Positions 1 to 64,000 of a stretch of DNA of 64,000 nucleotides are shown piece after piece. Below the pieces are notes generated by a model. It had not been told where the DNA came from, did no database searches, and saw nothing but the letters and a program-made list of their open reading frames with translations. The stretch is from positions 644,385 through 708,384 of the forward strand of contig JAKBKY010000001.1 in the NCBI GenBank assembly GCA_021832345.1. The letters run 5' to 3'. Source of the DNA: a bacterium (lineage in GTDB: Bacteria > Vulcanimicrobiota > Vulcanimicrobiia > Vulcanimicrobiales > Vulcanimicrobiaceae). Within the stretch, counting starts at the first letter, position 1. Each line of letters opens with the position of its first letter. The translations under genes and the position numbers were made by a program.

Positions 1-1
1 G

Positions 2-982
2 CTGATTGAATCGACGCAACCGGACGCGCGCGGCTACGATCTCGCGCATGTCTTCGGCATCTTCGAACCTGACGTGGCCTGCGCGCAGTTCGATGCGCTA
101 TGCGCCTACAACATTCCGATCGTGCTCTCGCCCATCTGGTGGGATCTGCGCGAGAACTGGTTCCGCGCGCGGGCGATCGAACGAGCGTTGCACTCGCCGA
201 TCTTCCGCAGCGCACGCTTGCGACGGCTGCAGCGCCGGCCGATCGCATCGTTCATGCGCGGTCGGCCGGCAGCGCGTTTTGCAGAGCGAATCGCCGCGCA
301 GCGGCGGCTCATGGAGCGTGCGGCTGCGCTCCTGCCCAACAGCACCGCCGAGGCGACGCTCTACCGCGAGGTGCTCGGGGTCGACCATCCGGCCGTCAGC
401 GTCGTGCCCAATGCGTTCGTCGCGCCGCCGCCGGCGCCGCAGGCATCGGCTCGCCGGGGGATTCTCTGTGCGGCGCGCGTCGAGACGCGCAAGAACCAGG
501 CGATGCTGCTCTATGCGCTGCGCGGCCTCGACGTCCCGATCACGCTTCTAGGCGAAGAGTACGATCCCGACTACTCGGCGCTCTGCCGCCGGTTTGCCGG
601 CTCAAACGTGCGGTTCGTTTCGCAGGTTGCGCACGGCGATGTGTTTACGTACATGCGGCAGGCGGCCGTGCACGTCTTACCGTCGTGGTTGGAGACGCCG
701 GGGATCGCGAGTCTAGAAGCCGCCGCCTGTGGAGCGCGGGTGATCGTCGGTGATCGCGGCAGCGAGCGTGAATACTTCGGGCAGGACGCCTCGTATGTTG
801 TGCCCGATGACCCGCAGGCGTTGCGCGCGGTCGTCGAAGCGGCGCTGGCGCTGCCTGCGCGCGTTGCAGACGATACTCTCGCGCAGCGCATCGGCGGCTT
901 TACGTGGGCGCGCGCAGCCGCACTCACCGCCGCTGCGTATGCGCGCGTGTTAACGATTGCCGGCCGAGCGGCGACCGGCTAG
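2..982 (+). CDS. Glycosyltransferase family 4, 5'-truncated by window edge
   Basis: The reading frame is open from base 2, so the gene begins upstream of the window; the GTG at 74 is internal. The visible 326 codons cover the end of the acceptor domain and the full nucleotide-sugar-binding Rossmann domain of a GT-B enzyme. Signature elements are VVPNAF in the linker, RKNQAMLLYAL, and the donor-binding ETPGIASLEAAACG motif (E-x7-E) near the C-terminus. GT4 enzymes transfer a sugar from a nucleotide donor at the cytoplasmic membrane face, but the substrate cannot be read from sequence. The stop overlaps the stop of the convergent GGT stub. Confidence 0.85.
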   Translation: MIESTQPDARGYDLAHVFGIFEPDVACAQFDALCAYNIPIVLSPIWWDLRENWFRARAIERALHSPIFRSARLRRLQRRPIASFMRGRPAARFAERIAAQRRLMERAAALLPNSTAEATLYREVLGVDHPAVSVVPNAFVAPPPAPQASARRGILCAARVETRKNQAMLLYALRGLDVPITLLGEEYDPDYSALCRRFAGSNVRFVSQVAHGDVFTYMRQAAVHVLPSWLETPGIASLEAAACGARVIVGDRGSEREYFGQDASYVVPDDPQALRAVVEAALALPARVADDTLAQRIGGFTWARAAALTAAAYARVLTIAGRAATG

Positions 983-1221
983 TAGCCGATCGCTAAGCCC
1001 GCCGGATGGCGACGATCGGTGCCGCCGTAGCGAACGCGCGTCTTGGGATCGACGACGATCGCTTGCGCCGATCCCCACCAGGGGATCATCTTGAGTGTGT
1101 AACCCATGCGGCGTAGAGCGGTCATCGTCGTGGGCGTGAGGGCGCCTGGTTCGTATTGAACTTCGTCGGGGAGCCACTGCATGTGGATGCGCGGCGCGTT
1201 GACCGCTTGCTGAATGTTCAT
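979..1221 (-). pseudogene. Gamma-glutamyltransferase C-terminal stub
   Basis: About 80 residues, from NIQQAVNAPRIHMQW to DRRHPAGLAIGY, match the C-terminal end of the small subunit of gamma-glutamyltransferase, a family of about 550 residues. All upstream sequence is missing. Homology stops just before position 1225, where an IS200/IS605-like hairpin begins. The frame runs on to 1263 but those codons belong to the insertion remnant. The gene therefore looks cut by the element, with the 5' part lost. The family assignment rests on recognised C-terminal motifs. Confidence 0.7.
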
Positions 1222-1224
1222 GTG

Positions 1225-1545
1225 TTGACATGCTCCCCGGCATAAAGTCCGAGGATTCTGCAACTCGCATTGCTGCGAGAAGCGCTTCCTGTCCCGAGCC
1301 TGCCCGTGGGAGGCGCTACCCTTGGTTCTCGCGCAACGACTCCCGAAGAGGGAGTCTTACGCGGATCGAACCGCAGCGGCGAACTCCCACAGGTCTCACA
1401 TGCTCGTATCTGACAAGCGTTACTTTCGGCCAGCCCGGCCGTAGGTTCGCAAGCGAACAAGTCGATTTTAGCATGGGTAGACGCTGCGCGTCTAGCGCCT
1501 TATATCCCCGGCCTGAACGCCGAGGCTTTACGGCGCATCTGGTAA
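1225..1545 (-). mobile_element. IS200/IS605-family (TnpB-type) remnant with two right-end-like hairpins
   Basis: On the minus strand the segment ends in GAATCCTCGGACTTTATGCC then GGGGAGCATGTCA, a typical right-end hairpin of TnpB-carrying IS605 elements. A second, similar hairpin (CCTCGGCGTTCAGGCCGGGG) lies at about 1515-1540. Just upstream of the first hairpin, on the minus strand, the frame GQEALLAAMRVAESS resembles the tail of TnpB seen again near 49360. No intact tnpA or tnpB is present. It adjoins the broken gamma-glutamyltransferase gene. The stretch from 1546 to 1743 has no supported gene. Confidence 0.55.
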
Positions 1546-1743
1546 ATAACGAAGCGCACAGCGGACGATCGCATAGAGCTGGTTCATTCAGGGGCTCCTT
1601 CCGGTACGGTGCTCCAAGCCGATTCGACGCCGCCGCCAGGCGACTTCCCCGCGGCCAGGAGTTTCTGCAGCGCGGCTGCAAAGCTCCGGTTCTCACCGGC
1701 GTTGCCATTCTCTTCACCAGAACGAGGGAGATCAGGGATATCT

Positions 1744-2208
1744 ATGTATAGGCTTATCGTTCGCTGCGCGATGGTCGCGCTTATCGCCCCGCTCATCGCG
1801 TTGCCGGCCTCGGCCCAGTACCTGCGCCAGACCCCCGGTTCAAACGTGCACGTGCAGAGCTGTGCCGCCCAGGAAGGGCGCATCGGGTACAACCACATCT
1901 ATACCAATCGACACGGCCTCATTCGCTCGAACTACATACCAACCCAACCGTCGCACCTCGCCATCGATTTTCGCAACATCTCGCAGATGCCGATGAAAGA
2001 GATCGATTTTGGCTTGGTGGCGCGCGGCTATATGGTCGCGGCCGTCAGAGACGCCGGCACCTTCTCGCCCGGCGTGCTGATTCAACATAGGTTCGACGTC
2101 AGCCGCGAGATCTTTCCGCTCGGCACGGCGCTGCCGCAGTGCATGGTCCTGCGCGTGGTCTATGAGGACGGCCACATCTGGCAGAACCCGCACCACCTCC
2201 GAGAGTAG
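1744..2208 (+). CDS. Small secreted protein of unknown function
   Basis: The start at 1744 is preferred because it gives a clean signal peptide (MYRLIVRCAMVALIAPLIALPASAQ, likely cut after ASA) behind a GGGAGA ribosome site; an upstream in-frame start at 1609 adds an unlikely leader. The mature protein is about 130 residues with two cysteines (QSCAAQEG and PQCMVLRVVYEDG). It resembles small exported beta-rich proteins that end with a conserved V-Y-x-DG-x-W segment. No family is recognised. It stands alone between the IS remnant and pnp. Confidence 0.65.
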   Translation: MYRLIVRCAMVALIAPLIALPASAQYLRQTPGSNVHVQSCAAQEGRIGYNHIYTNRHGLIRSNYIPTQPSHLAIDFRNISQMPMKEIDFGLVARGYMVAAVRDAGTFSPGVLIQHRFDVSREIFPLGTALPQCMVLRVVYEDGHIWQNPHHLRE

Positions 2209-2251
2209 TCTCGCAAGCGAGCAAGCTACCGCCGGCTTAGGCGTGTCTTGC

Positions 2252-2285
2252 CGGGCTCGGCCAGGTCGTGCGTCGGTCGAGCCCG
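2252..2285 (+). promoter_or_regulatory. Stem-loop in the pnp leader region
   Basis: CGGGCTCG at 2252-2259 pairs perfectly with CGAGCCCG at 2278-2285 around an 18-base loop, about 50 bases upstream of the pnp start. There is no T-run, so it is not a standard terminator. In several bacteria the pnp leader folds into a hairpin that RNase III cuts for autoregulation. Whether this one does so is a guess. Confidence 0.3.
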
Positions 2286-2335
2286 AATGGGTATGAGTCA
2301 ACTAATAGCAAAGAACAAAGAAATAAGGAGAACCT

Positions 2336-4603
2336 GTGCCCGAGTCCGTCTCATTAGAGATCGGCGGGCGCCCGATGGTTATTGAAACCGGCGAACTCGC
2401 GAAGCAAGCAAGTGGCTCCGCGCTGGTTCGTTACGGCGATCAAAACGTCGTGCTCTGCGCCGTCACCGCCTCCGCTAAACCGCGTGAAGGCATCGACTTC
2501 CTACCCCTGACCTGCGATTTTGAAGAGAAACTCTACGCCGCCGGCAAGATTCCGGGCGGCTTCATCAAGCGCGAAGGTCGCCCCACCGAACACGGAACGC
2601 TCTCCTCGCGGCAGATCGACCGTCCCATTCGGCCGCTCTTCCCCGATGGCTTTCGCAACGATATTCAGATCGTCGCGACGTTGCTCTCGGTCGATCCGCA
2701 GCTCGATGCCGATGTCTTAGGCGTCTGCGCCGCCGGCGCGGCCTTGGCCGTCTCCGACATCCCGTTCGAGCAGACGGTCGCTGCAGTGCGCGTCGGTCGC
2801 GATGAAAACGGCAAGTACATCTGCAATCCAACTCTGCCGCAGTACGCCACCGGCGGCATGGACATCGTTGTGGCCGGCACTGCCGATGCCGTGATGATGG
2901 TGGAAGGCGGCGCGCACGAGATCTCCGAGGATGAACTCCTTGGCGCGGTCGAGTTTGCGCACGTCGAGATCAAGAAGATCGTTGCGGCCATCAATAAGCT
3001 GGCCAAGAAAGCCGGCAAGGCCAAGCGCTCCTTCCCGATCAAGAAGGTGAACGCCGATCTTGAGAAGTGGATGCGCAAGACGTTCGCCAAGGATGTCACC
3101 AAGGCGATGCGTATGGTCGAGAAGCAAGAACGCGAAGAAGCGTTCTCCAAACTTAATCGCGTCGAAGCGATCGAACGCGTCACCAAGAAGGATGACGAGA
3201 TTCGCGCGATCTTAGAAGATCCGTCGAATAAGGACTTCGAGAAGATCGTCAAGGCGATGGAAGAGGATGAACTGCGGACGATGGTCGTCGACGAGGCCTT
3301 GCGCCCGGACGGCCGCAAGCCCGACGAGATTCGCCCGATCTGGTCGAAGGTGCGCTACGTGCCTCGCGCCCACGGCTCCGCCGTCTTCACGCGCGGGCAG
3401 ACGCAGGTCTTCAGCGCCGCGACGCTGGGCTCGATCAGCGATCGCCAACGTCTCGACGGCGTGGTCGATCTCGAAGACAAGTACTACATGCACTTCTACA
3501 ACTTCCCGCCCTACTCGGTCGGCGAGACGCGCATGATGCGCGGCCCCGGTCGTCGCGAGATCGGCCACGGTTATTTGGCCGAACGGGCGCTTGTGCCGGT
3601 GCTTCCGCTACGCGAAGAGTTCCCGTACACCGTTCGCGTCATCAGCGAAGTGCTCGAATCCAACGGCTCGTCGTCGATGGCGTCGGTCTGCGGTAGCACG
3701 CTGGCGCTGATGGATGCGGGCGTTCCCATCAAGGAGCACGTCGCAGGCGTTGCGATGGGCCTGGTCATCAAGGATGGCAAGTATCGCATCCTCACCGACA
3801 TTCAAGGCTTAGAAGACGCGCTTGGCGAGATGGACTTCAAGGTTGCCGGCACGACCAAGGGCATCACGGCGATCCAGATGGACATCAAGGTCACCGGCAT
3901 TACCGTGGACATCATGCGCGAAGCGATGGAAGAGGCCCGCAAGAGCCGGCTGTTCATCATCGGCAAGCTCAAGGAAACGATGCCCAAGCCCCGCGCGGAG
4001 CTTTCGCAGTACGCGCCGCGCATGATCGTCGTGCAGATTCCGCCGGAGAAGATCAAGGACATCATCGGGCCAGGCGGCAAGATGATCAACAAGATCATCG
4101 CCGATACCGGCGTCGAGAAGATCGACATCGAAGACGACGGCAAGGTCTTCATCACCTCGCTCAACGGCGAATCGGCCGAGAAAGCCAAAGCCATCGTCGA
4201 GCAGATGACCAAGGTTATCGTCGTCGGCGAGACCTATCTTGGGACGGTGACGCGGGTCATCGCTATCGGCGCGTTCGTTCAGATCCTCCCAGGCAAAGAG
4301 GGCCTCGTTCACATCAGCCAACTGGCGTCGCAACGCGTCGACAAGGTTGAAGACGTCGTCAAGGTTGGCGATGAGGTGATGGTCAAGGTCATGGAGATCG
4401 ACGGGCAAGGGCGTTTGAACCTCTCGCGTAAGGCGTTGCTCGGCGGCGGTGCGCCGGCCAACGGCAGTCACGAGCGGCACGAACCGCGTCGCGAGCACAC
4501 GGAGCGCCCGATGATTGAGCGCGCCGAACCGGTCGCCGGTGCCGGCGAGCTTCCGCGTCGTCCGCGTCGCGGTCGCAGGGGTCCCGGAACGCACGACGAG
4601 TAG
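2336..4603 (+). CDS. pnp: Polyribonucleotide nucleotidyltransferase (PNPase)
   Basis: This is the phosphorolytic 3'-5' exoribonuclease that degrades RNA to nucleoside diphosphates and can add tails. The 755 residues show the full order: first RNase PH domain (about 1-145), helical domain (about 150-300), second RNase PH domain starting near RPDGRKPDEIRP (about 323), KH domain with IIGPGGKMINKI (about 575) and S1 domain beginning GETYLGTVTRV (about 631). The C-terminal tail is short and basic (RRPRRGRRG). The GTG start follows AAGGAG at good spacing. Length is typical, somewhat long at the tail. A terminator follows. Confidence 0.98.
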   Translation: MPESVSLEIGGRPMVIETGELAKQASGSALVRYGDQNVVLCAVTASAKPREGIDFLPLTCDFEEKLYAAGKIPGGFIKREGRPTEHGTLSSRQIDRPIRPLFPDGFRNDIQIVATLLSVDPQLDADVLGVCAAGAALAVSDIPFEQTVAAVRVGRDENGKYICNPTLPQYATGGMDIVVAGTADAVMMVEGGAHEISEDELLGAVEFAHVEIKKIVAAINKLAKKAGKAKRSFPIKKVNADLEKWMRKTFAKDVTKAMRMVEKQEREEAFSKLNRVEAIERVTKKDDEIRAILEDPSNKDFEKIVKAMEEDELRTMVVDEALRPDGRKPDEIRPIWSKVRYVPRAHGSAVFTRGQTQVFSAATLGSISDRQRLDGVVDLEDKYYMHFYNFPPYSVGETRMMRGPGRREIGHGYLAERALVPVLPLREEFPYTVRVISEVLESNGSSSMASVCGSTLALMDAGVPIKEHVAGVAMGLVIKDGKYRILTDIQGLEDALGEMDFKVAGTTKGITAIQMDIKVTGITVDIMREAMEEARKSRLFIIGKLKETMPKPRAELSQYAPRMIVVQIPPEKIKDIIGPGGKMINKIIADTGVEKIDIEDDGKVFITSLNGESAEKAKAIVEQMTKVIVVGETYLGTVTRVIAIGAFVQILPGKEGLVHISQLASQRVDKVEDVVKVGDEVMVKVMEIDGQGRLNLSRKALLGGGAPANGSHERHEPRREHTERPMIERAEPVAGAGELPRRPRRGRRGPGTHDE

Positions 4604-4629
4604 CGTCCTCTCCTCGTAGAGAAGCACTC

Positions 4630-4665
4630 CTGGGCTCGCAGCGATGCGGGCCCAGTCTGCTTCTT
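4630..4665 (+). terminator. Rho-independent terminator after pnp
   Basis: CTGGGCTCGCA (4630-4640) pairs with TGCGGGCCCAG (4645-4655) over 11 positions with one G-T pair, closed by a GCGA tetraloop. The T-rich stretch TCTGCTTCTT follows. It lies 27 bases after the pnp stop, so pnp is probably monocistronic. Confidence 0.75.
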
Positions 4666-4738
4666 GGGGGGCGACGATCGCTCGAGCCTTGCGTGCGCAG
4701 CGGAGCCTCCGCCTTGGGCACGAAAGACGCTCTTCGTC

Positions 4739-6286
4739 ATGCCGTTCGATACGCTGCGCGCCTACGTCGAGGCGCTCCGAAAAGCCGGCGAGCTTGCCGT
4801 CGTCGATGCGCCCGTCGATCGCCGCTTGGAGGTTGCCGAGATCGCCGACCGCGTCATGAAGGCCGGCGGACCCGCGCTCCTCTTCACGCGTGTGCGCGGT
4901 TCGAAGGTGCCGGTGTTGATCAACGCCTTCGGCTCGCAACGCCGCATGGCGATGGCCTTCGGCGCCGGCTCCCTCGAGGAGGTCGCGCAGCGGTTACGAG
5001 CGCTGCTTGCCTTCACTCCGCCGGGCGAAGGGTTCTTCGAGAAGCTGGGGGCGCTGCGGGCGCTTGCACCGCTGGCCAACGCCGTGCCGCGCACGGTTGC
5101 GCACGGCAGTTGCCAAGACGTCGTGCTGCGTACGCCGGACCTGAGCAAACTGCCGGTGCTGACGACCTGGCCGCTCGACGGCGGCCCGTTCATCACGCTG
5201 CCGCTGGTCATTACCGCCGATCCGCGTTCGGGCCGGTACAACATCGGCATGTATCGCATGCAGGTCTACAATGCGCGCGAAACCGGCATGCATTGGCAGC
5301 GCCACAAACACGGCCGCGCGCACGCCGATGCCTGGGGCAAGAAGATCCCCGTTGCGGTGGCGATCGGGGCAGACCCGGTGCTCACCTATGCCGCCACCGC
5401 GCCGCTGCCGCCCGTGCTCGACGAGTACGCATTCGCCGGCATCCTGCGCGGCGCGCCGGTCAAGCTCGTAGCGGCGAAGACCGTTCCACTGAAGGTGCCC
5501 GCCGACGCCGAGTTCATCCTCGAAGGCTACGTCGACAACGAAGACCTGCGCAGCGAAGGTCCCTTCGGCGACCACACCGGCGTCTATAGCCTAGCGGATC
5601 GCTACCCCACCTTTCACGTCACGGCCATGACGCACCGCCGCAACCCCATCTACGCCGCGACGCTCGTCGGCAAACCGCCGATGGAAGATGCGTGGATCGG
5701 CAAAGCAACGGAACGCATCTTTCTGCCGTTCCTCCAGATGGTGCTTCCTGAAGTCGTCGATATGAATCTCCCGGTCGAAGGCGGATTCCACAATCTGGCG
5801 ATCGTCTCAATCCGCAAAGCGTATCCGGGGCATGCCAAGAAAGTGATGAATGCGCTCTGGGGCCTTGGGCACATGATGATGCTCACGCGGATGCTCGTCA
5901 TCGTGGATGCCGATGTGGACGTGCAAGATCCACGTACCGTCGCGTGGTTTGTCCTCAATAACCTCGCGCCGGAGCGAGACGTCGTCTTGATGCCGGGCCC
6001 GGTGGATGATCTCGACCACGGCTCGTACAACGTCGCCTACGGCACCAAGCTCGGCATCGATGCGACGCGCAAGAGCGCGGCTGAAGGATACGAACGGCAG
6101 TGGCCGCCCGATATCGCGATGGATAGGGCGACGCGCTGCCTGGTGGATCGTCGCTGGCGCGAGTATGGGCTCGACCGCATCATGCGCTCGCTGCACACCG
6201 ACGACTGGAGCGGTCAGGGCCAGCAGGCGCTGGCCCGGTTGATGCGCAGCCCCGGAGTAGCGCCGATGCAACCGAGGGAGAAGTGA
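4739..6286 (+). CDS. ubiD: UbiD-family prenyl-FMN-dependent decarboxylase
   Basis: The 515-residue product matches the UbiD family, which decarboxylates the aromatic ring intermediate of ubiquinone or menaquinone-type quinones using prenylated FMN. Recognisable elements include GMYRMQVYNARETGMHWQ (about 170-187), the acidic EGPFGDHTGVYS motif (about 273) and the late GSYNVAYGTKLGIDATRK segment. The ATG at 4739 (MPFDTLRAYVEALRKAGEL) is preferred over the start at 4664, which would run through the terminator region. It overlaps the ubiA-like gene by 4 bases (GTGA), so the two are coupled. The exact quinone pathway is not determined. Confidence 0.88.
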   Translation: MPFDTLRAYVEALRKAGELAVVDAPVDRRLEVAEIADRVMKAGGPALLFTRVRGSKVPVLINAFGSQRRMAMAFGAGSLEEVAQRLRALLAFTPPGEGFFEKLGALRALAPLANAVPRTVAHGSCQDVVLRTPDLSKLPVLTTWPLDGGPFITLPLVITADPRSGRYNIGMYRMQVYNARETGMHWQRHKHGRAHADAWGKKIPVAVAIGADPVLTYAATAPLPPVLDEYAFAGILRGAPVKLVAAKTVPLKVPADAEFILEGYVDNEDLRSEGPFGDHTGVYSLADRYPTFHVTAMTHRRNPIYAATLVGKPPMEDAWIGKATERIFLPFLQMVLPEVVDMNLPVEGGFHNLAIVSIRKAYPGHAKKVMNALWGLGHMMMLTRMLVIVDADVDVQDPRTVAWFVLNNLAPERDVVLMPGPVDDLDHGSYNVAYGTKLGIDATRKSAAEGYERQWPPDIAMDRATRCLVDRRWREYGLDRIMRSLHTDDWSGQGQQALARLMRSPGVAPMQPREK

Positions 6287-7140
6287 ACGCGCTGCGCATC
6301 TTCCTGCGCGAGATTCGCATCGAGCACACGCTCTTTGCGTTGCCGTTTGCCTACGTCGGCGCGATTGTGGCGGCACGAGGGATGCCGTCGTGGTGGGCGT
6401 TGCTCTGGATTACGCTTGCGGTCCTTGGCGCGCGCACCGCGGCGATGGCCGCCAACCGTTACCTCGACCGCGACATCGATGCGCGCAATCCTCGCACCGC
6501 CAAACGGGCGCTGGCGACCGGGCGACTAGCACCCGCGGTGATGCTCTGGGCGACGCTGCTCGGGCTCGCGTTGTTGCTGGTCTCCGCCTGGCAACTCAAC
6601 CCGCTCTGCGTCGAGCTCATGCCGCTGGCGGCACTTGGCCTGCTGCTCTATCCGCTCTGCAAGCGCTTCACGTGGCTGACGCACTTTGTGCTGGGAGCCG
6701 TCGATGCGCTCGCGCCGCTCGGCGCATATATCGGCGTTGCCGGGCGCGTCGACGCCCCGGCGCTGCTGCTCTTTCTGGCCGTCACGTTGTGGGTCGCCGG
6801 CTTCGACATTTTGTATGCGCTGATGGACCTCGACGTCGATCGCGTCGAAGGCGTGCGTTCCTTGCCGGTGCGCTTCGGCGCAGGTTCCGGGCGCATACTC
6901 TCGATCGTGATGCACGTTGCGATGCTGGTTGCGCTAGCGCTCGCCGGCGTACTGGCAGGAGCGCATCCGATCTACGCGGTAGGGCTGCTGCTCGCGGTCG
7001 GCTTGATCGTCCTGGAAGTGGTGTTCTTGCGGCGCTCGGCGAACGTGTTCGTCCTCAACGAGCGCATCTTTACCGCCAACATGGCTTTCTCCGTGCTCTT
7101 CTTAGCCACCACCGCCGCCGCATTCATCCGAGGAGTGTAA
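6283..7140 (+). CDS. ubiA: UbiA-family prenyltransferase
   Basis: This integral membrane enzyme attaches a polyprenyl chain to an aromatic quinone precursor. The 285 residues form about eight or nine hydrophobic helices. Both Asp-rich motifs are present: NRYLDRDIDARNPRTAKR (about 57) and YALMDLDVDRVEGVRSLPVRFG (about 178). The GTG start lies inside the ubiD stop, showing translational coupling, and the binding-protein gene follows 3 bases after its stop. A 4-hydroxybenzoate polyprenyltransferase role is likely from the ubiD neighbour, but menaquinone-type substrates are not excluded. Confidence 0.88.
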   Translation: MNALRIFLREIRIEHTLFALPFAYVGAIVAARGMPSWWALLWITLAVLGARTAAMAANRYLDRDIDARNPRTAKRALATGRLAPAVMLWATLLGLALLLVSAWQLNPLCVELMPLAALGLLLYPLCKRFTWLTHFVLGAVDALAPLGAYIGVAGRVDAPALLLFLAVTLWVAGFDILYALMDLDVDRVEGVRSLPVRFGAGSGRILSIVMHVAMLVALALAGVLAGAHPIYAVGLLLAVGLIVLEVVFLRRSANVFVLNERIFTANMAFSVLFLATTAAAFIRGV

Positions 7141-7143
7141 CGC

Positions 7144-8298
7144 ATGCGCAGACGAGCATTTCTCGTAACCGGAGCAGCGTTGGCGGCGGCGAGCGCCACG
7201 CCGTTGCGCGCGCAGCAGGTCTCACCCTTCGCGCGCCAACTCACGCTGGCGGTCATCGTGCCGCTCTCCGGGCCGCTGCAAGCCTACGGCCAACAGGTGG
7301 CGACCGGTGTGCAGGGAGCGGTGGATGAGGCCAATCGCTACTCGTTGCAGTCGACCTTCGTCTTCGGCATGCGCAGCTTCGACGACCAAAACTCTCCGGC
7401 GGTCGGAGCAACCAACGTGCAGGTGGCCGTCGCCGATCCCTCCATCGTCGCGATTCTCGGCAGCCTGCGCCCCGATGTCATTCTCTCCATGCTGCCGCAG
7501 TGCGCCAACACGGGCTTTGCGCTGCTGGTGCCGGCCACTTCGGCCGACGTGATCACCAAGCGTGGCTATCGCAACGTCTTTCGTTTGCCGACGAGCAATC
7601 GCATGGAGGGCCAACTCTTTGCGAGCAGCGTGCTGCCGAAGATCAAGCCGTCGTTTGCGCTGGCGGTCGCCCAGGATAGCGCCTACGGGCGCGAGGTTGC
7701 ACGCGGCTTTCTGGCTCAAGCCACCGTCGATCGCCACAACACGGAAGTGCTGCCCTATGCGCACGGCGATGACCCGGCGATCGTCGCGCAGGCGATCGTG
7801 CAGAAGAAGGTCGACTACGTCTTTCTCTGCGGCGTTCCTAGCGTGCTTGGGCCGCTCGCACCGGCGCTGCGCAAAGCCGGCTACGCCGGCGAGTTCGGCG
7901 CGGGAGACGGCTTCTTCGCGCAGCCGACGATCAAGCAGTTCGGTGTGGCGCTCGCCGGCGCAACCATCGCCGCGCAGCTCCCGCCGCTCGGGCGCGCGCC
8001 CAGCGATGCGATTGCGCTGGTGGATTACCAGCAAAATTTCGGTGCCATGACGGCGCTCTCGGCCTACGGCTATGCCGCCGCGCAGATCGCCATCTCCGCC
8101 GCCCAGCGCTCCGTCACGACCTCGCGCTTCACGCTGCTGCAGCAGCTTCAGATGATGGGCAGCTACAACACGATGGTCGGCCCGATGTCTTTCACCTTCA
8201 CGGGCGACCAGACCGATCCGAACATCTACCTGTACAAAATCTCCGGCAAGCGCTTTACGTTCGATCGCGCCGCTCACCCGACCAGCTTCGTGACCTAA
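7144..8298 (+). CDS. Branched-chain amino acid-type ABC transporter substrate-binding protein
   Basis: The 384 residues begin with MRRRAFLVTGAALAAASATP, a short signal peptide with an Arg-rich start that could be a Tat signal. The mature part has the periplasmic-binding fold of the LivK/Leu-Ile-Val group: LAVIVPLSGPLQAYGQQ at the N-terminus, VAILGSLRPDVILSMLPQCA and an ALAVAQDSAYGRE segment. The ligand is unknown; members bind amino acids, amides or aromatic acids. It is spaced 3 bases after ubiA and probably cotranscribed, but no permease genes are nearby. Part of its 3' end seems duplicated after the adjacent TA cassette (near 9166-9195). Confidence 0.82.
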   Translation: MRRRAFLVTGAALAAASATPLRAQQVSPFARQLTLAVIVPLSGPLQAYGQQVATGVQGAVDEANRYSLQSTFVFGMRSFDDQNSPAVGATNVQVAVADPSIVAILGSLRPDVILSMLPQCANTGFALLVPATSADVITKRGYRNVFRLPTSNRMEGQLFASSVLPKIKPSFALAVAQDSAYGREVARGFLAQATVDRHNTEVLPYAHGDDPAIVAQAIVQKKVDYVFLCGVPSVLGPLAPALRKAGYAGEFGAGDGFFAQPTIKQFGVALAGATIAAQLPPLGRAPSDAIALVDYQQNFGAMTALSAYGYAAAQIAISAAQRSVTTSRFTLLQQLQMMGSYNTMVGPMSFTFTGDQTDPNIYLYKISGKRFTFDRAAHPTSFVT

Positions 8299-8348
8299 GC
8301 TTGCATTCACCGAATGTGCGCGTGAACGTGCTACACGGTCACTTGGCG

Positions 8349-8577
8349 TCACGCGACGTGAATGATCTCCGCCGCCGATACGGGGTTAGGCACCGGCTGG
8401 CCGGTCTCGCGCAGTAACTCGATATGGCCCTCGATAGCTTCGCGGACATTCCGGGCCGCTTCAGCGCGCGTTTTTCCGCCGCTCGTGCAACCCGGCAAAT
8501 CGGGAACGTAAGCTCCCCAGGTGCCGTCTGCTGCCGGTTTCCCCTGGAGGTCGATCGGCGCTATCGTTTCGCTCGTG
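8349..8577 (-). pseudogene. HicB-like antitoxin fragment without start codon
   Basis: The minus frame reads GTWGAYVPDLPGCTSGGKTR followed by AEAARNVREAIEGHIELL and ends in SAAEIIHVA, the typical HicB antitoxin core. No ATG or GTG lies in frame before the core, and the usual first beta-strand is absent. It overlaps the end of the brnA-like gene in another frame. No hicA toxin is next to it. It is most likely a truncated remnant, unless it uses a rare start codon. HicB proteins bind and neutralise HicA mRNA-interferase toxins. Confidence 0.55.
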
Positions 8578-8845
8578 ACGAGGCCGCCGATGCAGCGAGG
8601 TAATGCTGATCCAGGGCCTGACGAAGAAGCGTTTTGACTACGGCCTGGCGGCTCACGTTCAGCTCCGCCGCTGCTCTATCCAACTCCTCAAGCATCGTCG
8701 AAGCAAAGTCCACGTTCACTCTCCGGATGGGCCCCATCATGCGGCCTTGGTTCGTGAAAAAACGCGATACATCTTCGCCGCGATCGGCGAGACGAGCAAT
8801 CTCATCGGCGGAAGGAGTCGGCCCCTTCTTACGAGTGGTCTTCAT
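8561..8845 (-). CDS. brnA: BrnA-like ribbon-helix-helix antitoxin
   Basis: The 94-residue protein starts at 8845 (MKTTRKKGPTPSADEIARLA); this start overlaps the toxin gene by 17 bases, the usual layout for brnTA. The C-terminal half, RRVNVDFASTMLEELDRAAA followed by ELNVSRQAVVKTLLRQAL, is a CopG/MetJ-type RHH DNA-binding domain. BrnA binds the BrnT toxin and represses the operon. A longer frame back to 9181 exists but overlaps brnT completely and is not credible. Confidence 0.75.
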   Translation of the reverse strand: MKTTRKKGPTPSADEIARLADRGEDVSRFFTNQGRMMGPIRRVNVDFASTMLEELDRAAAELNVSRQAVVKTLLRQALDQHYLAASAASSRAKR

Positions 8846-9107
8846 AGAGTGTTTGTTCCTGTTTGGTTGCCTTCCAAAGTGTGACGAGGTGATAGTATTC
8901 GCCGTCTTCGTCTTCACGTGTTTCGAAGATGACCGAGTAGAGACGCCCTTGCACCCAACCGATCGCACGGTATTGCTCGGGCAGATCGGAGCGCTGGTCC
9001 AGGTAGTACGGTTGCGTGAATACCTCCCGCGCCTCTTCGAAACCGATTGCCCTCTCGGAATTAGCACGAAGCTGCTTACTTTTTCGCTCGTCAAAACGGA
9101 AACGCAT
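8829..9107 (-). CDS. brnT: BrnT-family RNase toxin
   Basis: The 92-residue protein fits BrnT, a RelE-fold ribonuclease toxin: MRFRFDERKSKQL at the start, IGFEEAREVFTQPYY, RAIGWVQGRLYSVIFETRED, and a C-terminal strand. It precedes and overlaps brnA, as is standard. The ATG is immediately preceded by a palindrome containing TATAAC and TATATC, so the transcript is probably leaderless or nearly so. The toxin would cleave mRNA in the cytoplasm when BrnA is lost. Confidence 0.78.
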   Translation of the reverse strand: MRFRFDERKSKQLRANSERAIGFEEAREVFTQPYYLDQRSDLPEQYRAIGWVQGRLYSVIFETREDEDGEYYHLVTLWKATKQEQTLYEDHS

Positions 9108-9131
9108 AGTGATATAACAGTTATACCACTA
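9107..9131 (-). promoter_or_regulatory. Palindromic operator overlapping the brnT start
   Basis: TAGTGATATAAC (9107-9118) and GTTATACCACTA (9120-9131) are inverted repeats matching at 11 of 12 positions around one central base. The first base of the brnT ATG lies within the palindrome. TATAAC on the minus strand is a plausible -10 box. An RHH antitoxin bound here would block transcription, which fits BrnA autorepression. Confidence 0.65.
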
Positions 9132-9190
9132 TTAGGATCCATGCGCAATCCTGTCGGTAAACAGACGATCGCGCCGCCCACCTTCGTGAC

Positions 9191-10105
9191 CTAACGTCGC
9201 GGCGTTGCGGTGGGCGCGACCTTCGGTACTACGAAGAGCGCTGCCGGTAACGTGGATGGGTAGGTGAAGTGGTTGTAGTTCATGCGGATCGTATAGTTCT
9301 TAAAGGCGATTCCCAGCGCCCGAACTTCGATGTTGGCAAGCGACCCGCTCTCCATCCAGTACGCTCCCGATTGGCGAAAGTGGAGTTCGACGAATCCGGT
9401 CGCTCCGAACGGACCCATCCCGTTTGACGGCAAGGAGAAGCGCATCATGCAGAAGCGCATGGAGTGCAAATCGACGGTCACGTCCGTCAAAGGATGCGTC
9501 TGCGGATCGCGCCATGCGATAAGGTGGAGAGCGTGGCCGGGAGCGCCGTCGGGGCAGGACGCGGCGCCTCGGTCTTGCACGCGGTAGTATCCTGGGCCGA
9601 TGGATTTAACGATCGCGATGGTCCTGAGCGCAGCGCTGGGCGTCGGGGACGCGGGCGGGAGGCTCGTGCGCGCACTCGCCGGGGCGGGCTTGGGCGTTGG
9701 CGGTGCGCTTGCGTAGCCCTCTTGCATGAAGGCGTATGCCCCATTCCATGTGGGGCGAAGGAGGCCCCAGTGCGCTAGCGCGCGCTTGCCGTCGCGAAAG
9801 CGCAGGCTAGCTGCGCCGTCATGTGCGCGATAGGCGGCGTGTATGCGTTCGATGCTATTTGGACCTGGCCCAGCGGTAAGTTCGACGCGGCCTTTAGCGG
9901 GTGTCAGCTTCACCGAGCCGCCTTCGCCGCGAGCGATGATCGTGTAGGTGGCGTAGGCTGGTTGAGGCAGTGCGTCCATCGTTGCCACCGCTCGCACGTA
10001 GAATGCCGTCGCCGATGGCGGCGTCGCAGCCGGAAGTGGAGCAGCCGACGCGAAGGCGCAGAGCGAGAACATGAGCGCTGCGTATGCGGCGGCGGTGCGT
10101 TTCAT
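9191..10105 (-). CDS. Secreted hypothetical protein
   Basis: About 304 residues with the signal peptide MKRTAAAYAALMFSLCAFAS ending near SAAPLPA; a start 12 bases upstream (10117) is also possible. The mature part is rich in Ala and Pro, with a low-complexity PTPKPAPASARTSLPPASPT stretch in the middle. Two recognisable beta-rich portions surround it (FYVRAVATMDALPQPAYATY and DVTVDLHSMRFCMMRFSLPS). Similar exported proteins with many strands occur in acid-soil uncultured phyla, but no named domain is recognised. It lies between the brnTA cassette and a broken tolC-type gene. Confidence 0.65.
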   Translation of the reverse strand: MKRTAAAYAALMFSLCAFASAAPLPAATPPSATAFYVRAVATMDALPQPAYATYTIIARGEGGSVKLTPAKGRVELTAGPGPNSIERIHAAYRAHDGAASLRFRDGKRALAHWGLLRPTWNGAYAFMQEGYASAPPTPKPAPASARTSLPPASPTPSAALRTIAIVKSIGPGYYRVQDRGAASCPDGAPGHALHLIAWRDPQTHPLTDVTVDLHSMRFCMMRFSLPSNGMGPFGATGFVELHFRQSGAYWMESGSLANIEVRALGIAFKNYTIRMNYNHFTYPSTLPAALFVVPKVAPTATPRR

Positions 10106-10317
10106 GAGGTGGAGCATGTGGAGTTGCGTGTGTCTACGCCGTAACCTCGTGATTGCGCCGCCTGCTGCGTCTTGATGCTCGGCGCATTGGCCAGCGCATA
10201 GGTGATCGCGCCTTGCAGCGTCAGCGGCGCCGCACCGGCCAGCGCCGGAGCGGCAACGAGCAACCCAAGGCCGACACCGAACGCAAGGCCACCACGAAGC
10301 AATCTCTCAAAGCGCAT
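10102..10317 (-). pseudogene. TolC-family outer membrane efflux protein, N-terminal stub
   Basis: From the ATG at 10317 the frame gives MRFERLLRGGLAFGVGLGLL with a signal peptide and then LTLQGAITYALANAPSIKTQ, the characteristic first helix of TolC/OEP proteins. After SIKTQQA (about 10150) the sequence switches to unrelated residues and stops at 10102, whereas a complete protein needs over 400 residues. The rest of the gene is absent. It overlaps the 5' end of the neighbouring secreted-protein gene, so the breakpoint lies close to 10150. Confidence 0.6.
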
Positions 10318-10368
10318 AACAACACCTCGTACGCCGGGGCGGGAGAGAAAGTTTCGGAGCATGTAGAC

Positions 10369-10536
10369 CTATCTATGAACTGACGAGTGCTTGAAGTTGG
10401 ATGGAGTAGCTTGCCCCATAGACGTGCTCGCATGAGGAGCTGCTTCGTACTCCGACTCTTCGAGTCCAAGGACGAAACGTAGGCGCCATGTGCCAAGCGT
10501 AATTCCGAAATTAATGCCGAAGATCTGCATCGACAT
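10369..10536 (-). CDS. Small protein of unknown function at the end of the ABC operon
   Basis: A 55-codon frame (MSMQIFGINFGITLGTWRLR at the N-terminus) starts 2 bases after the stop of the second permease gene. A strong GGAGG lies 9 bases before its ATG, inside the permease 3' end, which supports translation. The first 25 residues are mildly hydrophobic and the rest is polar. No family is recognised. The position suggests it is the last gene of the GntR-ABC operon. Confidence 0.45.
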   Translation of the reverse strand: MSMQIFGINFGITLGTWRLRFVLGLEESEYEAAPHASTSMGQATPSNFKHSSVHR

Positions 10537-10538
10537 GG

Positions 10539-11657
10539 TTATGCCTCCATCCGGCGCCACTGCAGCACCGCGACAGCGAAGTATATAACTGAGAGAATCG
10601 CCAGCGCTAGGAGCGCAGCACCGGCTGCCTGATTCCACGGAGCGCTTTCGAGTTGGGCCATGTGACCCTGGTTCGGAAGAATGGCTTGTGCGTACCAAAG
10701 CGGGTCGAGCCGTGATAGCGGGACGGTGACCGCATGGAACACTTGCCAAACCAACACTTTGGCCCCTGTTGTCGCCACGGCGATAATGGGCACGGCGATC
10801 GCGAGCGGCCACGCAACCCCGCTGACGACGCCGTGGCCCCGCCGCAGTCGTGCGCTCGCAGCTAACAACATCGCATACCACGCGACGGGCAGAAGCATGG
10901 ATCCAAGGACGACGACAAGGGTGTACGAAGAGACTGCCAGGTAGGGGAACATATAGACGGCAATCGTCAAGGTAAACGCGACGACGGTGAGAAGCTCGCC
11001 GGCGATGATCGCAAGGATGTCGGTCGCGACGATGCGCAGCGCTAGGATCTCCCGAGGATGAGGCCTGGCAAAAGCAAGCTCCAGATGCCCGTCGTTCTCG
11101 GCCGCCAAGGCGCCCGAGAGAATCGTGGCCAGGATCAGGCCGACGATCACGGCGAACCCAAAGAGGAACGCGAGGTCCGTGGGAGCTCCGAAGTGCAGAA
11201 TCGTCGTATGCACTCCGTCTTGCGTATACGCCTTGAGGGCAAACATGGGAGCGTGTATTGACCGTTGCGACGTGAACCAGCTCGGAGCGGCGGCAAGCGG
11301 CCCCTGCAGACGTAGCTTCGATGCACGCGTGGATTGGTGAAGCCCGCCTCCTTGGTGCGCGAGCCGTTGCTTGATGACGGTCGCGCCGAAGTAGCCGCGG
11401 TCGTCGATCACGAAGCGGCGATGCTTGGCCGGCTCGGTGACGATCGTTCGTTTGACTCCGTTCGGCAATGTTTCGTGCGTGACGATCGTTCCGGGCGCCG
11501 CGTGTGAAGAGAAGCCGAAGCCGACCGTATTCCCCGTCGCAGTCACGTGCATTGGGACAACGAGTCGCAAGACCACGTTACAGAGAATGAATGCGCCGAA
11601 GATGATGGCGGTGATGCGCAGTACGTTGCGCGCCCGCAGAAGAGCGACGTAGTCCAT
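10539..11657 (-). CDS. ABC-2 type transporter permease (second copy)
   Basis: The 372-residue membrane protein has a helix at residues 13-35, a long extracytoplasmic insert (about 36-165) and five hydrophobic segments in the C-terminal half (such as LAFLFGFAVIVGLILATILS and LLTVVAFTLTIAVYMFPYLA). It is a paralog of the gene just upstream: the first 18 residues (MDYVALLRARNVLRITAI) and the last residues (LQWRRME) are the same. Together with the ATPase they form an ABC exporter of the GntR/YtrA-controlled class. The gene follows its paralog without a gap. Confidence 0.8.
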   Translation of the reverse strand: MDYVALLRARNVLRITAIIFGAFILCNVVLRLVVPMHVTATGNTVGFGFSSHAAPGTIVTHETLPNGVKRTIVTEPAKHRRFVIDDRGYFGATVIKQRLAHQGGGLHQSTRASKLRLQGPLAAAPSWFTSQRSIHAPMFALKAYTQDGVHTTILHFGAPTDLAFLFGFAVIVGLILATILSGALAAENDGHLELAFARPHPREILALRIVATDILAIIAGELLTVVAFTLTIAVYMFPYLAVSSYTLVVVLGSMLLPVAWYAMLLAASARLRRGHGVVSGVAWPLAIAVPIIAVATTGAKVLVWQVFHAVTVPLSRLDPLWYAQAILPNQGHMAQLESAPWNQAAGAALLALAILSVIYFAVAVLQWRRMEA

Positions 11658-12704
11658 TTATGTCTCCATCCGGCGCCACTGTAGCACCGCGAGCGCGAAG
11701 TAGACGAGTGCGAGAACGGCGAGGCTCCATAACGCCGGTGATGCGGAGCCGGTGCCGGTCTGGAGGAAGATGTGCGGTGTACGGTGGGCATGCATCGACA
11801 CACCTTGGACGTACCAGAACGGATCGAGGTAGGTGAACGGCGTGATAATTGCGTGCAGGAGCTGCGCAACCGGTTGCGTCTGGTGTGCGAACGCTGCTCG
11901 CCCTCCTGCCACGCCGCCCGCCACCGGCCATGCCATGCCGGCGACGGCGCCGTAGCCGCGCCGCATGCGCGCCGTAGCGGCTAGGATCATGGCATACCAG
12001 GCGATCGGCAAGAGCAGGGAGGCGAGAACCAAGACAACGGTGTTCGTGGAGAAGGTAATCTGTGGATAGACATAGATCGCGAGCATGGCAATCGCGGCAA
12101 CGACGGCAAGGAGTTGCCCCGCGATGATCGCGAGCACGTCGGTGACGATGACCCGTATCGCAAGCGCTTCCCGCGAACGGGGCCGCATGAAGGCGAGTTC
12201 CAGGTGCCCCTCGTTCTCGGAGCCGAACGCACAGGAAAGGATGGTGGCGAGAATCAAGCCGGCCAGGATGGAGAGACCGGCGAGAAAGCCAAGATCGATA
12301 CCCCCGCCAAACGTAAAGTGGGTCGTCTTGATGCCGTTGCGCCTGCTGGTATGCACCTTGAAACCAGGCCCGACGACGGTACTCGACGCCTTCTGTGAAC
12401 TGGTTGGGCGCTGCTCGGTGACGGTCGTCCCGAAGTATCCGTGGTTGTCGATCACAAAATGCCGATGCGTGACGGGATCGTTGACGATCGTTCGTTTGAC
12501 GCCGTTGGGCAACGTTTCATGCTGGACGACGGCAGCCTTGCCGTAGAAGTTTTGGCTCGTTCCGAAGTTGAAACTGCTGTTATCGACATAGAAGTGCGTT
12601 GGGGAAGCGATCCGTACAACCAGCGTCAGAAGAATAAGCGCGCCGAAGACGATGGCGGTGATGCGCAGCACGTTACGCGCCCGCAGAAGAGCGACATAAT
12701 CCAC
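11658..12704 (-). CDS. ABC-2 type transporter permease (first copy)
   Basis: The 348-residue product has the same architecture as its downstream paralog: one N-terminal helix, a large outer domain containing ETLPNGVKRTIVNDPVTHRH, then five C-terminal helices (for example GLSILAGLILATILSCAFG). The ETLPNGVKRTIV sequence is also shared with the paralog. The stop of the ATPase gene is adjacent to its ATG, so translation is coupled. The likely role is the membrane half of an exporter that responds to a cell-envelope compound, by analogy with YtrABCDEF-type systems. Confidence 0.8.
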   Translation of the reverse strand: MDYVALLRARNVLRITAIVFGALILLTLVVRIASPTHFYVDNSSFNFGTSQNFYGKAAVVQHETLPNGVKRTIVNDPVTHRHFVIDNHGYFGTTVTEQRPTSSQKASSTVVGPGFKVHTSRRNGIKTTHFTFGGGIDLGFLAGLSILAGLILATILSCAFGSENEGHLELAFMRPRSREALAIRVIVTDVLAIIAGQLLAVVAAIAMLAIYVYPQITFSTNTVVLVLASLLLPIAWYAMILAATARMRRGYGAVAGMAWPVAGGVAGGRAAFAHQTQPVAQLLHAIITPFTYLDPFWYVQGVSMHAHRTPHIFLQTGTGSASPALWSLAVLALVYFALAVLQWRRMET

Positions 12705-13609
<905 letters not shown>

Positions 13610-13613
<4 letters not shown>

Positions 13614-14011
13614 ACGTCCTCCGGGAACCAGCGTGTGAGAGAGAGCTCGACGAGGTGCGCGACGTCGCTGCGCTGTAGGCCGAGGGATTTTGCCTCGCGT
13701 AGCGCCGCATCGATGCCTTCGCGTGCGACATCGCGGCCGGCGGCGAGGCTGACGTTCGCCGCGCCGTTGCCGGCTCGGACGAACGAGCCGCGCCCGGAGG
13801 CGGTCTCGATGACGCCGTCATGCTCGAGGTCGCGATAGGCGCGGGCAACGGTGTTCGGGTTGACGGTCAGATCGAGTGCGAGCTGTTTGACGGTCGGGAG
13901 CTGCTCGCCCGGGGTGAGCGCCCCGAGGGCAACCGAGCGCTTCACCTGCTCGATGATCTGCAGATAGATGGGAACGCCGCTGCGCGGGTCGACGGTGAGG
14001 ATGGCCGGCAT
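13610..14011 (-). CDS. GntR-family transcriptional regulator (YtrA subfamily)
   Basis: The 133-residue protein is the short GntR type lacking a ligand-binding domain. PIYLQIIEQVKRSVALGALT followed by PGEQLPTVKQLALDLTVNPN and TVARAYRDLEHDGVIETASG is the classic winged-helix region, and the remaining about 45 residues form the YtrA dimerisation helices. It heads the operon with the ABC genes and follows a 38-codon frame by 3 bases. It most likely represses its own operon at the palindrome at 14168-14189. Confidence 0.92.
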
Positions 14012-14014
14012 GGC

Positions 14015-14131
14015 CTAGATGCTCGGGCCCCATCCTTGGAAGAGCCGGTCGCCCAGGCCCGGCATCGGGCGGGTGGAGCGGCGCTCTTCGATCACTTGGG
14101 TGGGCTCTGGGCGGTTGAGGCGGTTGGTCAT
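14015..14131 (-). CDS. 38-residue leader-type small protein before gntR
   Basis: The frame MTNRLNRPEPTQVIEERRST continues with a Pro/Arg-rich sequence and ends in FQGWGPSI, 3 bases before the gntR ATG. GGCAGGA lies 9 bases upstream. Its position between the operator and gntR and the tight spacing suggest a translated leader, possibly coupled to gntR. No homolog is recognised and the peptide could be incidental. Confidence 0.35.
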   Translation of the reverse strand: MTNRLNRPEPTQVIEERRSTRPMPGLGDRLFQGWGPSI

Positions 14132-14167
14132 GGTGGGTCCTGCCTTTCGGTGCTGTACTTCGTACTG

Positions 14168-14189
14168 TTGTACTAGCGCACTAGTACAA
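14168..14189 (-). promoter_or_regulatory. GntR/YtrA-type operator
   Basis: TTGTACTAG (14168-14176) and CTAGTACAA (14181-14189) are perfect inverted repeats separated by CGCA. The length, spacing and AT-rich outer ends fit YtrA-subfamily operators. It lies about 40 bases upstream of the 38-codon leader and 157 upstream of gntR, so it probably overlaps the operon promoter. Confidence 0.75.
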
Positions 14190-14253
14190 TAACATGCCAG
14201 TCCGCCCCCGTCAACCGGCCCAAAGACGAAAATGAACCGAAGTCCGATAGGTT

Positions 14254-14865
14254 CTAGGCAGGTTCCCACGCAGGATAGGCATACCCGAAGAGCAGGTCGC
14301 GGATCAGGAAGAGGCGCGGGAGGCGGTGCGTTCGCAGGGCACTGGTATCGAAGCCCGCCGCATGCACCAGTTGCCGCGTCGCGCGATTCAAGTGGCAGCC
14401 GCCGGCGACGGCGCGCCAGGCCGGCGTGAGCGCGTCTTGAATGCGCCCGAGCATTCCGTCTGAACGCACGTGTTCGAGCAGCACGAGCGTGCCCGACGCC
14501 TTGAGGATGCGTCGCGCTTGCATAAGCGTAGCGGCCGGTTCCGGGAGGCTGCAGAGCACCAGCGGAAACACGACGGCATCCATGCTCGCGGCTGCGAACT
14601 GCGCAAGCGTGGTGTCATCGGCGATGCATAGGTCGATTGTGGCTGCGCAGCGTTGCGCTCGCGGCTGCGCGCGCACGGCCATCGCGCGATCCGGCTCCAG
14701 AGCGATGACGTGCGCCTGCTCGCCATAGTAGGGAAAATCCGCACCGGTGCCCGCGCCGACCTCGAGGATCTCTCCCCAGAGCGGCGCGAGAAGCTCGCGC
14801 CGTAGTGCGCCGAGCACCTTGCGTTCGCCCAGCGCAATCATCACATCGTAAAGCACACCGTTCAC
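14254..14865 (-). CDS. Class I SAM-dependent methyltransferase
   Basis: The 203 residues carry a standard Methyltransf_11 fold. Motif I is ILEVGAGTGADFPYY (about 36), the acidic end of strand 2 is IALEPDRAM, and motif IV is MDAVVFPLVLCSLPEP. The C-terminal part (HLNRATRQLVHAAGFDTSAL) resembles membrane-associated lipid or quinone methyltransferases such as the phosphatidylethanolamine N-methyltransferase-like group. Substrate is unknown. It is a single gene flanked by long non-coding stretches. Confidence 0.82.
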   Translation of the reverse strand: MNGVLYDVMIALGERKVLGALRRELLAPLWGEILEVGAGTGADFPYYGEQAHVIALEPDRAMAVRAQPRAQRCAATIDLCIADDTTLAQFAAASMDAVVFPLVLCSLPEPAATLMQARRILKASGTLVLLEHVRSDGMLGRIQDALTPAWRAVAGGCHLNRATRQLVHAAGFDTSALRTHRLPRLFLIRDLLFGYAYPAWEPA

Positions 14866-15395
14866 GGTGGTGAGGTGCCTTGCATCCCTCCACTATAGCG
14901 AATACGACGCGGGCGAACCTGCCGCCGCATCGACAGACCGATCGCCGCCGCTGCGGCTATCGGGCGGCCGGCGAGTTGGACCAGCGGGCGAGTTGCGTTC
15001 GGGAGCTGACGCCGACCTTCGCAAAGGCGTTGTGCGCTTCGACGATGCGCTCGCACGGTTTCGGCAGCGGCATGTCGCTTAACAGGTTGCGGGGAAAGGC
15101 CCGCACATCTCTCGCACCCCGCTTTTGGTCGCTTTCGTCGTCGCTCGTTGCTGAAATGACGCGGTCATTCTGCGCTCCTCGCTCCTCGAAACCGCCTCAA
15201 AACCACGGCGCGATAGCCGCACCAGCCTTTTCCCGCGACCTGTTAAGGGCGGAACGACGCGGGAACGCGCCAAACGGCGCGCGCGCTGGGGGCGACTCCT
15301 GCTTGTAGCCGCACGCTTGCTCTGCCGCGTGTAAAGTTTTAGGTGGTTTCCCGGATGCGCGCGGTGCGCTCGGCGGCCTAGAATAACAGTACGAG
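14866..15395. other. Long intergenic stretch holding an inverted-repeat element
   Basis: No credible gene is seen in these 530 bases. The only clear structure is the pair of 23-bp inverted repeats described separately at 15078-15247. The remainder is GC-rich without recognisable regulatory motifs. Confidence 0.5.
15078..15247. repeat. 170-bp element bounded by 23-bp inverted repeats (MITE-like)
   Basis: The left arm starts CTTAACAGGTTGCGGGG (15078) and the right arm ends CCCGCGACCTGTTAAG (15247). Over 23 bases they match at 21 positions. The internal 124 bases carry no gene. The layout fits a non-autonomous miniature inverted-repeat element or a very long RNA stem. No target-site duplication was obvious, and a second copy was not found in the window. 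Confidence 0.45.
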
Positions 15396-15737
15396 GTGCA
15401 TTCTGTGGTGACGTTGTCGCCCAAAGCAACGCCGAAAACGTTGCGGTGTTACGTTCTAGACGAAGCCTATCGCGTGGTGTTGGCGTCTCGTTCAGTTCCG
15501 GGCGATCCCTTAAATCATCTATTCGGGGCACAAGCGCCGACCGATGCGTTGCCGCCGGCAGTGGATCGAGCCGTGCGCGCGCTTACCGCCTCCTGGGGCC
15601 ACGACGGGTGCCCCGGCGAGCCCGCGATGCTCTACGTGTGGGGCGTTCGGGCCAGCGTCATGCCCCTTCATGGACCCTTTGGCCGCCATATCGCCGTCTT
15701 CGTGGAGCGGCCGGAGCAGGACACTTGGTGGTGCTAG
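15396..15737 (+). CDS. Hypothetical protein, first of the CYVLDEA paralog pair
   Basis: A 113-residue frame from a GTG at 15396; a later GTG (15405 or 15408) is also possible. It contains TLRCYVLDEAYRVVLA near the N-terminus, PPAVDRAVRALTASW in the middle, and a C-terminal GPFGRHIAVFVERPE strand. The next gene has the same elements in the same order, so the two are tandem paralogs. No known family is recognised; the pattern suggests a small alpha/beta sensory-like fold, but this is speculation. It overlaps the next gene by 10 bases. Confidence 0.55.
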   Translation: MHSVVTLSPKATPKTLRCYVLDEAYRVVLASRSVPGDPLNHLFGAQAPTDALPPAVDRAVRALTASWGHDGCPGEPAMLYVWGVRASVMPLHGPFGRHIAVFVERPEQDTWWC

Positions 15738-16045
15738 GAGCGCCCGAAGTCGGGCTCGATACGCTGCCCCGGTGTTACGTACTCGATGAGGCGCTGGAGG
15801 TACTCTTCGCCTTGGCTCCGACCGCCGGGCTGCCTGCCGGCGCTTGCCTGGAAGCGAGCACACCGCTGCCGAGGCTGCCGAAATGCGTCGAGCGTACCGT
15901 TCGGGAACTCTTGGTGGGCTGGACGCCGGCTGAAACGGGAACCTGGCGCAGCGCAACGCACAGCGGCATTCAGGTGCGTATCCTGCCGCTGGCCGGCATC
16001 TGGGGCTGCCACACGAACGTGGTCGTCGAGCGGGTTGCAACGTGA
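15728..16045 (+). CDS. Hypothetical protein, second of the CYVLDEA paralog pair
   Basis: The best start is one of two consecutive GTG codons at 15728-15733, inside the end of the previous gene, giving 104-105 residues. LPRCYVLDEALEVLFAL, PKCVERTVRELLVGW and GIWGCHTNVVVERV align with TLRCYVLDEAYRVVLA, PPAVDRAVRALTASW and GPFGRHIAVFVERP of the preceding protein. Shared motifs and coupling point to a duplicated gene pair that may form a heterodimer. The stop overlaps the next GTG by 4 bases. Confidence 0.55.
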   Translation: MVLGAPEVGLDTLPRCYVLDEALEVLFALAPTAGLPAGACLEASTPLPRLPKCVERTVRELLVGWTPAETGTWRSATHSGIQVRILPLAGIWGCHTNVVVERVAT

Positions 16046-16245
16046 GCACACGCAAGCACGAGGCCGCAGCGCACATCGCACCACCGCAGAGCGCCGATAC
16101 CGGCTCCTCGCTCTTTCTGCGCATTGCCGGCCTCGTCGGCGAGCACCATGCGGCTCTGCCGCTCCCACCGGCACCCACCGATCAAGTCTATATCGATGTG
16201 GAATGGCGCGCGCTCGTCGCCAAGCGCGAGCAGAGGCAGGCGTAG
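16042..16245 (+). CDS. Hypothetical 67-residue protein, third gene of the CYVLDEA operon
   Basis: It starts at a GTG overlapping the previous stop (GTGA), so it is translationally coupled. The product is polar, with SLFLRIAGLVGEHHAALPLP in the middle and a charged tail VEWRALVAKREQRQA. No family is recognised. The coupling is the main evidence that it is expressed. Confidence 0.45.
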   Translation: MSTRKHEAAAHIAPPQSADTGSSLFLRIAGLVGEHHAALPLPPAPTDQVYIDVEWRALVAKREQRQA

Positions 16246-16309
16246 TTTCCGCTCGCTCATCTGTGGGAACGATCAAGCATAACGACCAACAGCCTCGGAG
16301 GGGAGCGCC

Positions 16310-16468
16310 ATGGCCGGTTTACTTTGGGCAATCATCGTCATTCTGGTGATCGTTTGGCTCGTAGGGCTCGTCTTTCACATCCTGGGTGGGGCCATCTACA
16401 TCGTGCTCGTGATCGCCGTCGCCTTACTGATCTTCAATCTGATCACCGGGCGCGGGGCTCGGCTCTAA
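16310..16468 (+). CDS. Small two-helix membrane protein (lmo0937-like)
   Basis: The 52-residue protein begins MAGLLWAIIVILVIVWLVGL and ends NLITGRGARL, with two hydrophobic helices joined by a short loop (HILGG). This matches the widespread lmo0937 family of tiny membrane proteins, often stress-induced and of unknown function. GGAGGGGAG lies 7 bases before the ATG. Confidence 0.7.
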   Translation: MAGLLWAIIVILVIVWLVGLVFHILGGAIYIVLVIAVALLIFNLITGRGARL

Positions 16469-16474
16469 CCGTTG

Positions 16475-16828
16475 ATGGCTAGCGTAACGATCGAAGGCGA
16501 CGAGCTTCTCATCGCCATGTCTCTCTTAGATGAAGTGCTGTCGTTTCACGGGTCGTTTCGCATGCCGCTCACGCACGTGACGAACGCGCACGTCAGCAGC
16601 GCAGGCGACCTGGAGCTGCGATGGCGGCTGCTGGGGACGGGTGCGGGATCGCTCAAGACGGCGGGCATCTTCACGACCCCGCAGGGCATCGTCTTCTGCG
16701 ACCTTGCCGGCAAGCAGGAGTGCCTGGTCATCGAGACGCGCGGCGAGCGGTTCCCACGAATTGCGGTGACGCTTGACGCAGGACAGGATCCGAAGGCAAC
16801 GGCTCTGGAAATCTGCCGCCGCATCTAG
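16475..16828 (+). CDS. Hypothetical PH-like domain protein
   Basis: The 117-residue protein starts at the ATG (16475) rather than the TTG before it. The order of strands, MASVTIEGDELLIAMSLLDE, GSFRMPLTHVTNAHV, TPQGIVFCDLAGKQECLVIE and a final helix DPKATALEICRRI, is that of small bacterial PH-like proteins. The CLVIETRGERFPRIAVTLD stretch is typical of that group. Function is unknown. It follows the lmo0937-like gene by 6 bases. Confidence 0.6.
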   Translation: MASVTIEGDELLIAMSLLDEVLSFHGSFRMPLTHVTNAHVSSAGDLELRWRLLGTGAGSLKTAGIFTTPQGIVFCDLAGKQECLVIETRGERFPRIAVTLDAGQDPKATALEICRRI

Positions 16829-16905
16829 GCAAGACGGCCTTCAAAGGCCGCTATGTCAAGGGGGGCGCCTTTTCAAAAGGGACCACTCCTGCCGACGCTG
16901 GGCTG

Positions 16906-19080
16906 CTAGGCGTTCGGGCGGACGGTGCGATCGCCCAGGCCTATGCCGATCGCGCAGCGGTGGGTTCTTGCATCTCTCCGGCCGCTGACGGCAAGCGAGA
17001 CCGCGCCGTCGTGATCGGTGCGCAGGATGCGTGCGCCGGCACGGCGCAGCGCGGCGAGCGCGCGCGCTGTCGGCAGGCCGAAGCGATTGTAGCGCCCCAC
17101 CGAGATGACCGCGATGCGCGGCTGCACCGCTGCCAAAAACGCAGGCGAAGACGCATAGGCCGAGCCGTGGTGCCCGACTTTGAGTACCTGCGCGCGGAGT
17201 GGCGCACCGGCCGCCAACAAGCGCGCCTCCTGCACGTCGCCCGCATCTCCCGTGAAGAGCATCGTGAAGCAGCCGTAGCGCAGGCGCAGGATCAGCGAGT
17301 TCTCATCCATGTCGCGCGGCGTGCCGGCAACCCACGGCCGTGTCGGCGCGAGGCTGCGCAGCGAGAGCCCGTCGTCGCTGCGCCAGATTGCGCCGGTGCG
17401 GACGTGAAGAATCGGCACGTGAGCCGCGGCAGCGGCGGCGAGTACCGCTTCGTAGGTGGCGTTGGGGGGCGAGACGCCGGCGTCGATAAGCGCGCCGACG
17501 CGCAGGCTCTGCAGGACAGCGATTGCGCCGCCTGCATGGCCGGCATGCGGATGCGAGGACATGATCGCATCGACCGCGTGGATGCCGTGGCGCAGCAGAA
17601 ACGGCAGCACGACGAGGCGGCCCATCGCGGGCGTACCTGCATCGATGAGCAGCACGTGGCCGCGCGGGCTCTGCACCACGAACCCGTCGCCTTGCCCCAC
17701 ATCGAGCGCCGTGACGCGCAGCGTCGTATTCTGCGTGCGCGGCGGCGCGAGCACCAGCGCGCTCGTGCAGAGCAGCAGCGCGAGGGCCAAGCTGCGCGTA
17801 CCGCGACTCCACAGCCATGTGCCGCCGAGCAGCGCGAGATCGTAGGCGGCGATGCACCAGGCCGGTGCGGGCGTCATCGGCAGTCGCGCGCCGGGCAGCA
17901 TTGCCAGCAGATGCACGGCGGCCAGCATCCAGGCCAGCAACCACGCATTGACGTTGGCGGCAAGCTGCGCGAACAGCGGCAGCGGGCTGAGCAGCAGTTG
18001 CGCGCCGCCGAGCAGCATGGTGGTGCCGACCAGCGGCACGACCGCAAGGTTGGCGAGCAGCGCATAGGATGAGAACTGCAAGAAGATCGCCGCCGACAGC
18101 GGCCAGGTCCCCAGTTGCGTCGCCAGCGTGAGCGCGAAGGCTTCGCGCAGCCGGTGCGGCACGCGCGGCAACCGATGCTCGAGCATCGGCTCCAGCAGCG
18201 GCAACAACGCAAAGATCGCCCCGACGCAGGAGAACGAGAGCGCGAATGAGGCGCTGCTGACACTGCTCGGGCGCGCCACCACCACCACGATCGCGGCGGC
18301 AGCCAGCGCATTCCAGGAGAGCGCGCTGCGTCCGTATGCGCGCGCGGCCAAAACAAACGAGAGCATCGTGGCCGCGCGCACCGACGGCAGATGCGCTCCG
18401 CTGAACGCAACGTAGCTCCAGACGAGCAGCGCACCGAGCGCACAGGCCCAGGCGCGCGGCAGTCCCAGCACACCGAAGAGCGCCAGCGCCAACGCCGCCA
18501 TCACGCCGACGTGCAGCCCTGCGGTGACCAGCACGTGCACGGTGCCGGTGGTTTGAAACTCGGCGCGCAGCTCCGGCGGCAGGTCGCTGCGCTCGCCCCA
18601 GAGTTCGCCTGCGAGCAGCGCCGCGTCGACGGGCGGCAGGTGTGCGCGTAACTGCGCGTAGGCCCAGGCGTGCAGGCGCGCTCCCAGCACGCGCGGATCG
18701 CGCAGCGAAGCCGCCGGCAGATGCGCGAGGATCTGCGCGGAGGCGATGCGCGCGGTGATGCCCCGCTCGGCTTGGATGGCGCGCAGGCTCGGCTCGAGCG
18801 GATTGCGTGGTCCGTCGAAGGGCAGCAGCCGCCCGCGCAGGCGCAGGTGCTGCGCTATGCGCGGCGGTACACCGGCAGCGCTCACCAGCACGGTTGGGCC
18901 GGCGTCGAGGGCGAAGAGAAACGAGCTGCCCTCGTGCTGGGCGCGCACGTCGCCGAGCACGGTGCCGTTGTACCGCGCGGTGCGCTGCGGCGCCGGCACC
19001 GGCGCTGCGGGCTGCGCCAGACGCAGCCAGAGCAGGAGTGCCAGGGCCACAAGCGCCGCGAGCATCGCAAAGCGAGCCAT
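16906..19080 (-). CDS. comEC: ComEC/Rec2-family DNA uptake channel protein
   Basis: The 724 residues have the ComEC plan: an N-terminal OB-like outer domain, the multi-helix Competence domain (about 190-440, beginning VHVLVTAGLHVGVMAALALA) and a metallo-beta-lactamase-type C-terminal domain from LDVGQGDGFVVQSPRGHVLL (about 460). ComEC forms the inner-membrane channel for transforming DNA. The metal motif reads SHPHAGHAGG at about 508, with Gly where the family has Asp; FTGDAG and LKVGHHGS are intact. comEA lies at 55.7 kb, so competence genes are split. It is convergent with the gene before it. Confidence 0.92.
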   Translation of the reverse strand: MARFAMLAALVALALLLWLRLAQPAAPVPAPQRTARYNGTVLGDVRAQHEGSSFLFALDAGPTVLVSAAGVPPRIAQHLRLRGRLLPFDGPRNPLEPSLRAIQAERGITARIASAQILAHLPAASLRDPRVLGARLHAWAYAQLRAHLPPVDAALLAGELWGERSDLPPELRAEFQTTGTVHVLVTAGLHVGVMAALALALFGVLGLPRAWACALGALLVWSYVAFSGAHLPSVRAATMLSFVLAARAYGRSALSWNALAAAAIVVVVARPSSVSSASFALSFSCVGAIFALLPLLEPMLEHRLPRVPHRLREAFALTLATQLGTWPLSAAIFLQFSSYALLANLAVVPLVGTTMLLGGAQLLLSPLPLFAQLAANVNAWLLAWMLAAVHLLAMLPGARLPMTPAPAWCIAAYDLALLGGTWLWSRGTRSLALALLLCTSALVLAPPRTQNTTLRVTALDVGQGDGFVVQSPRGHVLLIDAGTPAMGRLVVLPFLLRHGIHAVDAIMSSHPHAGHAGGAIAVLQSLRVGALIDAGVSPPNATYEAVLAAAAAAHVPILHVRTGAIWRSDDGLSLRSLAPTRPWVAGTPRDMDENSLILRLRYGCFTMLFTGDAGDVQEARLLAAGAPLRAQVLKVGHHGSAYASSPAFLAAVQPRIAVISVGRYNRFGLPTARALAALRRAGARILRTDHDGAVSLAVSGRRDARTHRCAIGIGLGDRTVRPNA

Positions 19081-19122
19081 CGTAGCGGCCTCTGCGCCGC
19101 CCGAGCGCAGCCGCTACGGTTC

Positions 19123-19149
19123 GCCGTCCACAACCTTGGCCGAGATGGG
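19123..19149. repeat. 27-bp direct repeat, left of hipBA
   Basis: GCCGTCCACAACC then TTGGCCGAGATGGG is found here and again, identical, at 20894-20920. The two copies bracket the hipA-hipB module (1771 bases apart). Exact identity implies a recent duplication, either an insertion footprint or a recombination product. Confidence 0.8.
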
Positions 19150-19154
19150 GTAGT

Positions 19155-20444
19155 TCATGGCAACGTTGGGCGCGGCAGCGTCCGTGGCGAAAGGCGCAGC
19201 AGGCCACTCTGAAGCTCCTGATTTACGCCTCGCAGCGTTGCATCACCGACTCCGTAGTCACGAGCTATTGCGGGGAAGCGACGAACCGCCGAGGTTACCC
19301 TATCCATCGTCTCCCGGATGTATTTGGCTGCAATGCCCTGGTTATCTCCAATAACCGCCATTGCGTCAAACGAGATATCGTCGCCACCGCGCCCGTTGAC
19401 CGCCAGATAGTGCTCGCCGCCAGGGCCGCGAGAGAATGTGAGATCGTAAGGCGGTGACAGTCGCCATACGCCGGTGTCGTCCATAAGAAACGCGTGTTGC
19501 TTCGCGTGGTCATCGCGATTATGGGCAAGAACGTTAAACACCATGCGATCGAAGGCGCGCTCTACGTCGGCTTGGTTCCGCGTGACACGCCGCGTGAGCT
19601 TCAGGAGGTCAGCGTAGTCAATCGCCGGTATGTCCCATCGGGTATCGAGCACAGCGGCGGCCGACAGCATATGGACGCGCGTGTTGTTCGCAAGACGGTC
19701 GAAGCGTTTCGTTGCAAAATAGCCCGGCTGACCGTTATGCGTGCAGATCAGGCGCGTTTCTGAAATATCCAGTCCGGCCTCACGCGCCATCACTGCGTAC
19801 GCTGCCTCAAGCGGCCCGATGTCCTCTATGTCATGCCGGGAACTGCGGAACTTCACGATCCACGCTTCGTATCCGGCCGGCAAATGACGATCACCGGGGA
19901 TGAGAGCGCCTTCCGAATTGAGACCGACCAACACTTTCGGGCGAGCGCCGCCGGAGGAGCCCCCCAGTCGCTCCAGCGCTGGAAGAAGATCGGTCGCTCG
20001 TCCTTCGATAATGTCCGTCGCATCGCTCGAAAGCGCGTCCAGGTCGATGGCATCTACTGCCATGGCATCCGGGATTTCGGGCTCGTAGACCAGCGCTCCA
20101 GACCCACGACTTCCGACAAGCGCAAGCTTGTCGAGCGCGGTGAGGTTGGAATAGATGATGCCGTTCGATTCTGCACGGCGCCGAACGAGCAGTTCGCCCC
20201 ATGCGTCGGGGAGGCTATCGGCAAAGACGCCGTGGAGCCCGTCGAAATGCCGTGGGTTCCTTGCCCGCAGAAGGCCAACGGACGGCGCTGGGAAAAGCGG
20301 GTTGAGCGCAAGCCCACTTCCGAGAAACGCACGCGCGTATTCGAAAACCCCTTCGCCGGAATCGAGCGCGAGGCGCCCAACGACTATGCGCTCCGAGCCG
20401 AAGGCAAGGGAGACGCGCAGGGGAGTGCCGGGCTTGATCTTCAT
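19155..20444 (-). CDS. hipA: HipA-type serine/threonine kinase toxin
   Basis: The 429-residue protein matches HipA, a PI4K-like kinase that phosphorylates glutamyl-tRNA synthetase or related targets and induces dormancy. The N-terminal subdomain (VSLAFGSERIVVGRLALDSG) precedes the kinase core: AWIVKFRS, HNRDDHAKQHAFL (about 308, catalytic Asp) and SPPYDLTFSRGPGG (metal-binding Asp). It follows hipB by 15 bases. Both sit between identical 27-bp direct repeats, which suggests transfer as a unit. Target specificity is unknown. Confidence 0.88.
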   Translation of the reverse strand: MKIKPGTPLRVSLAFGSERIVVGRLALDSGEGVFEYARAFLGSGLALNPLFPAPSVGLLRARNPRHFDGLHGVFADSLPDAWGELLVRRRAESNGIIYSNLTALDKLALVGSRGSGALVYEPEIPDAMAVDAIDLDALSSDATDIIEGRATDLLPALERLGGSSGGARPKVLVGLNSEGALIPGDRHLPAGYEAWIVKFRSSRHDIEDIGPLEAAYAVMAREAGLDISETRLICTHNGQPGYFATKRFDRLANNTRVHMLSAAAVLDTRWDIPAIDYADLLKLTRRVTRNQADVERAFDRMVFNVLAHNRDDHAKQHAFLMDDTGVWRLSPPYDLTFSRGPGGEHYLAVNGRGGDDISFDAMAVIGDNQGIAAKYIRETMDRVTSAVRRFPAIARDYGVGDATLRGVNQELQSGLLRLSPRTLPRPTLP

Positions 20445-20459
20445 TTTCGTCGTGTATGC

Positions 20460-20786
20460 CTAGCGCCGTTCGCGCGCGCGGCGTGCTCGCGACCGCGATT
20501 GCTGAGCGCGCAGGATGTCATCGAGCGAGCGTGCGTCCACCGCAGGGAAGAGCGATGCAAACTCGCGCTCAGCGCCCAGGGCAAGCGCAATGCGGAGCAC
20601 CGCCTCAAAGCCAACGCGGCCCGTACTCTCGAACCGTCGCAGCGTCGATAGCGTCACGCCCGCTGCATCAGCAAGATCAGCCTGGCGGCGGTTTTGGGAG
20701 AGGCGCAAAGCTCGGGCTCGGGCGCCGACATGCGCCGCAGCTTCCTTAGGAGCATAAAAGCTCACATCTGAACGTGTATTGGTCAT
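20460..20786 (-). CDS. hipB: HipB-like XRE-family antitoxin
   Basis: From the ATG at 20786 the protein has 108 residues. ARALRLSQNRRQADLADAAG followed by VTLSTLRRFESTGRVGFEAV is a Cro/CI-type helix-turn-helix. It should bind HipA and repress the operon. The ATG follows TGGTATGCTAACCATATAC closely; that stretch has a TGGT/ACCA dyad and a -10-like TATGCT, so transcription may start near the ATG. A start 15 bases upstream (20801) is also open. Confidence 0.8.
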   Translation of the reverse strand: MTNTRSDVSFYAPKEAAAHVGARARALRLSQNRRQADLADAAGVTLSTLRRFESTGRVGFEAVLRIALALGAEREFASLFPAVDARSLDDILRAQQSRSRARRARERR

Positions 20787-20893
20787 GTATATGGTTAGCA
20801 TACCACATTTAGGCGCCTATCAGTTGCCAGACCGAGGGACGGCTAGGTCACCTCAAAGTGACGGCGGCGATCGGCGCAGCAACGTGCACAGGT

Positions 20894-20920
20894 GCCGTCC
20901 ACAACCTTGGCCGAGATGGG
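20894..20920. repeat. 27-bp direct repeat, right of hipBA
   Basis: This is the second copy of the 27-bp repeat at 19123-19149; the flanking bases differ on both sides. In minus-strand translation both copies read PISAKVVDG, so the repeat may derive from the end of a former coding region. Confidence 0.8.
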
Positions 20921-20959
20921 CCCTAGCGGGCAATATGACCGTACGTTTGAATCGGGCTA

Positions 20960-21445
20960 TCAAACCGTTCGTTTGGTTGCGCTAGGCGTACGGCCGTTGC
21001 GACGCGAGGCTTGCGCTTTAGCGACGGACCGTGCCTTACCGCCCCGGCGTCCAATGTCCGCAAGCCATGCTCTGCCATGCTCGGGCGTAACAGGGTACAC
21101 AAAATAGCCTCGCCCGCACACGGACTCGCGCGCAAAGTAATCCTGAAAGCCGTACGCGAGAATCTCAAGGATGCGTAATGCGCGTTGAGGATGCTGCTGC
21201 GGTAATGCCGCGCAGTCAACTGCATAGATATTCTCGCCCGTTTCGGCAATGGTGTAGCCGCTGGGGCGATTCCAAAGAACAACGCGAGGCGGCCTTCCTC
21301 CGCTGACGCGGTAACGCACTCCGGCTTGAGCGCAGAGTTCGGCTACCGTGGTACGCCGGCGCGAGCCCAGCGCACGCTCTCGCTCAGCGCCGCGCATAAC
21401 GCGCGGAGCGGAAATGCCGAGGTCGGCACTACAGACCAAGGCCAT
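20960..21445 (-). CDS. Unknown partner protein of the nucleotidyltransferase
   Basis: The 161-residue protein starts 17 bases inside the 3' end of the nucleotidyltransferase gene, so the two are translated together. It has a central ALRILEILAYGFQDYFARES helix and GRGYFVYPV, and a basic tail with RRGGKARSVAKAQ, a motif common in small DNA- or RNA-associated proteins. There is no HTH, HExxH or known toxin motif. It may be the partner of a two-gene TA or defence unit. No family is recognised. Confidence 0.5.
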   Translation of the reverse strand: MALVCSADLGISAPRVMRGAERERALGSRRRTTVAELCAQAGVRYRVSGGRPPRVVLWNRPSGYTIAETGENIYAVDCAALPQQHPQRALRILEILAYGFQDYFARESVCGRGYFVYPVTPEHGRAWLADIGRRGGKARSVAKAQASRRNGRTPSATKRTV

Positions 21446-22082
21446 TAGGATTTGACCCGTTTAAAGATTGAAGCGCTTTCGTATGCGCCTTGAGCGTCGC
21501 CTCAAAGCGACTTCCATCGTGTGGATTAAGGCCGAGAAGACGTGAGAGATCGTGCCTGCTCATACTCTTCGTTAGCGTTTCTAATCGCTCTTCGGTCATG
21601 TAGTTCAAGAGTACGTCTTTGCGCGGTGCGTCGAGCAAGGCTACGATACGGGCAAGGTCACGCACATCTTTTTCGCCTTTGCCGCTCCCCATGCGATCCC
21701 GCGCAGCGTCGAGCTTCAGAACGAGCAGATGCTCTAGGGCCGCCACACGAACGCCATCTATCTCCTGCGCGTAAGCGACAATGGCACCAAAAGGAACACC
21801 AAGCGGATGCTGATGTTCCACATAGAGATCGACATCCTCGCCTTCGATCAAGACGGAGTCTTTGCCAAGATTCGAGTTGCGGCGGACCTCATAGCGGTCG
21901 CGCAGGGCGGCTTTATCAACAAGGGATATGTACAAGTCGGCGTCGTGGCTTGCTTCTTGAAAGCGCGCCCCGAGACGACCGGCGTGTGCGGACACAGCGA
22001 TCCCGCCGATAAAGACGGCGTCTGCATAATCCGCCGAGAGCTTGCGCGCAATCGCCTGGAGGTGCTTCCAGTTCTGATCCAT
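21429..22082 (-). CDS. Nucleotidyltransferase-fold protein (AbiEii/DUF6036-like)
   Basis: The 217 residues contain a minimal nucleotidyltransferase core: FIGGIAVSAHAGR (GG pattern, about 25) and ASHDADLYISL (D-x-D pair, about 48). A further acidic position could be EDVDLYVEHQHP. The C-terminal half is helical with LEHLLVLKLDAARDRMGSGK followed by GEKDVRDLARIVALL, as in AbiEii-like and related proteins that act in type IV TA systems. The ATG is nearly leaderless behind TATAGT and a palindrome. Its partner gene overlaps at the 3' end. Confidence 0.6.
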   Translation of the reverse strand: MDQNWKHLQAIARKLSADYADAVFIGGIAVSAHAGRLGARFQEASHDADLYISLVDKAALRDRYEVRRNSNLGKDSVLIEGEDVDLYVEHQHPLGVPFGAIVAYAQEIDGVRVAALEHLLVLKLDAARDRMGSGKGEKDVRDLARIVALLDAPRKDVLLNYMTEERLETLTKSMSRHDLSRLLGLNPHDGSRFEATLKAHTKALQSLNGSNPNGLGL

Positions 22083-22088
22083 ACCGTC

Positions 22089-22110
22089 TACTATACCCTA
22101 AGCGGCTTAG
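22089..22110 (-). promoter_or_regulatory. Promoter with palindrome for the nucleotidyltransferase pair
   Basis: CTAAGC (22098-22103) and GCTTAG (22105-22110) form a perfect inverted repeat around one G. On the minus strand TATAGT (22089-22094) follows, a near-consensus -10 box only 7 bases from the ATG at 22082, so the mRNA would be leaderless or nearly so. The palindrome touches the -10 and is a good place for an autorepressor. Confidence 0.55.
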
Positions 22111-22227
22111 CTATTCTATGGCGCCATGAACGAGGCCACGTTATGCTGGACGAGGCAACGCGCGTCGGAGCGCGCCAGGGGACGGCGGCGGGCGACCGAA
22201 GCATCGCGTCTAGGAGGACTTGAACGC

Positions 22228-23175
22228 GTGCGGATCATCGTCACCGGCGGGGCCGGTTTCATCGGGTCGCATATCGCCGATGCGTATGTGGCCGCCGGGC
22301 ATGAGGTGCTGGTCCTCGATTCGCTCTGGGAGCACGGCGGCGGGCGGCGCAGCAACGTGCCCGAGCGGGCCGGCTTCGTGCACATGGACGTGCGGGACGA
22401 GCAGGTGGAGCGGATCGTGCGCGAGTTTAAGCCCGAGGTGGTGAGCCACCATGCCGCGCAGCATTCGGTGGCGATCGGCTCGCGCGACCCGAAGTACGAT
22501 GCGGACGTCAACGTGCGCGGGCTGCTTAACGTGCTCGATGCCTGCGTGCGCGGCGGCGTGAAGAAGGTGATCTTCGCCTCGAGTGGGGCGACCTTCGGTA
22601 CGCCCGACCATCTGCCGATCGACGAGCGCACTCCGCAGCGCCCCGAATCCCCTTACGGCATCACGAAGATGGTCGCCGAGCACTACTTGCGCTTCTACCG
22701 CAGCGAGCACGGCCTGGATTTCACGGCGCTGCGGTACGGCAACGTCTACGGGCCGCGTCAAGACCCGAGCGGCGAGGCGGGGGTCGTCTCGATCTTCATC
22801 GGGCGGTTCATCAAGCATGAAGGCGTACGGATCGACTGGGACGGCGAGCAGACCCGCGACTACGTCTACGTGAAGGATGTTGCCGAAGCCAACCTGGCGG
22901 CGCTGGAGCGGGGTTCTGCCGGCTGTTACTGCATCGGCACTGGCGTACGCACGAGCGTGAACGCCATCTACCATGCGCTGGTGGAGATCTGCGGCTTTGA
23001 AGCGCCGATCACGGCCGGCCCCAAACGCGCAGGCGACGCCCGCGATGCGCAGTTCAACCCGGAGTTGGCCGCCCGGGAGTTGGACTGGACGCCCCAAACG
23101 AACCTGCTCGACGGCATGCGCCGGACGTATGCCTATTTTGCGGAGCAAAACCCGGCGACGGCGAAAAGCTCGTAG
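22228..23175 (+). CDS. NAD-dependent nucleotide-sugar epimerase, intact copy 1
   Basis: The GTG at 22228 follows AGGAGG by 10 bases and gives VRIIVTGGAGFIGSHIADAY, the Rossmann GxxGxxG of extended short-chain dehydrogenases. The product has 315 residues with an SSGATFG active-site region and the YGITK catalytic pair. It fits UDP-glucose 4-epimerase-like enzymes, interconverting sugars before polymer assembly; the substrate is not certain. From 22356 it is duplicated downstream: 610 bases recur almost without change at 23964, and the last about 167 bases recur at 25825. It is the only intact copy. Confidence 0.85.
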   Translation: MRIIVTGGAGFIGSHIADAYVAAGHEVLVLDSLWEHGGGRRSNVPERAGFVHMDVRDEQVERIVREFKPEVVSHHAAQHSVAIGSRDPKYDADVNVRGLLNVLDACVRGGVKKVIFASSGATFGTPDHLPIDERTPQRPESPYGITKMVAEHYLRFYRSEHGLDFTALRYGNVYGPRQDPSGEAGVVSIFIGRFIKHEGVRIDWDGEQTRDYVYVKDVAEANLAALERGSAGCYCIGTGVRTSVNAIYHALVEICGFEAPITAGPKRAGDARDAQFNPELAARELDWTPQTNLLDGMRRTYAYFAEQNPATAKSS

Positions 23176-23256
23176 TTAAAGCGCCCGTCCCGGTCCCGGA
23201 TGGGAGTACCTCGTACGCGCCCATACGCGCCAGGACTGCGTCCCGATCACGATTCG

Positions 23257-23607
23257 TTAAGCGTCGTTGCCTCCAATAAGCGCCGATGCATGGTGAACAA
23301 TCCAATCCGCCAGTTCAGGAACGGTCATACCATTAGCAACGCGGTTTAAGAAAAGCTCTTTAGCCTCGTCGTCGGTAGCGGAAATCCAGGCAATGCGTTT
23401 ATTTCCATCAACAAATGGCTGATTTTCTGCGAGCGAGTGCATTAGCGCCGCTGCTTTTTCAGGAATGGTGGGATAGGCATCTACGCCAAACGCGGATTGC
23501 TGCGGTCTTCCTGCAGCAGAAGAGAGGCCATCGGCATTCCGCAGCCGCGGCTCTCCAATGACCTCTCGGTAAAACGCAATAATGTCCGCCTCGGTGAGGT
23601 ATTGCAA
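23257..23607 (-). CDS. Fic/Doc-family toxin with altered catalytic motif
   Basis: The 116-residue protein resembles Doc (death-on-curing) toxins, which phosphorylate elongation factor Tu through a Fic fold. The core motif reads NQPFVDGNKRIAW, where the family has HxFxDGNKRT; the catalytic His is Gln and the Thr is Ile. IPEKAAALMHSLAE before it is the typical preceding helix. It follows the RHH gene by 1 base, the expected antitoxin-toxin order. The change may make it inactive, or mark a variant group. It lies in the gap between epimerase copies 1 and 2. Confidence 0.7.
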   Translation of the reverse strand: MQYLTEADIIAFYREVIGEPRLRNADGLSSAAGRPQQSAFGVDAYPTIPEKAAALMHSLAENQPFVDGNKRIAWISATDDEAKELFLNRVANGMTVPELADWIVHHASALIGGNDA

Positions 23608-23608
23608 G

Positions 23609-23827
23609 TTACGCGTCTGCCAGCGCTTTCAAGATAGAGGCGTCCTCTTTCGCGATAGCCCGAACCAGCGCCAGCATATCCGCGCGAGACACCGGATGGC
23701 GTTTGGAGTACTCACGGAGAGACTCCCCGACGATCTCGTTAACGGACCTCTTTTCGATCGTCGAGCGAAGCTTTAGCTGTTCTGCCGTCTCTTCGTCAAC
23801 CCGGATGTTCAACTGTTTTAGAGCCAT
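23609..23827 (-). CDS. Ribbon-helix-helix antitoxin paired with the Doc-like gene
   Basis: The start at 23827 (MALKQLNIRVDEETAEQLKL) follows AGGGAGAG and gives 72 residues. ALKQLNIRVDEETAEQLKLR then SVNEIVGESLREYSKRHP is an Arc/CopG-type RHH. The C-terminal tail (RADMLALVRAIAKEDASILK) likely binds the toxin. An upstream palindrome ATGGTACCAT at 23883-23892 is a possible operator. Confidence 0.7.
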   Translation of the reverse strand: MALKQLNIRVDEETAEQLKLRSTIEKRSVNEIVGESLREYSKRHPVSRADMLALVRAIAKEDASILKALADA

Positions 23828-23963
23828 AACGCTCTCCCTTACTGCCCCTTGCCGCGATCTCAATTTGCGGCGCTCTCATAGGATGGTACCATGCTGCTAT
23901 GCTATGTCAATAGGCCATGGTTCCACGCCTGACTTGCCTCGCAAATGCAGCACGGCGCCGCCG

Positions 23964-24742
23964 CGTGCCCGAGCGGGCCGGCTTCGTGCACATGGACGTG
24001 CGGGACGAGCAGGTGGAGCGGATCGTGCGCGAGTTTAAGCCCGAGGTGGTGAGCCACCATGCCGCGCAGCATTCGGTGGCGATCGGCTCGCGCGACCCGA
24101 AGTACGATGCGGACGTCAACGTGCGCGGGCTGCTTAACGTGCTCGATGCCTGCGTGCGCGGCGGCGTGAAGAAGGTGATCTTCGCCTCGAGTGGGGCGAC
24201 CTTCGGTACGCCCGACCATCTGCCGATCGACGAGCGCACTCCGCAGCGCCCCGAATCCCCTTACGGCATCACGAAGATGGTCGCCGAGCACTACTTGCGC
24301 TTCTACCGCAGCGAGCACGGCCTGGATTTCACGGCGCTGCGGTACGGCAACGTCTACGGGCCGCGTCAAGACCCGAGCGGCGAGGCGGGGGTCGTCTCGA
24401 TCTTCATCGGGCGGTTCATCAAGCATGAAGGCGTACGGATCGACTGGGACGGCGAGCAGACCCGCGACTACGTCTACGTGAAGGATGTTGCCGAAGCCAA
24501 CCTGGCGGCGCTGGAGCGGGGTTCTGCCGGCTGTTACTGCATCGGCACCGGCGTACGCACGAGCGTGAACGCCGATCACGGCCGGCCCCAAACGCGCCGG
24601 CGACGCCCGCGACGCGCAGTTTAATCCGGAGCTGGCCGCCCGGGAGCTGGGCTGGACGCCCCAAACGAACCTGCTCGACGGCATGCGCCGGACGTATGCC
24701 TATTTTGCGGAGCAAAACCCGGCGGTAGCGAAGAGCTCGTAG
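23964..24742 (+). pseudogene. Epimerase copy 2, truncated and frameshifted
   Basis: Bases 23964-24573 repeat 22356-22965 of copy 1 almost exactly (one difference noticed, C for T near 24549). The first 43 codons are missing. Forty-one bases present in copy 1 (22966-23006) are absent at 24573/24574, which shifts the frame so that translation ends early at 24624. The last 169 bases (24574-24742) again align to copy 1 but carry many more substitutions. The upstream in-frame ATG at 23917 only adds unrelated residues. No function is expected. Confidence 0.9.
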
Positions 24743-24747
24743 TCCCC

Positions 24748-25038
24748 TTAGTCAGGTGTCGTTATGATGAAGTAGACCTGAATATCGAATTTCTTCGACA
24801 GGCTAGCCTGAAGCTTGAGAACCCTTGGGAGGATGGCCGCCTGCTGCTCCAGGGGCGCGATTATGTCGATCGGATGGCACCCTACCTGGCTGACAAAGCG
24901 CATGTCGCGATTGACCGCCCATCCATTGGGACCGAAGTTCTCGTTCAACGCGCGGAAAAGCGCCTCCTGAGTCGGGTTCAGTTCAACCTGACTCTGGCTA
25001 GGCGTTGGTTCTGAGCGAGCTAGTGTTGTGGGCGACAT
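24748..25038 (-). CDS. Hypothetical protein downstream of the HEPN-like gene
   Basis: This 96-residue protein starts 5 bases after the stop of the HEPN-like gene, suggesting one transcript. It contains TQEALFRALNENFGPNGWAV, RDMRFVSQVGCHPIDIIAPL and a C-terminal strand FDIQVYFIITTPD. No nucleotidyltransferase GS-x-D-x-D motif is visible, so it is not a standard MNT antitoxin. It may be the partner of the HEPN protein. Its stop is 6 bases beyond the end of epimerase copy 2. Confidence 0.5.
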   Translation of the reverse strand: MSPTTLARSEPTPSQSQVELNPTQEALFRALNENFGPNGWAVNRDMRFVSQVGCHPIDIIAPLEQQAAILPRVLKLQASLSKKFDIQVYFIITTPD

Positions 25039-25043
25039 ATTTC

Positions 25044-25514
25044 TTATGAGTTCCCTTGCTTGGGCGGCTTCGGAACAACGTCAGGGATTTCGTCTATCAG
25101 TTCTTTAACCAAGAGCTTCGCTTGGGAGATAAGGGACCTCGCAAACTCCTTTGAAACGTCCTTATATCCTCTATAATCGGCTTCCATTCGCTGTGTTAGA
25201 AGCTGTGACGCCAGGGCTTTACAATCGTGAGGGTCCTGCTCCGTGGCTTTTCGGACCGACCGATGCTCCATCACCTGCCATACCACTGCTGGAACCTCGC
25301 TATGATAAAACCGTTCGGCCGGCTTGGAGGGGTCATGCCGATCTCGCGGCCAAAGCCTGGGGTCGCGATAAGCGTAAAATTCAGCAACGCATTGGACCGC
25401 GTAGTGGGCGCGGGCTATGGCTTGCCCTGACAGCCCGGCCTCTAACAGAACGTCAGCTGCCTTCAGAAAGTTGTCGGCGCTGGTTTTAACTTGCTTCGGA
25501 GTTAGGCTGGCCAC
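25044..25514 (-). CDS. HEPN-like domain protein
   Basis: The 156-residue all-helical protein has the look of a HEPN domain. SADNFLKAADVLLEAGLSGQ and AIARAHYAVQCVAEFYAYRD form the first helices and MEADYRGYKDVSKEFARSLI the later ones (the ADY element is common in HEPN proteins). A possible R-x4-6-H RNase motif is RKATEQDPH. HEPN proteins often act as toxin RNases in TA or phage-defence systems. It is followed by the unknown 96-residue gene. The assignment is by pattern only. Confidence 0.5.
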   Translation of the reverse strand: MASLTPKQVKTSADNFLKAADVLLEAGLSGQAIARAHYAVQCVAEFYAYRDPRLWPRDRHDPSKPAERFYHSEVPAVVWQVMEHRSVRKATEQDPHDCKALASQLLTQRMEADYRGYKDVSKEFARSLISQAKLLVKELIDEIPDVVPKPPKQGNS

Positions 25515-25824
25515 TTTGCCGTCCGACTTCTACTGCGCCACAGGCGGCCCCTCGCCAAGCGGTCGATTTCTTCGCCTTGCGCTTTTGGGCCTCTCATGTT
25601 CTCGCCCTTGACCTGGCGCTCTGTGACCCAGCAGCCGGTTCGCCGAGCGGGCGCACTCATGCTCCAATCCTCGGGCCTTCCCTGAGCCTTTGCATCGTTT
25701 GCGCGATGCAGTATGCAGACGTTGTGCTCCCTTGCCACCAGAAACAAGCAGTCGGCGCAGCTTGGCATTGGCAGCCGGCAACTTGTCGAGGTGCCGTTCC
25801 CACCGCCGTGAATGAACTGCTTGG
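25515..25824. other. Upstream region of the HEPN-like pair
   Basis: Overlapping frames exist on both strands but none has a recognisable protein pattern or ribosome site. It separates the HEPN-like gene from epimerase copy 3 and probably holds its promoter. Base composition changes sharply at 25825. Confidence 0.4.
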
Positions 25825-25988
25825 TCACGGCCGGCCCCAAACGCGCAGGCGACGCCCGCGATGCGCAGTTCAACCCGGAGTTGGCCGCCCGGGAGTTGGA
25901 CTGGACGCCCCAAACGAACCTGCTCGACGGCATGCGCCGGACGTATGCCTATTTTGCGGAGCAAAACCCGACGGCGAAGAGTTTGTAG
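25825..25988 (+). pseudogene. Epimerase copy 3, C-terminal fragment
   Basis: The 164 bases match the last 167 bases of copy 1 (from about 23009), with a 3-base deletion near the end. It covers the segment encoding AGDARDAQFNPELAARELDW and the following residues to the stop. It agrees with copy 1 where copy 2 differs (for example GCAGG, TTCAACCC and GAGTTGG). No start or domain core is present. Confidence 0.9.
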
Positions 25989-26099
25989 ACCTCTTGCCCT
26001 ATAGGGCAAGAGAACAAAGGAATGAGGGGCACCTCGCTCCGAAACCTCGCCTGCAATAATAAGAAGGCACGGCGATGCCTACGTCTCGGGAAGCAGTTT

Positions 26100-26273
26100 A
26101 TGTTCGATAGGGTGACTCATTCGCAAACGAACCAAAGCGCTCCGGTTTGCGTCTCTGTTGTTATGCCCGTCTACAACGAAGCCGATCGCATCGCCGAGAG
26201 CATTCGCACCATCGTCGCCGCGCTCTCCGAGTGGACCGATTCAATACGTTGCCTCAGCGGGGCATTGCCATAA
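26100..26273 (+). pseudogene. GT2 glycosyltransferase N-terminal remnant
   Basis: From the ATG at 26100 the frame contains VCVSVVMPVYNEADRIAESI and RTIVAALSEW, a typical GT2 N-terminus. The next residues are unrelated and a stop comes after 57 codons. The stop (TAA, 26271-26273) overlaps the ATG of the next, complete GT2 gene. It looks like the stump of another glycosyltransferase joined here by deletion. Confidence 0.55.
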
Positions 26274-27145
26274 TGCAGTCCGAAACAACCGAGAAGCGGC
26301 AGAGTGTAGTCGAACCCGTAACCGGATGCAGGCTGTCGGTCATCATGCCTGCATTCAACGAGTCGGAGCACATCATCAAGAATCTCCACGAAGTCGTCGA
26401 CACCCTTGCCGGTCTCGGCGATGATTTCGAGGTGATTCTCGTCGACGACGGGAGCCCCGACAACACGTATCTCCGCGCGACCGGCATGTCCGTGGAGGGG
26501 TCTGAGCGGGTACGCATCATTCGCTACGACGTTAACAAAGGCAAGGGGAACGCTCTCATGGCCGGCGTGTGCGCGGCACGCGGCGAGTATGTCGTCTTTC
26601 TCGACGCCGACCTGGACCTTCATCCTAGGCAACTGCCGCTGTTTTTTGAGATTATGGAGTCGCAGAATGCCGATGCCGTGATCGGCTCCAAGTGGCATCC
26701 GCTTTCGTCGGTGAGCTACCCGCGTCTCCGGCGCTTCTACAGCGCAGGCTACTACCTCGTCGTGCGCTTGCTCTTCGGCCTTCCGACACGAGACACCCAA
26801 ACCGGCCTCAAGCTCTTCAAGATGGCGCTGTTGCGCGACGTTTTTCCAAGACTCTTGGCAAAGCGATTTGCTTTTGATGTCGAGGTTCTGGTGGTTGCGC
26901 ACGCTCTGGGGTACAAGATTATCGACGCTCCTATTACACTTGAGTTTAGGCGCCCGGTGGGAAGGCTCAAGCTTCGACACGTATGGCCGATCTTGGTCGA
27001 CACGCTCGCAATTTTCTATCGGTTGCGAATACTGCGGTATTATCAGCGCCTCACAATGGCTGAGATTATTCGCGAAGTCGCCAACGGGACGATCAAGGAG
27101 ATGCCGATGGAGGACTCGCACGAGCCGCTGGAGGTGAATCGCTGA
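26273..27145 (+). CDS. GT2 glycosyltransferase, polyprenyl-phosphate type
   Basis: The ATG at 26273 gives a 290-residue protein with a dolichyl-phosphate mannosyltransferase-like catalytic domain: LSVIMPAFNESEHIIKNLHE, FEVILVDDGSPDNT, NKGKGNALMAGV and the metal-binding FLDADLDLHP. The end is hydrophilic, without transmembrane segments. Such enzymes transfer a sugar onto a lipid carrier on the inner face of the membrane. Its stop overlaps the ugd ATG, so it heads a tight operon (GT2, ugd, uxs, GT2). Confidence 0.88.
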   Translation: MQSETTEKRQSVVEPVTGCRLSVIMPAFNESEHIIKNLHEVVDTLAGLGDDFEVILVDDGSPDNTYLRATGMSVEGSERVRIIRYDVNKGKGNALMAGVCAARGEYVVFLDADLDLHPRQLPLFFEIMESQNADAVIGSKWHPLSSVSYPRLRRFYSAGYYLVVRLLFGLPTRDTQTGLKLFKMALLRDVFPRLLAKRFAFDVEVLVVAHALGYKIIDAPITLEFRRPVGRLKLRHVWPILVDTLAIFYRLRILRYYQRLTMAEIIREVANGTIKEMPMEDSHEPLEVNR

Positions 27146-28518
27146 TGCACCGTATCGCCGTTGTCGGCGTCGGCTACGTCGGGCTCGTTACCGGTACATG
27201 TCTGTCGGAACTCGGGAATCGCGTCGCGTGTATCGATATCGATGCTCAGAAGATTGAGACGCTGCGGTCCGGTCGGATCCCGTTCTACGAACCCGGGCTG
27301 CTCGAACTCGTCCTGCGAAACCAGCACTCCGGCAGACTGGATTTCCATGCGGACGTCGCGAGCGGGATCGAGGATGCGGAATGCATCTTTATCGCGGTGG
27401 GAACGCCCATGAGCCTCGACGGTTCCTGCGACCTAGGGGCGGTCCGCGCCGTTGCGCGCAATATCGCAGTGAGCCTGAAGCGCGACACGATCATCGTGAA
27501 CAAGTCGACGGTACCGGTGGAAACAGGCGATCTTGTCGCCGCCATCATCCGCGAACACCGCAAGGAGGATGTGCAGGTTTGGGTCGTTTCCAACCCTGAG
27601 TTCATGCGTGAGGGCTCGGCGGTAGCGGATTTCATGAGCCCGGATCGCATCGTCATCGGGGCACACGACGAGCGGGCCGTAGAATATATGCGGGACCTCT
27701 ACGCACCGCTCGATGCGCCACTGATCGTGACCGATGTCCGAACCGCGGAGATGATCAAATACACGGCCAACGCCTTCCTCGCTATGAAGATCTCGTTCAT
27801 CAACGAGATCGCGAACGTGTGCGAGCGCGTCGGCGCGGACGTAAAGGATGTCGTCGCCGGTGCCGGCAGCGACAAACGCATCGGGACATCGTTCTTCAGT
27901 GCAGGGCTCGGCTTCGGCGGCTCATGCTTTCCTAAGGACGTCTCAGCATTGGTAAGTATCTCCGCGCGCTGCGGAGCCCCGTCGCAGTTGCTTCCGGCGG
28001 TTCTGTCCGTCAACGAAGACCAAATCAGCCGCGCCGTCGAGAAGATTGACGTTGCGCTCGGCGGCCTGCCCGGGCGAATCGTCGGCGTTTTAGGGCTGGC
28101 GTTCAAGCCGAACACGGACGACATTCGGGAGTCGCCGTCGCTGAAGCTGATCGAGGGACTGCTTGCCGGCGGCGCCTCGGTGGTTGCTCACGATCCCGTC
28201 GCCGTCGGAAACGCGAGAGCAAGGTTCGGCGACCGGGTGCGGTTCGTCAACGACTGCTACGAGGCGGCGAACGACGTCGATGCCGTCGTCGTCGCGACCG
28301 ATTGGAATGAGTATAAGCAACTCGACTTCACGATCCTGCGAAAGCTGATGCGCGGTGACGTCGTCATGGATGCTCGTAACATCTACGACCCGGAAAGCCT
28401 AAGGGTCAACGGGCTCCGGTACCTGGGCGTGGGGCGCGGCGTGTCGGGATACTCCGGCAACGGTTCCGCTTCTCCCCACGAAGACCGGGACGTCACCGGA
28501 TCGGGCACGGCACCATGA
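27145..28518 (+). CDS. ugd: UDP-glucose 6-dehydrogenase
   Basis: This enzyme oxidises UDP-glucose to UDP-glucuronate with 2 NAD+. The 457 residues show the NAD-binding GVGYVGLVTGTCLSELG, the substrate-domain IKYTANAFLAMKISFINEIA and the catalytic cysteine in GFGGSCFPKDV (about 255), plus the C-terminal GLAFKPNTDDIRESPS. It overlaps the flanking genes, being coupled to GT2 and the decarboxylase, so UDP-glucuronate is made in the same operon that uses it. Confidence 0.95.
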   Translation: MHRIAVVGVGYVGLVTGTCLSELGNRVACIDIDAQKIETLRSGRIPFYEPGLLELVLRNQHSGRLDFHADVASGIEDAECIFIAVGTPMSLDGSCDLGAVRAVARNIAVSLKRDTIIVNKSTVPVETGDLVAAIIREHRKEDVQVWVVSNPEFMREGSAVADFMSPDRIVIGAHDERAVEYMRDLYAPLDAPLIVTDVRTAEMIKYTANAFLAMKISFINEIANVCERVGADVKDVVAGAGSDKRIGTSFFSAGLGFGGSCFPKDVSALVSISARCGAPSQLLPAVLSVNEDQISRAVEKIDVALGGLPGRIVGVLGLAFKPNTDDIRESPSLKLIEGLLAGGASVVAHDPVAVGNARARFGDRVRFVNDCYEAANDVDAVVVATDWNEYKQLDFTILRKLMRGDVVMDARNIYDPESLRVNGLRYLGVGRGVSGYSGNGSASPHEDRDVTGSGTAP

Positions 28519-29489
28519 CGCGGGCGCTCGTCACCGGGGCTGCGGGATTCGTCGGCTCACATCTCGTCGATGCCCTCCTGCGTTCGGGGCATCAGGTTTG
28601 CGGCATCGATAACCTCATTACCGGCGACCTTGAGAACCTGACTGAGGCAAGAAAATCGGCGGCATTCCACTTCGTCCAGGGCGACGTTGCTGCGGACCCT
28701 GATGCGCTGCGGACGCGGATCGAGCGGGAGGCGAGTGCGGCCGAGGTGATCTTTCACTTGGCGTCGCCCGCCAGCCCTATCGACTACGCGGCTCTGCCGA
28801 TCGAGACGATGCTGGCAAACAGCCGTGGGACGCAGTTCTGCCTGGAAGCCGGCAAACATTGGGACGCACGCGTTCTCTACGCCTCCACCTCCGAATCGTA
28901 CGGAGACCCGCTGGAGCATCCACAGCGCGAGACGTACTGGGGAAACGTCAATCCGGTTGGCCCGCGCTCGTGCTACGATGAATCCAAGCGGTTTGGCGAG
29001 GCGATGGTCGCGGCCTACGTGCGGCTCGGCGGCGTCGACGCTCGGACCGTGCGCATCTTTAACACCTACGGCCCGCGGATGCGGAAAAATGATGGCCGTG
29101 TCGTGCCGAACTTTATCGCTCAGGCAACGAGCGGCCAGCCGTTGACGATCTACGGAAACGGTGCCCAGACGCGCTCCTTTTGCTACGTCGATGACCTTGT
29201 ACGCGGCATCATCCTGTGCGCCGAATCCGACCGAACGGCCGGCCTTGTGGTGAATCTCGGCAACCCGGAGGAGCACCCGATCGGCGATTTCGCGGCGATC
29301 GTCTGCGATATCGTGGGCGTCGCCCTCCGGATAGAGAGCCGCGAACTGCCGCCCGACGATCCAACGCGTCGCTGCCCCGATATTTCACGAGCGCGCGAAC
29401 TCCTAGGCTGGGCGCCGCTCGTATCTCTGCGCGAAGGATTGCAGCGCACCATCGACGCGTATCGCACCGCAACGGTTGTGCCCCGATGA
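28515..29489 (+). CDS. UDP-glucuronate decarboxylase (UDP-xylose synthase)-type enzyme
   Basis: The 324 residues form an extended SDR: ALVTGAAGFVGSHLVDALLR at the N-terminus, then STSESYGDPLEHPQRETYWG and NVNPVGPRSCYDESKRFGEA, which is the signature of UDP-xylose synthases (YxxxK is YDESK). The reaction would convert UDP-glucuronate from Ugd to UDP-xylose. Gene order (ugd directly upstream, 4-base overlap) supports this. The following GT2 gene overlaps its stop. Confidence 0.88.
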   Translation: MTRALVTGAAGFVGSHLVDALLRSGHQVCGIDNLITGDLENLTEARKSAAFHFVQGDVAADPDALRTRIEREASAAEVIFHLASPASPIDYAALPIETMLANSRGTQFCLEAGKHWDARVLYASTSESYGDPLEHPQRETYWGNVNPVGPRSCYDESKRFGEAMVAAYVRLGGVDARTVRIFNTYGPRMRKNDGRVVPNFIAQATSGQPLTIYGNGAQTRSFCYVDDLVRGIILCAESDRTAGLVVNLGNPEEHPIGDFAAIVCDIVGVALRIESRELPPDDPTRRCPDISRARELLGWAPLVSLREGLQRTIDAYRTATVVPR

Positions 29490-30475
29490 GCGCCGGTTCT
29501 GCGGATGCCGTCGTCAGGGTCAGCGTTGTCATTCCCCTCAAGCGCGTCAACCCGCACCTCGAAGAGTGCCTGGCTCATCTGCGTGCGCAGACGTACCGGG
29601 CGTTCGACGTCTATGTGGTGACGGATGACCCGGAAACGCTGCCCGTTGAGGGGCTTCGCGTCCACTTCCTGGCCTCCGGGCCGGTTCCGCCGAACGTGAA
29701 GCGGATGCTGGCCGGGCAGCATTCCAAAGCGGAAATTCTGGCGTTTATCGACGACGATGCCTACCCGCTCCCTCGGTGGCTTGAAAACGCGGTTCGCCAT
29801 TTCGATACGCCAAGCGTTATCGGCGTCGGAGGGCCCGGCATGACGCCGCCGATGGATGCCGCGATGCAGCAGGCAAGCGGCGCCGTATACGCATCGGCGC
29901 TGGTCTCCGGGGGGTACACGTACCGATTTCTACCGGCAGCGTTGCGCACCGTTGACGACTATCCGTCGTGTAATTTGTTGTTGCGTCGGGAGCCGTTCTT
30001 ACGGCACGTGCCGGCCTGCATCAGGTACTGGCCGGGTGAGGACACGAAGCTCTGTCTCGCGCTGACGCGGGACGAGGGCGGGACGATCGTCTACGATCCA
30101 GAGGTGCGCGTCTTCCATCATCGGCGGCCGCTCTTTTGGCAGCACTTTCGGCAGGTGTGGAGCTATGCCGTTCATCGCGGCTTTTTCTCGAAGCGCTATC
30201 CGGAGACGTCGCTGCGCCCCGCCTACTTTGTGCCAAGCGTCTTCGTGGTGGCGAACCTGGCGCTACTGCTCTCCTGGCCGTGGAACCCTGTGGTGCGCCA
30301 GCTCGCCCCATACCTGATTTCCATCTACGCGGCCGTGGTTGTTCTAGCGAGCCTTGCCGCCATCCGTTCGCATCGCGCGAATCCCCTTGCGGTCGCGGTT
30401 GGAATCTATTTCACGCACATGACCTATGGCACAGGATTCCTGGTGGGGCTAACGCGGAAAGAGTTAAAACGTTGA
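29486..30475 (+). CDS. GT2 glycosyltransferase with C-terminal membrane helices
   Basis: The ATG at 29486 lies within the previous stop and gives 329 residues. RVSVVIPLKRVNPHLEECLA opens a GT2 fold, FIDDDAYPLPRWLENAV contains the DxD metal site, and EDTKLCLALTRDEGG is the acceptor-side ED motif. The C-terminal about 90 residues hold two to three hydrophobic segments (PSVFVVANLALLLSWPW; LISIYAAVVVLASLAAI). The donor could be UDP-xylose or UDP-glucuronate made by its neighbours. Confidence 0.85.
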   Translation: MSAGSADAVVRVSVVIPLKRVNPHLEECLAHLRAQTYRAFDVYVVTDDPETLPVEGLRVHFLASGPVPPNVKRMLAGQHSKAEILAFIDDDAYPLPRWLENAVRHFDTPSVIGVGGPGMTPPMDAAMQQASGAVYASALVSGGYTYRFLPAALRTVDDYPSCNLLLRREPFLRHVPACIRYWPGEDTKLCLALTRDEGGTIVYDPEVRVFHHRRPLFWQHFRQVWSYAVHRGFFSKRYPETSLRPAYFVPSVFVVANLALLLSWPWNPVVRQLAPYLISIYAAVVVLASLAAIRSHRANPLAVAVGIYFTHMTYGTGFLVGLTRKELKR

Positions 30476-30557
30476 TAGACTGGGAAGATACCGCACAGGT
30501 CGCCGGGCGCGCCGGTCGCCCTGTCGAGCGGTTATTCACGGAGAAGGTGGTCAGTCA

Positions 30558-32075
30558 ATGAGGATTGCGGTTTCCTACCCACCACTTGCCAGCGACCGGG
30601 GCGTTGCGCTGCTGTCGCAAAACCGGCAGTTTCAGTGGTTTAATAATCCGACCTTCATCTACCCGATGGTCCCGGCATCGGCGGCGACGCTTTTAAAGTC
30701 CATGGGGCACGACGTCGTCTGGGACGACGCCATCGCCGAGCAGAAGAGCGAGGCCGAGTGGCTGACGTGGTTCGAGCAGGCCGGCCTCGACCTCATTGCG
30801 CTCGAATCGAAGACCCCGACGATCAAGCGGCACTGGCGGCTTATCGAAGAGATGAAGGCGCGCAGCCCAAAGACGCTCGTGGTGCTGATGGGCGACCATG
30901 TCACCGGCTACCCGGAGGAGTCGCTGGAGCAATCACCCGCGGACTTCGTTATGACCGGCGGTGACTTCGACTTCTCGCTGCGCGCCTTGGTGAACCACCT
31001 TGACAAGGGCGACCCGATGGGCCCCGGGACGTATTACCGGGAGAACGGGAAGATCCAGTCCACCGGCCTCTACGAGCTTGTGAACGATCTGAACACGCTG
31101 CCCATGATCGACCGCGAGCTGACCAAGTGGCCCCTGTACGCATACCGGAACGGCAACTTTAAGCATCTGCCCGGCACGTACACGATGGCCGGGCGCGACT
31201 GCTGGTGGGGGCACTGCACGTTCTGCTCCTGGACGGTGCTCTTCCCAGGCCAGAAGTTTCGGACGCGCACCGCGAGCCTGATGCTTGACGAAGTCGAAAT
31301 GCTGGTAAAGAACTTCGGCATTCGCGAGATCTTCGATGACACGGGGACGTTGCCGATCGGTGAGTGGCTGCATGAGTTCTGCGAGGGATTGATCCGACGC
31401 GGCCTCAATAAGAAGGTCACCATGGGTTGCAATATGCGCTTCAACTATCTTACGAAGGAAGACTACAAGCTGATGGGGCGGGCCGGCTTCCGGTTCATCC
31501 TGTACGGCCTGGAGTCCGCGAACCAATCGACGCTGAAGCGCCTAGCGAAGAATATGAAGACGGAGACGATAGCGGAAGAGTTGAGTTGGTCGAAGGGTGC
31601 CGGCCTCGCGCCGCATCTGACGACGATGATCGGCTACCCTTGGGAATCGAAGCAAGAAGCGCAGAACACCATCGAGTTCTGCAAGAAAATGTTCCGCACG
31701 GGCTGCGTGGATACTCTGCAGGCGACCGTTGTGATGCCGTATGCCGGGACGCCGCTCTACAAAGAGGCTGAGAACAACGACTGGCTGCTCACCAAGGACT
31801 GGGACGAGTACGACATGCGGCGCCCGATCCTCAAGAGCCCGTTGACACCCGAGGACACGCTCGCGCTCACGCAAGATCTCTATCGCTCCTTCATCAGCCC
31901 GCAGTTCTTGTGGAACAAACTTCGCGCGATCCGCAGCCTAGACGACGTGAAGTTCATCGGACGCGGCGTTCAATACGTGTGGGGACACCTGACCGACTTC
32001 GACTCAGGCCAACTCAAGGGCGCGCCGCCGTCGGCAAAGGCGGCAAGTAAGGCGCGCGCGGCGGAGAGGGGATGA
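30558..32075 (+). CDS. Cobalamin-type radical SAM enzyme in polysaccharide cluster
   Basis: The 505-residue protein joins an N-terminal B12-binding-like domain (about 1-150, with GHDVVWDDAIAEQKSEAEWL and VVLMGDHVTGYPEE) to a radical SAM barrel. The cluster cysteines are in RDCWWGHCTFCSW (about 215), spaced C-x4-C-x2-C. IREIFDDTGTLP and RFILYGLESANQSTLKRLAK are barrel motifs. Such proteins perform methylations or C-C chemistry on unactivated carbons. Neighbours suggest a lipid or sugar precursor as substrate, but this is not shown. The ATG follows AAGGTGG. Confidence 0.85.
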   Translation: MRIAVSYPPLASDRGVALLSQNRQFQWFNNPTFIYPMVPASAATLLKSMGHDVVWDDAIAEQKSEAEWLTWFEQAGLDLIALESKTPTIKRHWRLIEEMKARSPKTLVVLMGDHVTGYPEESLEQSPADFVMTGGDFDFSLRALVNHLDKGDPMGPGTYYRENGKIQSTGLYELVNDLNTLPMIDRELTKWPLYAYRNGNFKHLPGTYTMAGRDCWWGHCTFCSWTVLFPGQKFRTRTASLMLDEVEMLVKNFGIREIFDDTGTLPIGEWLHEFCEGLIRRGLNKKVTMGCNMRFNYLTKEDYKLMGRAGFRFILYGLESANQSTLKRLAKNMKTETIAEELSWSKGAGLAPHLTTMIGYPWESKQEAQNTIEFCKKMFRTGCVDTLQATVVMPYAGTPLYKEAENNDWLLTKDWDEYDMRRPILKSPLTPEDTLALTQDLYRSFISPQFLWNKLRAIRSLDDVKFIGRGVQYVWGHLTDFDSGQLKGAPPSAKAASKARAAERG

Positions 32076-32216
32076 GCGTTTTCTTAGCAGGTCGGGCGCC
32101 GGGTCGCCGACGACCCCGATGGTGCCGTATCGTTATGTGTCGTCGCACAAGAAATTCTTGAACGATGTTCCTTCGTCGCTGCACCAGGTCTTTCTGCTCG
32201 CATCTCATAGCCCTCG

Positions 32217-33332
32217 GTGGCGCACGGCTCGCGCACAGCCGAGTCGTGCTGGTCGTGCGGAGCGCTGGTCGCGTTGCGTGATCTAACCGAAAGCGTACCA
32301 GGGCGCACTGCTCAACCCCTGTCGTATGGTCAGCCTTCCATCAGCATTCTGGTGCCGACGCTAAATGCCGAGCGAACGATCGCTGAATGCCTTGGCGCGA
32401 TAAAGCGACAGCGCTATCCGCAGGAGCTAATCGAAATCATAGTTGCTGATGGCGGGTCCCAAGATAGAACGCGGAGCATCGCTTCGGATTATGGGGCGCG
32501 CATCGTAATGAACCCGTTGCGCACGGGCGAATGCGGGAAGGCCGTGGCGCTCGCGCATGCTCGCAATGACCTCGTTTGTCTGATCGATTCGGATAATATT
32601 CTCGTAGGTGACGATTGGTTCGCCCGTATGGTCGTGCCGTTTCAAAGAGCTGCCGTCGTAGGCAGCGAGCCGATCGCATTCGCCTGCGCGCCGGGCGACT
32701 CTTTGATCGACCGTTATTGCGCCGCGATGGGCGTGAATGATCCCTTGTGCCTTTTTCTCGGGAATTACGATAGACGGAGCGCTCTAACCGGCCGATGGAC
32801 GTCCTTGCCGATAAAGACGGAGCGTATTGATGGGAATCTCTACTTTACGCTGCAACAAAAATGGCTGCCGACCATCGGAGCGAACGGAACCATGTATCGA
32901 CGGATCGCGATCACGGCCCTGGTGTCTGATGAGCTTGTGGATATTGACTTGCCATGCCAGTTGCGAGAGGCCGTGCCGGGCGCCCTATTTGCTAAGGTTG
33001 ATGTTGCCATTCGGCACCTTTATTGCACCGATATTCAAACCTTTATGCGTAAGCAAACCAGACGCATTCGCGATGTTTTCAGCGAGCGGAGGCGCGCGCG
33101 AAAAGGAAATTATCCCTGGGTTTCGGAGGGGCGGCTGGGAATTGTGAGGTTTTGCCTCTGCACGCTGCTGGTTGTTCCGCTACTGTGGCAGGTCGGAGTA
33201 GCATTCAGACGTTCGCGGCAGAGGGCTGTGCTGTTTCATCCGATCGCGTGCTGGTTAACCCTTGGGACCTACGCGGTTAATTACCTGTTCGCGCGCGGTC
33301 GACCGCTCTCGCGGGATGATTGGCGTCAGTAG
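32217..33332 (+). CDS. GT2 glycosyltransferase with C-terminal membrane helices
   Basis: SISILVPTLNAERTIAECLG, IEIIVADGGSQDRT and LVCLIDSDNILVGDDW (DxD-like DSD) define the GT2 catalytic domain. Two hydrophobic segments (FCLCTLLVVPLLWQVG; PIACWLTLGTYAVNYLF) end the protein. The start is uncertain: the GTG at 32217 gives 371 residues with a poorly conserved first about 37. Base composition is lower in G+C than the preceding genes, so it may have a different origin. Confidence 0.8.
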   Translation: MAHGSRTAESCWSCGALVALRDLTESVPGRTAQPLSYGQPSISILVPTLNAERTIAECLGAIKRQRYPQELIEIIVADGGSQDRTRSIASDYGARIVMNPLRTGECGKAVALAHARNDLVCLIDSDNILVGDDWFARMVVPFQRAAVVGSEPIAFACAPGDSLIDRYCAAMGVNDPLCLFLGNYDRRSALTGRWTSLPIKTERIDGNLYFTLQQKWLPTIGANGTMYRRIAITALVSDELVDIDLPCQLREAVPGALFAKVDVAIRHLYCTDIQTFMRKQTRRIRDVFSERRRARKGNYPWVSEGRLGIVRFCLCTLLVVPLLWQVGVAFRRSRQRAVLFHPIACWLTLGTYAVNYLFARGRPLSRDDWRQ

Positions 33333-33756
33333 CGCGTGGATAATCCAAGAGGGCGACGGAACTTGGGGCTAGCGGTCGTAGGTCATCCGATCTTAGCCGA
33401 CGATGTCGCGCGAAAAAGGCGCGGCGAGGCGTGTTCAACTCCCGGCATCGTCGGCGCCAAGGGCATCTCCCTTATAAAGGAAGGATGCCTGCTACGGCGG
33501 GGTTACGGATTGGCGAGTAGCCAGCCCCCGATGGGCGGTTGACAGGTTAGCAAGACCTACCCGCGCGAGGCGCGAAACCAGCAGCCCGTCCGCTGCCGGT
33601 AGCAGCGAACAAGGGAGGATTTCGGCGAATAAAGCTGTCAACTTACCCGGACTGGGGCGTTTCAAGATTGTCAAGCGCATGGGTTTCGATGTTTAGCGAG
33701 CGCTGCCATTAGCGGGCAAACTCGAAACTGCGGGCTCCTTGGGGAAGGAACGTGTA
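33333..33756. other. Intergenic stretch, no gene supported
   Basis: About 420 bases without a credible frame. A GGGAAGGA ribosome site occurs at its end for the methyltransferase (GTG 33757). No repeat, tRNA or transposase scrap was recognised. Confidence 0.4.
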
Positions 33757-34455
33757 GTGCTAGGCCTGCTTCCGTACTCAGACGGCTTTGACGCGAGGCT
33801 GACGGGGCGTCATAAATTTTCTCTCCAACTCGTGGCCGAATCGCACCTAGCTGGCCGATTATTGGACGTGGGGAGTTCTTATGGTTGGTTCGAACACTTA
33901 ATGGCTGACCGATGCGACATCATCGGAATCGATCCGAGTGAAGAGGCAATAGCAGTCGCGCGAACCAACGTCCCACATGGAAACTTTCTCGTCGCTTCCG
34001 CTTCCGACTTGCCCTTTGAAGATCGAACATTTGATGCAGCCGTGATGCTCGAGGTCCTTGAGCATTTGCCGTCAGGTTCGGAGATGGTTGTGCTCCGAGA
34101 GCTACGCAGGGTTCTAAAGCCGGGGGGACGCCTTATACTCTCAACCCCTTTTTCGCATCCCATAGCTATGGGCTTTGACCCGGCATGGTACTTCGGCCAT
34201 CGCCATTACTCGGTCGGGCGGCTAAGGACCATCTTTGCGGATGCCGGATATTCCATCGAAGCATTCCACGTCAGGGGCGCGGGGTGGGAACTCGTTTCCG
34301 TGATTATGCTATACCTCTTCAAGTGGGTATTCAGGGCAGAGATGCCATTCAAGGCATATTTCGAGCGCCAAAGAGAGCGCGAATTTCTCGGGTCCCGGAG
34401 CGGAATATCAAACATCTTTATCGTTGCCTCAACCCCCCGTGTCTATACTTCGTGA
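33757..34455 (+). CDS. Class I SAM-dependent methyltransferase
   Basis: The GTG at 33757 is preferred because GGGGAAGGA lies 8 bases upstream; a TTG at 33739 is less likely. The 232 residues contain GRLLDVGSSYGWFEHLM (motif I), CDIIGIDPSEEAIAVAR, FDAAVMLEVLEHLPSGSEMV and RVLKPGGRLILSTPF. This is a Methyltransf_11-type enzyme common in polysaccharide loci, where it modifies sugars or lipid-linked intermediates. Its substrate is not evident. Confidence 0.85.
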   Translation: MLGLLPYSDGFDARLTGRHKFSLQLVAESHLAGRLLDVGSSYGWFEHLMADRCDIIGIDPSEEAIAVARTNVPHGNFLVASASDLPFEDRTFDAAVMLEVLEHLPSGSEMVVLRELRRVLKPGGRLILSTPFSHPIAMGFDPAWYFGHRHYSVGRLRTIFADAGYSIEAFHVRGAGWELVSVIMLYLFKWVFRAEMPFKAYFERQREREFLGSRSGISNIFIVASTPRVYTS

Positions 34456-34683
34456 GGCCATCTGACCAAGAACCGCACAGCGCACTCGAATGCGTCCACC
34501 GCTTCGGATGCGTCGCAGACGGGCGCGCAGCGTCTGTGCGGCCGCGCGACCGCGGGATTCGCGATGCAGGTGGCGGCGATGGAACGCTGCGTACGGCTGG
34601 TCGAGGCTGCGCCACCATACTGTGGCAGGATTACGCTGTGGAGGTACGGGAGTCGAAACTAACGAAGCCTGGCTAGTGATGTC

Positions 34684-35712
34684 ATGGCGTTGTGGAGGGG
34701 ACTGCCTATGATCTTGCGGTCGCACCTGCGTCCCCTTTTTTCTTCGTGTATGGCGGCTTTGCTGGTTTGCTGGATGGTCGCGTGTACAGCACCCTCCGTA
34801 GCCGGGGTGACCGCAGGCAGTGCATACGCAGCTGCCCAGGCGTTGGCCTCAAAGAGCGACTGTCGCAAGGCGATTGGATTGTATCGTATCGCCTTGCGGC
34901 GTGATCCGAAATTCGTGAGTGCATTGGAAGGGATCGCGTCGTGTGCACAATCCACAGGCGATTACGCGACCGCTCGCGATGCATACACGCGGGCGATCTC
35001 GATAGAGCCGGGGGGGTTCCAACTTTACCAATACCGTGGTGAGACGGAAGGGCAGGAAGGCGACTCGAGCGCGGCGATAGCAGACGAGCTCACCGCTGCG
35101 CGATTGGCGCAGCCAATGGTGCCCGCATACGCTGCAATTGCCCAGGCTCTGGCGAACGAATCGGACTACCGCGCTGCGGTGAGGATAATTTCCAAGGCCA
35201 TCGCCCTAGACCCGCGCGGAGCCGGGCTATATCGCATGCGCGGCGACTGGCACCGCAGCGAAGGCAACGTTCGTGCCGCGGAAGCCGACTACACAGCAGC
35301 GCTGCGAGTCGCGCCCGATTCCTCGTCCCGAGCGGCCATCCTCGCGTCTGCAGCCAGGCTGTACGACTCGATGCATCTTTACGATGCTGCTGCTTACGCG
35401 ATTGAGCGGGCCATCGGCCTGGAGCCAACCGACGGCGCATACTATGCCCTTGCTGGTAATATCCTGGCAGCCGGCAACAGGCTTTCGGATGCGGCGACCG
35501 CCGACGCTAATGCGATAAAGTACGCCGCTGATCGGCCAGCTGCCATCCAGGCGCACGCGGCGCTAGGAGATGTTTACGCTAAATTAGGCCGCAATGCCGA
35601 TGCAATGAGGCAATACGACTTAGTGATCGCCGCGAGCAGGGATGCGAACTTCAAGGAGGCCATGGAAGCTCGGATATCAAGGCTGAGTGCGTCGAGTGAT
35701 CGTCGAAAATAA
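34684..35712 (+). CDS. Exported TPR-repeat protein
   Basis: The 342-residue protein has an N-terminal signal (LRSHLRPLFSSCMAALLVCW then MVACTA, possibly a weak lipobox) followed by about eight TPR-like helical pairs, for example DCRKAIGLYRIALRRDPKFV, DYATARDAYTRAISIEPGGF and EADYTAALRVAPDS. A start at 34708 (MILRSHLR) is equally plausible. TPR proteins in polysaccharide loci often scaffold export complexes. No catalytic motif is present. Confidence 0.78.
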   Translation: MALWRGLPMILRSHLRPLFSSCMAALLVCWMVACTAPSVAGVTAGSAYAAAQALASKSDCRKAIGLYRIALRRDPKFVSALEGIASCAQSTGDYATARDAYTRAISIEPGGFQLYQYRGETEGQEGDSSAAIADELTAARLAQPMVPAYAAIAQALANESDYRAAVRIISKAIALDPRGAGLYRMRGDWHRSEGNVRAAEADYTAALRVAPDSSSRAAILASAARLYDSMHLYDAAAYAIERAIGLEPTDGAYYALAGNILAAGNRLSDAATADANAIKYAADRPAAIQAHAALGDVYAKLGRNADAMRQYDLVIAASRDANFKEAMEARISRLSASSDRRK

Positions 35713-35773
35713 GCGTCCAACCCCTTCGAGGCTCTGAATTAACACGCGCGTTTGGCGCACCGCGACGGGCGTC

Positions 35774-38239
35774 GTGCTACTTGCGACCATTGCAGCGATG
35801 TGGTGGTTTCCCACAAACATAAACCTACCCTACTTTGGCGGCGACATAATCTACCCGCTGAGTCCGAGAATGGCCGCGGGATGGCTCTTCTCAATGTGGG
35901 ACCCGGCGCAACTCGGGCAGCCGTCGCTCTTTCCACCCCTCATCCCTTACTTCGGTTTTTTTGGGCTGGCACGGCTCGCTGGGCTAAATCTCGGCATTTC
36001 ACAGCATCTCTACGCGTGGCTCGCCGCGTTTTTTGGCGCACTGGTCGTGGCTGCCCTTTCTCGTGAGAGTGCCCCGCGACCGCAGTGGCGCTCGACTGCG
36101 TGGTTGCTTGGCGGCTGCGTTTACCTGCTTGCGCCATCTGCGATCTTCCTCCCGCCCGGCTGGTGGGCGGCCATCGGGATTCCACTGATGATTCTGGCTG
36201 CGAAGCGGGCCATTACCGCGAGAAGCTTGTCAGCAACGGCACGGTGGGGAATCCTCGGCGCGTGTGGCAACCTCTTACTGCTCAACAACTTCCCGAATTA
36301 TGAGTTGCAAGCCGTGCTGCTCGCGTGGGTTGTGGTCAGCACAACGGTAATGATGTTGGGCCTTCGGCGAGCGGCCGTGCAAGGGATGCTGGCACGCACG
36401 ATACTCTATTGGTCGGTGGCGGTCGGGCTTCTCGCGCCACTGCTGGCTGCAATGGTATGGATGCTCTTACCGAGCTATTTCGCATCCGTGCGGATAACGA
36501 GTGCTCTGGTCGGAGCGGGCAAGACGTACGGGGACTACGGGCACACGACCGTCGGCGCCGTCGTCACGTTAATGTCGTATTATCCGTATGCGTGGCAGGA
36601 CGGAGCCGTGCGCATGTTGTCGGTCGCTTTGCCGCTTTGCGCGTTCTTTGGAGCCGTGCGGTACTGGCGAAATGCGTGGATTCGCGGCGTCGCGGCCGCG
36701 ACGGTGCTTGCTATTGCGATCACGATTGGCCCGAACCCGCCAATAGCACCGCTCTACCAGTGGTTCATGGGCCACATCCCTGGGGCGCTGGCCTTCCGTA
36801 CGGTCGGGGAGGTTCATCTTTTCGTTGCCATTGGCTACGCGATGTTGGCTCCTGTAGGCGTTCTGGAACTCGTCCGTTTGACCGGCAGATACGTTTTCCG
36901 TGGGACGTGGTTCCGGCGCTACGCGCGGTATGGGATAGCGCTGCTATTTATTGGGCTGCTGGCGTTTGTAGGCAAGCCGCTGCTCGACGGCCAACCTTTT
37001 CGTACGCCGGTCTCCCCGTCGACTCAGCCACGCGTTATTCCGCCCATCTATCGACGGGTTGGCGAATATCTTTCTTCCCATGCCGGCGGGACACTTATTT
37101 ATCCTGATCAGGGGTACACCGAAGAGCCTCTTGAGAACGGTATGTACTTTGGGCCCTCGCTCACCACTTTCGCATTTCCGCGTAACGTGCTGTACTCCGG
37201 CACTGGAGCCTACGGGAGCCCGGCTCCCCCCGAGGTCCGGAGTCTCTACAGCCTCATCAACGATGCGATTCTCGCGCCACCCGCACTTCTGATTGGCGGA
37301 AACGAGCCGCCTACGGCAGTCGTCGACGCTGCCCAAGGTGACAAGGTGCTTCGAGAGGGTGCGATTTTTCGGGTTATTCCCGCGGTGGGACGGACACACG
37401 ATGCTGTCGTTATTCACTCCCACCTTCCCCGCGGGCTGCGCCCAAAGCACGAAAACCTGATCGTGCAGCTTGGTGGTTCTAGTGTGGCCGACGCTCGTAT
37501 AAGCGTAGCCGGCCGCGTCGTGGGAACGGTTCCCAAACCGGGCCGCGAGCTTACCGTTCCCTTTAGAATTCCCAGCTTGCCCCGTAGCAGGAGACTGCTA
37601 GTAAAGATCGCTTTCAATGTCGTTAACGGCGATCCACGCGCGGTCGACGGCGCTTATATCAGCATTCTACGCATCGGATTCGTTCGGCGCATACCGAAGG
37701 CGCTGATGGTAAACTTGAGGCGCCGGGGAGTTCAATACCTGTTTATCGACGGCGCATCCGACGACCCTCGCGTTCCGCTCTTCGATCTCGCAATAGCGGG
37801 CGATCGATCCGTTTCCACCATTATGGGCGATTCACACGGTCGCAGACTATTGCTGATCCGTGGCGCATCGTATGCCGCATACACGCTTCGCTCTCGTGGC
37901 CTCGTTCCCGTAATCGCTCGGCCGCAGTTCCAGTTTGGCCGGATGCGCATTGCTTTCGATGCCAGCGATCCACGGGCACTTGTGCTGAAGCAAAACTATT
38001 CGCCATTGTGGCATTACTCGGTTTCCGTAGACGGCGTTCCACCGCGCGCGACGAGCGCTTACGAGTGGAACGGTTGGGGAACGCTGGTCATTTTGCCGCC
38101 CGGGCACAACTATGTCGTGCGCGGTTTCTTCGCTCCTCAATTTCTGTTGGATTTACAGTACGTTATATTTGGAGCTGTTTTGCTGCTCGCAGGTTTCTGG
38201 GCCGGTGTTCGAATGCTGAAATTATTTGCTTGTGTTTGA
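35774..38239 (+). CDS. Large GT-C-like membrane protein (YfhO-like)
   Basis: The 821 residues comprise about eleven to twelve transmembrane helices in the first half (starting LLATIAAMWWFPTNINLPYF) and a long extracytoplasmic C-terminal region ending with another helix pair (FLLDLQYVIFGAVLLLAGFW). The DIIYPLSPRMAAGW loop and late NYSPLWHYSVSVDG segment resemble the YfhO/GT-C families that transfer sugars from lipid carriers. The GTG start at 35774 cuts into the first helix, so the real start may be slightly upstream. Acceptor is unknown. Confidence 0.72.
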   Translation: MLLATIAAMWWFPTNINLPYFGGDIIYPLSPRMAAGWLFSMWDPAQLGQPSLFPPLIPYFGFFGLARLAGLNLGISQHLYAWLAAFFGALVVAALSRESAPRPQWRSTAWLLGGCVYLLAPSAIFLPPGWWAAIGIPLMILAAKRAITARSLSATARWGILGACGNLLLLNNFPNYELQAVLLAWVVVSTTVMMLGLRRAAVQGMLARTILYWSVAVGLLAPLLAAMVWMLLPSYFASVRITSALVGAGKTYGDYGHTTVGAVVTLMSYYPYAWQDGAVRMLSVALPLCAFFGAVRYWRNAWIRGVAAATVLAIAITIGPNPPIAPLYQWFMGHIPGALAFRTVGEVHLFVAIGYAMLAPVGVLELVRLTGRYVFRGTWFRRYARYGIALLFIGLLAFVGKPLLDGQPFRTPVSPSTQPRVIPPIYRRVGEYLSSHAGGTLIYPDQGYTEEPLENGMYFGPSLTTFAFPRNVLYSGTGAYGSPAPPEVRSLYSLINDAILAPPALLIGGNEPPTAVVDAAQGDKVLREGAIFRVIPAVGRTHDAVVIHSHLPRGLRPKHENLIVQLGGSSVADARISVAGRVVGTVPKPGRELTVPFRIPSLPRSRRLLVKIAFNVVNGDPRAVDGAYISILRIGFVRRIPKALMVNLRRRGVQYLFIDGASDDPRVPLFDLAIAGDRSVSTIMGDSHGRRLLLIRGASYAAYTLRSRGLVPVIARPQFQFGRMRIAFDASDPRALVLKQNYSPLWHYSVSVDGVPPRATSAYEWNGWGTLVILPPGHNYVVRGFFAPQFLLDLQYVIFGAVLLLAGFWAGVRMLKLFACV

Positions 38240-38637
38240 GATGGCAGTTTGCGGCTCTGTGCACGTAGCGTTGTTCCCTCTTTGCATGGTAAATTCGATT
38301 TGACCGGCTAGGTGGATGCTTTGGCGCCAACCCGCCACCGCCCCCCAAAATCGCTCGGGAGCTGCCGCGCCCGATCCGTCGCGCGTCAAAAAGGGGGCGC
38401 AGACGCGAAGCTGGAGAGGGCCTCTTTGCTAGAGAAGGGAACCTGCTCCGCGTCGCGGCGCGCGGGGTCACTGCGGTGGAGAAGCGTAAACGGATGGTGT
38501 TGCCCGCCAGGTCGGGGGCGGCGTCCAAGGCTCTCGCGGATGTTTTGACGTTAACCTTGCTGTAGGAGGCACTTTTACGTTCAACGATCAAGTCGCTCGG
38601 CGAGCGCAATTCGCTCGGATTGATACATAGCCTTCGT
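38240..38637. other. Intergenic stretch, no gene supported
   Basis: About 400 bases of GC-rich sequence in which no frame has protein-like composition. A TTGACG at about 38546 may be a -35 element, but the -10 is unclear. It separates the YfhO-like gene from the following GT2. Confidence 0.35.
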
Positions 38638-39717
38638 ATGGGTTCTTACGTGGCTGGCTCCGCCCTGGGATCGACGAGGCACCGCGAAATCATATTCGCT
38701 GCGGATCCCGGAATCGCCCTGAGCATAATCGTCGTCACCTACAACTCGTCCCGGTGGCTTCCCGCACTGTGGGCCTCGCTCCGCTCACAGAGGGAGAAGG
38801 CGTTTCAAGTGGTTGTTTTTGATAATGCGTCGCTAGATGGCACGTGTGCCTTTCTGGAGGGGTGCGACGACGCGCTCGTCATTCATAGCGAACGGAACGT
38901 CGGCTTCGCTGCCGCGTGCAATGCGGCGGCGCGGCACGCGACAGGATCCCACTTGCTGTTTCTGAATCCCGATACGCGACTTGAGCCGAACACTATCGCC
39001 GAAATATTGTTTTGTATTGATCGGAACCCGGATGCAGTCATAGCTCCACTTCAGCTATCGTATGACGGTGAAGAAACCCTCACCGATGGTACTACCGTCG
39101 ATCTGCTCGGCTACCCGATGGTCTCGCGCGGGGCAGAACGTCCGTTCTACGCGGACGGCGCCGCGATGGTATGTCCGACGAGCTTGTTTCGGCTTCTCGG
39201 TGGTTTCGATGAAGCACTTTTCATGTTTCATGAGGACATAGACCTCTGCTGGCGTGCGCAGCTTTGCGGCCACCAGATAATTCGATGCGGCCGGGCAGTG
39301 GTACGCCATGTGAGCGGCGCCTCGGCTCCGGGCGGAGCTCATAGGCGCGGAAGCAAGTTTATGACCACTTATTTTCGGCGCTATAATGGCGAGAAGAACA
39401 TTCTCCGGAATATACTCAAGAACTACAGCGTACAAAATTGTGTGTGGGCGGTTCTCGTTTACCTTGCTCAGCAAGCCTGTGAAATCGTGGTTATGTGCTT
39501 TTTTGGACGTTGCGAGTTTGCGCGTGCTGACTTCAATGCGATAATGTGGAACATAGAAAATCTTCGTGACACGCTCGAGACTCGGTCGCAGGTGCAGAAA
39601 TTACGCGTGACCCGGGATCGCGACATTTTTCGTAGTATGAGAATTTGTCTCAGCAAGCCCGCGCTGCTCCGTGCTCTGGGTCTGCCCATCGTACATCCGG
39701 AGAGCCGTTCACGTTGA
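38638..39717 (+). CDS. GT2 glycosyltransferase (rhamnosyltransferase-like)
   Basis: The start at 38638 is an ATG; a TTG at 38620 adds six residues. The 359 residues have ALSIIVVTYNSSRWLPALWA, VVVFDNASLDGT, NVGFAAACNAAARHATGSHL and the NPDTRLEP catalytic segment, typical of WbbL/rhamnosyltransferase-like GT2 enzymes. MFHEDIDLCWRAQLCG is the ED-W acceptor motif. The C-terminus has a short hydrophobic stretch. It probably adds a sugar to a lipid-linked repeat unit. Confidence 0.88.
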   Translation: MGSYVAGSALGSTRHREIIFAADPGIALSIIVVTYNSSRWLPALWASLRSQREKAFQVVVFDNASLDGTCAFLEGCDDALVIHSERNVGFAAACNAAARHATGSHLLFLNPDTRLEPNTIAEILFCIDRNPDAVIAPLQLSYDGEETLTDGTTVDLLGYPMVSRGAERPFYADGAAMVCPTSLFRLLGGFDEALFMFHEDIDLCWRAQLCGHQIIRCGRAVVRHVSGASAPGGAHRRGSKFMTTYFRRYNGEKNILRNILKNYSVQNCVWAVLVYLAQQACEIVVMCFFGRCEFARADFNAIMWNIENLRDTLETRSQVQKLRVTRDRDIFRSMRICLSKPALLRALGLPIVHPESRSR

Positions 39718-39883
39718 TCGCTCACGCGGCGCAGCCGAACCTAAATCGGCAGAGCCGCCCGCCCTTCTACACAGCCGTTGCCGACGCCCAAATAGACGAG
39801 AGCCCGCGCAAGTGGGTTAAGAGGGTCCGCTTCCTACCTGGGTTCGCGCTCTCGCGGCCGTCCCCAGCCTTCACCAGCCGGCC

Positions 39884-41113
39884 TTACGGGCTACCCCGCG
39901 CTCCACACATCCGTAGCGATCCAAGTCTTGAACGGATTACTGCGATTTCCGTACTGATGAATTCATCGTAGGATACCGGGAGGTCGACCACCGGCCTTGG
40001 AAGATCACCCCTTAGCGCGCTGGCGGCCATCGTGGCAAAGGCGTGTATGTCGCCCACGCGCACGGTGTGCGCAACGGCGCCCCAGTTGCTCGTCACTCCC
40101 CGGATATCATACGCGACGACAGGAATACCGCAAGCAAGCGCTTCTGCTATAGCGATGCCATAGCTTTCAGAGTAGCTGGGGAAGAGCAACGCGCTCGACG
40201 ATAGAAGCAGCTCATACTTGTGAGCGCCAGCGACGTAGCCCATCGTAGCGATACGATCGCTGCCGGGCGTTGCGCGCAGCGACTTCCTGAACCGCTGTAC
40301 AGTCTCGGCATCGCCATCGCCGAGCACGAGCAGCGATGCATACGGCACCTGCTGCAGGATCTCGGGCCACGCCAGGAGTAGGTCGAAGATTCCCTTGGCA
40401 TCGTTAAGCCTGCCGACGAATATGCCGCGGCCAGCAACGCGGGGCGGGCGGTTTCCGAGCGCCTGTAGGAGAACGCCCTCTTCTAGCCCGCAGGTCGTGG
40501 TATAGACATTTTCGTCGGGGACACCCGTGTTCCGAGCGTCCTCTGCTACCGGAGAAGATGCGGCGAAGACACAGTCGAAGCGTCTGTACAGCGACTCGGC
40601 GTAACGACCGCAAAGATCGCTTACCGTTAGCCACCACATCGAGCCTGGGGCGCCGCGAACCGTGAGATTATCGAGATAGAGCACCTTAAGCGCCTTGCGC
40701 CGCCTGCGCCAGGCTACCGCTGCGACGTCGGTTACCTGGCCCGTGATGGCAACAAGACAATCGGCGTCGCACCTGACGAAGAGCGCTTGCAACAGCGCAA
40801 AGGCGTAATTGAGCAGTAGTGCAATGCGCCGATTGGAACGAAAAGGCTGCCATAAATTGATTACTCGCGCACGCGAGTTGATACGTCGAAACACCGATCC
40901 TCCAGCTGAGGGAATGACAATGCTGACGCTAAACCCGGAGTCGCAAAGCTTTTGGACTAACGGAACGGGTCGGGAACCTATGCCGTCGCTGGACAGCGCG
41001 GTGAGGTGGAAAATGAAGATCCGGAGATCGCCGCCATCGCTAGTCACGGACGCCCTGATGCACCGGGAATGTAACGGGAGCGTATCATGGAGCCGCAGTT
41101 CTAAGCCGCGCAA
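39884..41113 (-). CDS. GT4 glycosyltransferase
   Basis: On the minus strand, opposite to the rest of the locus. DLRIFIFHLTALSSDGIGSR begins the GT-B N-terminal domain (about residue 28), and RGIFVGRLNDAKGIFDLLLA, ALLFPSYSESYGIAIAEALA and CGIPVVAYDIRG are the donor-domain motifs. The E-x7-E is in ESYGIAIAEALACG. The start is uncertain: the first about 27 residues lack conservation and an internal start may be used. It is a typical capsule or O-antigen type retaining transferase. Confidence 0.85.
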   Translation of the reverse strand: MRGLELRLHDTLPLHSRCIRASVTSDGGDLRIFIFHLTALSSDGIGSRPVPLVQKLCDSGFSVSIVIPSAGGSVFRRINSRARVINLWQPFRSNRRIALLLNYAFALLQALFVRCDADCLVAITGQVTDVAAVAWRRRRKALKVLYLDNLTVRGAPGSMWWLTVSDLCGRYAESLYRRFDCVFAASSPVAEDARNTGVPDENVYTTTCGLEEGVLLQALGNRPPRVAGRGIFVGRLNDAKGIFDLLLAWPEILQQVPYASLLVLGDGDAETVQRFRKSLRATPGSDRIATMGYVAGAHKYELLLSSSALLFPSYSESYGIAIAEALACGIPVVAYDIRGVTSNWGAVAHTVRVGDIHAFATMAASALRGDLPRPVVDLPVSYDEFISTEIAVIRSRLGSLRMCGARGSP

Positions 41114-41796
41114 ACGATTTCGGCCTGATACGGTGTCGGCGATTCCCTAGAACACGAACCCCTGCGTGAAATGCGATCGCGAACATCCTCAGTAAACCTC
41201 GACGACACAAAAATCAAAACGTAACGGTTTCTGACTTCAGGGTTTGCCTTCGAGTGTCCTCCAGGAATGCGTGTGTGCTTCTCGCGTTGTCGAGACGCCG
41301 GCTGCGGTTTCTGCACGAGCTGGCTGTGGGACGGCTGTATTCCAACCCACGTGCCGCCGCCCCGGTGCCAGAGCGCGCTGGCTGACAACGCCAGTGGCGA
41401 GGAACTCGAAAACGCCAACGGATGGGACGAAAGGCAGGGGGCCGCAATCTGGATCAGACGCCCAGCGACCTGATCGCGACTTCATTGTTGTGTTCCAGTC
41501 CCGAACGCAACATGCCGGGCGACGACGTTTCCCAAAACGCCTATGTCGGCGGCAGGCAGCCGCATGCCCGCGACGTATAGACCGAACGAGCGCAGGTCTT
41601 TCCTCGGGAAGTTAGGGAACCACACCTTGCTTGGGTACATGCGGCCTGGGTATGGCGAGAAACGTGCGCTTGCGCACGTTTGCTTTCGAAAACGTCGCTT
41701 TACCAGCAATAGCATAGCGGCGATTACGTCAGCATCTCAAGCCCCCTGCAAGCAGGAGAGAATTCTCGGCGACAGCAGTAGAATAGGAGCCACAAC
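41114..41796. other. Long stretch with no supported gene
   Basis: Nearly 700 bases between the GT4 and methyltransferase genes. Short frames on both strands look like shadows; none shows a conserved motif. It may hold a decayed gene. GGAG just before 41797 is the ribosome site for the next gene. Confidence 0.35.
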
Positions 41797-42474
41797 GTGA
41801 ATGATGCGGATAACGCCGCAGGCAGTACCTGCTCCCTGCGGCTCAATCGATTCCTTGCACATTGGTTCCCAGATTACCCATTTCTCTTGCGGCAGTCGCT
41901 CCGCGGCTGCCGCAGCATCTTGGACGTCGGCTGTGGTGGCGCGCTATCGCCGTTACGCGCCGTTCCCCGGCTGCCTGGGCAGTGGCGAACAGGCGTCGAT
42001 GGCTTCCTCCCGTCGCTCGAGGAAAGCCGGGCCGCAAGCATCCACGATGAGTACATACGCGCCGATCTGAGGAGTTTCGTTGCTGAACCCGGGAACAGAG
42101 AGGGCTACGACTGCGTGTTAGCCCTCGATGTGATTGAGCATTTCCCGAAGAGGGAGAGTACAGCCTTCGTGACGGCGCTGGAAGCGATTGCGCGCCTCCG
42201 CGTTATACTATTTACTCCGAATGGGTTTCTTCCCCAAGAACCTCGCGACGGAAACGAGTACCAGCGGCACCTGTGTGGCTGGACAGCGCCCGAACTCGTA
42301 CGCCGCGGATATCGGGTCTACGGCTGTGGCGGCCCAAAGCCATTGCGAGGCGAGTTTGCCGTGCCGGTCTTGCGTCCCCGTATTTTTGGAGCGGCCGTCG
42401 CCCGCGCCCTTCAGCCGCTTGTCTTTTATTTCCCCACGGAAGCCTTTGCGCTCTTCGCGGTGAAGGATACCTAG
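41797..42474 (+). CDS. Class I SAM-dependent methyltransferase
   Basis: A GTG start with GGAG about 9 bases upstream gives 225 residues. SILDVGCGGALSPLRAV is motif I and YDCVLALDVIEHFPKRESTA is the post-II region; ILFTPNGFLPQEPRDGNEYQ resembles methyltransferases of polysaccharide clusters that act on terminal sugars. The following 320 bases are non-coding. Confidence 0.82.
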   Translation: MNDADNAAGSTCSLRLNRFLAHWFPDYPFLLRQSLRGCRSILDVGCGGALSPLRAVPRLPGQWRTGVDGFLPSLEESRAASIHDEYIRADLRSFVAEPGNREGYDCVLALDVIEHFPKRESTAFVTALEAIARLRVILFTPNGFLPQEPRDGNEYQRHLCGWTAPELVRRGYRVYGCGGPKPLRGEFAVPVLRPRIFGAAVARALQPLVFYFPTEAFALFAVKDT

Positions 42475-42902
42475 CTCTTGCGGCATCGCAATACTCTGAA
42501 CGGACGCGCTGCGGCACAGGCATGCGGCTCGCGCGGGCAGAGGGGAGCCCTCAGCAACGCACGTGCCCCAGCCCGCTGCGAAGCCGCCCTCCGGCTGCGT
42601 GGCAGAAGCGAAGTGGTGCCTACCGCCGCGCCGCGCTCACGTACCCTCGTGCCTTTCCTAGCGTCACATTGTGTCGCCCAACCCAACGATTATGCGTTGG
42701 CCGGCGGCCCAAGGGCCTTCTTCCCTAGGAAAGGTGCGGCACGAAAAGACAGTGGGGGCGGCCAATCCTACACGCGGCGCGGGGGCTGGAATCCAGTTTG
42801 AAGAATCGCCGAGCCGTGTTTGGCGGGCCTCTTGGAGGCCGCCGGTGGGCCCCGGACTGCTTTGGGTGGCTGCGACGGCTGCTTGGAGCGGCACATCGTC
42901 AG
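42475..42902. other. Stretch without a supported gene before the large membrane protein
   Basis: About 430 bases. A frame is open from a TTG at 42798 into the following gene, so part of this may be coding if that start is used. No other feature was seen. Confidence 0.35.
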
Positions 42903-45197
42903 ATGCTGGTCGAAGAGATCTGTGCGCTGGCCCTGGCTGGCGTCTACGCCTCACTGGTAACGAGGACGGGCATTCCCGCACTGCGCCAAGATTGGGGCTG
43001 GCCGGCCTCTGCGGCCCAGTCGGATCATTTCCTCGTCTCCGCGTGGACTGGCTGGAGTACTGCTGGCCTTGGTGCCCCATCGGCATATCCTACCGGCTAC
43101 TTGCTCTCCATACCACTAACGGTGTGCCTGCGGGCCGTCGGGCCAGGCGCCGCGTTGTTCCTTTTCCTCCTTACCGTTGGTATTGTCGTGTCCTTTGGTG
43201 CGCTTTCAATCGTCCGACTTCGTACACATAGGCTGGCAACGTCTATGGGTCTTATGGCATTCGCACTATTCAACCCCTGGGTTTACACGAAAACCGTCGC
43301 TGGACACGCGATTATGGTGCTCGCCTATGGCCTAACGATGTTTCTAGTTTCAGCGTTATGCGCGGCGACCCTAAGCTGGCGAAAACTCGCGCTTATTCTT
43401 ATAGCGGCGTTTGCCCAGCTGCAATTCTTTGTAGTGGCATTAGCGATCACCATACTGCAAATTCGCAGAAGCGGCACCCTTAGGGCGCTTCTGGTTGCCG
43501 CGATTATAGCGCTATCGACCATTGTCGGCGTCCTCGCCAACTGGAACACGCTGAGGGCGGCACCATACACCTTGGCATGGCAGCAAAACGAATCAGTTTC
43601 ACCAGGGCGAGTGCTTTTGCTGATGGGCTACTTCGCGGGATACGCTAAACCGTTAGCGGGATGGGCCGAAGCCTCGTGCTACCTCATCATCGCCTGCGCA
43701 ATGCTCGGACTGGCCTCAGCTTGGTGCGGTGCCGCCAGCGATCGCCGCGTCTCGCTAGTGGTTCTTGCCGCGGTGATTACCGCGGCGACCGTTGCGACGG
43801 GAACGAAGGGCATTATCGCGCAGCCGTACGCCTACGTGGTGCAGCGCTATCCCGAAACAGCTCTTTTTAGGGAGCTCTACGACCTCCTCGGGTACGTTGC
43901 GATAGGATACGTCACACTCGCCTCATATGCCGGGCGAAAGCGCCTTCTTTCCGCCCTTGCATTGTGCGCCGGTACCGCCGCGCTTGGTGCATGGATCGCG
44001 TTCCCACCCACCCGCTTCTTTGTCCCCTCGGCGGCCCTTCCTGTGGCGCACCTGGTCGCCCCAGCAAACACAAGGTTCGCACTTTACCCAGCTTTCCAGC
44101 CACTGAAATTTGGAGGGCGAGGCTCAGGCATGGATCCAGACGCGCACTCGCGCCCCGGCAACGTGACGCCTCTGAACACATACCTTATCGAGTACCCTGC
44201 CGCAGTTGCCCTGACCGCGTACCTTCGCTATGGCGCGACCACGGGGCTGTCGGGGCTGAGTGTCTCAACGATCGTGACTCGTGCGTACCTTGCCAGCAAT
44301 TACGGCAGCCTGGCGGCACAGCTAGGCGGGGATTTCCCGCGCCCCGGGGCACGGGCGCCGGCTCGATTAAAGAGGATCGCGTACGTACCCGAGCTCTCGC
44401 TCCTTGGCACGCCTCAAGTCGCGGCAATCGCATCCACCCTGGGCGCCGGCAATGTGTTTTTTGGCGATGCAAGGCACTCAGGCGCCATATATACCTGGCG
44501 GCGCTTACCCCGTTTCTGGCCCGTCACAGCGCCAAATACGCACGTTAGCGTGCGGCATGGATGGGTCGCCGCGCCCTTTACATTTTTAGCACACTTAAAG
44601 GCCGCACAATGGCTTGGCGGCGCCGCGACATCCTCGTCCGATGCCGTCCTGCGCTTGCCTGCGTCACGAAGCTTGCTGGTCTATGTTGCAGGAGGATCGC
44701 TCCGCTATCGTGGCCGCCTTGTTTCTCGTCAGACAAGCGGCTACCGCTGGGTCCCGGTTCCACATATCCCCTTGGCCCTTCAATGCATCGGCTTCTGCGT
44801 TGTGGCGGGGCGAGCAAGTAGACTCCCCAGCATGCCAAACAATCCGCCCGCACATGCGTACCGGGCCGTTCCCTTTAAGCTTTTGCTTCCCTGGCTTGTT
44901 GTGGCGCGTGTACCTCCGCACGCGCGCGGTGCGCTTCGCTACAATGTTGCGTATAACCGCTGGTGGTTCGCCTTCCTGGCAGGTCGCAGATTGCAGCACT
45001 TGCGCCTTGACGAAACGGTTAACGGCTGGCTCGTTGGCGGAGCAAGCCGGAGCAAGCCATTGGTCGTCATTGAAATTGTTGCAGCGCTCCAGGCGCTGCT
45101 GGAACTCCTTGGCACACTGGCAGTCGCGTGGCTACTCTGGGCGTGCGTCTCCGCGCGAATCAGGACATTTCACCTTCCTACGCAACCACAAGATTGA
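42903..45197 (+). CDS. Large polytopic membrane protein of the polysaccharide locus
   Basis: The ATG at 42903 (MLVEEICALALAGVYASLVT) gives 764 residues; a TTG at 42798 would add 35. About ten hydrophobic helices fill the first 380 residues, then a long extracytoplasmic domain, then a last helix (ALLELLGTLAVAWLLWACVS). The overall plan resembles the GT-C-like protein at 35774. Its last codons (LPTQPQD) and stop lie within a decayed antisense leuS fragment, so the natural 3' end was probably replaced by recombination. Function is unknown; a polymer assembly or transfer role is a guess. Confidence 0.68.
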   Translation: MLVEEICALALAGVYASLVTRTGIPALRQDWGWPASAAQSDHFLVSAWTGWSTAGLGAPSAYPTGYLLSIPLTVCLRAVGPGAALFLFLLTVGIVVSFGALSIVRLRTHRLATSMGLMAFALFNPWVYTKTVAGHAIMVLAYGLTMFLVSALCAATLSWRKLALILIAAFAQLQFFVVALAITILQIRRSGTLRALLVAAIIALSTIVGVLANWNTLRAAPYTLAWQQNESVSPGRVLLLMGYFAGYAKPLAGWAEASCYLIIACAMLGLASAWCGAASDRRVSLVVLAAVITAATVATGTKGIIAQPYAYVVQRYPETALFRELYDLLGYVAIGYVTLASYAGRKRLLSALALCAGTAALGAWIAFPPTRFFVPSAALPVAHLVAPANTRFALYPAFQPLKFGGRGSGMDPDAHSRPGNVTPLNTYLIEYPAAVALTAYLRYGATTGLSGLSVSTIVTRAYLASNYGSLAAQLGGDFPRPGARAPARLKRIAYVPELSLLGTPQVAAIASTLGAGNVFFGDARHSGAIYTWRRLPRFWPVTAPNTHVSVRHGWVAAPFTFLAHLKAAQWLGGAATSSSDAVLRLPASRSLLVYVAGGSLRYRGRLVSRQTSGYRWVPVPHIPLALQCIGFCVVAGRASRLPSMPNNPPAHAYRAVPFKLLLPWLVVARVPPHARGALRYNVAYNRWWFAFLAGRRLQHLRLDETVNGWLVGGASRSKPLVVIEIVAALQALLELLGTLAVAWLLWACVSARIRTFHLPTQPQD

Positions 45198-45290
45198 GTA
45201 GCTGGTCGGCGACGTAGATGCGCTTGTGCAGGGTCTTGCGCGGCCAGCGCGTAGGCGGCCTCTTCGGTGATGCCGGGCGCGGCGCAGTTG
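45178..45290 (-). pseudogene. Decayed leuS 3'-end fragment
   Basis: On the minus strand the sequence reads AAPGITEEAAYALA, then (after a deletion that shifts the frame) KTLHKRIYVADQLLNLVVA and a stop. The intact LeuRS at 53182 ends KTLRKRIYVADRLLNLVVG, with AAPGITEEAAYALALGDP upstream. The fragment is similar but clearly not identical, so it is either old or came from a related genome. It marks the left edge of the 45-53 kb island. Confidence 0.85.
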
Positions 45291-45351
45291 CGTAGTAAGC
45301 GTCCGCTAGAGGCCGTCTTGACGGCGAACGGGCTATCGCGTTAAGGGGCGG

Positions 45352-45762
45352 CTAGGCCTGCGACGGAAGGTCGGGCGTCGTGTCGGTAGCGGTGAGCGGT
45401 GTGACGTGCGCCGCGTTCAGGTTCCAGGGCAGGAGATCGGCGATGTGGTTTATCGGATGGTCGGCGATGCGCGTGAGTACTTCACGCAGAAACGCTTCGG
45501 GATTGTGACCGTTGAGCTTGGCGGTGCCCAGCAAGCTGTAGATGGCTGCGGCTCGCTCGCCGCCGGCATCGCTGCCGGCGAAGAGAAAGTTCTTGCGCTT
45601 ATGGAAACCTTTCCATAAGCGCAATTGTAGACGATCCAATCTCCCCAATACGGTCCAATCCGGCCGAATGTGCCGACAATACTCAGAGAAGAGATGTGCC
45701 CAGTCATAACTCTCGGATTCCCCTGTGAAATTAACATGCAGCACATTCATTCCCTCCGGCAC
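45352..45762 (-). mobile_element. IS66-family transposase C-terminal remnant
   Basis: RKNFLFAGSDAGGERAAAIY, SLLGTAKLNGHNPEAFLREV and LTRIADHPINHIADLLPWN form the well-known C-terminus of IS66 TnpC transposases. The recognisable part is 45352 to about 45605; the first 50 residues of the frame (VNFTGESESYDWAHLFSEYC) are unrelated. The catalytic DDE domain is missing, so it is inactive. Confidence 0.75.
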
Positions 45763-45927
45763 GAGGTTGTGTGGAAACGACAGCGTTAAGTTGGCTCCTT
45801 AGCAGCGATTGGGGCCTGACCCACGACTTTTAGCGGTTACTGCCTGATCGGGCATTTCCCTTCTGGCGTGATTGTAGGCGGTGGCTTTCGCCCGTCAGTT
45901 CGCAGGTGACGGCCCCCGGCGACCACT

Positions 45928-45975
45928 TTAAATTGTACCGAGCGCGGCCACTTCAAACTGTACCGGCCCGAGCGT
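45928..45975. mobile_element. IS21-like terminal repeats (remnant end)
   Basis: Two imperfect direct copies of a 17-base unit are seen: CCACTTTAAATTGTACC (about 45930) and CCACTTCAAACTGTACC (about 45950). Tandem repeats of this kind (reverse GGTACAGTTTGAAGTGG) are typical of IS21-family ends. No istA or istB is present. Confidence 0.5.
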
Positions 45976-46032
45976 AGTGGTAATGTCGCAGTCGTTGGCT
46001 ACGTGGGAGGGGCATGCCACGTTGCTCAGCGA

Positions 46033-47925
46033 TCATCGGCGTCGCCACACGTCCCAGAACAGAAGCCCCATCGACACGGTGAACATCGCGAACAGTACGC
46101 GCGCAGCGCCCTCAGCAAAGCTGGGCTTCCCCAAAGCTTCCTTCGCGAGCGCGAGGACCACTGCGATGATGATGACGCCCGCTGTCAGCGTGACGGCGTT
46201 TCTGGCATTGATCGTATTCTCGATTGCAAGCTTCTTCTCCAACATCTTGTATGCGTGCGTAATTCCATTTACACGCTGCGCGCTCTTGAAGATGTCGTCG
46301 TAGTAAGCACTACCGGGGACATCGAATAAGGCAGTATCGTAAAAATCGTCGAAATCGTCAATTGCACCGCACACGAGTCTGTGCTTCGGATCCAAGCCTA
46401 CGAAGCTCTCCAACTGCTCCAACCAGTCCAACCACCTCTTGTACCACACTCGAGGCGTTGAACGTAACGATAACTCGTCGTGGTACACCTGCAGCAGGGC
46501 CTCTTGCATGGCGATGAGTCCAAGGCATAGTGCATTCCACGCGACCGCATTCAGCGGGTCACTCACCGTATAGTCGATCGGATTGCTCTTCGCCGTCGAT
46601 CCAGTCACGGCTGGCTCTAGAAGGGTCTTCTCCGAGCGCCTTCGGTCGTAGATATCTTTGCATTCCTCATCGCGTAGGCTGAGAACTTGGACTTTTCTAC
46701 CGGGGCTCATCAGGGAAACAGAGTTGTTTGTAAGCGCATGCGCGCTCGGCTGAGGAAGAAACCGCTTACAAAAAGTGCTCAACGATATAGATTGAAAGAC
46801 ATCATGCCAGCGCGGTGGAAATCGCTTCGAGTCCGAACTATGCAGGTGAAAACTGGATGCGCAAAGTCTGGCAAGAAAATGGTACAGAACACTGCGCCAT
46901 TCTGAGGCAGGTGACTCCGAACACAATGGATCGGCATCCTCTTGCTGGAGTGCAACGACAAAGCCAGAGTACGACGTGAGACCAAGAGCCAACGAGTTCC
47001 ATTCGCCGCGCACAGCACGGCCACGGTGAGGCAAGATGCCGACCTTCCCCACTCCAGACCTATGTACGGAACGGTTGTCGCCATCGCCGCTTTCTTCGCC
47101 GGGAAGTATGTGGTAATCAAACAACTCCTTAAGTCGTTGGTCGAGGGGCATCGAGTCTTTGGTTGAGGTGTTCTTTGCGCAATCGGGGATGAGTCTCCCA
47201 ATGCTCGCATTTTCCAAGTTCATCATCAACCTGGTGAAGTCTTCCGGGAAGGGATCGGCTGCATTCGAAAAAACCGGGGATAGAATGGCCGCGACACTGA
47301 CGATGGGACTAAACCATTCGGATTGATCGCTTCGGTTGCCTTGATTCTTCAGAGCTTTGAAGAGCGCATAGGCACGAATGTGAACGGTAACGGTTTTAGG
47401 GTCCATATGCCGAGGTCTAAAACTGACAATACGTTGTGGCGACTCAATCGGCAACTGGAAGACGTATAAGTCCGTTGCGGCTTTGTCGCCGAAGATGTCC
47501 ATGTTTCGAGCATAGAGCCGGTAGAGGAACGGGTCGTGCAGCTCTTTGCCGTCGAGACATTGGACGGTCCACCGAGCATCTTCCAGTCCTTCCGTACTGT
47601 GCTGCTCTTGGAAGAAGCGATTCGCCTTTTGAGAAACCTCGCTGCGTGCTGGGCCGAGTTCTCCGCTCCGCTGGCGGAGCTTTTCTGTTGCCGCTCGCTC
47701 TGCCTTCATGCGATGATTCTTTTCGGGAATTTCTACCCATCGCTCTGTCTTCTTGAGAAGACACTCGTCGCCAAGACGAATATCGCGGATATGCTCGTCG
47801 GAATCCGGGGTCTTTACCTTTACCTTTAGCAGTAACCCGATCACCCGAACAACGTGCGCGTCTACGACGTGCTTGGATATGTAAGGGGTCAAACCGCGAG
47901 GGATGGTCCAAGAAGCGCCACACAT
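46033..47925 (-). CDS. Unknown 630-residue protein with two C-terminal membrane helices
   Basis: A long, mostly soluble protein of no recognised family. The first 250 residues are charged (VKVKTPDSDEHIRDIRLGDE), the middle is mixed alpha/beta, and the C-terminus holds two helices (AVTLTAGVIIIAVVLALAKE and AARVLFAMFTVSMGLLFWDV) with a short loop. Near the first helix is an amphipathic stretch (ITHAYKMLEKKLAIENTINA). The layout of a large cytoplasmic domain and a C-terminal membrane anchor recalls membrane-acting defence effectors, but no motif proves it. Base composition is clearly lower in G+C than neighbours. It lies 157 bases downstream of a small membrane protein on the same strand. Confidence 0.6.
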   Translation of the reverse strand: MCGASWTIPRGLTPYISKHVVDAHVVRVIGLLLKVKVKTPDSDEHIRDIRLGDECLLKKTERWVEIPEKNHRMKAERAATEKLRQRSGELGPARSEVSQKANRFFQEQHSTEGLEDARWTVQCLDGKELHDPFLYRLYARNMDIFGDKAATDLYVFQLPIESPQRIVSFRPRHMDPKTVTVHIRAYALFKALKNQGNRSDQSEWFSPIVSVAAILSPVFSNAADPFPEDFTRLMMNLENASIGRLIPDCAKNTSTKDSMPLDQRLKELFDYHILPGEESGDGDNRSVHRSGVGKVGILPHRGRAVRGEWNSLALGLTSYSGFVVALQQEDADPLCSESPASEWRSVLYHFLARLCASSFHLHSSDSKRFPPRWHDVFQSISLSTFCKRFLPQPSAHALTNNSVSLMSPGRKVQVLSLRDEECKDIYDRRRSEKTLLEPAVTGSTAKSNPIDYTVSDPLNAVAWNALCLGLIAMQEALLQVYHDELSLRSTPRVWYKRWLDWLEQLESFVGLDPKHRLVCGAIDDFDDFYDTALFDVPGSAYYDDIFKSAQRVNGITHAYKMLEKKLAIENTINARNAVTLTAGVIIIAVVLALAKEALGKPSFAEGAARVLFAMFTVSMGLLFWDVWRRR

Positions 47926-48082
47926 AATTCGGTACCTCAGGGCAAGCTAAATGAGGGAACGAAGCGGCGGCTTCTGCAGCGAAGTCGGCTGATGATGCGC
48001 CGATAGCATCATTGCAACCTTGGCGCAACTCTTCGAGACGCTAGTCGCTCTTGCCCCATAAATGTCCACGGCGTCGCCACGA

Positions 48083-48442
48083 TCACGGTTTACCGAGCCA
48101 GGCCACGACGACCGTCAATAGCGCAAAAATCAACGTGAAGACGCCGAGAACTAGGATTGGAGGCAACGTATCCGACCTCGCCCCGAAGTCGGTGAACGAA
48201 CCCAAGGCATCTATAAGCACGTTCGAAATGTCCTTGATCACAGCAGCATTTTGTTGCGCTTCGTCCAGGTCGCGAAGCGCTTTTGTTGCGCGCGTCCGAA
48301 GACCCGCTACTGACTGAACCGGCCAGCGGACGAGCCTCCAGAGCATGGCCAGCGCGAAGACTGCGGTAAGGGCCAAGAAGAACCAGAAAGCGACGATCAG
48401 CGGAATCATACCGCGCTCGGATTCGGCTACTTGGAAAGACAT
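48083..48442 (-). CDS. Small double-helix membrane protein preceding the 630-residue gene
   Basis: The ATG at 48442 (MSFQVAESERGMIPLIVAFW) follows GAGGTGTG and gives 119 residues; a longer frame to 48772 overlaps no ribosome site. Two membrane helices (LIVAFWFFLALTAVFALAML; ILVLGVFTLIFALLTVVVAW) enclose a helical, probably coiled-coil segment (RATKALRDLDEAQQNAAVIK). The two genes are on the same strand and share low G+C, so they may be a two-gene module. Function is unknown. Confidence 0.55.
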   Translation of the reverse strand: MSFQVAESERGMIPLIVAFWFFLALTAVFALAMLWRLVRWPVQSVAGLRTRATKALRDLDEAQQNAAVIKDISNVLIDALGSFTDFGARSDTLPPILVLGVFTLIFALLTVVVAWLGKP

Positions 48443-49318
48443 ACTCACACCTCGGAGCCTATGTGGCCTTGCTCGGTTCACATTACGCCTATTCCCCAGA
48501 TCAGACAAGGGGTCGGTGACGCTATCTGCGGGCGAGCTTGGGAGCGTGCATCGCCCTGCTGTTCGCCCCAGGCCTGGTACAATGTGAACCACTTGCTGCC
48601 AGCTTGGCACGGCGGTTTCTCGCGCGCCCACGGACGGTGCGCGATACGATGGTCGCAACGATTCTGTGATCGCGCGGCGACCGTGATGGGCCGATGGTCC
48701 CACCAAGGCTACCCCCGGGCAGGAAAGGGACGGCGGTTTAGAACTGCCGCCAAGTACTGTGCAATGCGGCAACGACGCCTAACTGCGGCGCACGAGCGAC
48801 GGGTTGCAAAGCGATAGGCAAGGCATCACCGTAACAAAACGCCCGCCCGCGTGATCGATGTCGTTGTATCGTCGGACGACCTCTGCTGATTTTCACCCAT
48901 CCAGAGGTGCCCTTGCAGTTAGTTGCCATGTAACTGTCATGTCTATTGGCGAAAGAGTGCCGATGCGCGTACCGTTGAGGGCCTGGACATCCCTATCACC
49001 GATCTCCGCGACGTCGCACGCGTTATGGAGCTACGAATCAAGCGCCGCAATGAGACTGGTCCTGATCGCAGTCGACGCCTGGCGGGAGCTCCAAGAGATG
49101 TACCGCGTCACGCTCTCTTGGGACGGCTCACGGATCGTCGCAGCCTCGACGAGCGCGCCGCTCTTTTAGCTGGGCACGCCCAGGAATACGAGCGGAGCGC
49201 CTTCTTGCGCTACAGGCCGATGCTCTCGGCCACCTGAAGACGGATCTGCTCGACCTGCTCAAGCGTGATCTGCGATGCCGTCACGGTCCCGACCCGCTGT
49301 TCCGATGCAGTTTTGAAC
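48443..49318. other. Region without an intact gene, possibly decayed coding sequence
   Basis: Several short frames overlap here. Fragments such as LVLIAVDAWRELQEMYRVTL and LLALQADALGHLKTDLLDLL (around 49050-49260) look protein-like but lie in different frames, suggesting a decayed gene. No family could be named. Confidence 0.35.
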
Positions 49319-49512
49319 TACTCCCCGGCCTAAAGGCCGAGGATTCTTCCACGTATCGCTCATGCGACACGCTGAGTTTCCTGCTTCGACGACTCGCCCA
49401 ACGGCGAATCTCCACAGGCGATCCGGGCCGATCCAGCCCTTCGTAGGATGTTGATTGCGGCGTTCGTATCCGCGTTGGCCGCGTGCTCGCACACGACGCA
49501 TCGAAAGGCCTC
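49319..49512 (-). mobile_element. IS605-family tnpB 3' remnant with right-end hairpin
   Basis: The minus frame reads EAFRCVVCEHAANADTNAAI then NILRRAGSARIACGDSPL and GESSKQETQRVA, the C-terminal zinc finger (CVVC) and last catalytic Asp region (NADTNAA) of TnpB. Downstream is the hairpin CCTCGGCCTTTAGGCCGGGG. A stop is found just upstream of EAF, so the rest of tnpB is gone. The piece interrupts a TumE-like gene. Confidence 0.8.
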
Positions 49513-49692
49513 CTATGGTCCACATCGTTCCAAAAATCGGTGAGTAGCGATTCGATCGTCGTAAACCGATAACTCATTTGTCGCTTACCGACATGCCGAT
49601 GATCGCCTTTTCCGGTCTCGTTGTCGTAACGCACGACACATCGACCATTCACCACGAACGCCAGCCGGTATTTGAATCGGTGCGTGTCGCCC
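49513..49692 (-). pseudogene. TumE-like toxin remnant, interrupted
   Basis: The minus frame gives GDTHRFKYRLAFVVNGRCVV, RYDNETGKGDHRHVGKRQMS and YRFTTIESLLTDFWNDVD, matching TumE-family (DUF6516) toxins. The start is lacking and the C-terminus runs into TnpB sequence near 49512. The first part (49641-49692) is repeated at 53131-53182 with one mismatch. Confidence 0.6.
49641..49692. repeat. 52-bp direct repeat (left), from tumE-like sequence
   Basis: This stretch (starting TCGACCATTCACCACGAACG) recurs at 53131-53182 with one mismatch (T for C). The two copies are 3.49 kb apart and enclose the TA run of 49.7-53.1 kb. Confidence 0.85.
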
Positions 49693-49753
49693 CCAGACGG
49701 CGGGTCAGCAGGCCCAAAGCGAATCGCCGGAGCGCGTAGCCAAAGGATGGGGG

Positions 49754-50014
49754 CTAGCGCCGGCGGTACACGTCCTTGCGGGGGGCGACCTTGAGCACTA
49801 GCACGCGCAACACGTCGTCGTTCACCTCATAAATGACGCGGTAGTCCCCAGCGCGTAAGCGCAGTTCCTTGGTGCTGCCGACGAGTTGCTTGGCGCCAAC
49901 CGGACGCGGGTTTTCATCGAGTCGTTCCACCCTGGCGATAATGCGGCGCCGCATCGCAGGCGAGAGCGCTTCTAACGCTTTTATCGCCGGGCGCGTAAAG
50001 TCAACGCTATAAAT
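49754..50014 (-). CDS. RelE/ParE-family toxin with probable ATT start
   Basis: The family fold begins YSVDFTRPAIKALEALSPAM, which lies upstream of the first ATG (49954). In that frame the only start near the antitoxin stop is ATT at 50014, overlapping it, giving 86 residues. The core PVGAKQLVGSTKELRLRAGD and YRVIYEVNDDVLRVLVLKVA are standard for RelE ribosome-dependent mRNA endonucleases. If translation instead begins at 49954 the first helix is lost. It is the toxin of the Phd-RelE pair. Confidence 0.78.
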   Translation of the reverse strand: MYSVDFTRPAIKALEALSPAMRRRIIARVERLDENPRPVGAKQLVGSTKELRLRAGDYRVIYEVNDDVLRVLVLKVAPRKDVYRRR

Positions 50015-50273
50015 CGAAACGGGCCTTCACGTCTTCGAGCGATACCGTCCCATGCTTGCGCGCATCCTCGCGCGCTGCGGCGGCGTCCGCTACGTCTTGC
50101 GCGTCTTCGAGCCGGTGCAGCGCCTCCAGCGCCTCCAGCGATACCAGCGCTGCAATTGGCTTGCCCCGTCGCGTCAGCACAAGTTCTTCATCGCCGTAAG
50201 CGACGCGGTTGACGATTTCGCTGCCGTGCTCGCGTAATGCGGTCGTCGGGATGGTAGTATAGTCTAGCGCCAT
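50007..50273 (-). CDS. Phd/YefM-family antitoxin
   Basis: The 88 residues start MALDYTTIPTTALREHGSEI and contain VNRVAYGDEELVLTRRGKPI and AALVSLEALEALHRLE, the Phd/YefM DNA-binding fold; the tail (AREDARKHGTVSLEDVKARF) is the toxin-binding extension. It precedes relE with an 8-base overlap. TACAAT upstream on the minus strand is a likely -10. Its ATG is only 10 bases from the divergent mazF start. Confidence 0.85.
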   Translation of the reverse strand: MALDYTTIPTTALREHGSEIVNRVAYGDEELVLTRRGKPIAALVSLEALEALHRLEDAQDVADAAAAREDARKHGTVSLEDVKARFDL

Positions 50274-50283
50274 AATGCCTTAA

Positions 50284-50652
50284 TTGTACGTTTCGGACGC
50301 CACAACGTCAAGGGGGGGGCAGATCTGGCACATGGCGTTGGACTCGACCGTCGGAAGCGAGCAGGCGAAAACGCGTCCGTGCGTCATCGTTCAACGAGAC
50401 GCGGCAAACGCCATCTCGCCCATTACGATCGTCTGCCCACTGAGCGACGCCCAAGGTTCAACAGGCTCGATCATCGCCGTTAAAGTTACGAAAGGGGAAG
50501 GCGGTCTCAGGAAAGACAGCCTGGTGTTGTGCAATCAAGTCCGAACCGTTTCGCACCTGCGGCTTCAACGATTCAACGGGTGCTTAGAGAGCGATACCAT
50601 GCAAAAGATTAGCCGCGGTCTGAGGGAAATCTTGGACCTACGAAGCATCTGA
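50284..50652 (+). CDS. MazF/PemK-like toxin without visible antitoxin; G8 tract in frame
   Basis: From the TTG at 50284 the 122 residues contain GGQIWHMALDSTVGSEQAKT and RPCVIVQRDAANAISPITIV, a PemK/MazF mRNA interferase. The N-terminus reads TSRGGQIW instead of the usual RGEIW because of a run of eight Gs at 50312-50319. The run could slip and switch the frame. No mazE lies upstream: the neighbour on that side is the divergent phd. The IS605 remnant follows. Confidence 0.75.
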   Translation: MYVSDATTSRGGQIWHMALDSTVGSEQAKTRPCVIVQRDAANAISPITIVCPLSDAQGSTGSIIAVKVTKGEGGLRKDSLVLCNQVRTVSHLRLQRFNGCLESDTMQKISRGLREILDLRSI

Positions 50653-50669
50653 GGCTGGTATTGCTGCCA

Positions 50670-50745
50670 CCGGTATAGGGCGAGTTTTCATCCGCATGAG
50701 CCACGAGAAAGAATCTCCGGTCTTCAGGCCGGAGAGTGTCAAGTC
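50670..50745 (+). mobile_element. IS605-type right-end hairpin remnant
   Basis: GAATCTCCGGTCTTCAGGCC then GGAGAGTGTCAA is a right-end hairpin of TnpB-carrying elements; upstream CATGAGCCACGAGAAAG resembles the tnpB tail seen at 49350-49370. It ends within the last codons of the PIN gene, so insertion may have modified its 3' end. No transposase is left. Confidence 0.55.
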
Positions 50746-51140
50746 TCGAGAAGCGTGAACGTCGGTAATCGTTCGGCAGCGCGTCTGTCGAAGGTGATCG
50801 TTGTCGTGCAGGTCTTCTCACGGTTGATCTCACCAAGAAGCGCATCTGCGAGATCAGCGCCTTGCCGGTAGGCTGCAAGTGCGGCCCGAAGGGCGTCGTG
50901 GTTCTCGAACCGTAGCTCCGCCGTGTGCAAAAGTCGTTCCATCGCATCAGTAATTTGCTCGTGCGTGAACTTGTACGCGCGCTCCAAGACCCACGCGATC
51001 TCCACGGCGACGATGCGATTGACCCACCCGGGACGCTCGTTCGAGCAGTTCGCGCGTAGAAACGCGAGCGCTGCTTGTTGCTGGCGTGCGTCGTCTCCAG
51101 TAAGGATTCGCACGATGACGTTGGTGTCGAGTCCGATCAC
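50739..51140 (-). CDS. VapC-like PIN-domain toxin
   Basis: The 133-residue protein has the PIN acidic set: MIGLDTNVIVRILTGDD (Asp 5), VAVEIAWVLERAYKF (Glu), GADLADALLGEI (Asp) and TITFDRRAAERL. VapC toxins cleave tRNA or rRNA sites. Its GTG/ATG region overlaps the antitoxin stop by 4 bases. The last residues (TFTLLET) are read through the edge of an IS605 remnant. Confidence 0.85.
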   Translation of the reverse strand: MIGLDTNVIVRILTGDDARQQQAALAFLRANCSNERPGWVNRIVAVEIAWVLERAYKFTHEQITDAMERLLHTAELRFENHDALRAALAAYRQGADLADALLGEINREKTCTTTITFDRRAAERLPTFTLLET

Positions 51141-51379
51141 AGCGCGTGCGCGGCGGTCGCTTCAAGGATCGCTTCGTTCATCTCTTCGATGGACACGACG
51201 CGCGCCGGCTTCGGGAGAATCGAGGTGATGTCGTCCAGGTGTAGGGTCTTGGGGATCAGCAGGATGCGCTGGCCTTCGAGGGTCACCTCGATCAGGTCTC
51301 CAGGCTTCAGCCCGAGCCGATCCCGGATATCCTTGGGCAGCGTCATCTGGCCTTTTGTGGTGATGGTTGTAATCGTCAT
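51137..51379 (-). CDS. AbrB/VapB-family antitoxin
   Basis: The 80 residues open with MTITTITTKGQMTLPKDIRD and RLGLKPGDLIEVTLEGQRIL, a SpoVT-AbrB swapped-hairpin DNA-binding domain. The C-terminus (ISIEEMNEAILEATAAHAL-like) would bind the PIN toxin. It overlaps the toxin gene by 4 bases, so both are in one operon. Confidence 0.85.
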   Translation of the reverse strand: MTITTITTKGQMTLPKDIRDRLGLKPGDLIEVTLEGQRILLIPKTLHLDDITSILPKPARVVSIEEMNEAILEATAAHAL

Positions 51380-51581
51380 TCCCTACTACGATTCCTTACT
51401 TTTATTTTTCTCCTTACTCTACGACAAGGACCGATCTCTGTCAATGCCGCAGTTCGCACCGCGTGGCCCACCGTACGATCGCGGAGCCCCCGCTCCCGGC
51501 GCCTTCGGAGTCATTGACGAATGCGAACGTTCACGATGCGGGCCGCGTGCTGCCTCAGGTAACATTGTTCCCCGGTTGGTT

Positions 51582-51681
51582 GTTGTCGTCGACCACTTCG
51601 GCGACGTCAAGGATATCCCGCAGGCTGCGCCCGAGAGGATCGAGCTTCCAAACGAAGACCATCGCGGGGAAGCCTTGACAC
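51582..51681 (-). mobile_element. Serine recombinase (resolvase) fragment
   Basis: The minus frame reads AMVFVWKLDPLGRSLRDILD then VAEVVDDN, matching the conserved VWKLDRLGRSxRDLLxL segment of serine resolvases. The catalytic serine region and DNA-binding domain are not present. It lies in the gap between the VapBC and RHH-PIN operons. Confidence 0.65.
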
Positions 51682-51698
51682 AGGTCTGAGCTCCGGTT

Positions 51699-51726
51699 AC
51701 TGTGAAAACATGAAAAATATCACAGT
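51699..51726 (+). promoter_or_regulatory. Inverted repeat over the RHH-PIN operon start
   Basis: ACTGTGA (51699-51705) and TCACAGT (51720-51726) are perfect inverted repeats 14 bases apart, with the ATG at 51710 between them. This is a suitable operator for the RHH antitoxin. Confidence 0.5.
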
Positions 51727-51946
51727 TTCACTAGACGAAGAGACGTACCGGCGCGCCCGGATGCGGGCAGCGGAGCGCGATACTTCCGTCTCGGCGTTGG
51801 TGCGACAATTTTTGATTGAGATGGCATCGGGTGAAAGTGAAAGCGAACGGCTGAAGCGCGACGAGGCACGGCTGCGGGACGTCATCCAGTCCTTCCGGGC
51901 GGCGGACCGGCTTGAGCGGGATGAGCTTCACGAGCGCGGCCGGTGA
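51710..51946 (+). CDS. Ribbon-helix-helix antitoxin of the PIN pair
   Basis: The 78 residues begin MKNITVSLDEETYRRARMRA and contain ERDTSVSALVRQFLIEMASG, a standard RHH fold, followed by an acidic/basic tail (DEARLRDVIQSFRAADRLER) for toxin binding. The start of the PIN gene overlaps its stop by 4 bases (GTGA). Confidence 0.82.
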   Translation: MKNITVSLDEETYRRARMRAAERDTSVSALVRQFLIEMASGESESERLKRDEARLRDVIQSFRAADRLERDELHERGR

Positions 51947-52359
51947 GCGCGCGACGTTTCATCGACACCAACATCCTGCTCTATTCTATCAGCCGCGCGC
52001 CGGATGAGAGCAGCAAGCGCACCCGCGCCATCGACCTGCTGGAGGGAGACGATTGCGGGCTTTCCGTGCAGGTGCTTCAGGAATTTTATGTGCAGGCGAC
52101 GCGTGCCACACGCGCTGATGCCCTCCCCCATGAGGTGGCGGCGGGTCTGATCAGCGCATGGCGTCGCTTTCCAGTGCAGGACAACAATCTCGCCGTCCTG
52201 GAGGGCGCGCTGGAAATCAAGGCAGCGCACGGTTTTTCTTTTTGGGACAGCGCGATCGTCGCCGCCGCCCGCGCGCTGGGCTGCCGCGAACTTCTCTCCG
52301 AAGACATGAGCCATGGCCGCGAGATCGAGGGCATCGTCATTCTCAATCCGTTTCGCTGA
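51943..52359 (+). CDS. VapC-like PIN-domain toxin
   Basis: The 138-residue product has RRFIDTNILLYSIS, VQVLQEFYVQATR, FSFWDSAIVAAARALG and ELLSEDMSHGREIEGI, giving all PIN acidic positions and the C-terminal strand. The GTG start is coupled to the RHH gene. It is a ribonuclease toxin whose target is not predictable. Confidence 0.87.
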   Translation: MSARRFIDTNILLYSISRAPDESSKRTRAIDLLEGDDCGLSVQVLQEFYVQATRATRADALPHEVAAGLISAWRRFPVQDNNLAVLEGALEIKAAHGFSFWDSAIVAAARALGCRELLSEDMSHGREIEGIVILNPFR

Positions 52360-52491
52360 TCCAGGAACGGTTGGTTCTGGCGAGCGGGGAGACCCTCACG
52401 ATCGGCTTGCATGAGCGAGGCGCCCCGTGCAACGTGTCTTCCTGCATGTGTCGCACTTGCTCGTAACACGGCTATGTGATACGCTAGACGC

Positions 52492-52734
52492 ATGTCGGAT
52501 ACGCTCAGCATTCGCCTGGAATCGCGCGACCGCAAGACGCTTGAACGGGCTGCCCGAAAGCGGGGGACGGGGCTCAGTTCCTTCGTGCGGGATCTCGCCG
52601 AAAGCGAGGCGCGTCGCTTGCGCCAGGCAGAGATTCGCGCCGAGGGCGAACGCATCGTGGCGCACCTCGCCGCACATCCCGTAGCCCGAGAAGAACTCGA
52701 AACCTACGGCACCCCGATCGGGACGTTACCGTGA
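52492..52734 (+). CDS. Ribbon-helix-helix antitoxin of the second MazF pair
   Basis: The 80 residues begin MSDTLSIRLESRDRKTLERA and continue ARKRGTGLSSFVRDLAESEA, an RHH/CopG domain with a helical tail (RAEGERIVAHLAAHPVAREE). It overlaps the MazF-like gene by 4 bases. It should repress and neutralise the toxin. Confidence 0.8.
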   Translation: MSDTLSIRLESRDRKTLERAARKRGTGLSSFVRDLAESEARRLRQAEIRAEGERIVAHLAAHPVAREELETYGTPIGTLP

Positions 52735-53093
52735 GCCGCATCGCGGCCGGAACAATTGTGCTCGTCGATTGGCGTAGCGGTGCTGTTCCACGCGAGCCGA
52801 CGAAGGTTAGGCCCGCGATCGTCGTTGAGGATCACGAACTCTTCCCGGAAGACTATCCAAACACGCTCGTTGTACCACTCACTCGCGACGAAGGGCTAGC
52901 CCACGCGGCATTCGCGCAGAGGATCGATCCGACGCCGGAAAACGGCGCGAACGAGACCTCGTGGGCATTAGCGCATCATGTAACAAGCGTTTCACTGCAA
53001 CGCGTTCAGCCGACTCCATCACGCGTCACGTCAAAACAGCTGGCTGGAATCCGCGCACACGCGGCGCTCGCCCTCGGCGTAAGCGATTCTTAA
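52731..53093 (+). CDS. MazF/PemK-like toxin
   Basis: The 120-residue protein has RIAAGTIVLVDWRSGAVPRE, PTKVRPAIVVEDHELFPEDY, PNTLVVPLTRDEGLAHAAFA and SWALAHHVTSVSLQRVQ, with a PemK/MazF fold similar to plasmid-type growth inhibitors. The GTG start overlaps the antitoxin stop. It is followed after 37 bases by the right-hand 52-bp repeat and the leuS 3' end. Confidence 0.8.
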   Translation: MSRIAAGTIVLVDWRSGAVPREPTKVRPAIVVEDHELFPEDYPNTLVVPLTRDEGLAHAAFAQRIDPTPENGANETSWALAHHVTSVSLQRVQPTPSRVTSKQLAGIRAHAALALGVSDS

Positions 53094-53130
53094 GTCCCCG
53101 GCGCCCGAACCCGTTGCCTGTCTCAGATGA

Positions 53131-53182
53131 TCGACCATTCACCACGAACGCCAGCCGGTACTTGAATCGGTGCGTGTCGCCC
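53131..53182. repeat. 52-bp direct repeat (right), adjoining leuS
   Basis: This is the second copy of the tumE-like repeat at 49641-49692, one base different. Its last base touches the leuS stop codon. No further part of tumE continues here. Confidence 0.85.
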
Positions 53183-55662
53183 TACCCAACCACAAGATTG
53201 AGCAGCCGATCCGCGACGTAGATGCGCTTGCGGAGGGTCTTGCCGTCGAGTTGGGCGTGGACGGCGGGGTCTCCTAATGCGAGCGCGTAGGCCGCCTCTT
53301 CGGTGATGCCGGGTGCTGCTGTGATGCGCGCGCGGATCTTGCCGTTGACCTGCACCACGAGCGTGATCTGTTCCAGCGCTAGGGCGTCTGCCTCCGGTTG
53401 CGGGTAGGCTTGCAGGTGCACCGAATCGCTATGCCCCAGGCGCGCCCACAGCTCTTCAGCCAGATGCGGCGCAAACGGTGCGATGGCCAGCGGCAGCACA
53501 TGCACCGCGTAGCGCACGGCAGGCGACTGCGGCCGTGTCTGCGCCAGCGGCGAGAGTGCGTTGAGGTACTCATCGAACTTTGCGATGGTCGCGTTGTAGT
53601 GAAAGCGCTGTGAGCGCGTTTCATCACACGCCGATTTGAGCGCCACATGCACCGCGCGCAGCAGCGCCTTCTCGGCCGCATCCGCGCACGCCGGCAGCTC
53701 TCGCGGTGAAACCGTTGCCGCGTTCGCCAGCAGCGGCTCGCACGTGCGCCACACGCGATTGATGAACCGCACACGCCCGCTGATGCCGTCTTCGCTCCAT
53801 TCGCTGGTGTCTTCCGGCGGCGTCACGTAGAGCAAGAAGAGCCGCATGGCATCGACGCCCTGCTGCTCGACCGTCTCATCGATTCCCACTACGTTACCGC
53901 GCGATTTGCTCATTTTTTCGCCGTGGTAGAGCACCATGCCCTGGTGGAACAGCCGCTCGAAGGGCTCGTTGCGCCCGCTCACCCAGCCCTGATCGCCGAA
54001 GAACTTATAGAAGAAGCGCGAGTAGAGCAGATGCAGCACCGCATGCTCCGAGCCGCCGATGTACTGATCCACGTTCATCCAGTGCGCGGCCGCCTGCGCC
54101 GACCACGGCGCTGCTGCGTTGCATGGATCGAGGTAGCGCAGATAGTACCAGCTCGACTCAAAGAACGTGTCCATCGTATCGGTCTCACGGTGCGCCGGGC
54201 CGCCGCAGCGCGGGCAGCTCGTCGTAACGAACGCCGGCACGCTTGCCAGCGGTGCGCCTTCGCCGTTGATCTGCACGTTGCTCGGCAGCAGCACCGGCAG
54301 CGCCGAATCGGGCAGCGGCACCTCGCCGCAGGCCGCGCACGTCACGATGGGAATCGGCGTGCCCCAGTAACGCTGGCGCGAGACCAGCCAGTCGCGCAGG
54401 CGGTACGTGATCTCTTCGCGGCCCAGCTTCATCGCTTCCAACCGTTCGGCGATCGCACGGCGCGCATGCGCGCTCGACATGCCGGAGAAATCTCCGCTAT
54501 CGATGGTGCGCCCGTCCTCGGTGTAGGCTTCGTCCAGGTGTTCCTTGGGCGGCTGCCCCGGCGGCACGATCACCTGCACGACCGGCAGCCCATGCGCGTG
54601 CGCAAAAGCGAAGTCGCGCTCGTCGTGCGCGGGCACGCCCATCACCGCACCCGTGCCGTACTCGGCCAGCACGTAGTTCGTCACCCAGATCGGTACGCGT
54701 TCGTGCGAGAGCGGATGGATGGCATAGACGCCGGTGAAGCGGCCGTCCTTCACCATCAGGCTCGTGCGTTCGAGCTCCGACTTACTCTTCAAGCTGTCGG
54801 CAAAGGCGGCGATCTCGGCTGCGCGCTGCGCGCCGGCCAGACGCGCGATCACTTCGATCAGCGGATGTTCGGCTGCGATCGCCAGGAACGTCGTGCCGTA
54901 GACGGTATCCACGCGCGTGGTGAACACCTCGAGCGGTGTCTGCGGTGCGCCTTCGAGCGCAAAAGCAAAGCGGACGCCTTCGCTGCGGCCGATCCAGTTG
55001 CGTTGCATGGTGCGCGTACGTTCGGGCCAGCCGCCCAACTGCTCCAGATCCGCCAGCAGCCGATCGGCATACGCGGTAATCTTGAGGAACCACTGCGAGA
55101 GATTGCGCCGTTCTACCGCCGTACCGCAGCGCCAGCAGCGCCCGTCGATGACCTGCTCGTTGGCCAGTACCGTCGCGTCCTTCGGGCACCAGTTCACCGG
55201 CGCGTGCCGTTTATAGGCCAACCCCGCTTCATACAAACGCAAGAAGAGCCACTGGTTCCAGCGGTAGTACTCAGGCTCGCAGGTGGTGATCTCGCGCGCC
55301 CAGTCGTAGCCGACGCCCATCAAGCGCACCTGGCGCTGCATGTTGGCGATATTCTCGCGCGTCCAGTTCTCCGGATCGATGCCGCGAGCGATCGCGGCGT
55401 TCTCGGCCGGCAAGCCGAAGGCGTCCCAGCCCATCGGGTGCAGCACCGCGTAGTCGAGCATGCGCATCATGCGCGCGATCGCATCGCCCAGCGTGTAGTT
55501 CTTGGCGTGGCCGACGTGCAGATCGCCCGAAGGATACGGCAGCATCTCCAGCACGTAGTACTTCTCGCGCGGATCGTCGTCGGCAATCGCATAGGTACGC
55601 TCGCGCTCCCAGCGCTCTTGCCAGGTGCGTTCAACGGAACGAAAATCGTAGCTCTCGGGCAT
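53182..55662 (-). CDS. leuS: Leucyl-tRNA synthetase
   Basis: The start at 55662 (MPESYDFRSVERTWQERWER) matches the usual LeuRS N-terminus; a longer frame to 55776 adds a non-conserved leader. The 826 residues include the class I HIGH-type motif LHVGHAKNYTLGD (about 47), editing domain (about 220-410) with the TTRVDTVYGTTF pattern, catalytic KMSKSRGN (about 582), and anticodon-binding domain. It attaches leucine to tRNA-Leu. Its 3' end is duplicated in decayed form at 45.2 kb, and the TA island begins right after the stop. Confidence 0.97.
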   Translation of the reverse strand: MPESYDFRSVERTWQERWERERTYAIADDDPREKYYVLEMLPYPSGDLHVGHAKNYTLGDAIARMMRMLDYAVLHPMGWDAFGLPAENAAIARGIDPENWTRENIANMQRQVRLMGVGYDWAREITTCEPEYYRWNQWLFLRLYEAGLAYKRHAPVNWCPKDATVLANEQVIDGRCWRCGTAVERRNLSQWFLKITAYADRLLADLEQLGGWPERTRTMQRNWIGRSEGVRFAFALEGAPQTPLEVFTTRVDTVYGTTFLAIAAEHPLIEVIARLAGAQRAAEIAAFADSLKSKSELERTSLMVKDGRFTGVYAIHPLSHERVPIWVTNYVLAEYGTGAVMGVPAHDERDFAFAHAHGLPVVQVIVPPGQPPKEHLDEAYTEDGRTIDSGDFSGMSSAHARRAIAERLEAMKLGREEITYRLRDWLVSRQRYWGTPIPIVTCAACGEVPLPDSALPVLLPSNVQINGEGAPLASVPAFVTTSCPRCGGPAHRETDTMDTFFESSWYYLRYLDPCNAAAPWSAQAAAHWMNVDQYIGGSEHAVLHLLYSRFFYKFFGDQGWVSGRNEPFERLFHQGMVLYHGEKMSKSRGNVVGIDETVEQQGVDAMRLFLLYVTPPEDTSEWSEDGISGRVRFINRVWRTCEPLLANAATVSPRELPACADAAEKALLRAVHVALKSACDETRSQRFHYNATIAKFDEYLNALSPLAQTRPQSPAVRYAVHVLPLAIAPFAPHLAEELWARLGHSDSVHLQAYPQPEADALALEQITLVVQVNGKIRARITAAPGITEEAAYALALGDPAVHAQLDGKTLRKRIYVADRLLNLVVG

Positions 55663-55735
55663 AGAACTGTTGAAGATAGGCCGTCCGATCGCTCCAGCCC
55701 TTTGCGCCGTGTCGCTGCGGTGGGATGGAACGGGC

Positions 55736-56422
55736 ATGAAACGCATCGCGCTCGTTCTTGTGGCGGCACTGCTCATCGGCTTGGCGCTCGTCGTGCGCCC
55801 GCCCGCGCCGCCGGCGTTTGCGTCGGTCGCCGGTGCGTCGGTCGCCGGTGCGTCGCGCGCGCCGCGCAGCGGGCGCTCGGGCGCGGGCTCTCGACGGCAC
55901 GGCGCGCGGTTTGCCCGCCGTCCACGTTCGTCGCAGCGGGGCTCCCGTTCGCCGCGGCACCAGGCGCAGGCGCTCGTCTACGTCGTGGGCGCGGTGAAGC
56001 GCCCGGGGCTCTACTCCCTGCCGGCAGACGCGCGGGTGGATGCGGCGGTGCGTCGTGCCGGAGGCTTGGCTGCCGGGGCGGACCCGGCCGGCGTCAACCT
56101 CGCTGCGCACCTAGCCGACGGCGAGCAGATCCTGGTGCCGCGCCTGGGGCAACGCCTGCGTCCGGTGCGCTCGCGCCGCGGCACCTCCACTCGGCGTACG
56201 CGCAAGCTCAAGGTGCGCCCGGCACCGGCGTCGGTCGATCCCAACCGCGCCGATGCGGCTCGGCTGGCCGCCGTTCCGGGGCTGGGCTCGGCGCTCGCTC
56301 GGCGGATCATCGCGCTGCGGCGCCTAAACGGCCCGTTCGCCACCGCAGATGAACTGCTCGATGTCGCCGGCATGACGCCGGGCCGGCTGCTGCGCGCCGA
56401 ACCCTACCTGCGTGTACCGTAG
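55736..56422 (+). CDS. comEA: ComEA-family DNA-binding competence protein
   Basis: The ATG at 55736 gives 228 residues: a membrane anchor (KRIALVLVAALLIGLALVVR), an Arg/Ser-rich linker (about 40-80), an SLBB domain (LVYVVGAVKRPGLYSLPADA) and two helix-hairpin-helix motifs at the end (LAAVPGLGSALARRIIALRR and ADELLDVAGMTPGRLL). ComEA binds incoming double-stranded DNA outside the membrane and passes it to ComEC (16.9 kb in this window). It is divergent from leuS with no space for a long shared promoter. Confidence 0.9.
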   Translation: MKRIALVLVAALLIGLALVVRPPAPPAFASVAGASVAGASRAPRSGRSGAGSRRHGARFARRPRSSQRGSRSPRHQAQALVYVVGAVKRPGLYSLPADARVDAAVRRAGGLAAGADPAGVNLAAHLADGEQILVPRLGQRLRPVRSRRGTSTRRTRKLKVRPAPASVDPNRADAARLAAVPGLGSALARRIIALRRLNGPFATADELLDVAGMTPGRLLRAEPYLRVP

Positions 56423-56511
56423 CGTTCCGAGGAGAGCTGCATCGCACGGCCATCATGACAGCGGTGCGCGGCGATGGGTTCGCGGAAACACCTGAGGAGA
56501 AACCTGGTATA

Positions 56512-57201
56512 ATGAGCACGATGATCGACACGCTTGCGCTTGCAAAGCGGCTGCGGGCTGCAGCGGGATCTGACAACTATGCCGATGAGCTGGCAGAGGC
56601 GATCGGTAACGCCGTCAACGAGCGCGCCGTGACCAAAGCCGATCTGGGGGCACTAGCTGACCAGACCAAGGCAGACTTCGGGTTGCTGAAAGCCGATTTT
56701 AAGGCGCTCTCCGATCAGACCAAGGCAGACTTCGGGTTGCTGAAAGCCGATTTCAAGGCGCTCTCCGATCAGACCAAAGCAGACTTCGGGTTGCTGGAAG
56801 CCGATTTTAAGGCGCTCTCCGATCAGACCAAAGCAGACTTCGGGTTGCTGGAAGCCGATTTTAAGGCGCTCTCCGATCAGACCAAAGCCGACTTCGGGTT
56901 GTTGAAAGCCGATTTTAAGGCGCTCTCCGACCAGACCAAAGCCGATGTGAAGGCGCTCTCCGATCAGACCAAAGCAGACTTCGGGTTGTTGAAAGCCGAT
57001 GTGAAGGCGCTCTCCGACCAGACCAAGGCAGACTTTGGGTTGCTGAAAGCCGATTTTAAGGCGCTCTCCGATCAGACCAAAGCCGATGGTACCCTCATGA
57101 GAGCAGAGCTCACGGCAAACATGTCTAAGGGCCTGTTGAATCTCTTCTTTGGGCTGACCGGCGTCATCGGGGTTGCGACCGCGCTAATCCTCCATCGCTA
57201 A
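56512..57201 (+). CDS. Coiled-coil membrane protein with 18-residue tandem repeats (DUF1640-like)
   Basis: The ATG at 56512 is preferred because GAGGAGA lies about 10 bases upstream. The N-terminus (DTLALAKRLRAAAGSDNYAD followed by ELAEAIGNAVNE) fits the DUF1640/CCDC90 group. A tandem repeat TKADFGLLKADFKALSDQ follows (seven full units, one short), then a C-terminal membrane helix (LLNLFFGLTGVIGVATALIL). The 230-residue protein should be a long helix anchored by its C-terminus. Function is unknown; related proteins are often phage- or transposon-associated in bacteria. Confidence 0.8.
   Translation: MSTMIDTLALAKRLRAAAGSDNYADELAEAIGNAVNERAVTKADLGALADQTKADFGLLKADFKALSDQTKADFGLLKADFKALSDQTKADFGLLEADFKALSDQTKADFGLLEADFKALSDQTKADFGLLKADFKALSDQTKADVKALSDQTKADFGLLKADVKALSDQTKADFGLLKADFKALSDQTKADGTLMRAELTANMSKGLLNLFFGLTGVIGVATALILHR
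56665..57075 (+). repeat. 54-bp in-frame tandem repeat array
   Basis: Seven 54-bp units and one 33-bp unit run without gaps. Units differ at few bases (E/K, V/F). The short unit (TKADVKALSDQ) lacks the 7-residue FGLLKAD part. Near-identity implies recent expansion by slippage or unequal crossing over. Confidence 0.9.
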
Positions 57202-57380
57202 CGCGAGACGCAACGCCTCTCGGCGAGGAAGAAGCAAAAGGTATTCACAGTACCCAAGGCTGAAACCGACCGCCGCGAAGCCGAGCGACCCAGGCGCGCC
57301 AAAGGCAAGAAGCCTGCGGCGTGAGGCGCCCCGTTCGTCTAAGTAAATTGTAACTTTCGTCGACCACCGAGCGAGGATCC
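57202..57380 (+). other. Intergenic with possible basic-tail coding remnant
   Basis: In the same frame as the preceding gene, after its stop, the sequence reads RKKQKVFTVPKAETDRREAE then RPRRAKGKKPAA and a stop (57225-57324). The composition looks protein-like and resembles C-termini of small basic proteins, but no start codon or ribosome site is present. It may be the stump of a lost gene. Confidence 0.3.
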
Positions 57381-58691
57381 ATGGGTTACGGCATTGCCAT
57401 CGTCGGGAGCGGTCCGTCGGGCCTCTACATGGCCGAGGAACTCCTCAAGCACTTTCCCGAGGCGAGCATCGACATCATCGACGCATTGCCGACGCCCTAC
57501 GGCCTGGTGCGCGGTGGTATCGCGCCCGATCATCAAACCACCAAAGCGGTGGTGCGAGCATTCGAACGCACGTTTGCACGGCGAAACGTGCGTTTTCTTG
57601 GGAACGTGGAAGTCGGCCGGGATCTGTCGTACGAAGAGCTGAAGGCCGCCTACGATCTCGTCGTGTTGAGCATCGGTGCAGCGCGGGACCGGCGACTGGG
57701 CATTCCCGGCGAGGATACGCCCGGCGTTTATGGCGCAGCGGCGTTCGTGGGCTGGTACAATGGCCATCCACAGCATCGGGATCTTTCGCCGCTGCTTGAC
57801 GGCGAGGCGCTGGCGGTTGTCGGCAACGGCAACGTCGCCTTGGATGTGGTGCGCGTCGTGGCAAAGACGCCCGCAGAACTCTCCGACTCCGATATCGCCG
57901 CGCACGCCCAACGTGCGCTGGCGGCTGCGCGCTTTCGCGACCTCTACGTGATCGGCCGCCGCAGGCCGCTCGACGCGAGCTTCACACCGCTCGAACTTGC
58001 CGAATTCGGCCAACTCGAACGCTGCGGCGTTGTAGTGCATGACGCGCGTCTGACCAACGACGTAGTGCCGGAGACGTCCGAGAAAGAGCTCAAGGTGAAG
58101 CTGCGCAACCTTGAAATTTTGCGGCGTTTTGCGGCGAGCGGGGTCGACGGGAAGCCTTGCCGCGTCCATTTCGTGTTCCAGGCCGCTCCGGTGGAGGTGC
58201 TGGGTGGGGAGCGTGTGCGCGCGCTCGTTCTCGAGCGCACACGCGTGGAGGAGGGTCGCGCCGTCCGAACGGGCGAACGCTTCGAACTACCCGTCGACGT
58301 GGTTGTTGCCGCGATCGGCTATACGACGGTCCCTTTCCCGGGTGTTCCGTTCGACGATTCTCGCGGTGTTATTGCCAACGACGAGGGATATGTAGAGCCG
58401 GGAGTTTACGCGGCAGGTTGGTGCAAGCACGGACCGCGCGGCGTCGTGGGCACGAACCGTACCGATGCGCAGCAACTGACGAAACGCATTCTCACCGGCC
58501 TTGAGTCTACGCCGCCTCCAGGCGGGAAGCCCGGTGGTGTGCTCATTGATCGCTTGCTAAGCCGGCGAGCGGTGCGCGTCGTCGATTTCGCCAGATGGCA
58601 GCGTATCGACGCCGCCGAAGTCGCTTGCGCGGCACCCGGGAAACCGCGCGAGAAGTTCGTTACGATCCAGGAAATGCTCGAGATCGAATAG
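57381..58691 (+). CDS. fprA: Ferredoxin/adrenodoxin-NADP+ reductase (FprA-type)
   Basis: The 436 residues include IAIVGSGPSGLYMAEELLKH (FAD), PTPYGLVRGGIAPDHQTTKA, LAVVGNGNVALDVVRVVAK (NADP) and AGWCKHGPRGVVGTNRTDAQ (the FAD/NADP contact typical of the family). FprA transfers electrons between NADP(H) and ferredoxins. It stands alone; a ferredoxin is not nearby. The presence of radical SAM enzymes downstream makes an electron-supply role plausible. Confidence 0.93.
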   Translation: MGYGIAIVGSGPSGLYMAEELLKHFPEASIDIIDALPTPYGLVRGGIAPDHQTTKAVVRAFERTFARRNVRFLGNVEVGRDLSYEELKAAYDLVVLSIGAARDRRLGIPGEDTPGVYGAAAFVGWYNGHPQHRDLSPLLDGEALAVVGNGNVALDVVRVVAKTPAELSDSDIAAHAQRALAAARFRDLYVIGRRRPLDASFTPLELAEFGQLERCGVVVHDARLTNDVVPETSEKELKVKLRNLEILRRFAASGVDGKPCRVHFVFQAAPVEVLGGERVRALVLERTRVEEGRAVRTGERFELPVDVVVAAIGYTTVPFPGVPFDDSRGVIANDEGYVEPGVYAAGWCKHGPRGVVGTNRTDAQQLTKRILTGLESTPPPGGKPGGVLIDRLLSRRAVRVVDFARWQRIDAAEVACAAPGKPREKFVTIQEMLEIE

Positions 58692-59107
58692 CCGGCTCGA
58701 TAACCCGCCTCGGTGAGCGCGGCTAGAGTGCCATCCGCGATATGAACGCGGCTTATGGTTAAATGCCCGGCAAATGCGCCTCGCACCATCTGTTCGTGTG
58801 AATAGTAGGACCTTCCGGGTTGGTTGGGAGCTGTTTACGTGCAACGGTCTGCATCGCTGCACTGCGATGCTCGATGGGCGTGAACAACTGCGGATTCTCG
58901 CGTGCTTGGCGTTGCGACTGAACTCGCCTATATGATAAATGTCGCAATAGAAAACATTACGGTGGGAAGTTCTCGAAATCTTCTCGACTCTTCATGAGTA
59001 CTGCAGATGTTGAGCGTAAGTTAAGTGCGTGTGGGAGAAATTCAAGAGTGACCACCGCATTCATGTCGTTACATTAGCAGCATAAACTAGGAGAGATAAG
59101 ACCTCGC
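58692..59107. other. Upstream region of the cupredoxin gene
   Basis: No gene is supported in these 416 bases. It holds the 16-base motif at 58970-58985 that recurs upstream of the radical SAM genes. AGGAGAG lies about 13 bases before the cupredoxin ATG. Confidence 0.45.
58970..58985. promoter_or_regulatory. Shared 16-base motif, copy 1
   Basis: TTCTCGAAATCTTCTC occurs here, 122 bases before the cupredoxin start, and identically at 60083-60098. It may be the site of a common regulator for the respiratory cluster. The centre is partly symmetric (TTCTCGA / TCTTCTC is not a full palindrome), so it may be a direct-repeat type site (TTCTC-n6-TTCTC). Confidence 0.45.
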
Positions 59108-59470
59108 ATGAACCTCAAGACTTTTCTCGGAGCTATGATTTTTGTCGCCGCGGGCTTCATTGCCGCCCCAGTCGCCGCAACGGCTGCTCCAATTCAAACG
59201 GTTAAGATCACCGCCCATCAATGGGCCTTCGCACCGTCGGTCATCGTCGTCCATGTCGGACGACCGGTAAAGTTCCTTATGACGAGCAAGGACGTAACGC
59301 ACGGCCTCGCGTCGACCGCTCTCGGTATCGCCGACACGCCCATTTCGAAAGGCAAGATCAGCACCGTGACGTTTACCCCGAAGAAGGTCGGTACGTATCG
59401 TGTACATTGCGCAGACTTCTGCGGGATGGGTCATGGGGACATGGTCTTGACCGTCAAGGTCGTCAACTAG
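59108..59470 (+). CDS. Exported CuA-type cupredoxin (COX2-like)
   Basis: The 120 residues start with a signal peptide (MNLKTFLGAMIFVAAGFIAA, cut near ATAAP). The mature protein is a single cupredoxin domain with DVTHGLAS and HCADFCGMGHGDM, the C-x3-C-x3-H-x2-M ligand set of a binuclear CuA site as in cytochrome oxidase subunit II. No membrane anchor besides the signal is present. It probably passes electrons to the heme-copper-like proteins encoded at 62.4-64 kb. Confidence 0.88.
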   Translation: MNLKTFLGAMIFVAAGFIAAPVAATAAPIQTVKITAHQWAFAPSVIVVHVGRPVKFLMTSKDVTHGLASTALGIADTPISKGKISTVTFTPKKVGTYRVHCADFCGMGHGDMVLTVKVVN

Positions 59471-59552
59471 GGGATCACGGCACCCTTTCGGTTGTCCGTA
59501 GCGCTTGGTGTGATGCTTGCCCTGTTGAGCTTGCATCCACCGGCGCCTTGGG

Positions 59553-60038
59553 TCAGCGGGCGTTCGCTTGTTCGGCCACCTCCTCGGCGCGATAACGCGT
59601 TTCCATCTCTTGCCCGAGCCGATCGAGAAGTTCACGCGCGGTGAGCGAGGCGATACGCGAGCCAAGCATCGCGTCGAATGCGGCGCCGGCGATTCCCAAG
59701 GGAGGCTGATAGTGTCCGCGGAGTTCCAACATGCTGCGTTCGCGGGTGCCTTCTGCGCGGACCGCCAGCACCCCATCAAACTCCGGGTAAAGGCCACCAT
59801 TATACGGGGTCCAATGCACGCGCCAGAACTGCTCGAAGCGCACGGGACCGTTGCCGACGTCGTAGGTCACCAGAACATCCTTACGTAGGCCACGCCCGTG
59901 CATGCCGGCAAATCGCACACGAAGTTCGAGTCGCTGCGGTACTTTGCTCTCGGCGGCCGGTGCGAGCATCCCTTCTAGATAGTCACGCGCCCGAACATAC
60001 GGGCAGAGAAGGCGTCGCTGCTGGAATAAATCCGACAT
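59553..60038 (-). CDS. SRPBCC/START-like domain protein
   Basis: This 161-residue protein looks like an SRPBCC fold: RLELRVRFAGMHGRGLRKDV, FEQFWRVHWTPYNGGLYPEF, DGVLAVRAEGTRERSMLELR, and a C-terminal helix (SLTARELLDRLGQEMETRYR). Such proteins bind hydrophobic ligands; the specific role is unknown. It is divergent from the radical SAM operon and shares the intergenic region with motif copy 2. Confidence 0.6.
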   Translation of the reverse strand: MSDLFQQRRLLCPYVRARDYLEGMLAPAAESKVPQRLELRVRFAGMHGRGLRKDVLVTYDVGNGPVRFEQFWRVHWTPYNGGLYPEFDGVLAVRAEGTRERSMLELRGHYQPPLGIAGAAFDAMLGSRIASLTARELLDRLGQEMETRYRAEEVAEQANAR

Positions 60039-60082
60039 GCCGGAATAGTAACAAGGAACGGGTACCCTGGTGTGAAGGCGTA

Positions 60083-60098
60083 TTCTCGAAATCTTCTC
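60083..60098. promoter_or_regulatory. Shared 16-base motif, copy 2
   Basis: Second exact copy of TTCTCGAAATCTTCTC, 66 bases before the radical SAM start at 60165 and about 45 bases from the divergent SRPBCC gene start. TATATG just before the ATG (about 60155) may be the -10 of the operon. Confidence 0.45.
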
Positions 60099-60164
60099 TC
60101 CGGGGCCGCCCTTCCCGAGTTCTTCTCATCCTCGTGACTTCTTCCGTGTATCCTTATATGACTT

Positions 60165-61220
60165 ATGGAAGCAGTTCCCGGTCAGACCTACGACGATGCT
60201 CCCCGGATCGTCATATGGGAGTTGACGCGCGCCTGTGCGCTTGCTTGTCGTCACTGCCGCGCTGAGGCGATCCCGCATCGGGATCCTCGCGAGTTGAGCA
60301 CGGCGGAAGCCCGGGCCCTGATCGACGCGGTGGCCGAGTGCGGTCGCCCGCTCTTCGTGCTGACCGGCGGCGACCCGTTGATGCGCGACGATCTGTATGA
60401 GATCGTCGAATACGGCGTGAGCGCGGGCTTGCGACTGGCGGTCTCGCCCAGTGCAACCGGGCGCTTGACGCGTCGTGCGCTTGAGCGGCTTGCGGCGGCA
60501 GGGTGCTCCCGTATATCGTTGAGCATCGATGCTCCCGATGCGCAGAGTCACGATGCGTTCCGCGGTGTCAAGGGGTCCTTCGGGCGTACGCTTGACGGGC
60601 TGCGGCATGCGCGAGAGTTCGGGATCGAAGTGCAGATCAATACGACGATCTCGCGCTTCAATCATACGCGCATCGCAGAGATGGCCGAGTTTTTGACGCC
60701 GCTCCAGATTGCGCTCTGGAGTGTCTTCTTTCTTGTGCCGGTCGGCCGGGGACAAGCGACGGAGTGCCTGGACGCGCACGAAACGGAAGCGGCGTTCGCT
60801 GCCCTCTATGCCGCCATGAAATATCTGCCGTGCCCGGTGAAGACGACCGAGGCCCCGCACTTTCGTCGCTTCGTCGCTCAGCGGCAAGCGCAGCCCTCGC
60901 CGCGTGGTGGTGGGATTGGGGACGGCCGCGGGTTCGTCTTTATCTCGCATATCGGCGAGGTGCACCCCAGCGGCTTTCTGCCGTACGTCGTGGGCAACGT
61001 GCGTGAGTCCCGCTTGATCGATCTCTATCGCGATGATCCGATCATGCAAAGTTTGCGCCGGCCCGATGGCTTCGGCGGCAAGTGCGGGAGCTGTGACTAC
61101 CGGTATCTGTGTGGCGGCTCGCGGGCTCGAGCGTTCGCGTATACCGGAGATTTGCTGGCGCAGGAGCCGTCTTGTCTGTATCAAGCACCCAAAACTTCGT
61201 GTGAGGTGACCCATGCTTAA
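60165..61220 (+). CDS. Radical SAM/SPASM protein, NirJ/AhbD-like (first of pair)
   Basis: The 351 residues include the cluster motif CALACRHCRAEA (C-x3-C-x2-C, about 25), LFVLTGGDPLMRDDLYEIVE, ISLSIDAPDAQSHDAF and a SPASM-type auxiliary cluster region (GKCGSCDYRYLCGGSRARAF, then PSCLYQ). It fits the group of SPASM radical SAM proteins next to heme-modifying enzymes (TIGR04053-like). The product may modify a heme or a peptide. It overlaps the next gene by 8 bases. Confidence 0.85.
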   Translation: MEAVPGQTYDDAPRIVIWELTRACALACRHCRAEAIPHRDPRELSTAEARALIDAVAECGRPLFVLTGGDPLMRDDLYEIVEYGVSAGLRLAVSPSATGRLTRRALERLAAAGCSRISLSIDAPDAQSHDAFRGVKGSFGRTLDGLRHAREFGIEVQINTTISRFNHTRIAEMAEFLTPLQIALWSVFFLVPVGRGQATECLDAHETEAAFAALYAAMKYLPCPVKTTEAPHFRRFVAQRQAQPSPRGGGIGDGRGFVFISHIGEVHPSGFLPYVVGNVRESRLIDLYRDDPIMQSLRRPDGFGGKCGSCDYRYLCGGSRARAFAYTGDLLAQEPSCLYQAPKTSCEVTHA

Positions 61221-62400
61221 TGTGACGCGGCTGCTCTGCGATATCGCCCAACCCATGGATGCGTTGCGTTATGGTCGCGGAGCGGACGCACCGTCTTCGG
61301 CGCGGGAACGTAAGCCGGTGGTCGTCTGGAACGTTTCGCGGACGTGCAACCTGCGGTGCTTGCACTGTTACAGCGATTCGAATGCGCGCGCGTACCCGGG
61401 CGAGTTAACCTTCGAACAGGGCAAGGCGCTGCTGGAGGATCTGGCCGCCTTCGGCGTTCCGGCCGTGCTGCTCTCGGGCGGCGAGCCGCTGGCGCGTGGG
61501 GATATCTTGGCCTTAGCGACCTACGGGCGCACGTTGGGCCTCAAGTTCACGCTGTCCACGAATGGGACGCTGATCAACCGGAAGACGGCTGAGCGGATCC
61601 GTGAGATCGGCTTTGCCTACGTCGGCATCTCGCTCGACGGCATCGGAACGACGAACGACCTCTTTCGTGGAATGCCCGGCGCCTTTCATCGCGCCGTGCG
61701 CGGCATGCGCAACTGCCGGGAGGTGGGGCAGAAGGTTGGGTTGCGCTTGACCTTGACCGCTCAAACGGTCGATGACCTTGAGGCGATCTTCGACTTCATC
61801 GACACGGAGAAGATCGAGCGAGCGTGTTTCTACCATCTCGTTCCGACGGGCCGCGGTCGCCAGGCCGAAGGCCTTGCGCCGGAGCGCACGCGCCAAGCGA
61901 TGGAGACGATCTTTCGGCGGACCCGTGAGTTTGCCGAGCGTGGGGATCCGCGCGAGATCCTCACGGTGGACAACCACGCCGATGCCGCGTACCTCTACCT
62001 CTCGCTTGAAGCTTCGCAGCCGCAGGCCGCCGCTCGCGCCTACGATCTGCTCTCCTGGAACGGTGGCGCGAAGAACTCATCGGGCATCGGCATCGCCGAT
62101 ATCGATACGCAAGGCAACGTCCATCCCGATCAGTTCTTCCAGAGTGTGACGCTCGGCAACGTGAAGGATCGGCCGTTTAGTGAACTCTGGAGCGAGCCCG
62201 GCGATCCGATGGTGCTGCAACTGCGAGACCAAACGTCGCATGTGACCGGCCGTTGTTCCGGCTGTCGCTTCCTCCCGATCTGCGGCGGCGGCTTTCGGGC
62301 ACGCGCCTATAACGCCACCGGAGACCTCTGGGCGAGCGACCCTGGATGTTATCTGAGCGATGCCGAAATAGCTAGCGATGCCGAAATAGCTCTGCGGTGA
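61213..62400 (+). CDS. Radical SAM/SPASM protein, NirJ/AhbC-like (second of pair)
   Basis: The 395-residue product has NVSRTCNLRCLHCYSDSNAR (C-x3-C-x2-C, about 43), VLLSGGEPLARGDIL, GISLDGIGTTNDLFRGMPGA and a C-terminal CSGCRFLPICGGGFRARAYN auxiliary-cluster site. It is the NirJ/AhbC type that removes propionate or acetate chains in heme d1 or the alternative siroheme-dependent heme route. The tail ends SDAEIASDAEIALR because an 18-bp stretch is duplicated (62356-62391). It is coupled to the membrane gene by a 4-base overlap. Confidence 0.85.
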   Translation: MLNVTRLLCDIAQPMDALRYGRGADAPSSARERKPVVVWNVSRTCNLRCLHCYSDSNARAYPGELTFEQGKALLEDLAAFGVPAVLLSGGEPLARGDILALATYGRTLGLKFTLSTNGTLINRKTAERIREIGFAYVGISLDGIGTTNDLFRGMPGAFHRAVRGMRNCREVGQKVGLRLTLTAQTVDDLEAIFDFIDTEKIERACFYHLVPTGRGRQAEGLAPERTRQAMETIFRRTREFAERGDPREILTVDNHADAAYLYLSLEASQPQAAARAYDLLSWNGGAKNSSGIGIADIDTQGNVHPDQFFQSVTLGNVKDRPFSELWSEPGDPMVLQLRDQTSHVTGRCSGCRFLPICGGGFRARAYNATGDLWASDPGCYLSDAEIASDAEIALR

Positions 62401-63653
62401 GATCCCAGCGGACACGCGGTCCGGCGGGGATATTCGGGCGTCGGCATTGGATTCCACCGGGCGCCTTCGCCTTCGGGCAACTCGCGCACGGTGCATCGTG
62501 GCTCGTCGCAATCATTGCGGCGCTGACCCTGCTAACTGGAAGCGACGGCTGGCAACTGGCCTGGATTCACCTCGTCGTCCTGGGTTGGTTTACCACGATC
62601 GCCTTCGGCATTCTTCTGCACGCTTTACCGGCGTTTACTGACGGCGTCTGGAAAGCGGAGACGCTGGCTCGTTGGTCGATTCTCGGCTTTGCCGCAGGTG
62701 TGTTTGGGATGGTGGTGGCGTTTGCCGCCGCATCGCCGTGGTTGCTGTATGCGGGTATACTTTGCGCCCTTTTTGCCGGAGTATATATTCTGAGTGCGCT
62801 TATAACGCTGGCCAAACCGATGCTGTTGCACAGCGTCGAGGGTGCTGTGGCTCGCGCGCTCGCCATAACACTTGGATTGCTGCTGGCAACGGTTATCCTG
62901 GGCGTCTTGCTTGTGCTGATGCGTGTCGGCGTGCCGATGCCGTGGTGGATCGTCCGCGTGCCGTTCATCCATGCAACGCTGGGAACCGTGGGGTGGCTCT
63001 GCCTGCTGGTATTCGGCGTGTCGTTGCGCACACTGCGCCCGATCACCGGCGCTGCGCCCGGAACGCCGTGGATGCACATCGCTACCGGCACGCTCACGCT
63101 CCTGGCAATTGTAGGTTTGGCGGTCGGCGCCGCAGAGGCATCAGTCGCGCTCCTGTGGCTTGGGGCGGGATGCTTCGGCGCCGGCGCACTGCTCTATGTC
63201 GCCGATGTCGTCGATCGGCTCCGCCGCGCAACTGTTCGTCATCGTCTGCCGCAGGGCTTTGTCATCGCTTCGATCCTCTGGCTCATCGTGGCACTGGGGC
63301 TGGGTGGCGCTGCCTTGGCTGGAGATGTGCCCCCTTCAGCCTATCTCTTCGTGCTGCTTATCGGGTGGGTTGGGCAGATGGTCAACGCCCACGGCCATCA
63401 CATCGGCGTTCGCCTCATCGCCACGATCTACCGAGGAGAAGACGACCAGACGCCGCCGGAGAGGTTGCTCTCACCGTTGGCCGGATGGATGTCGTTTGTG
63501 CTCTTCCAAGTGGCGATCGCAGTTGTGGCGATCGGCTTGCTCTGCGCGAACGCGGGGCTGACGGCGTTTGGATCGGCCATCGGTTTTCTCGGGTGGTGTG
63601 CGATGAGCGCAAACATGCTCCATGCCAAGGGCCGCGCGTTGCAGTCAGCGTAG
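62397..63653 (+). CDS. Multi-helix heme-copper/NnrS-like membrane protein
   Basis: The 418 residues form about twelve hydrophobic helices. Conserved-looking histidines lie in FAFGQLAHGASW, WIHLVVLGWFTTIAFGILLH, PFIHATLGTVGW and VNAHGHHIGVRL, the kind of arrangement seen in NnrS and cbb3-oxidase-like subunit I relatives that bind heme or NO. The coupling with NirJ/AhbC-like genes supports a respiratory or nitric-oxide role. The heme set is not complete enough to call it an oxidase. Confidence 0.72.
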   Translation: MRSQRTRGPAGIFGRRHWIPPGAFAFGQLAHGASWLVAIIAALTLLTGSDGWQLAWIHLVVLGWFTTIAFGILLHALPAFTDGVWKAETLARWSILGFAAGVFGMVVAFAAASPWLLYAGILCALFAGVYILSALITLAKPMLLHSVEGAVARALAITLGLLLATVILGVLLVLMRVGVPMPWWIVRVPFIHATLGTVGWLCLLVFGVSLRTLRPITGAAPGTPWMHIATGTLTLLAIVGLAVGAAEASVALLWLGAGCFGAGALLYVADVVDRLRRATVRHRLPQGFVIASILWLIVALGLGGAALAGDVPPSAYLFVLLIGWVGQMVNAHGHHIGVRLIATIYRGEDDQTPPERLLSPLAGWMSFVLFQVAIAVVAIGLLCANAGLTAFGSAIGFLGWCAMSANMLHAKGRALQSA

Positions 63654-63671
63654 GATCTCATCTGAGTCAAC

Positions 63672-64000
63672 ATGCCGCTGGAAACCCGCTGGTTCGTCAA
63701 GACCTCACTGCTGTGGCTGGTGGCAGCCTTTGCCTTGGGCGCCATCATGCTGATCGTCCAGGCTTTCGGTCGGTCGATACCGGCGTCGATCATCGTCGCA
63801 CACACCCACATGGCCTTCGTCGGTTGGCTGGTGAACTTCATCATTGGGATCGCCCTCTGGATGTTGCCGGCGAATCGAGAGCGCTTCCCCAAGAATCGCG
63901 GGCGCTATCCCTCTGGGGCCGTCTGGGTCACCTTTTGGTTCTTGAACGTGGGCCTGGCGATCCGCGTCATTGTGGAGCCGCTTGCCGCGCCGCATACTCC
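63672..64000 (+). CDS. Heme-copper-oxidase-like membrane protein, 3'-truncated by window
   Basis: The ATG at 63672 opens a frame that continues past the window end (109 codons visible). LWLVAAFALGAIMLIVQAFG is the first helix and AHTHMAFVGWLVNFIIGIAL then WMLPANRERFP contains the H-x-H and GW pattern of cbb3-like subunit I relatives. It starts 18 bases after the previous stop, so it is in the same operon. A second member of the preceding protein's family is likely. Confidence 0.7.
   Translation, partial: MPLETRWFVKTSLLWLVAAFALGAIMLIVQAFGRSIPASIIVAHTHMAFVGWLVNFIIGIALWMLPANRERFPKNRGRYPSGAVWVTFWFLNVGLAIRVIVEPLAAPHT

What the first reader, a model, noticed from the sequence alone, without database searches (positions are those of the whole stretch)
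8271..53182. TA cassettes repeatedly sit between duplicated ends of neighbouring genes
Several TA or TA-like cassettes are bracketed by direct copies of flanking DNA: hipBA by identical 27-bp repeats (19123, 20894); RHH-Doc and the HEPN-like pair by copies of the epimerase; the TA run at 49.7-53.1 kb by 52-bp repeats; the whole 45-53 kb island by leuS 3' ends; and, weakly, brnTA by similar ends of the binding-protein gene. The repeats are seen. That one mechanism (duplicative capture, circular-intermediate integration or recombination between repeats) made them all is inference. It may be a general route by which this lineage gains TA modules.
Basis: partly seen in the sequence, partly recalled or inferred. 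Interest (0 to 1): 0.75.

Follow-up and report, generated by a model that had tools for sequence, protein, structure and literature searches.

The report
Gene-end scars flank toxin-antitoxin inserts
In this bacterium several toxin-antitoxin cassettes sit between an intact housekeeping gene and a leftover copy of that gene's end, which looks like scars of insertions stacked by recombination; the same layout turns up around two bare toxin-antitoxin cassettes in other bacteria, a clue to the unsolved question of how such cassettes enter chromosomes.

Summary
The repeats are real. Two cassettes follow an epimerase gene, each with a 5'-truncated copy of that gene's 3' end behind it; an 8-kb TA island separates leuS from a displaced leuS 3' end; a TA run lies between 53-bp copies of a tumE piece; hipBA lies between the genome's only two copies of a 27-mer; brnTA is the weakest case. 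In 13 of 63 measured relatives epimerase and leuS stops lie within 12 bp or overlap, so the intervening DNA is probably inserted. The divergent epimerase and leuS copies are mosaic or mostly synonymous: they look like other functional alleles, not decay. Best reading: one-sided, homology-anchored insertions stacked at a variable locus. It is not the usual state of TA loci here (0 of 30 sampled elsewhere exceed the null) and not TA-specific (non-TA cargo in relatives). But bare higBA behind comEC (another genus) and vapBC behind leuS (Acidobacteriota) show the same layout. Closest known: 'insertion with long target duplication' of restriction-modification systems, and stacked immunity arrays in Vibrio. 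No same-genus genome is held, so strain variation was not tested; mis-assembly is unlikely but not excluded.

The parts
7144..8298 (+). periplasmic binding protein gene (SBP), intact
   Evidence: PF13458 E 3.5e-30; convergent with an ABC permease gene in 24 of 29 family loci
8352..8558 (-). HicB-like antitoxin frame
   Evidence: PF15919 E 2.6e-12
8606..8695 (-). RHH stretch, BrnA-like by position (sub-threshold)
   Evidence: RHH_1 20.4 bits, cut-off 20.5, residues 163-192 of ORF 8561-9181
8829..9107 (-). BrnT-like toxin (below cut-off)
   Evidence: PF04365 E 1.4e-7, 32.2 bits, cut-off 34.5
9166..9194 (+). displaced 3' end of the SBP gene; its stop overlaps the stop of ORF 9191-10117
   Evidence: 28/29 with one 8-nt gap; 1 of 2000 shuffles as good
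19123..19149 (+). 27-bp direct repeat, left of hipBA
   Evidence: 27/27; only two copies in the genome
19155..20444 (-). hipA
   Evidence: PF07804 E 1.3e-44
20460..20801 (-). hipB
   Evidence: PF01381 E 4.7e-7
20894..20920 (+). 27-bp direct repeat, right of hipBA
   Evidence: 27/27
22126..23175 (+). epimerase, intact copy A (for most relatives the homology starts near 22225, so the true start may be there)
   Evidence: PF01370 E 1.7e-57; spacer comparison
23257..23607 (-). Doc/Fic toxin
   Evidence: PF02661 E 3.3e-16
23609..23863 (-). RHH antitoxin (weak)
   Evidence: RHH_1 E 0.021, below cut-off
23953..24742 (+). epimerase copy B: 5'-truncated, 41-nt deletion, divergent 3' end, own stop at 24740-24742
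24748..25038 (-). small partner ORF of the HEPN gene, no family found
25044..25514 (-). HEPN-domain protein
   Evidence: PF05168 E 1e-5
25825..25988 (+). epimerase copy C: displaced 3' end next to the glycan cluster
45178..45292 (-). displaced leuS 3' end with a 32-nt deletion
   Evidence: 89% and 92% blocks; 9 synonymous to 3 nonsynonymous
45352..45762 (-). IS66 transposase C-terminal fragment
   Evidence: PF13817 E 2e-16
49281..49691 (-). 5'-truncated tumE toxin frame
   Evidence: PF20126 E 3.6e-12, profile 20-80 of 81
49640..49692 (-). 53-bp repeat (tumE piece), far copy
   Evidence: 52/53
49754..51379 (.). TA run, first part: ParE 49754-49954 (-), Phd/YefM 50007-50273 (-), PemK/MazF 50284-50652 (+), PIN 50739-51140 (-), MazE-like 51137-51379 (-)
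51558..51698 (-). possible serine resolvase remnant (47 aa)
   Evidence: PF00239 E 0.0029, below cut-off
51710..53093 (+). TA run, second part: RHH-like 51710-51946 / PIN 51943-52359, TacA-like 52492-52734 / PemK-MazF 52731-53093
53130..53182 (-). 53-bp repeat (tumE piece), near copy, abuts the leuS stop
   Evidence: 52/53
53182..55776 (-). leuS, intact
   Evidence: PF13603 E 3.2e-65

Best explanation
The cassettes were added one after another at a locus (comEC - epimerase - leuS, and similarly the SBP end) where relatives carry different cargo behind the same conserved genes. In each event, incoming DNA from a related strain carried the 3' end of the conserved gene followed by a cassette. One side recombined by homology inside the gene, so the gene stayed whole as a hybrid; the other side joined without homology inside the resident gene's 3' part. 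The resident gene's 5'-truncated end was pushed to the far side as a scar. Shown: the repeats, gaps without insert in some relatives, the mosaic pattern, the excess of synonymous divergence. Inferred: the donors, the one-sided crossover, entry by natural transformation. The near-exact 27-bp and 53-bp repeats may instead be target duplications.
For: Sites without insert: 13 of 63 measured family genomes have epimerase and leuS stops within 12 bp or overlapping, among them the three with the best epimerase scores. Layout: intact gene, cargo, 5'-truncated 3' end that ends at the stop codon, for epimerase twice, leuS and SBP. Mosaic: A and B identical over 585 nt, differences confined to the last part. 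The divergent ends changed as under purifying selection: epimerase A/B 8 synonymous to 3 nonsynonymous (P 0.0023), leuS 9 to 3 (P 0.0018). Similar layouts elsewhere in the family: comEC 3' part in L261/G087 (481 nt, 81%, alignment ends 117 nt before the stop), leuS 3' end in L108/G010, higBA behind comEC in L103/G011. A comEC-family gene is present. This kind of recombination is described in naturally competent species (PMC2884548, passages; PMC3240628, start of abstract in a listing).
Against: No same-genus genome is held, so no donor allele and no strain-level empty site was seen. The 27-mer (27/27), the 53-mer (52/53) and L103 (32/32) show almost no divergence, as a target duplication would. 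Copies A and C differ by only 2 synonymous and 2 nonsynonymous changes (P 0.3), so that pair gives no sign of import, and two donors of different kinds are needed. Junction microhomology could not be judged. No close match of the TA cargo was found in the 111 family and order loci searched, only a partial Doc similarity (39%) in one genome (L107/L022).
Confidence: 0.57

Rival explanations
1. Insertion with long target duplication, as proposed for restriction-modification systems: a cassette inserts at a staggered break and 27 to 800 bp of target are copied on both sides; later recombination or drift changed some copies.
For: Exact or near-exact repeats at hipBA (27/27), the TA run (52/53) and L103 higBA (32/32); L070 vapBC 95 nt at 93.7%. 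Described for RM systems with long, variable duplications in the order of 100 bp (PMC3874152, passages; PMC1643837, passages).
Against: Epimerase B is mosaic, and epimerase A/B and leuS differences are mostly synonymous, not what identical copies that decay would give. No recombinase of the cassettes is known.
Confidence: 0.28
2. Remains of integrase-dependent islands that regenerate the 3' end of their target gene (attL/attR).
For: Intact gene, island, displaced 3' end is the geometry of such islands (recalled); remnants of TnpB, IS66 and possibly a resolvase lie in the leuS island.
Against: No intact integrase among the island ORFs scanned; the Doc/RHH, HEPN and hipBA inserts leave little room for one; several different target sequences with repeat lengths from 27 to 832 nt.
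Confidence: 0.05
3. Assembly of strain variants in a metagenome-derived genome produced false partial copies.
For: The genome has 11 contigs and may come from a metagenome; no reads were available.
Against: Copies differ by in-gene deletions and carry different downstream genes; contamination estimate 0.08%; similar layouts occur in other assemblies and in another phylum.
Confidence: 0.05
4. Ordinary tandem duplication of gene ends, unrelated in time to the cassettes, which landed later in the spacer.
For: Partial duplications do arise in bacteria, also during transformation (PMC3784515, passages).
Against: Cassettes fill most of the space between the copies in each of five places; no anchored 3'-end copy was found in the own-genome sample of 373 kb.
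Confidence: 0.05

Closest known systems
Insertion with long target duplication of restriction-modification systems (Nobusato et al. 2000, Furuta et al. 2010; not read, seen only as cited in PMC3874152, PMC1643837, PMC3031569)
   Same: Bare addiction-type gene pair, long and variable direct repeats of host DNA on both sides, insertion polymorphism between related genomes.
   Different: Here the cargo is TA, the repeats often end at stop codons of conserved genes, and some copies look like divergent alleles rather than duplicates.
Stacked immunity-gene arrays of Vibrio cholerae T6SS clusters, ascribed to homology-facilitated illegitimate recombination (PMC5361080, passages)
   Same: One conserved upstream anchor, non-homologous far end, old 3' ends shifted downstream of the new module, repeated events give arrays.
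   Different: Here the anchor gene stays intact and the cargo are whole TA cassettes and other genes, not swapped effector ends.
E. coli TA islets such as ccd between folA and apaH
   Same: Bare TA pair in a convergent intergenic site between core genes.
   Different: Comparison of K-12 (L264) with strain CX21 (L265) shows no copy of folA or apaH ends.

Membership tests
Insertion with long target duplication | Direct repeats of target DNA on both sides of the insert | tested here: met
   (brnTA only with a gap)
Insertion with long target duplication | Related genome has one copy at an empty site | tested here: inconclusive
   13 of 63 family genomes have no insert between epimerase and leuS; SBP end single in 27 family loci; but only at genus distance or more
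Insertion with long target duplication | The two copies are duplicates of one target sequence | tested here: inconclusive
   Near-identical for 27-mer and 53-mer; epimerase A/B 3' ends and leuS ends are divergent, mostly synonymous
Homology-facilitated illegitimate recombination | One end homologous, other end without homology | tested here: inconclusive
   Homology of the copies stops at the stop codon on one side and inside the gene on the other; no donor available
Homology-facilitated illegitimate recombination | Mosaic of donor and resident sequence in the anchor gene | tested here: met
   Epimerase A/B: identity over 585 nt, then divergence; not shown for leuS, SBP, hipBA
Homology-facilitated illegitimate recombination | Organism takes up DNA | not testable with these tools
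   Only a comEC-family gene seen
Integrase-dependent genomic island | Integrase gene in the island | tested here: not met
   No integrase among the ORFs scanned; one sub-threshold 47-aa resolvase piece
Type II TA systems | Toxin family profile plus adjacent small antitoxin ORF | tested here: met
   HipA, Doc, ParE/Phd, PIN, PemK above cut-off; BrnT and several RHH partners below cut-off; activity not tested

The most novel reading that the evidence does not exclude
Bare TA cassettes of unrelated families are commonly inserted right behind the stop codon of core genes together with a copy of that gene's 3' end, in several phyla: a transposase-free route of TA entry that keeps the host gene intact and leaves a datable scar, the TA counterpart of the RM target-duplication insertions.
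Probability: 0.25. Interest if true: 0.85.

Novelty: new variant of a known kind. Interest (0 to 1): 0.6.

Why it matters
[quoted passage not shown] Gene-end scars give a sequence signature that can be searched for in any genome, that names the empty site, and that can separate a target duplication (identical copies) from import with a donor gene end (mosaic, synonymous divergence). Both kinds of signature appear in one 64-kb window, and the layout recurs around single TA cassettes in another genus and another phylum.

Tried and rejected
TA-specific, lineage-wide route: rejected as stated, because 0 of 8 other PIN/Phd loci (best 26.5 bits, null 95% 30.1) and 0 of 22 testable ParE loci of 25 fetched (best 30.1, null 95% 33.7; some flanks were shorter than 1500 nt) are bracketed, and because of 42 gap ORFs of relatives scanned (138 were listed) only two matched a TA family by Pfam, one HepT-like and one HicA. 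Repeats as common dispersed sequence: rejected; the 47-nt repeat in L149 does look dispersed (by eye) and was dropped. Extra epimerase or leuS pieces in relatives by tblastn: none in 63, but this test missed L108, which the DNA comparison found (1 of 49 gaps at 44 bits or more). In a family null of 500 random brackets four exceed 44 bits, two of them in L103 and L113. L113/L160 entered the 3'-end scan only through an antisense ORF; they are copies of the comEC 5' end and are not counted as 3' ends. The window's leuS fragment is outside the 6-kb reach of that scan, and L261 was missed because its alignment ends 117 nt before the stop. E. coli ccd at folA-apaH: no copied ends. SBP ends in 27 family loci: no copy (best 27.4 bits). 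No convincing match of the 27-mer in relatives' comEC-epimerase spacers. PADLOC and NCBIfam named none of the unknown partners they were given. The figure '2 of 4 inserts are TA' is small, was noticed after looking, and two of the four loci come from the block under study.
Full report
WHAT THE WINDOW IS. The window is contig C3, 644385-708384, of a 2.34-Mb genome in 11 contigs (98.04% complete, 0.08% contamination). A leuS search ranks first an unnamed bacterium MAG (69%) and second a Candidatus Eremiobacterota MAG (65%), so the phylum is probably Eremiobacterota. The family search covered 99 genomes, this one included, and none of the others is of the same genus.

THE REPEATS. Intact epimerase 22126-23175 is followed by a Doc/RHH pair, then by copy B (23953-24742), then by the HEPN pair, then by copy C (25825-25988), then by the glycan cluster. 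leuS (53182-55776, minus strand) is followed by an 8-kb island and a displaced leuS 3' end (45178-45292). The 53-bp repeat is a piece of a truncated tumE frame, not a leuS end; its near copy abuts the leuS stop. hipBA lies between two 27-mers that are the only copies in the genome, even with 3 mismatches. The tumE piece also occurs only at its two places. For brnTA, a gapped comparison gives 28 of 29 bases to the SBP end, ending at the stop codon, with 1 of 2000 shuffles as good; ungapped it is only at the 95% level of the null.

CHANCE. Best direct repeat across random brackets in 240 kb of the same genome (480 draws): 95% 30.1 bits, 99% 38.3, three at 57.2. Window cassettes: Doc/RHH 1281, HEPN 242, TA run 92.4, hipBA 50.0, brnTA 30.1. 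Direct repeats of 44 bits or more with 150 nt to 10 kb between the copies: 2 in 240 kb of control and 1 in 133 kb around eight other TA loci; in the window 12 pairs, of which 7 belong to the cassettes and 5 to paralogous ABC genes and a tandem array.

SITES WITHOUT INSERT. In family loci long enough to show it the order is comEC (-), epimerase (+), leuS (-). Of 63 family genomes in which I placed both stops (genomes with the genes on separate contigs, and a few others, were not fetched), 13 have them within 12 bp or overlapping, 1 has 179 bp, and 49 carry 460 to 13166 bp; the window has about 30 kb. The three genomes with the best epimerase scores (G089, G087, G088) each have a 4-bp overlap of stops. 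SBP is convergent with an ABC permease gene in 24 of 29 family loci; three of the other five show no ABC match although sequence is there. brnTA and ORF 9191-10117 are therefore probably both insertions.

ORIGIN OF THE COPIES. Copies A and B are identical over 585 nt (22356-22940); then come one substitution, a 41-nt deletion and a divergent end. In that end A/B differ by 8 synonymous and 3 nonsynonymous changes (27% synonymous expected without selection, P 0.0023); leuS and its fragment differ by 9 and 3 (30% expected, P 0.0018); B/C by 8 and 5 (P 0.012); A/C by 2 and 2 (P 0.3, no signal). A duplication that then decays would not be expected to give the first two. The simplest account is that B's end, and the leuS fragment or its partner, come from other functional alleles. 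This fits a crossover in the gene with a foreign end, as in homology-facilitated illegitimate recombination (PMC2884548, passages; PMC3240628, start of abstract in a listing) and as proposed for stacked Vibrio immunity arrays (PMC5361080, passages). The hipBA and tumE repeats are near-identical and fit a target duplication better.

OUTSIDE THE WINDOW. Comparing gene ends with the neighbouring gap: 1 of 49 family gaps (L108, G010) holds a leuS 3' end, 70-84 nt at 83-84%, behind an unknown 152-aa ORF. comEC parts lie downstream of comEC in L261/L127 (G087, 481 nt, 81%, alignment ending 117 nt before the stop), L120 (G018, 151 nt, 87%, 6.3 kb away, not reaching the stop), L103 (G011) and weakly L114 (46 bits, 74%, not reaching the stop), out of 52 loci, some genomes twice and some from the neighbouring family. 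A comEC 5' copy lies beside the epimerase in L113/L160 (G014; acetyltransferase and glyoxalase genes between), and L172/L118 (G007) has direct repeats in the comEC-epimerase spacer. In L103 the cargo is a bare higBA pair (HigB E 2.6e-14, HTH partner E 2.6e-7) between 32-bp exact copies of the comEC end. Of 76 leuS loci of other organisms (78 fetched, 2 with too little sequence downstream) one, L070 (Bryobacterales MAG), has a 95-nt copy (93.7%) ending at the stop codon; the 708 bp between hold a PIN toxin (E 1.1e-5) and an RHH-like antitoxin frame (the antitoxin is named by eye, not by a search). A scan of 2206 ORF ends in 2.97 Mb, overlapping loci included, gave 13 rows; outside the window, with cargo of 500 bp or more and a true 3' end, four remain: vapBC (L070), higBA (L103), a transposase-like ORF in Sporomusa (L028, named by eye) and the unknown ORF of L108. 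The other rows have cargo under 300 bp, are the antisense case L113/L160, or lie in the window.

LIMITS OF GENERALITY. 0 of 8 PIN/Phd loci elsewhere in this genome and 0 of 22 testable ParE loci, 18 in relatives and 4 here, are bracketed above the 95% level of the null. The E. coli ccd islet has no copied gene ends (one occupied strain compared). Most sampled TA loci therefore show no such scar, either because they came another way or because scars decay.

LITERATURE. 'Insertion with long target duplication' is known for RM systems (original papers not read). A review says TA integration mechanisms are unelucidated. No paper of the held library has both 'toxin-antitoxin' and 'homology-facilitated illegitimate recombination'. 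In the listings shown (20 of 56 papers; 3 of 3; 15 of 126), read as titles and abstract starts, I saw no report of TA cassettes between gene-end copies. That is not proof of absence in print.

VERDICT. Observation confirmed; single mechanism and lineage-wide TA route not shown; most likely stacked, homology-anchored insertions at a variable locus, with TA cassettes as frequent cargo in this genome.

Noticed in passing
20861-20887 and 22334-22360: 25 of 27 identical bases: a piece of the epimerase 5' part lies upstream of the nucleotidyltransferase-like pair 20960-22082, ending close to where copy B begins; may be a further scar.
   Followed up: partly
1351-1456: Rfam match to Helicobacter pylori sRNA family HPnc0580 above its gathering score, unexpected in this phylum.
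   Followed up: no
56455-57201: ORF built of a 54-bp tandem repeat, with weak coiled-coil-type matches.
   Followed up: no
whole genome G000: 6 of the 27 ParE-family hits of 99 family genomes lie in this genome: it is rich in ParE.
   Followed up: partly
49363-49512: C-terminal TnpB-like remnant overlapping the tumE region on the same strand (PF07282, E 8.6e-5, below cut-off).
   Followed up: partly
25991-26012 and 45593-45624: Perfect and near-perfect palindromes (22 and 32 nt), the first directly behind copy C, possibly a terminator.
   Followed up: no
L124 and L135: G020 and G081 have inserts of 11.5 kb with many related ORFs in the same epimerase-leuS gap.
   Followed up: no
L028:3206-5900: Sporomusa aminotransferase-like gene with a 163-nt copy of its 3' end behind a transposase-like ORF (genes named by eye).
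   Followed up: partly
46033-47925 and 48083-48772: 630-aa and 229-aa ORFs in the leuS island without a match above cut-off in Pfam, PADLOC or NCBIfam.
   Followed up: partly

Follow-up and report, generated by a model that had tools for sequence, protein, structure and literature searches.

What do two neighbouring radical SAM proteins make when their genes lie between an exported copper protein and membrane proteins of oxidase-like fold? This question is raised by a locus at the end of a 64,000-nucleotide stretch of DNA (the window). The host is a soil bacterium of Candidatus Eremiobacterota (WPS-2) with a genome of 2.34 Mb that is 98% complete. A sequence-only reading had proposed a respiratory complex with an unusual heme. 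The gene set of the host and co-occurrence in 99 genomes of its family make a different answer probable. The pair, here called rSAM1 and rSAM2, would carry out the last steps of heme b synthesis from siroheme, with no need for oxygen.

The locus

The sequence-only reading had described a CuA cupredoxin, two SPASM radical SAM proteins, and two polytopic proteins lying together, and all five genes are confirmed (Table 1). It had also called the last four tightly coupled. This holds, as rSAM1, rSAM2, and the 418-aa protein gene are joined by overlaps of 8 and 4 bases, followed by an 18-base gap before the 143-aa protein gene. Many genomes of the family, and Verrucomicrobia as well, have the same rSAM1-rSAM2 order, so the pairing is more than chance. 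The CuA motif of the cupredoxin is CADFCGMGHGDM.

Table 1. Features of the rSAM1-rSAM2 locus, in window coordinates
Feature	Position	Strand	Remarks
CuA-type cupredoxin, exported, 120 aa	59108-59470	+	Pfam Cupredoxin_1 5.8e-12, COX2 3.4e-10
161-aa ORF, no family assigned	59553-60038	-	between cupredoxin and operon
rSAM1, TIGR04053 radical SAM/SPASM, AhbD-like; proposed oxygen-independent coproheme decarboxylase (heme b synthase)	60165-61220	+	
rSAM2, AhbC-like radical SAM/SPASM; proposed 12,18-didecarboxysiroheme deacetylase	61213-62400	+	
418-aa 12-helix membrane protein, predicted heme-copper oxidase subunit I fold	62397-63653	+	
143-aa four-helix membrane protein	63672-64103	+	last 103 bases past window end

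Read by eye, the sequence just downstream of the operon contains no nir, nor, or nos operon. A denitrification operon at this place, which the sequence-only reading had named as evidence against itself, was looked for and is not there; FabK- and FabI-like genes and then a benzoyl-CoA-reductase-like cluster are found instead. From window position 69991 onward (L002:14376 to L003), this cluster looks by eye like one for class I benzoyl-CoA reductase, accompanied by dehydrogenase and enoyl-CoA hydratase-like genes. A coiled-coil-like 248-aa ORF with repeated FGLLKADFKALSDQTKAD units lies at 56455-57201.

Family placement of the radical SAM proteins

Both proteins carry a CX3CX2C motif and a C-terminal CX2CX5CX20-21C motif. 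In rSAM1, the N-terminal radical SAM motif is C24-C28-C31, and the C-terminal one is C307-C310-C316-C337, with a spacing of X20. The latter falls within CX2CX5CX20-38C, a motif present in all AhbD examined (PMC10452713). Among NCBIfam models, rSAM1 exceeds the cut-off of TIGR04053 (440 bits against 395), and the AhbD model (TIGR04545) comes next with 319 of 500 bits. Because the TIGR04545 cut-off is missed and that of TIGR04053 is reached, rSAM1 is filed as AhbD-like, not AhbD. In a tree of 86 proteins, it lies inside the TIGR04053 clade (support 100/98), with AhbD as the adjacent sister group.

A radical SAM protein of Haloferax larsenii, 47% identical to rSAM1, has the same pattern, scoring 502 bits with TIGR04053 (above the cut-off) and 343 with the AhbD model. 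Its gene neighbourhood is of the Haloferax AhbD type and suggests that it may be the orthologue of HVO_2144. A literature search turned up no papers on TIGR04053, and the family name carries no function. Haloarchaeal TIGR04053 genes are also found next to TIGR04347 pseudo-SAM and Htur_1727 RiPP-candidate genes (L195, L226).

rSAM2 scores 481 bits with NirJ1, 456 with AhbC (TIGR04546, cut-off 650), and 398 with NirJ (cut-off 515), each under its cut-off. A protein from a clear ahb operon (L134) is likewise under the AhbC cut-off, at 540. In the 86-protein tree, the rSAM2 proteins of the family group with AhbC of ahb operons with moderate support (87/87), and the NirJ clade (100/100) excludes them. 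Homologues of about 50-57% identity are located in HemA/HemC/CobA-HemD/HemB/AhbAB operons of several phyla. Full-length matches to the AhbC model above 330 bits are confined to genomes already found by the rSAM2 search. rSAM2 is accordingly filed as AhbC-like.

Model scores and tree bear out the earlier placing of both proteins in the NirJ/Ahb tetrapyrrole group. The comparison of family placements that the sequence-only reading had called for puts rSAM2 with AhbC and rSAM1 with TIGR04053/AhbD.

Heme genes elsewhere in the host genome

Ferrochelatase (PF00762) is the usual iron-inserting enzyme. It was not detected in the 98% complete host genome, and the same search was positive in 8 of 14 control genomes. 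The siroheme genes, for which a search had also been suggested, are present. One operon encodes SUMT fused to HemD (CobA-HemD), a SirC-HemC fusion, HemB, HemL, and HemA, and thus includes both SUMT and precorrin-2 dehydrogenase. A protein resembling the redox regulator Rex (by eye) is encoded within the heme operon (L201:6910-7611).

An AhbAB-like fusion of 393 aa is encoded away from the rSAM1-rSAM2 pair. It contains two PF17805 (siroheme-decarboxylase-like) domains and matches the structures of NirDL (4ch7, 1.2e-5) and AhbA/B (4czd). The C half carries the HXYXR motif of siroheme decarboxylase (PMC4145669) as HAYWR, and the N half has HVVIR. The fusion gene shares 4 bases with the gene of a family 5 solute-binding lipoprotein (L076:421-3263), an order that is conserved in relatives.

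ChdC and CtaA are also present, and CtaB (by sequence) adjoins CtaA. Only one heme-copper oxidase was found in the host genome. Its neighbours include paralogues of two window genes, the cupredoxin (72.5% identical) and the 161-aa ORF (62% identical). Homologues of the 161-aa ORF in relatives adjoin the rSAM pair or a hemE-hemH-hemY cassette. Exported proteins of ~400 aa with one CXXCH and no Pfam match are paired with CuA cupredoxins at several loci (L077:5992-7197, L053, L061, L063).

Co-occurrence across the family

Profiles were compared in 99 genomes of the host's family. rSAM2 (28 genomes) and ferrochelatase (12 genomes) occur together in none of the 99 (p=0.018, phylogeny ignored). The AhbAB fusion is strongly anticorrelated with ferrochelatase (p=1.2e-6, phylogeny again ignored). 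rSAM1 accompanies rSAM2 in 27 of 28 genomes, and 32 of the 36 genomes with rSAM1 have either rSAM2 or ferrochelatase.

The ferrochelatase gene of relatives is often within a hemE-hemH-hemY cassette. In two genomes (G057 and G111), this cassette is near rSAM1 and cupredoxin genes, and G057 also has homologues of the 161-aa ORF. Other families of the phylum, too, have genes of the rSAM1 type next to ferrochelatase. The sequence pattern suggests that the source of coproheme, either the siroheme branch or hemE-H-Y, is swapped upstream of the same last enzyme. On the simplest logic, rSAM1 would act on coproheme, whichever branch supplied it.

A proposed route to heme b

The simplest product to propose is ordinary heme b, because rSAM2 groups with AhbC and rSAM1 with TIGR04053/AhbD, ferrochelatase was not found, and the genes of the siroheme route are present. 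The unusual heme of the sequence-only reading is disfavoured on the same grounds. From the presence, family placement, and co-occurrence of the genes, a series of reactions, an oxygen switch, and perhaps shared regulation may be inferred. Uroporphyrinogen III would be methylated and oxidised by CobA-HemD and SirC-HemC, and insertion of iron would give siroheme. The fused AhbA-AhbB-like protein would take two carboxyls off siroheme, and rSAM2 would then remove two acetates to give coproheme. Under scarce oxygen, rSAM1 would decarboxylate two propionates to yield heme b, and ChdC would perform the last step in the presence of oxygen. From heme b, CtaB and CtaA could go on to heme a, which the B-type oxidase would use. 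The respiratory partners sharing the locus would be the cupredoxin and the oxidase-fold proteins. Several points count against this scheme: ChdC would make rSAM1 dispensable under oxygen, the AhbC and AhbD model cut-offs are missed, tree support for rSAM2 with AhbC is moderate, AhbAB is encoded elsewhere, many family genomes have AhbAB without rSAM2, and a TIGR04053 gene adjoins nirS in Thermus.

The scheme resembles the Ahb pathway of methanogens and sulfate reducers, which has SUMT, siroheme decarboxylase, AhbC-type and AhbD-type radical SAM proteins, and no ferrochelatase. Here, however, AhbA and AhbB are fused and encoded at a distant locus, a TIGR04053 protein would take the AhbD role, and ChdC, an oxidase, and CtaA/CtaB are also in the genome. 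A dual route is described in Haloferax volcanii, where AhbAB, AhbC, AhbD, and ChdC likewise occur together and no UroD, CgoX, or CpfC is reported. Deletion of ahbD harms anaerobic growth only, deletion of pitA (the ChdC gene) harms aerobic growth only, and heme rescues the deletions (PMC5746218). The ahbD gene is near nirK, norB, and blue-copper genes, a denitrification setting (PMC5746218). Unlike in H. volcanii, the system here is bacterial, the AhbC-like and AhbD-like genes are adjacent, and hemE-H-Y replaces the siroheme branch in relatives.

The AhbC step in relatives

AhbAB without rSAM2 is found in about 59 family genomes, which means that the route does not strictly require rSAM2. Completeness is 90% or more in 57 family genomes, and 34 of them lack both rSAM2 and ferrochelatase. 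AhbAB is encoded in 33 of the 34, SUMT in 32, and ChdC in 31. No clear candidate for an AhbC substitute was found beside SUMT, ChdC, and AhbAB in the rSAM2-lacking genomes. Either the 34 genomes have an unknown replacement for AhbC, or AhbAB is used there for something else.

It is a serious possibility, somewhat short of probable, that most of the family passes from siroheme to heme b without AhbC. An undescribed, probably oxygen-using enzyme would turn didecarboxysiroheme into coproheme for ChdC, and the rSAM pair would be an added low-oxygen arm. The cultivated Vulcanimicrobium alpinus, which may or may not be among the genomes searched, shows no anaerobic growth (PMC9758169), and this would fit an oxygen-using substitute for AhbC. 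Ferrochelatase and siroheme are not mentioned in that paper.

Alternative roles and the membrane proteins

The pair could instead make heme d1 or another modified heme, in the manner of NirJ, and supply it to a nitrite reductase or to an unusual oxidase. NirJ1 is the best NCBIfam model for rSAM2, and NirJ and NirJ1-NirJ2 of heme d1 synthesis are of the same superfamily, the latter also a tandem pair of related proteins. A TIGR04053 gene adjoins nirS in Thermus, directly downstream of it, and is there named NirJ (PMC5748679); another adjoins nosZ in a haloarchaeon. This role is nevertheless unlikely. rSAM2 is outside the NirJ clade and misses the NirJ cut-off, no cd1 gene is nearby, and no NirS-like sequence was found in the window or the host-genome loci examined. 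Moreover, only one heme-copper oxidase was found and CtaA is present, and in relatives rSAM1 travels with the hemE-H-Y cassette, in keeping with coproheme.

The proteins encoded after the pair bear on a second alternative. No Pfam family, COX1 included, matches the 418-aa protein. Its AlphaFold2 model (pLDDT 73) matches cbb3 subunit I (3mk7) in Foldseek (E 1.7e-5, TM about 0.70), and a subunit-I-like 12-helix fold is predicted. His58, 75, 192, 227, 332, and 335 are the only histidines conserved in close homologues. It resembles heme-copper oxidase subunit I in predicted fold and has conserved histidines, but shows no Pfam match to this subunit or to NnrS, and the full set of ligand motifs (HPxxY, HH, HxH) is absent from it and its close homologues. 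The sequence-only reading had coupled the pair to NnrS/cbb3-like membrane proteins. The heme-copper-like coupling stands, on the predicted fold, and the NnrS identity is not supported, as there is no PF05940 match and an hhalign profile comparison finds nothing. The 143-aa protein, which shares a unit with the 418-aa protein, has a weak COX1 match and an HxH motif. Its homologues are found in Thermus nir and Chloroflexi nar-type (nitrogen-oxide) clusters, and Foldseek gave nothing useful. The order rSAM1-rSAM2-NnrS is seen at three loci of Verrucomicrobia, including Akkermansiaceae records (L139, L146, L173).

The pair might serve the oxidase-like proteins (62397-64103) by altering or inserting a heme in their complex, and not supply bulk heme. 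The tight coupling to a subunit-I-fold protein and the true NnrS directly after the same pair in Verrucomicrobia are in its favour. Such an accessory role is as doubtful as heme d1 synthesis, since many loci keep the pair without oxidase-like genes (e.g., L056-L061, L065) and across genomes the pair follows the coproheme source instead.

That the proteins are peptide modifiers (RiPP maturases), is very improbable and was rejected on model scores and tree. Their SPASM domains might suggest it, as might haloarchaeal TIGR04053 genes, some of whose neighbours are annotated as rSAM-partnered RiPP candidates. However, both proteins score far higher on heme families than on peptide maturases, the coupled genes at the host locus show no sign of a small partner ORF between them, and the tree places both in the Ahb/NirJ group, not with the peptide-modifying enzymes that the sequence-only reading had set against itself.

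Significance

The siroheme route to heme b is itself already known. The new elements are the bacterial setting and gene arrangement, the cassette swap, and the 33 good genomes with a gap. A literature search found no statements on heme synthesis in Eremiobacterota. With the proposed route, heme synthesis without ferrochelatase would extend to a phylum of bacteria that has an aerobic cultivated member. A likely function is now available for TIGR04053. The missing step in many genomes is exposed as well, and the enzyme may be findable by comparative genomics and testable by complementation.
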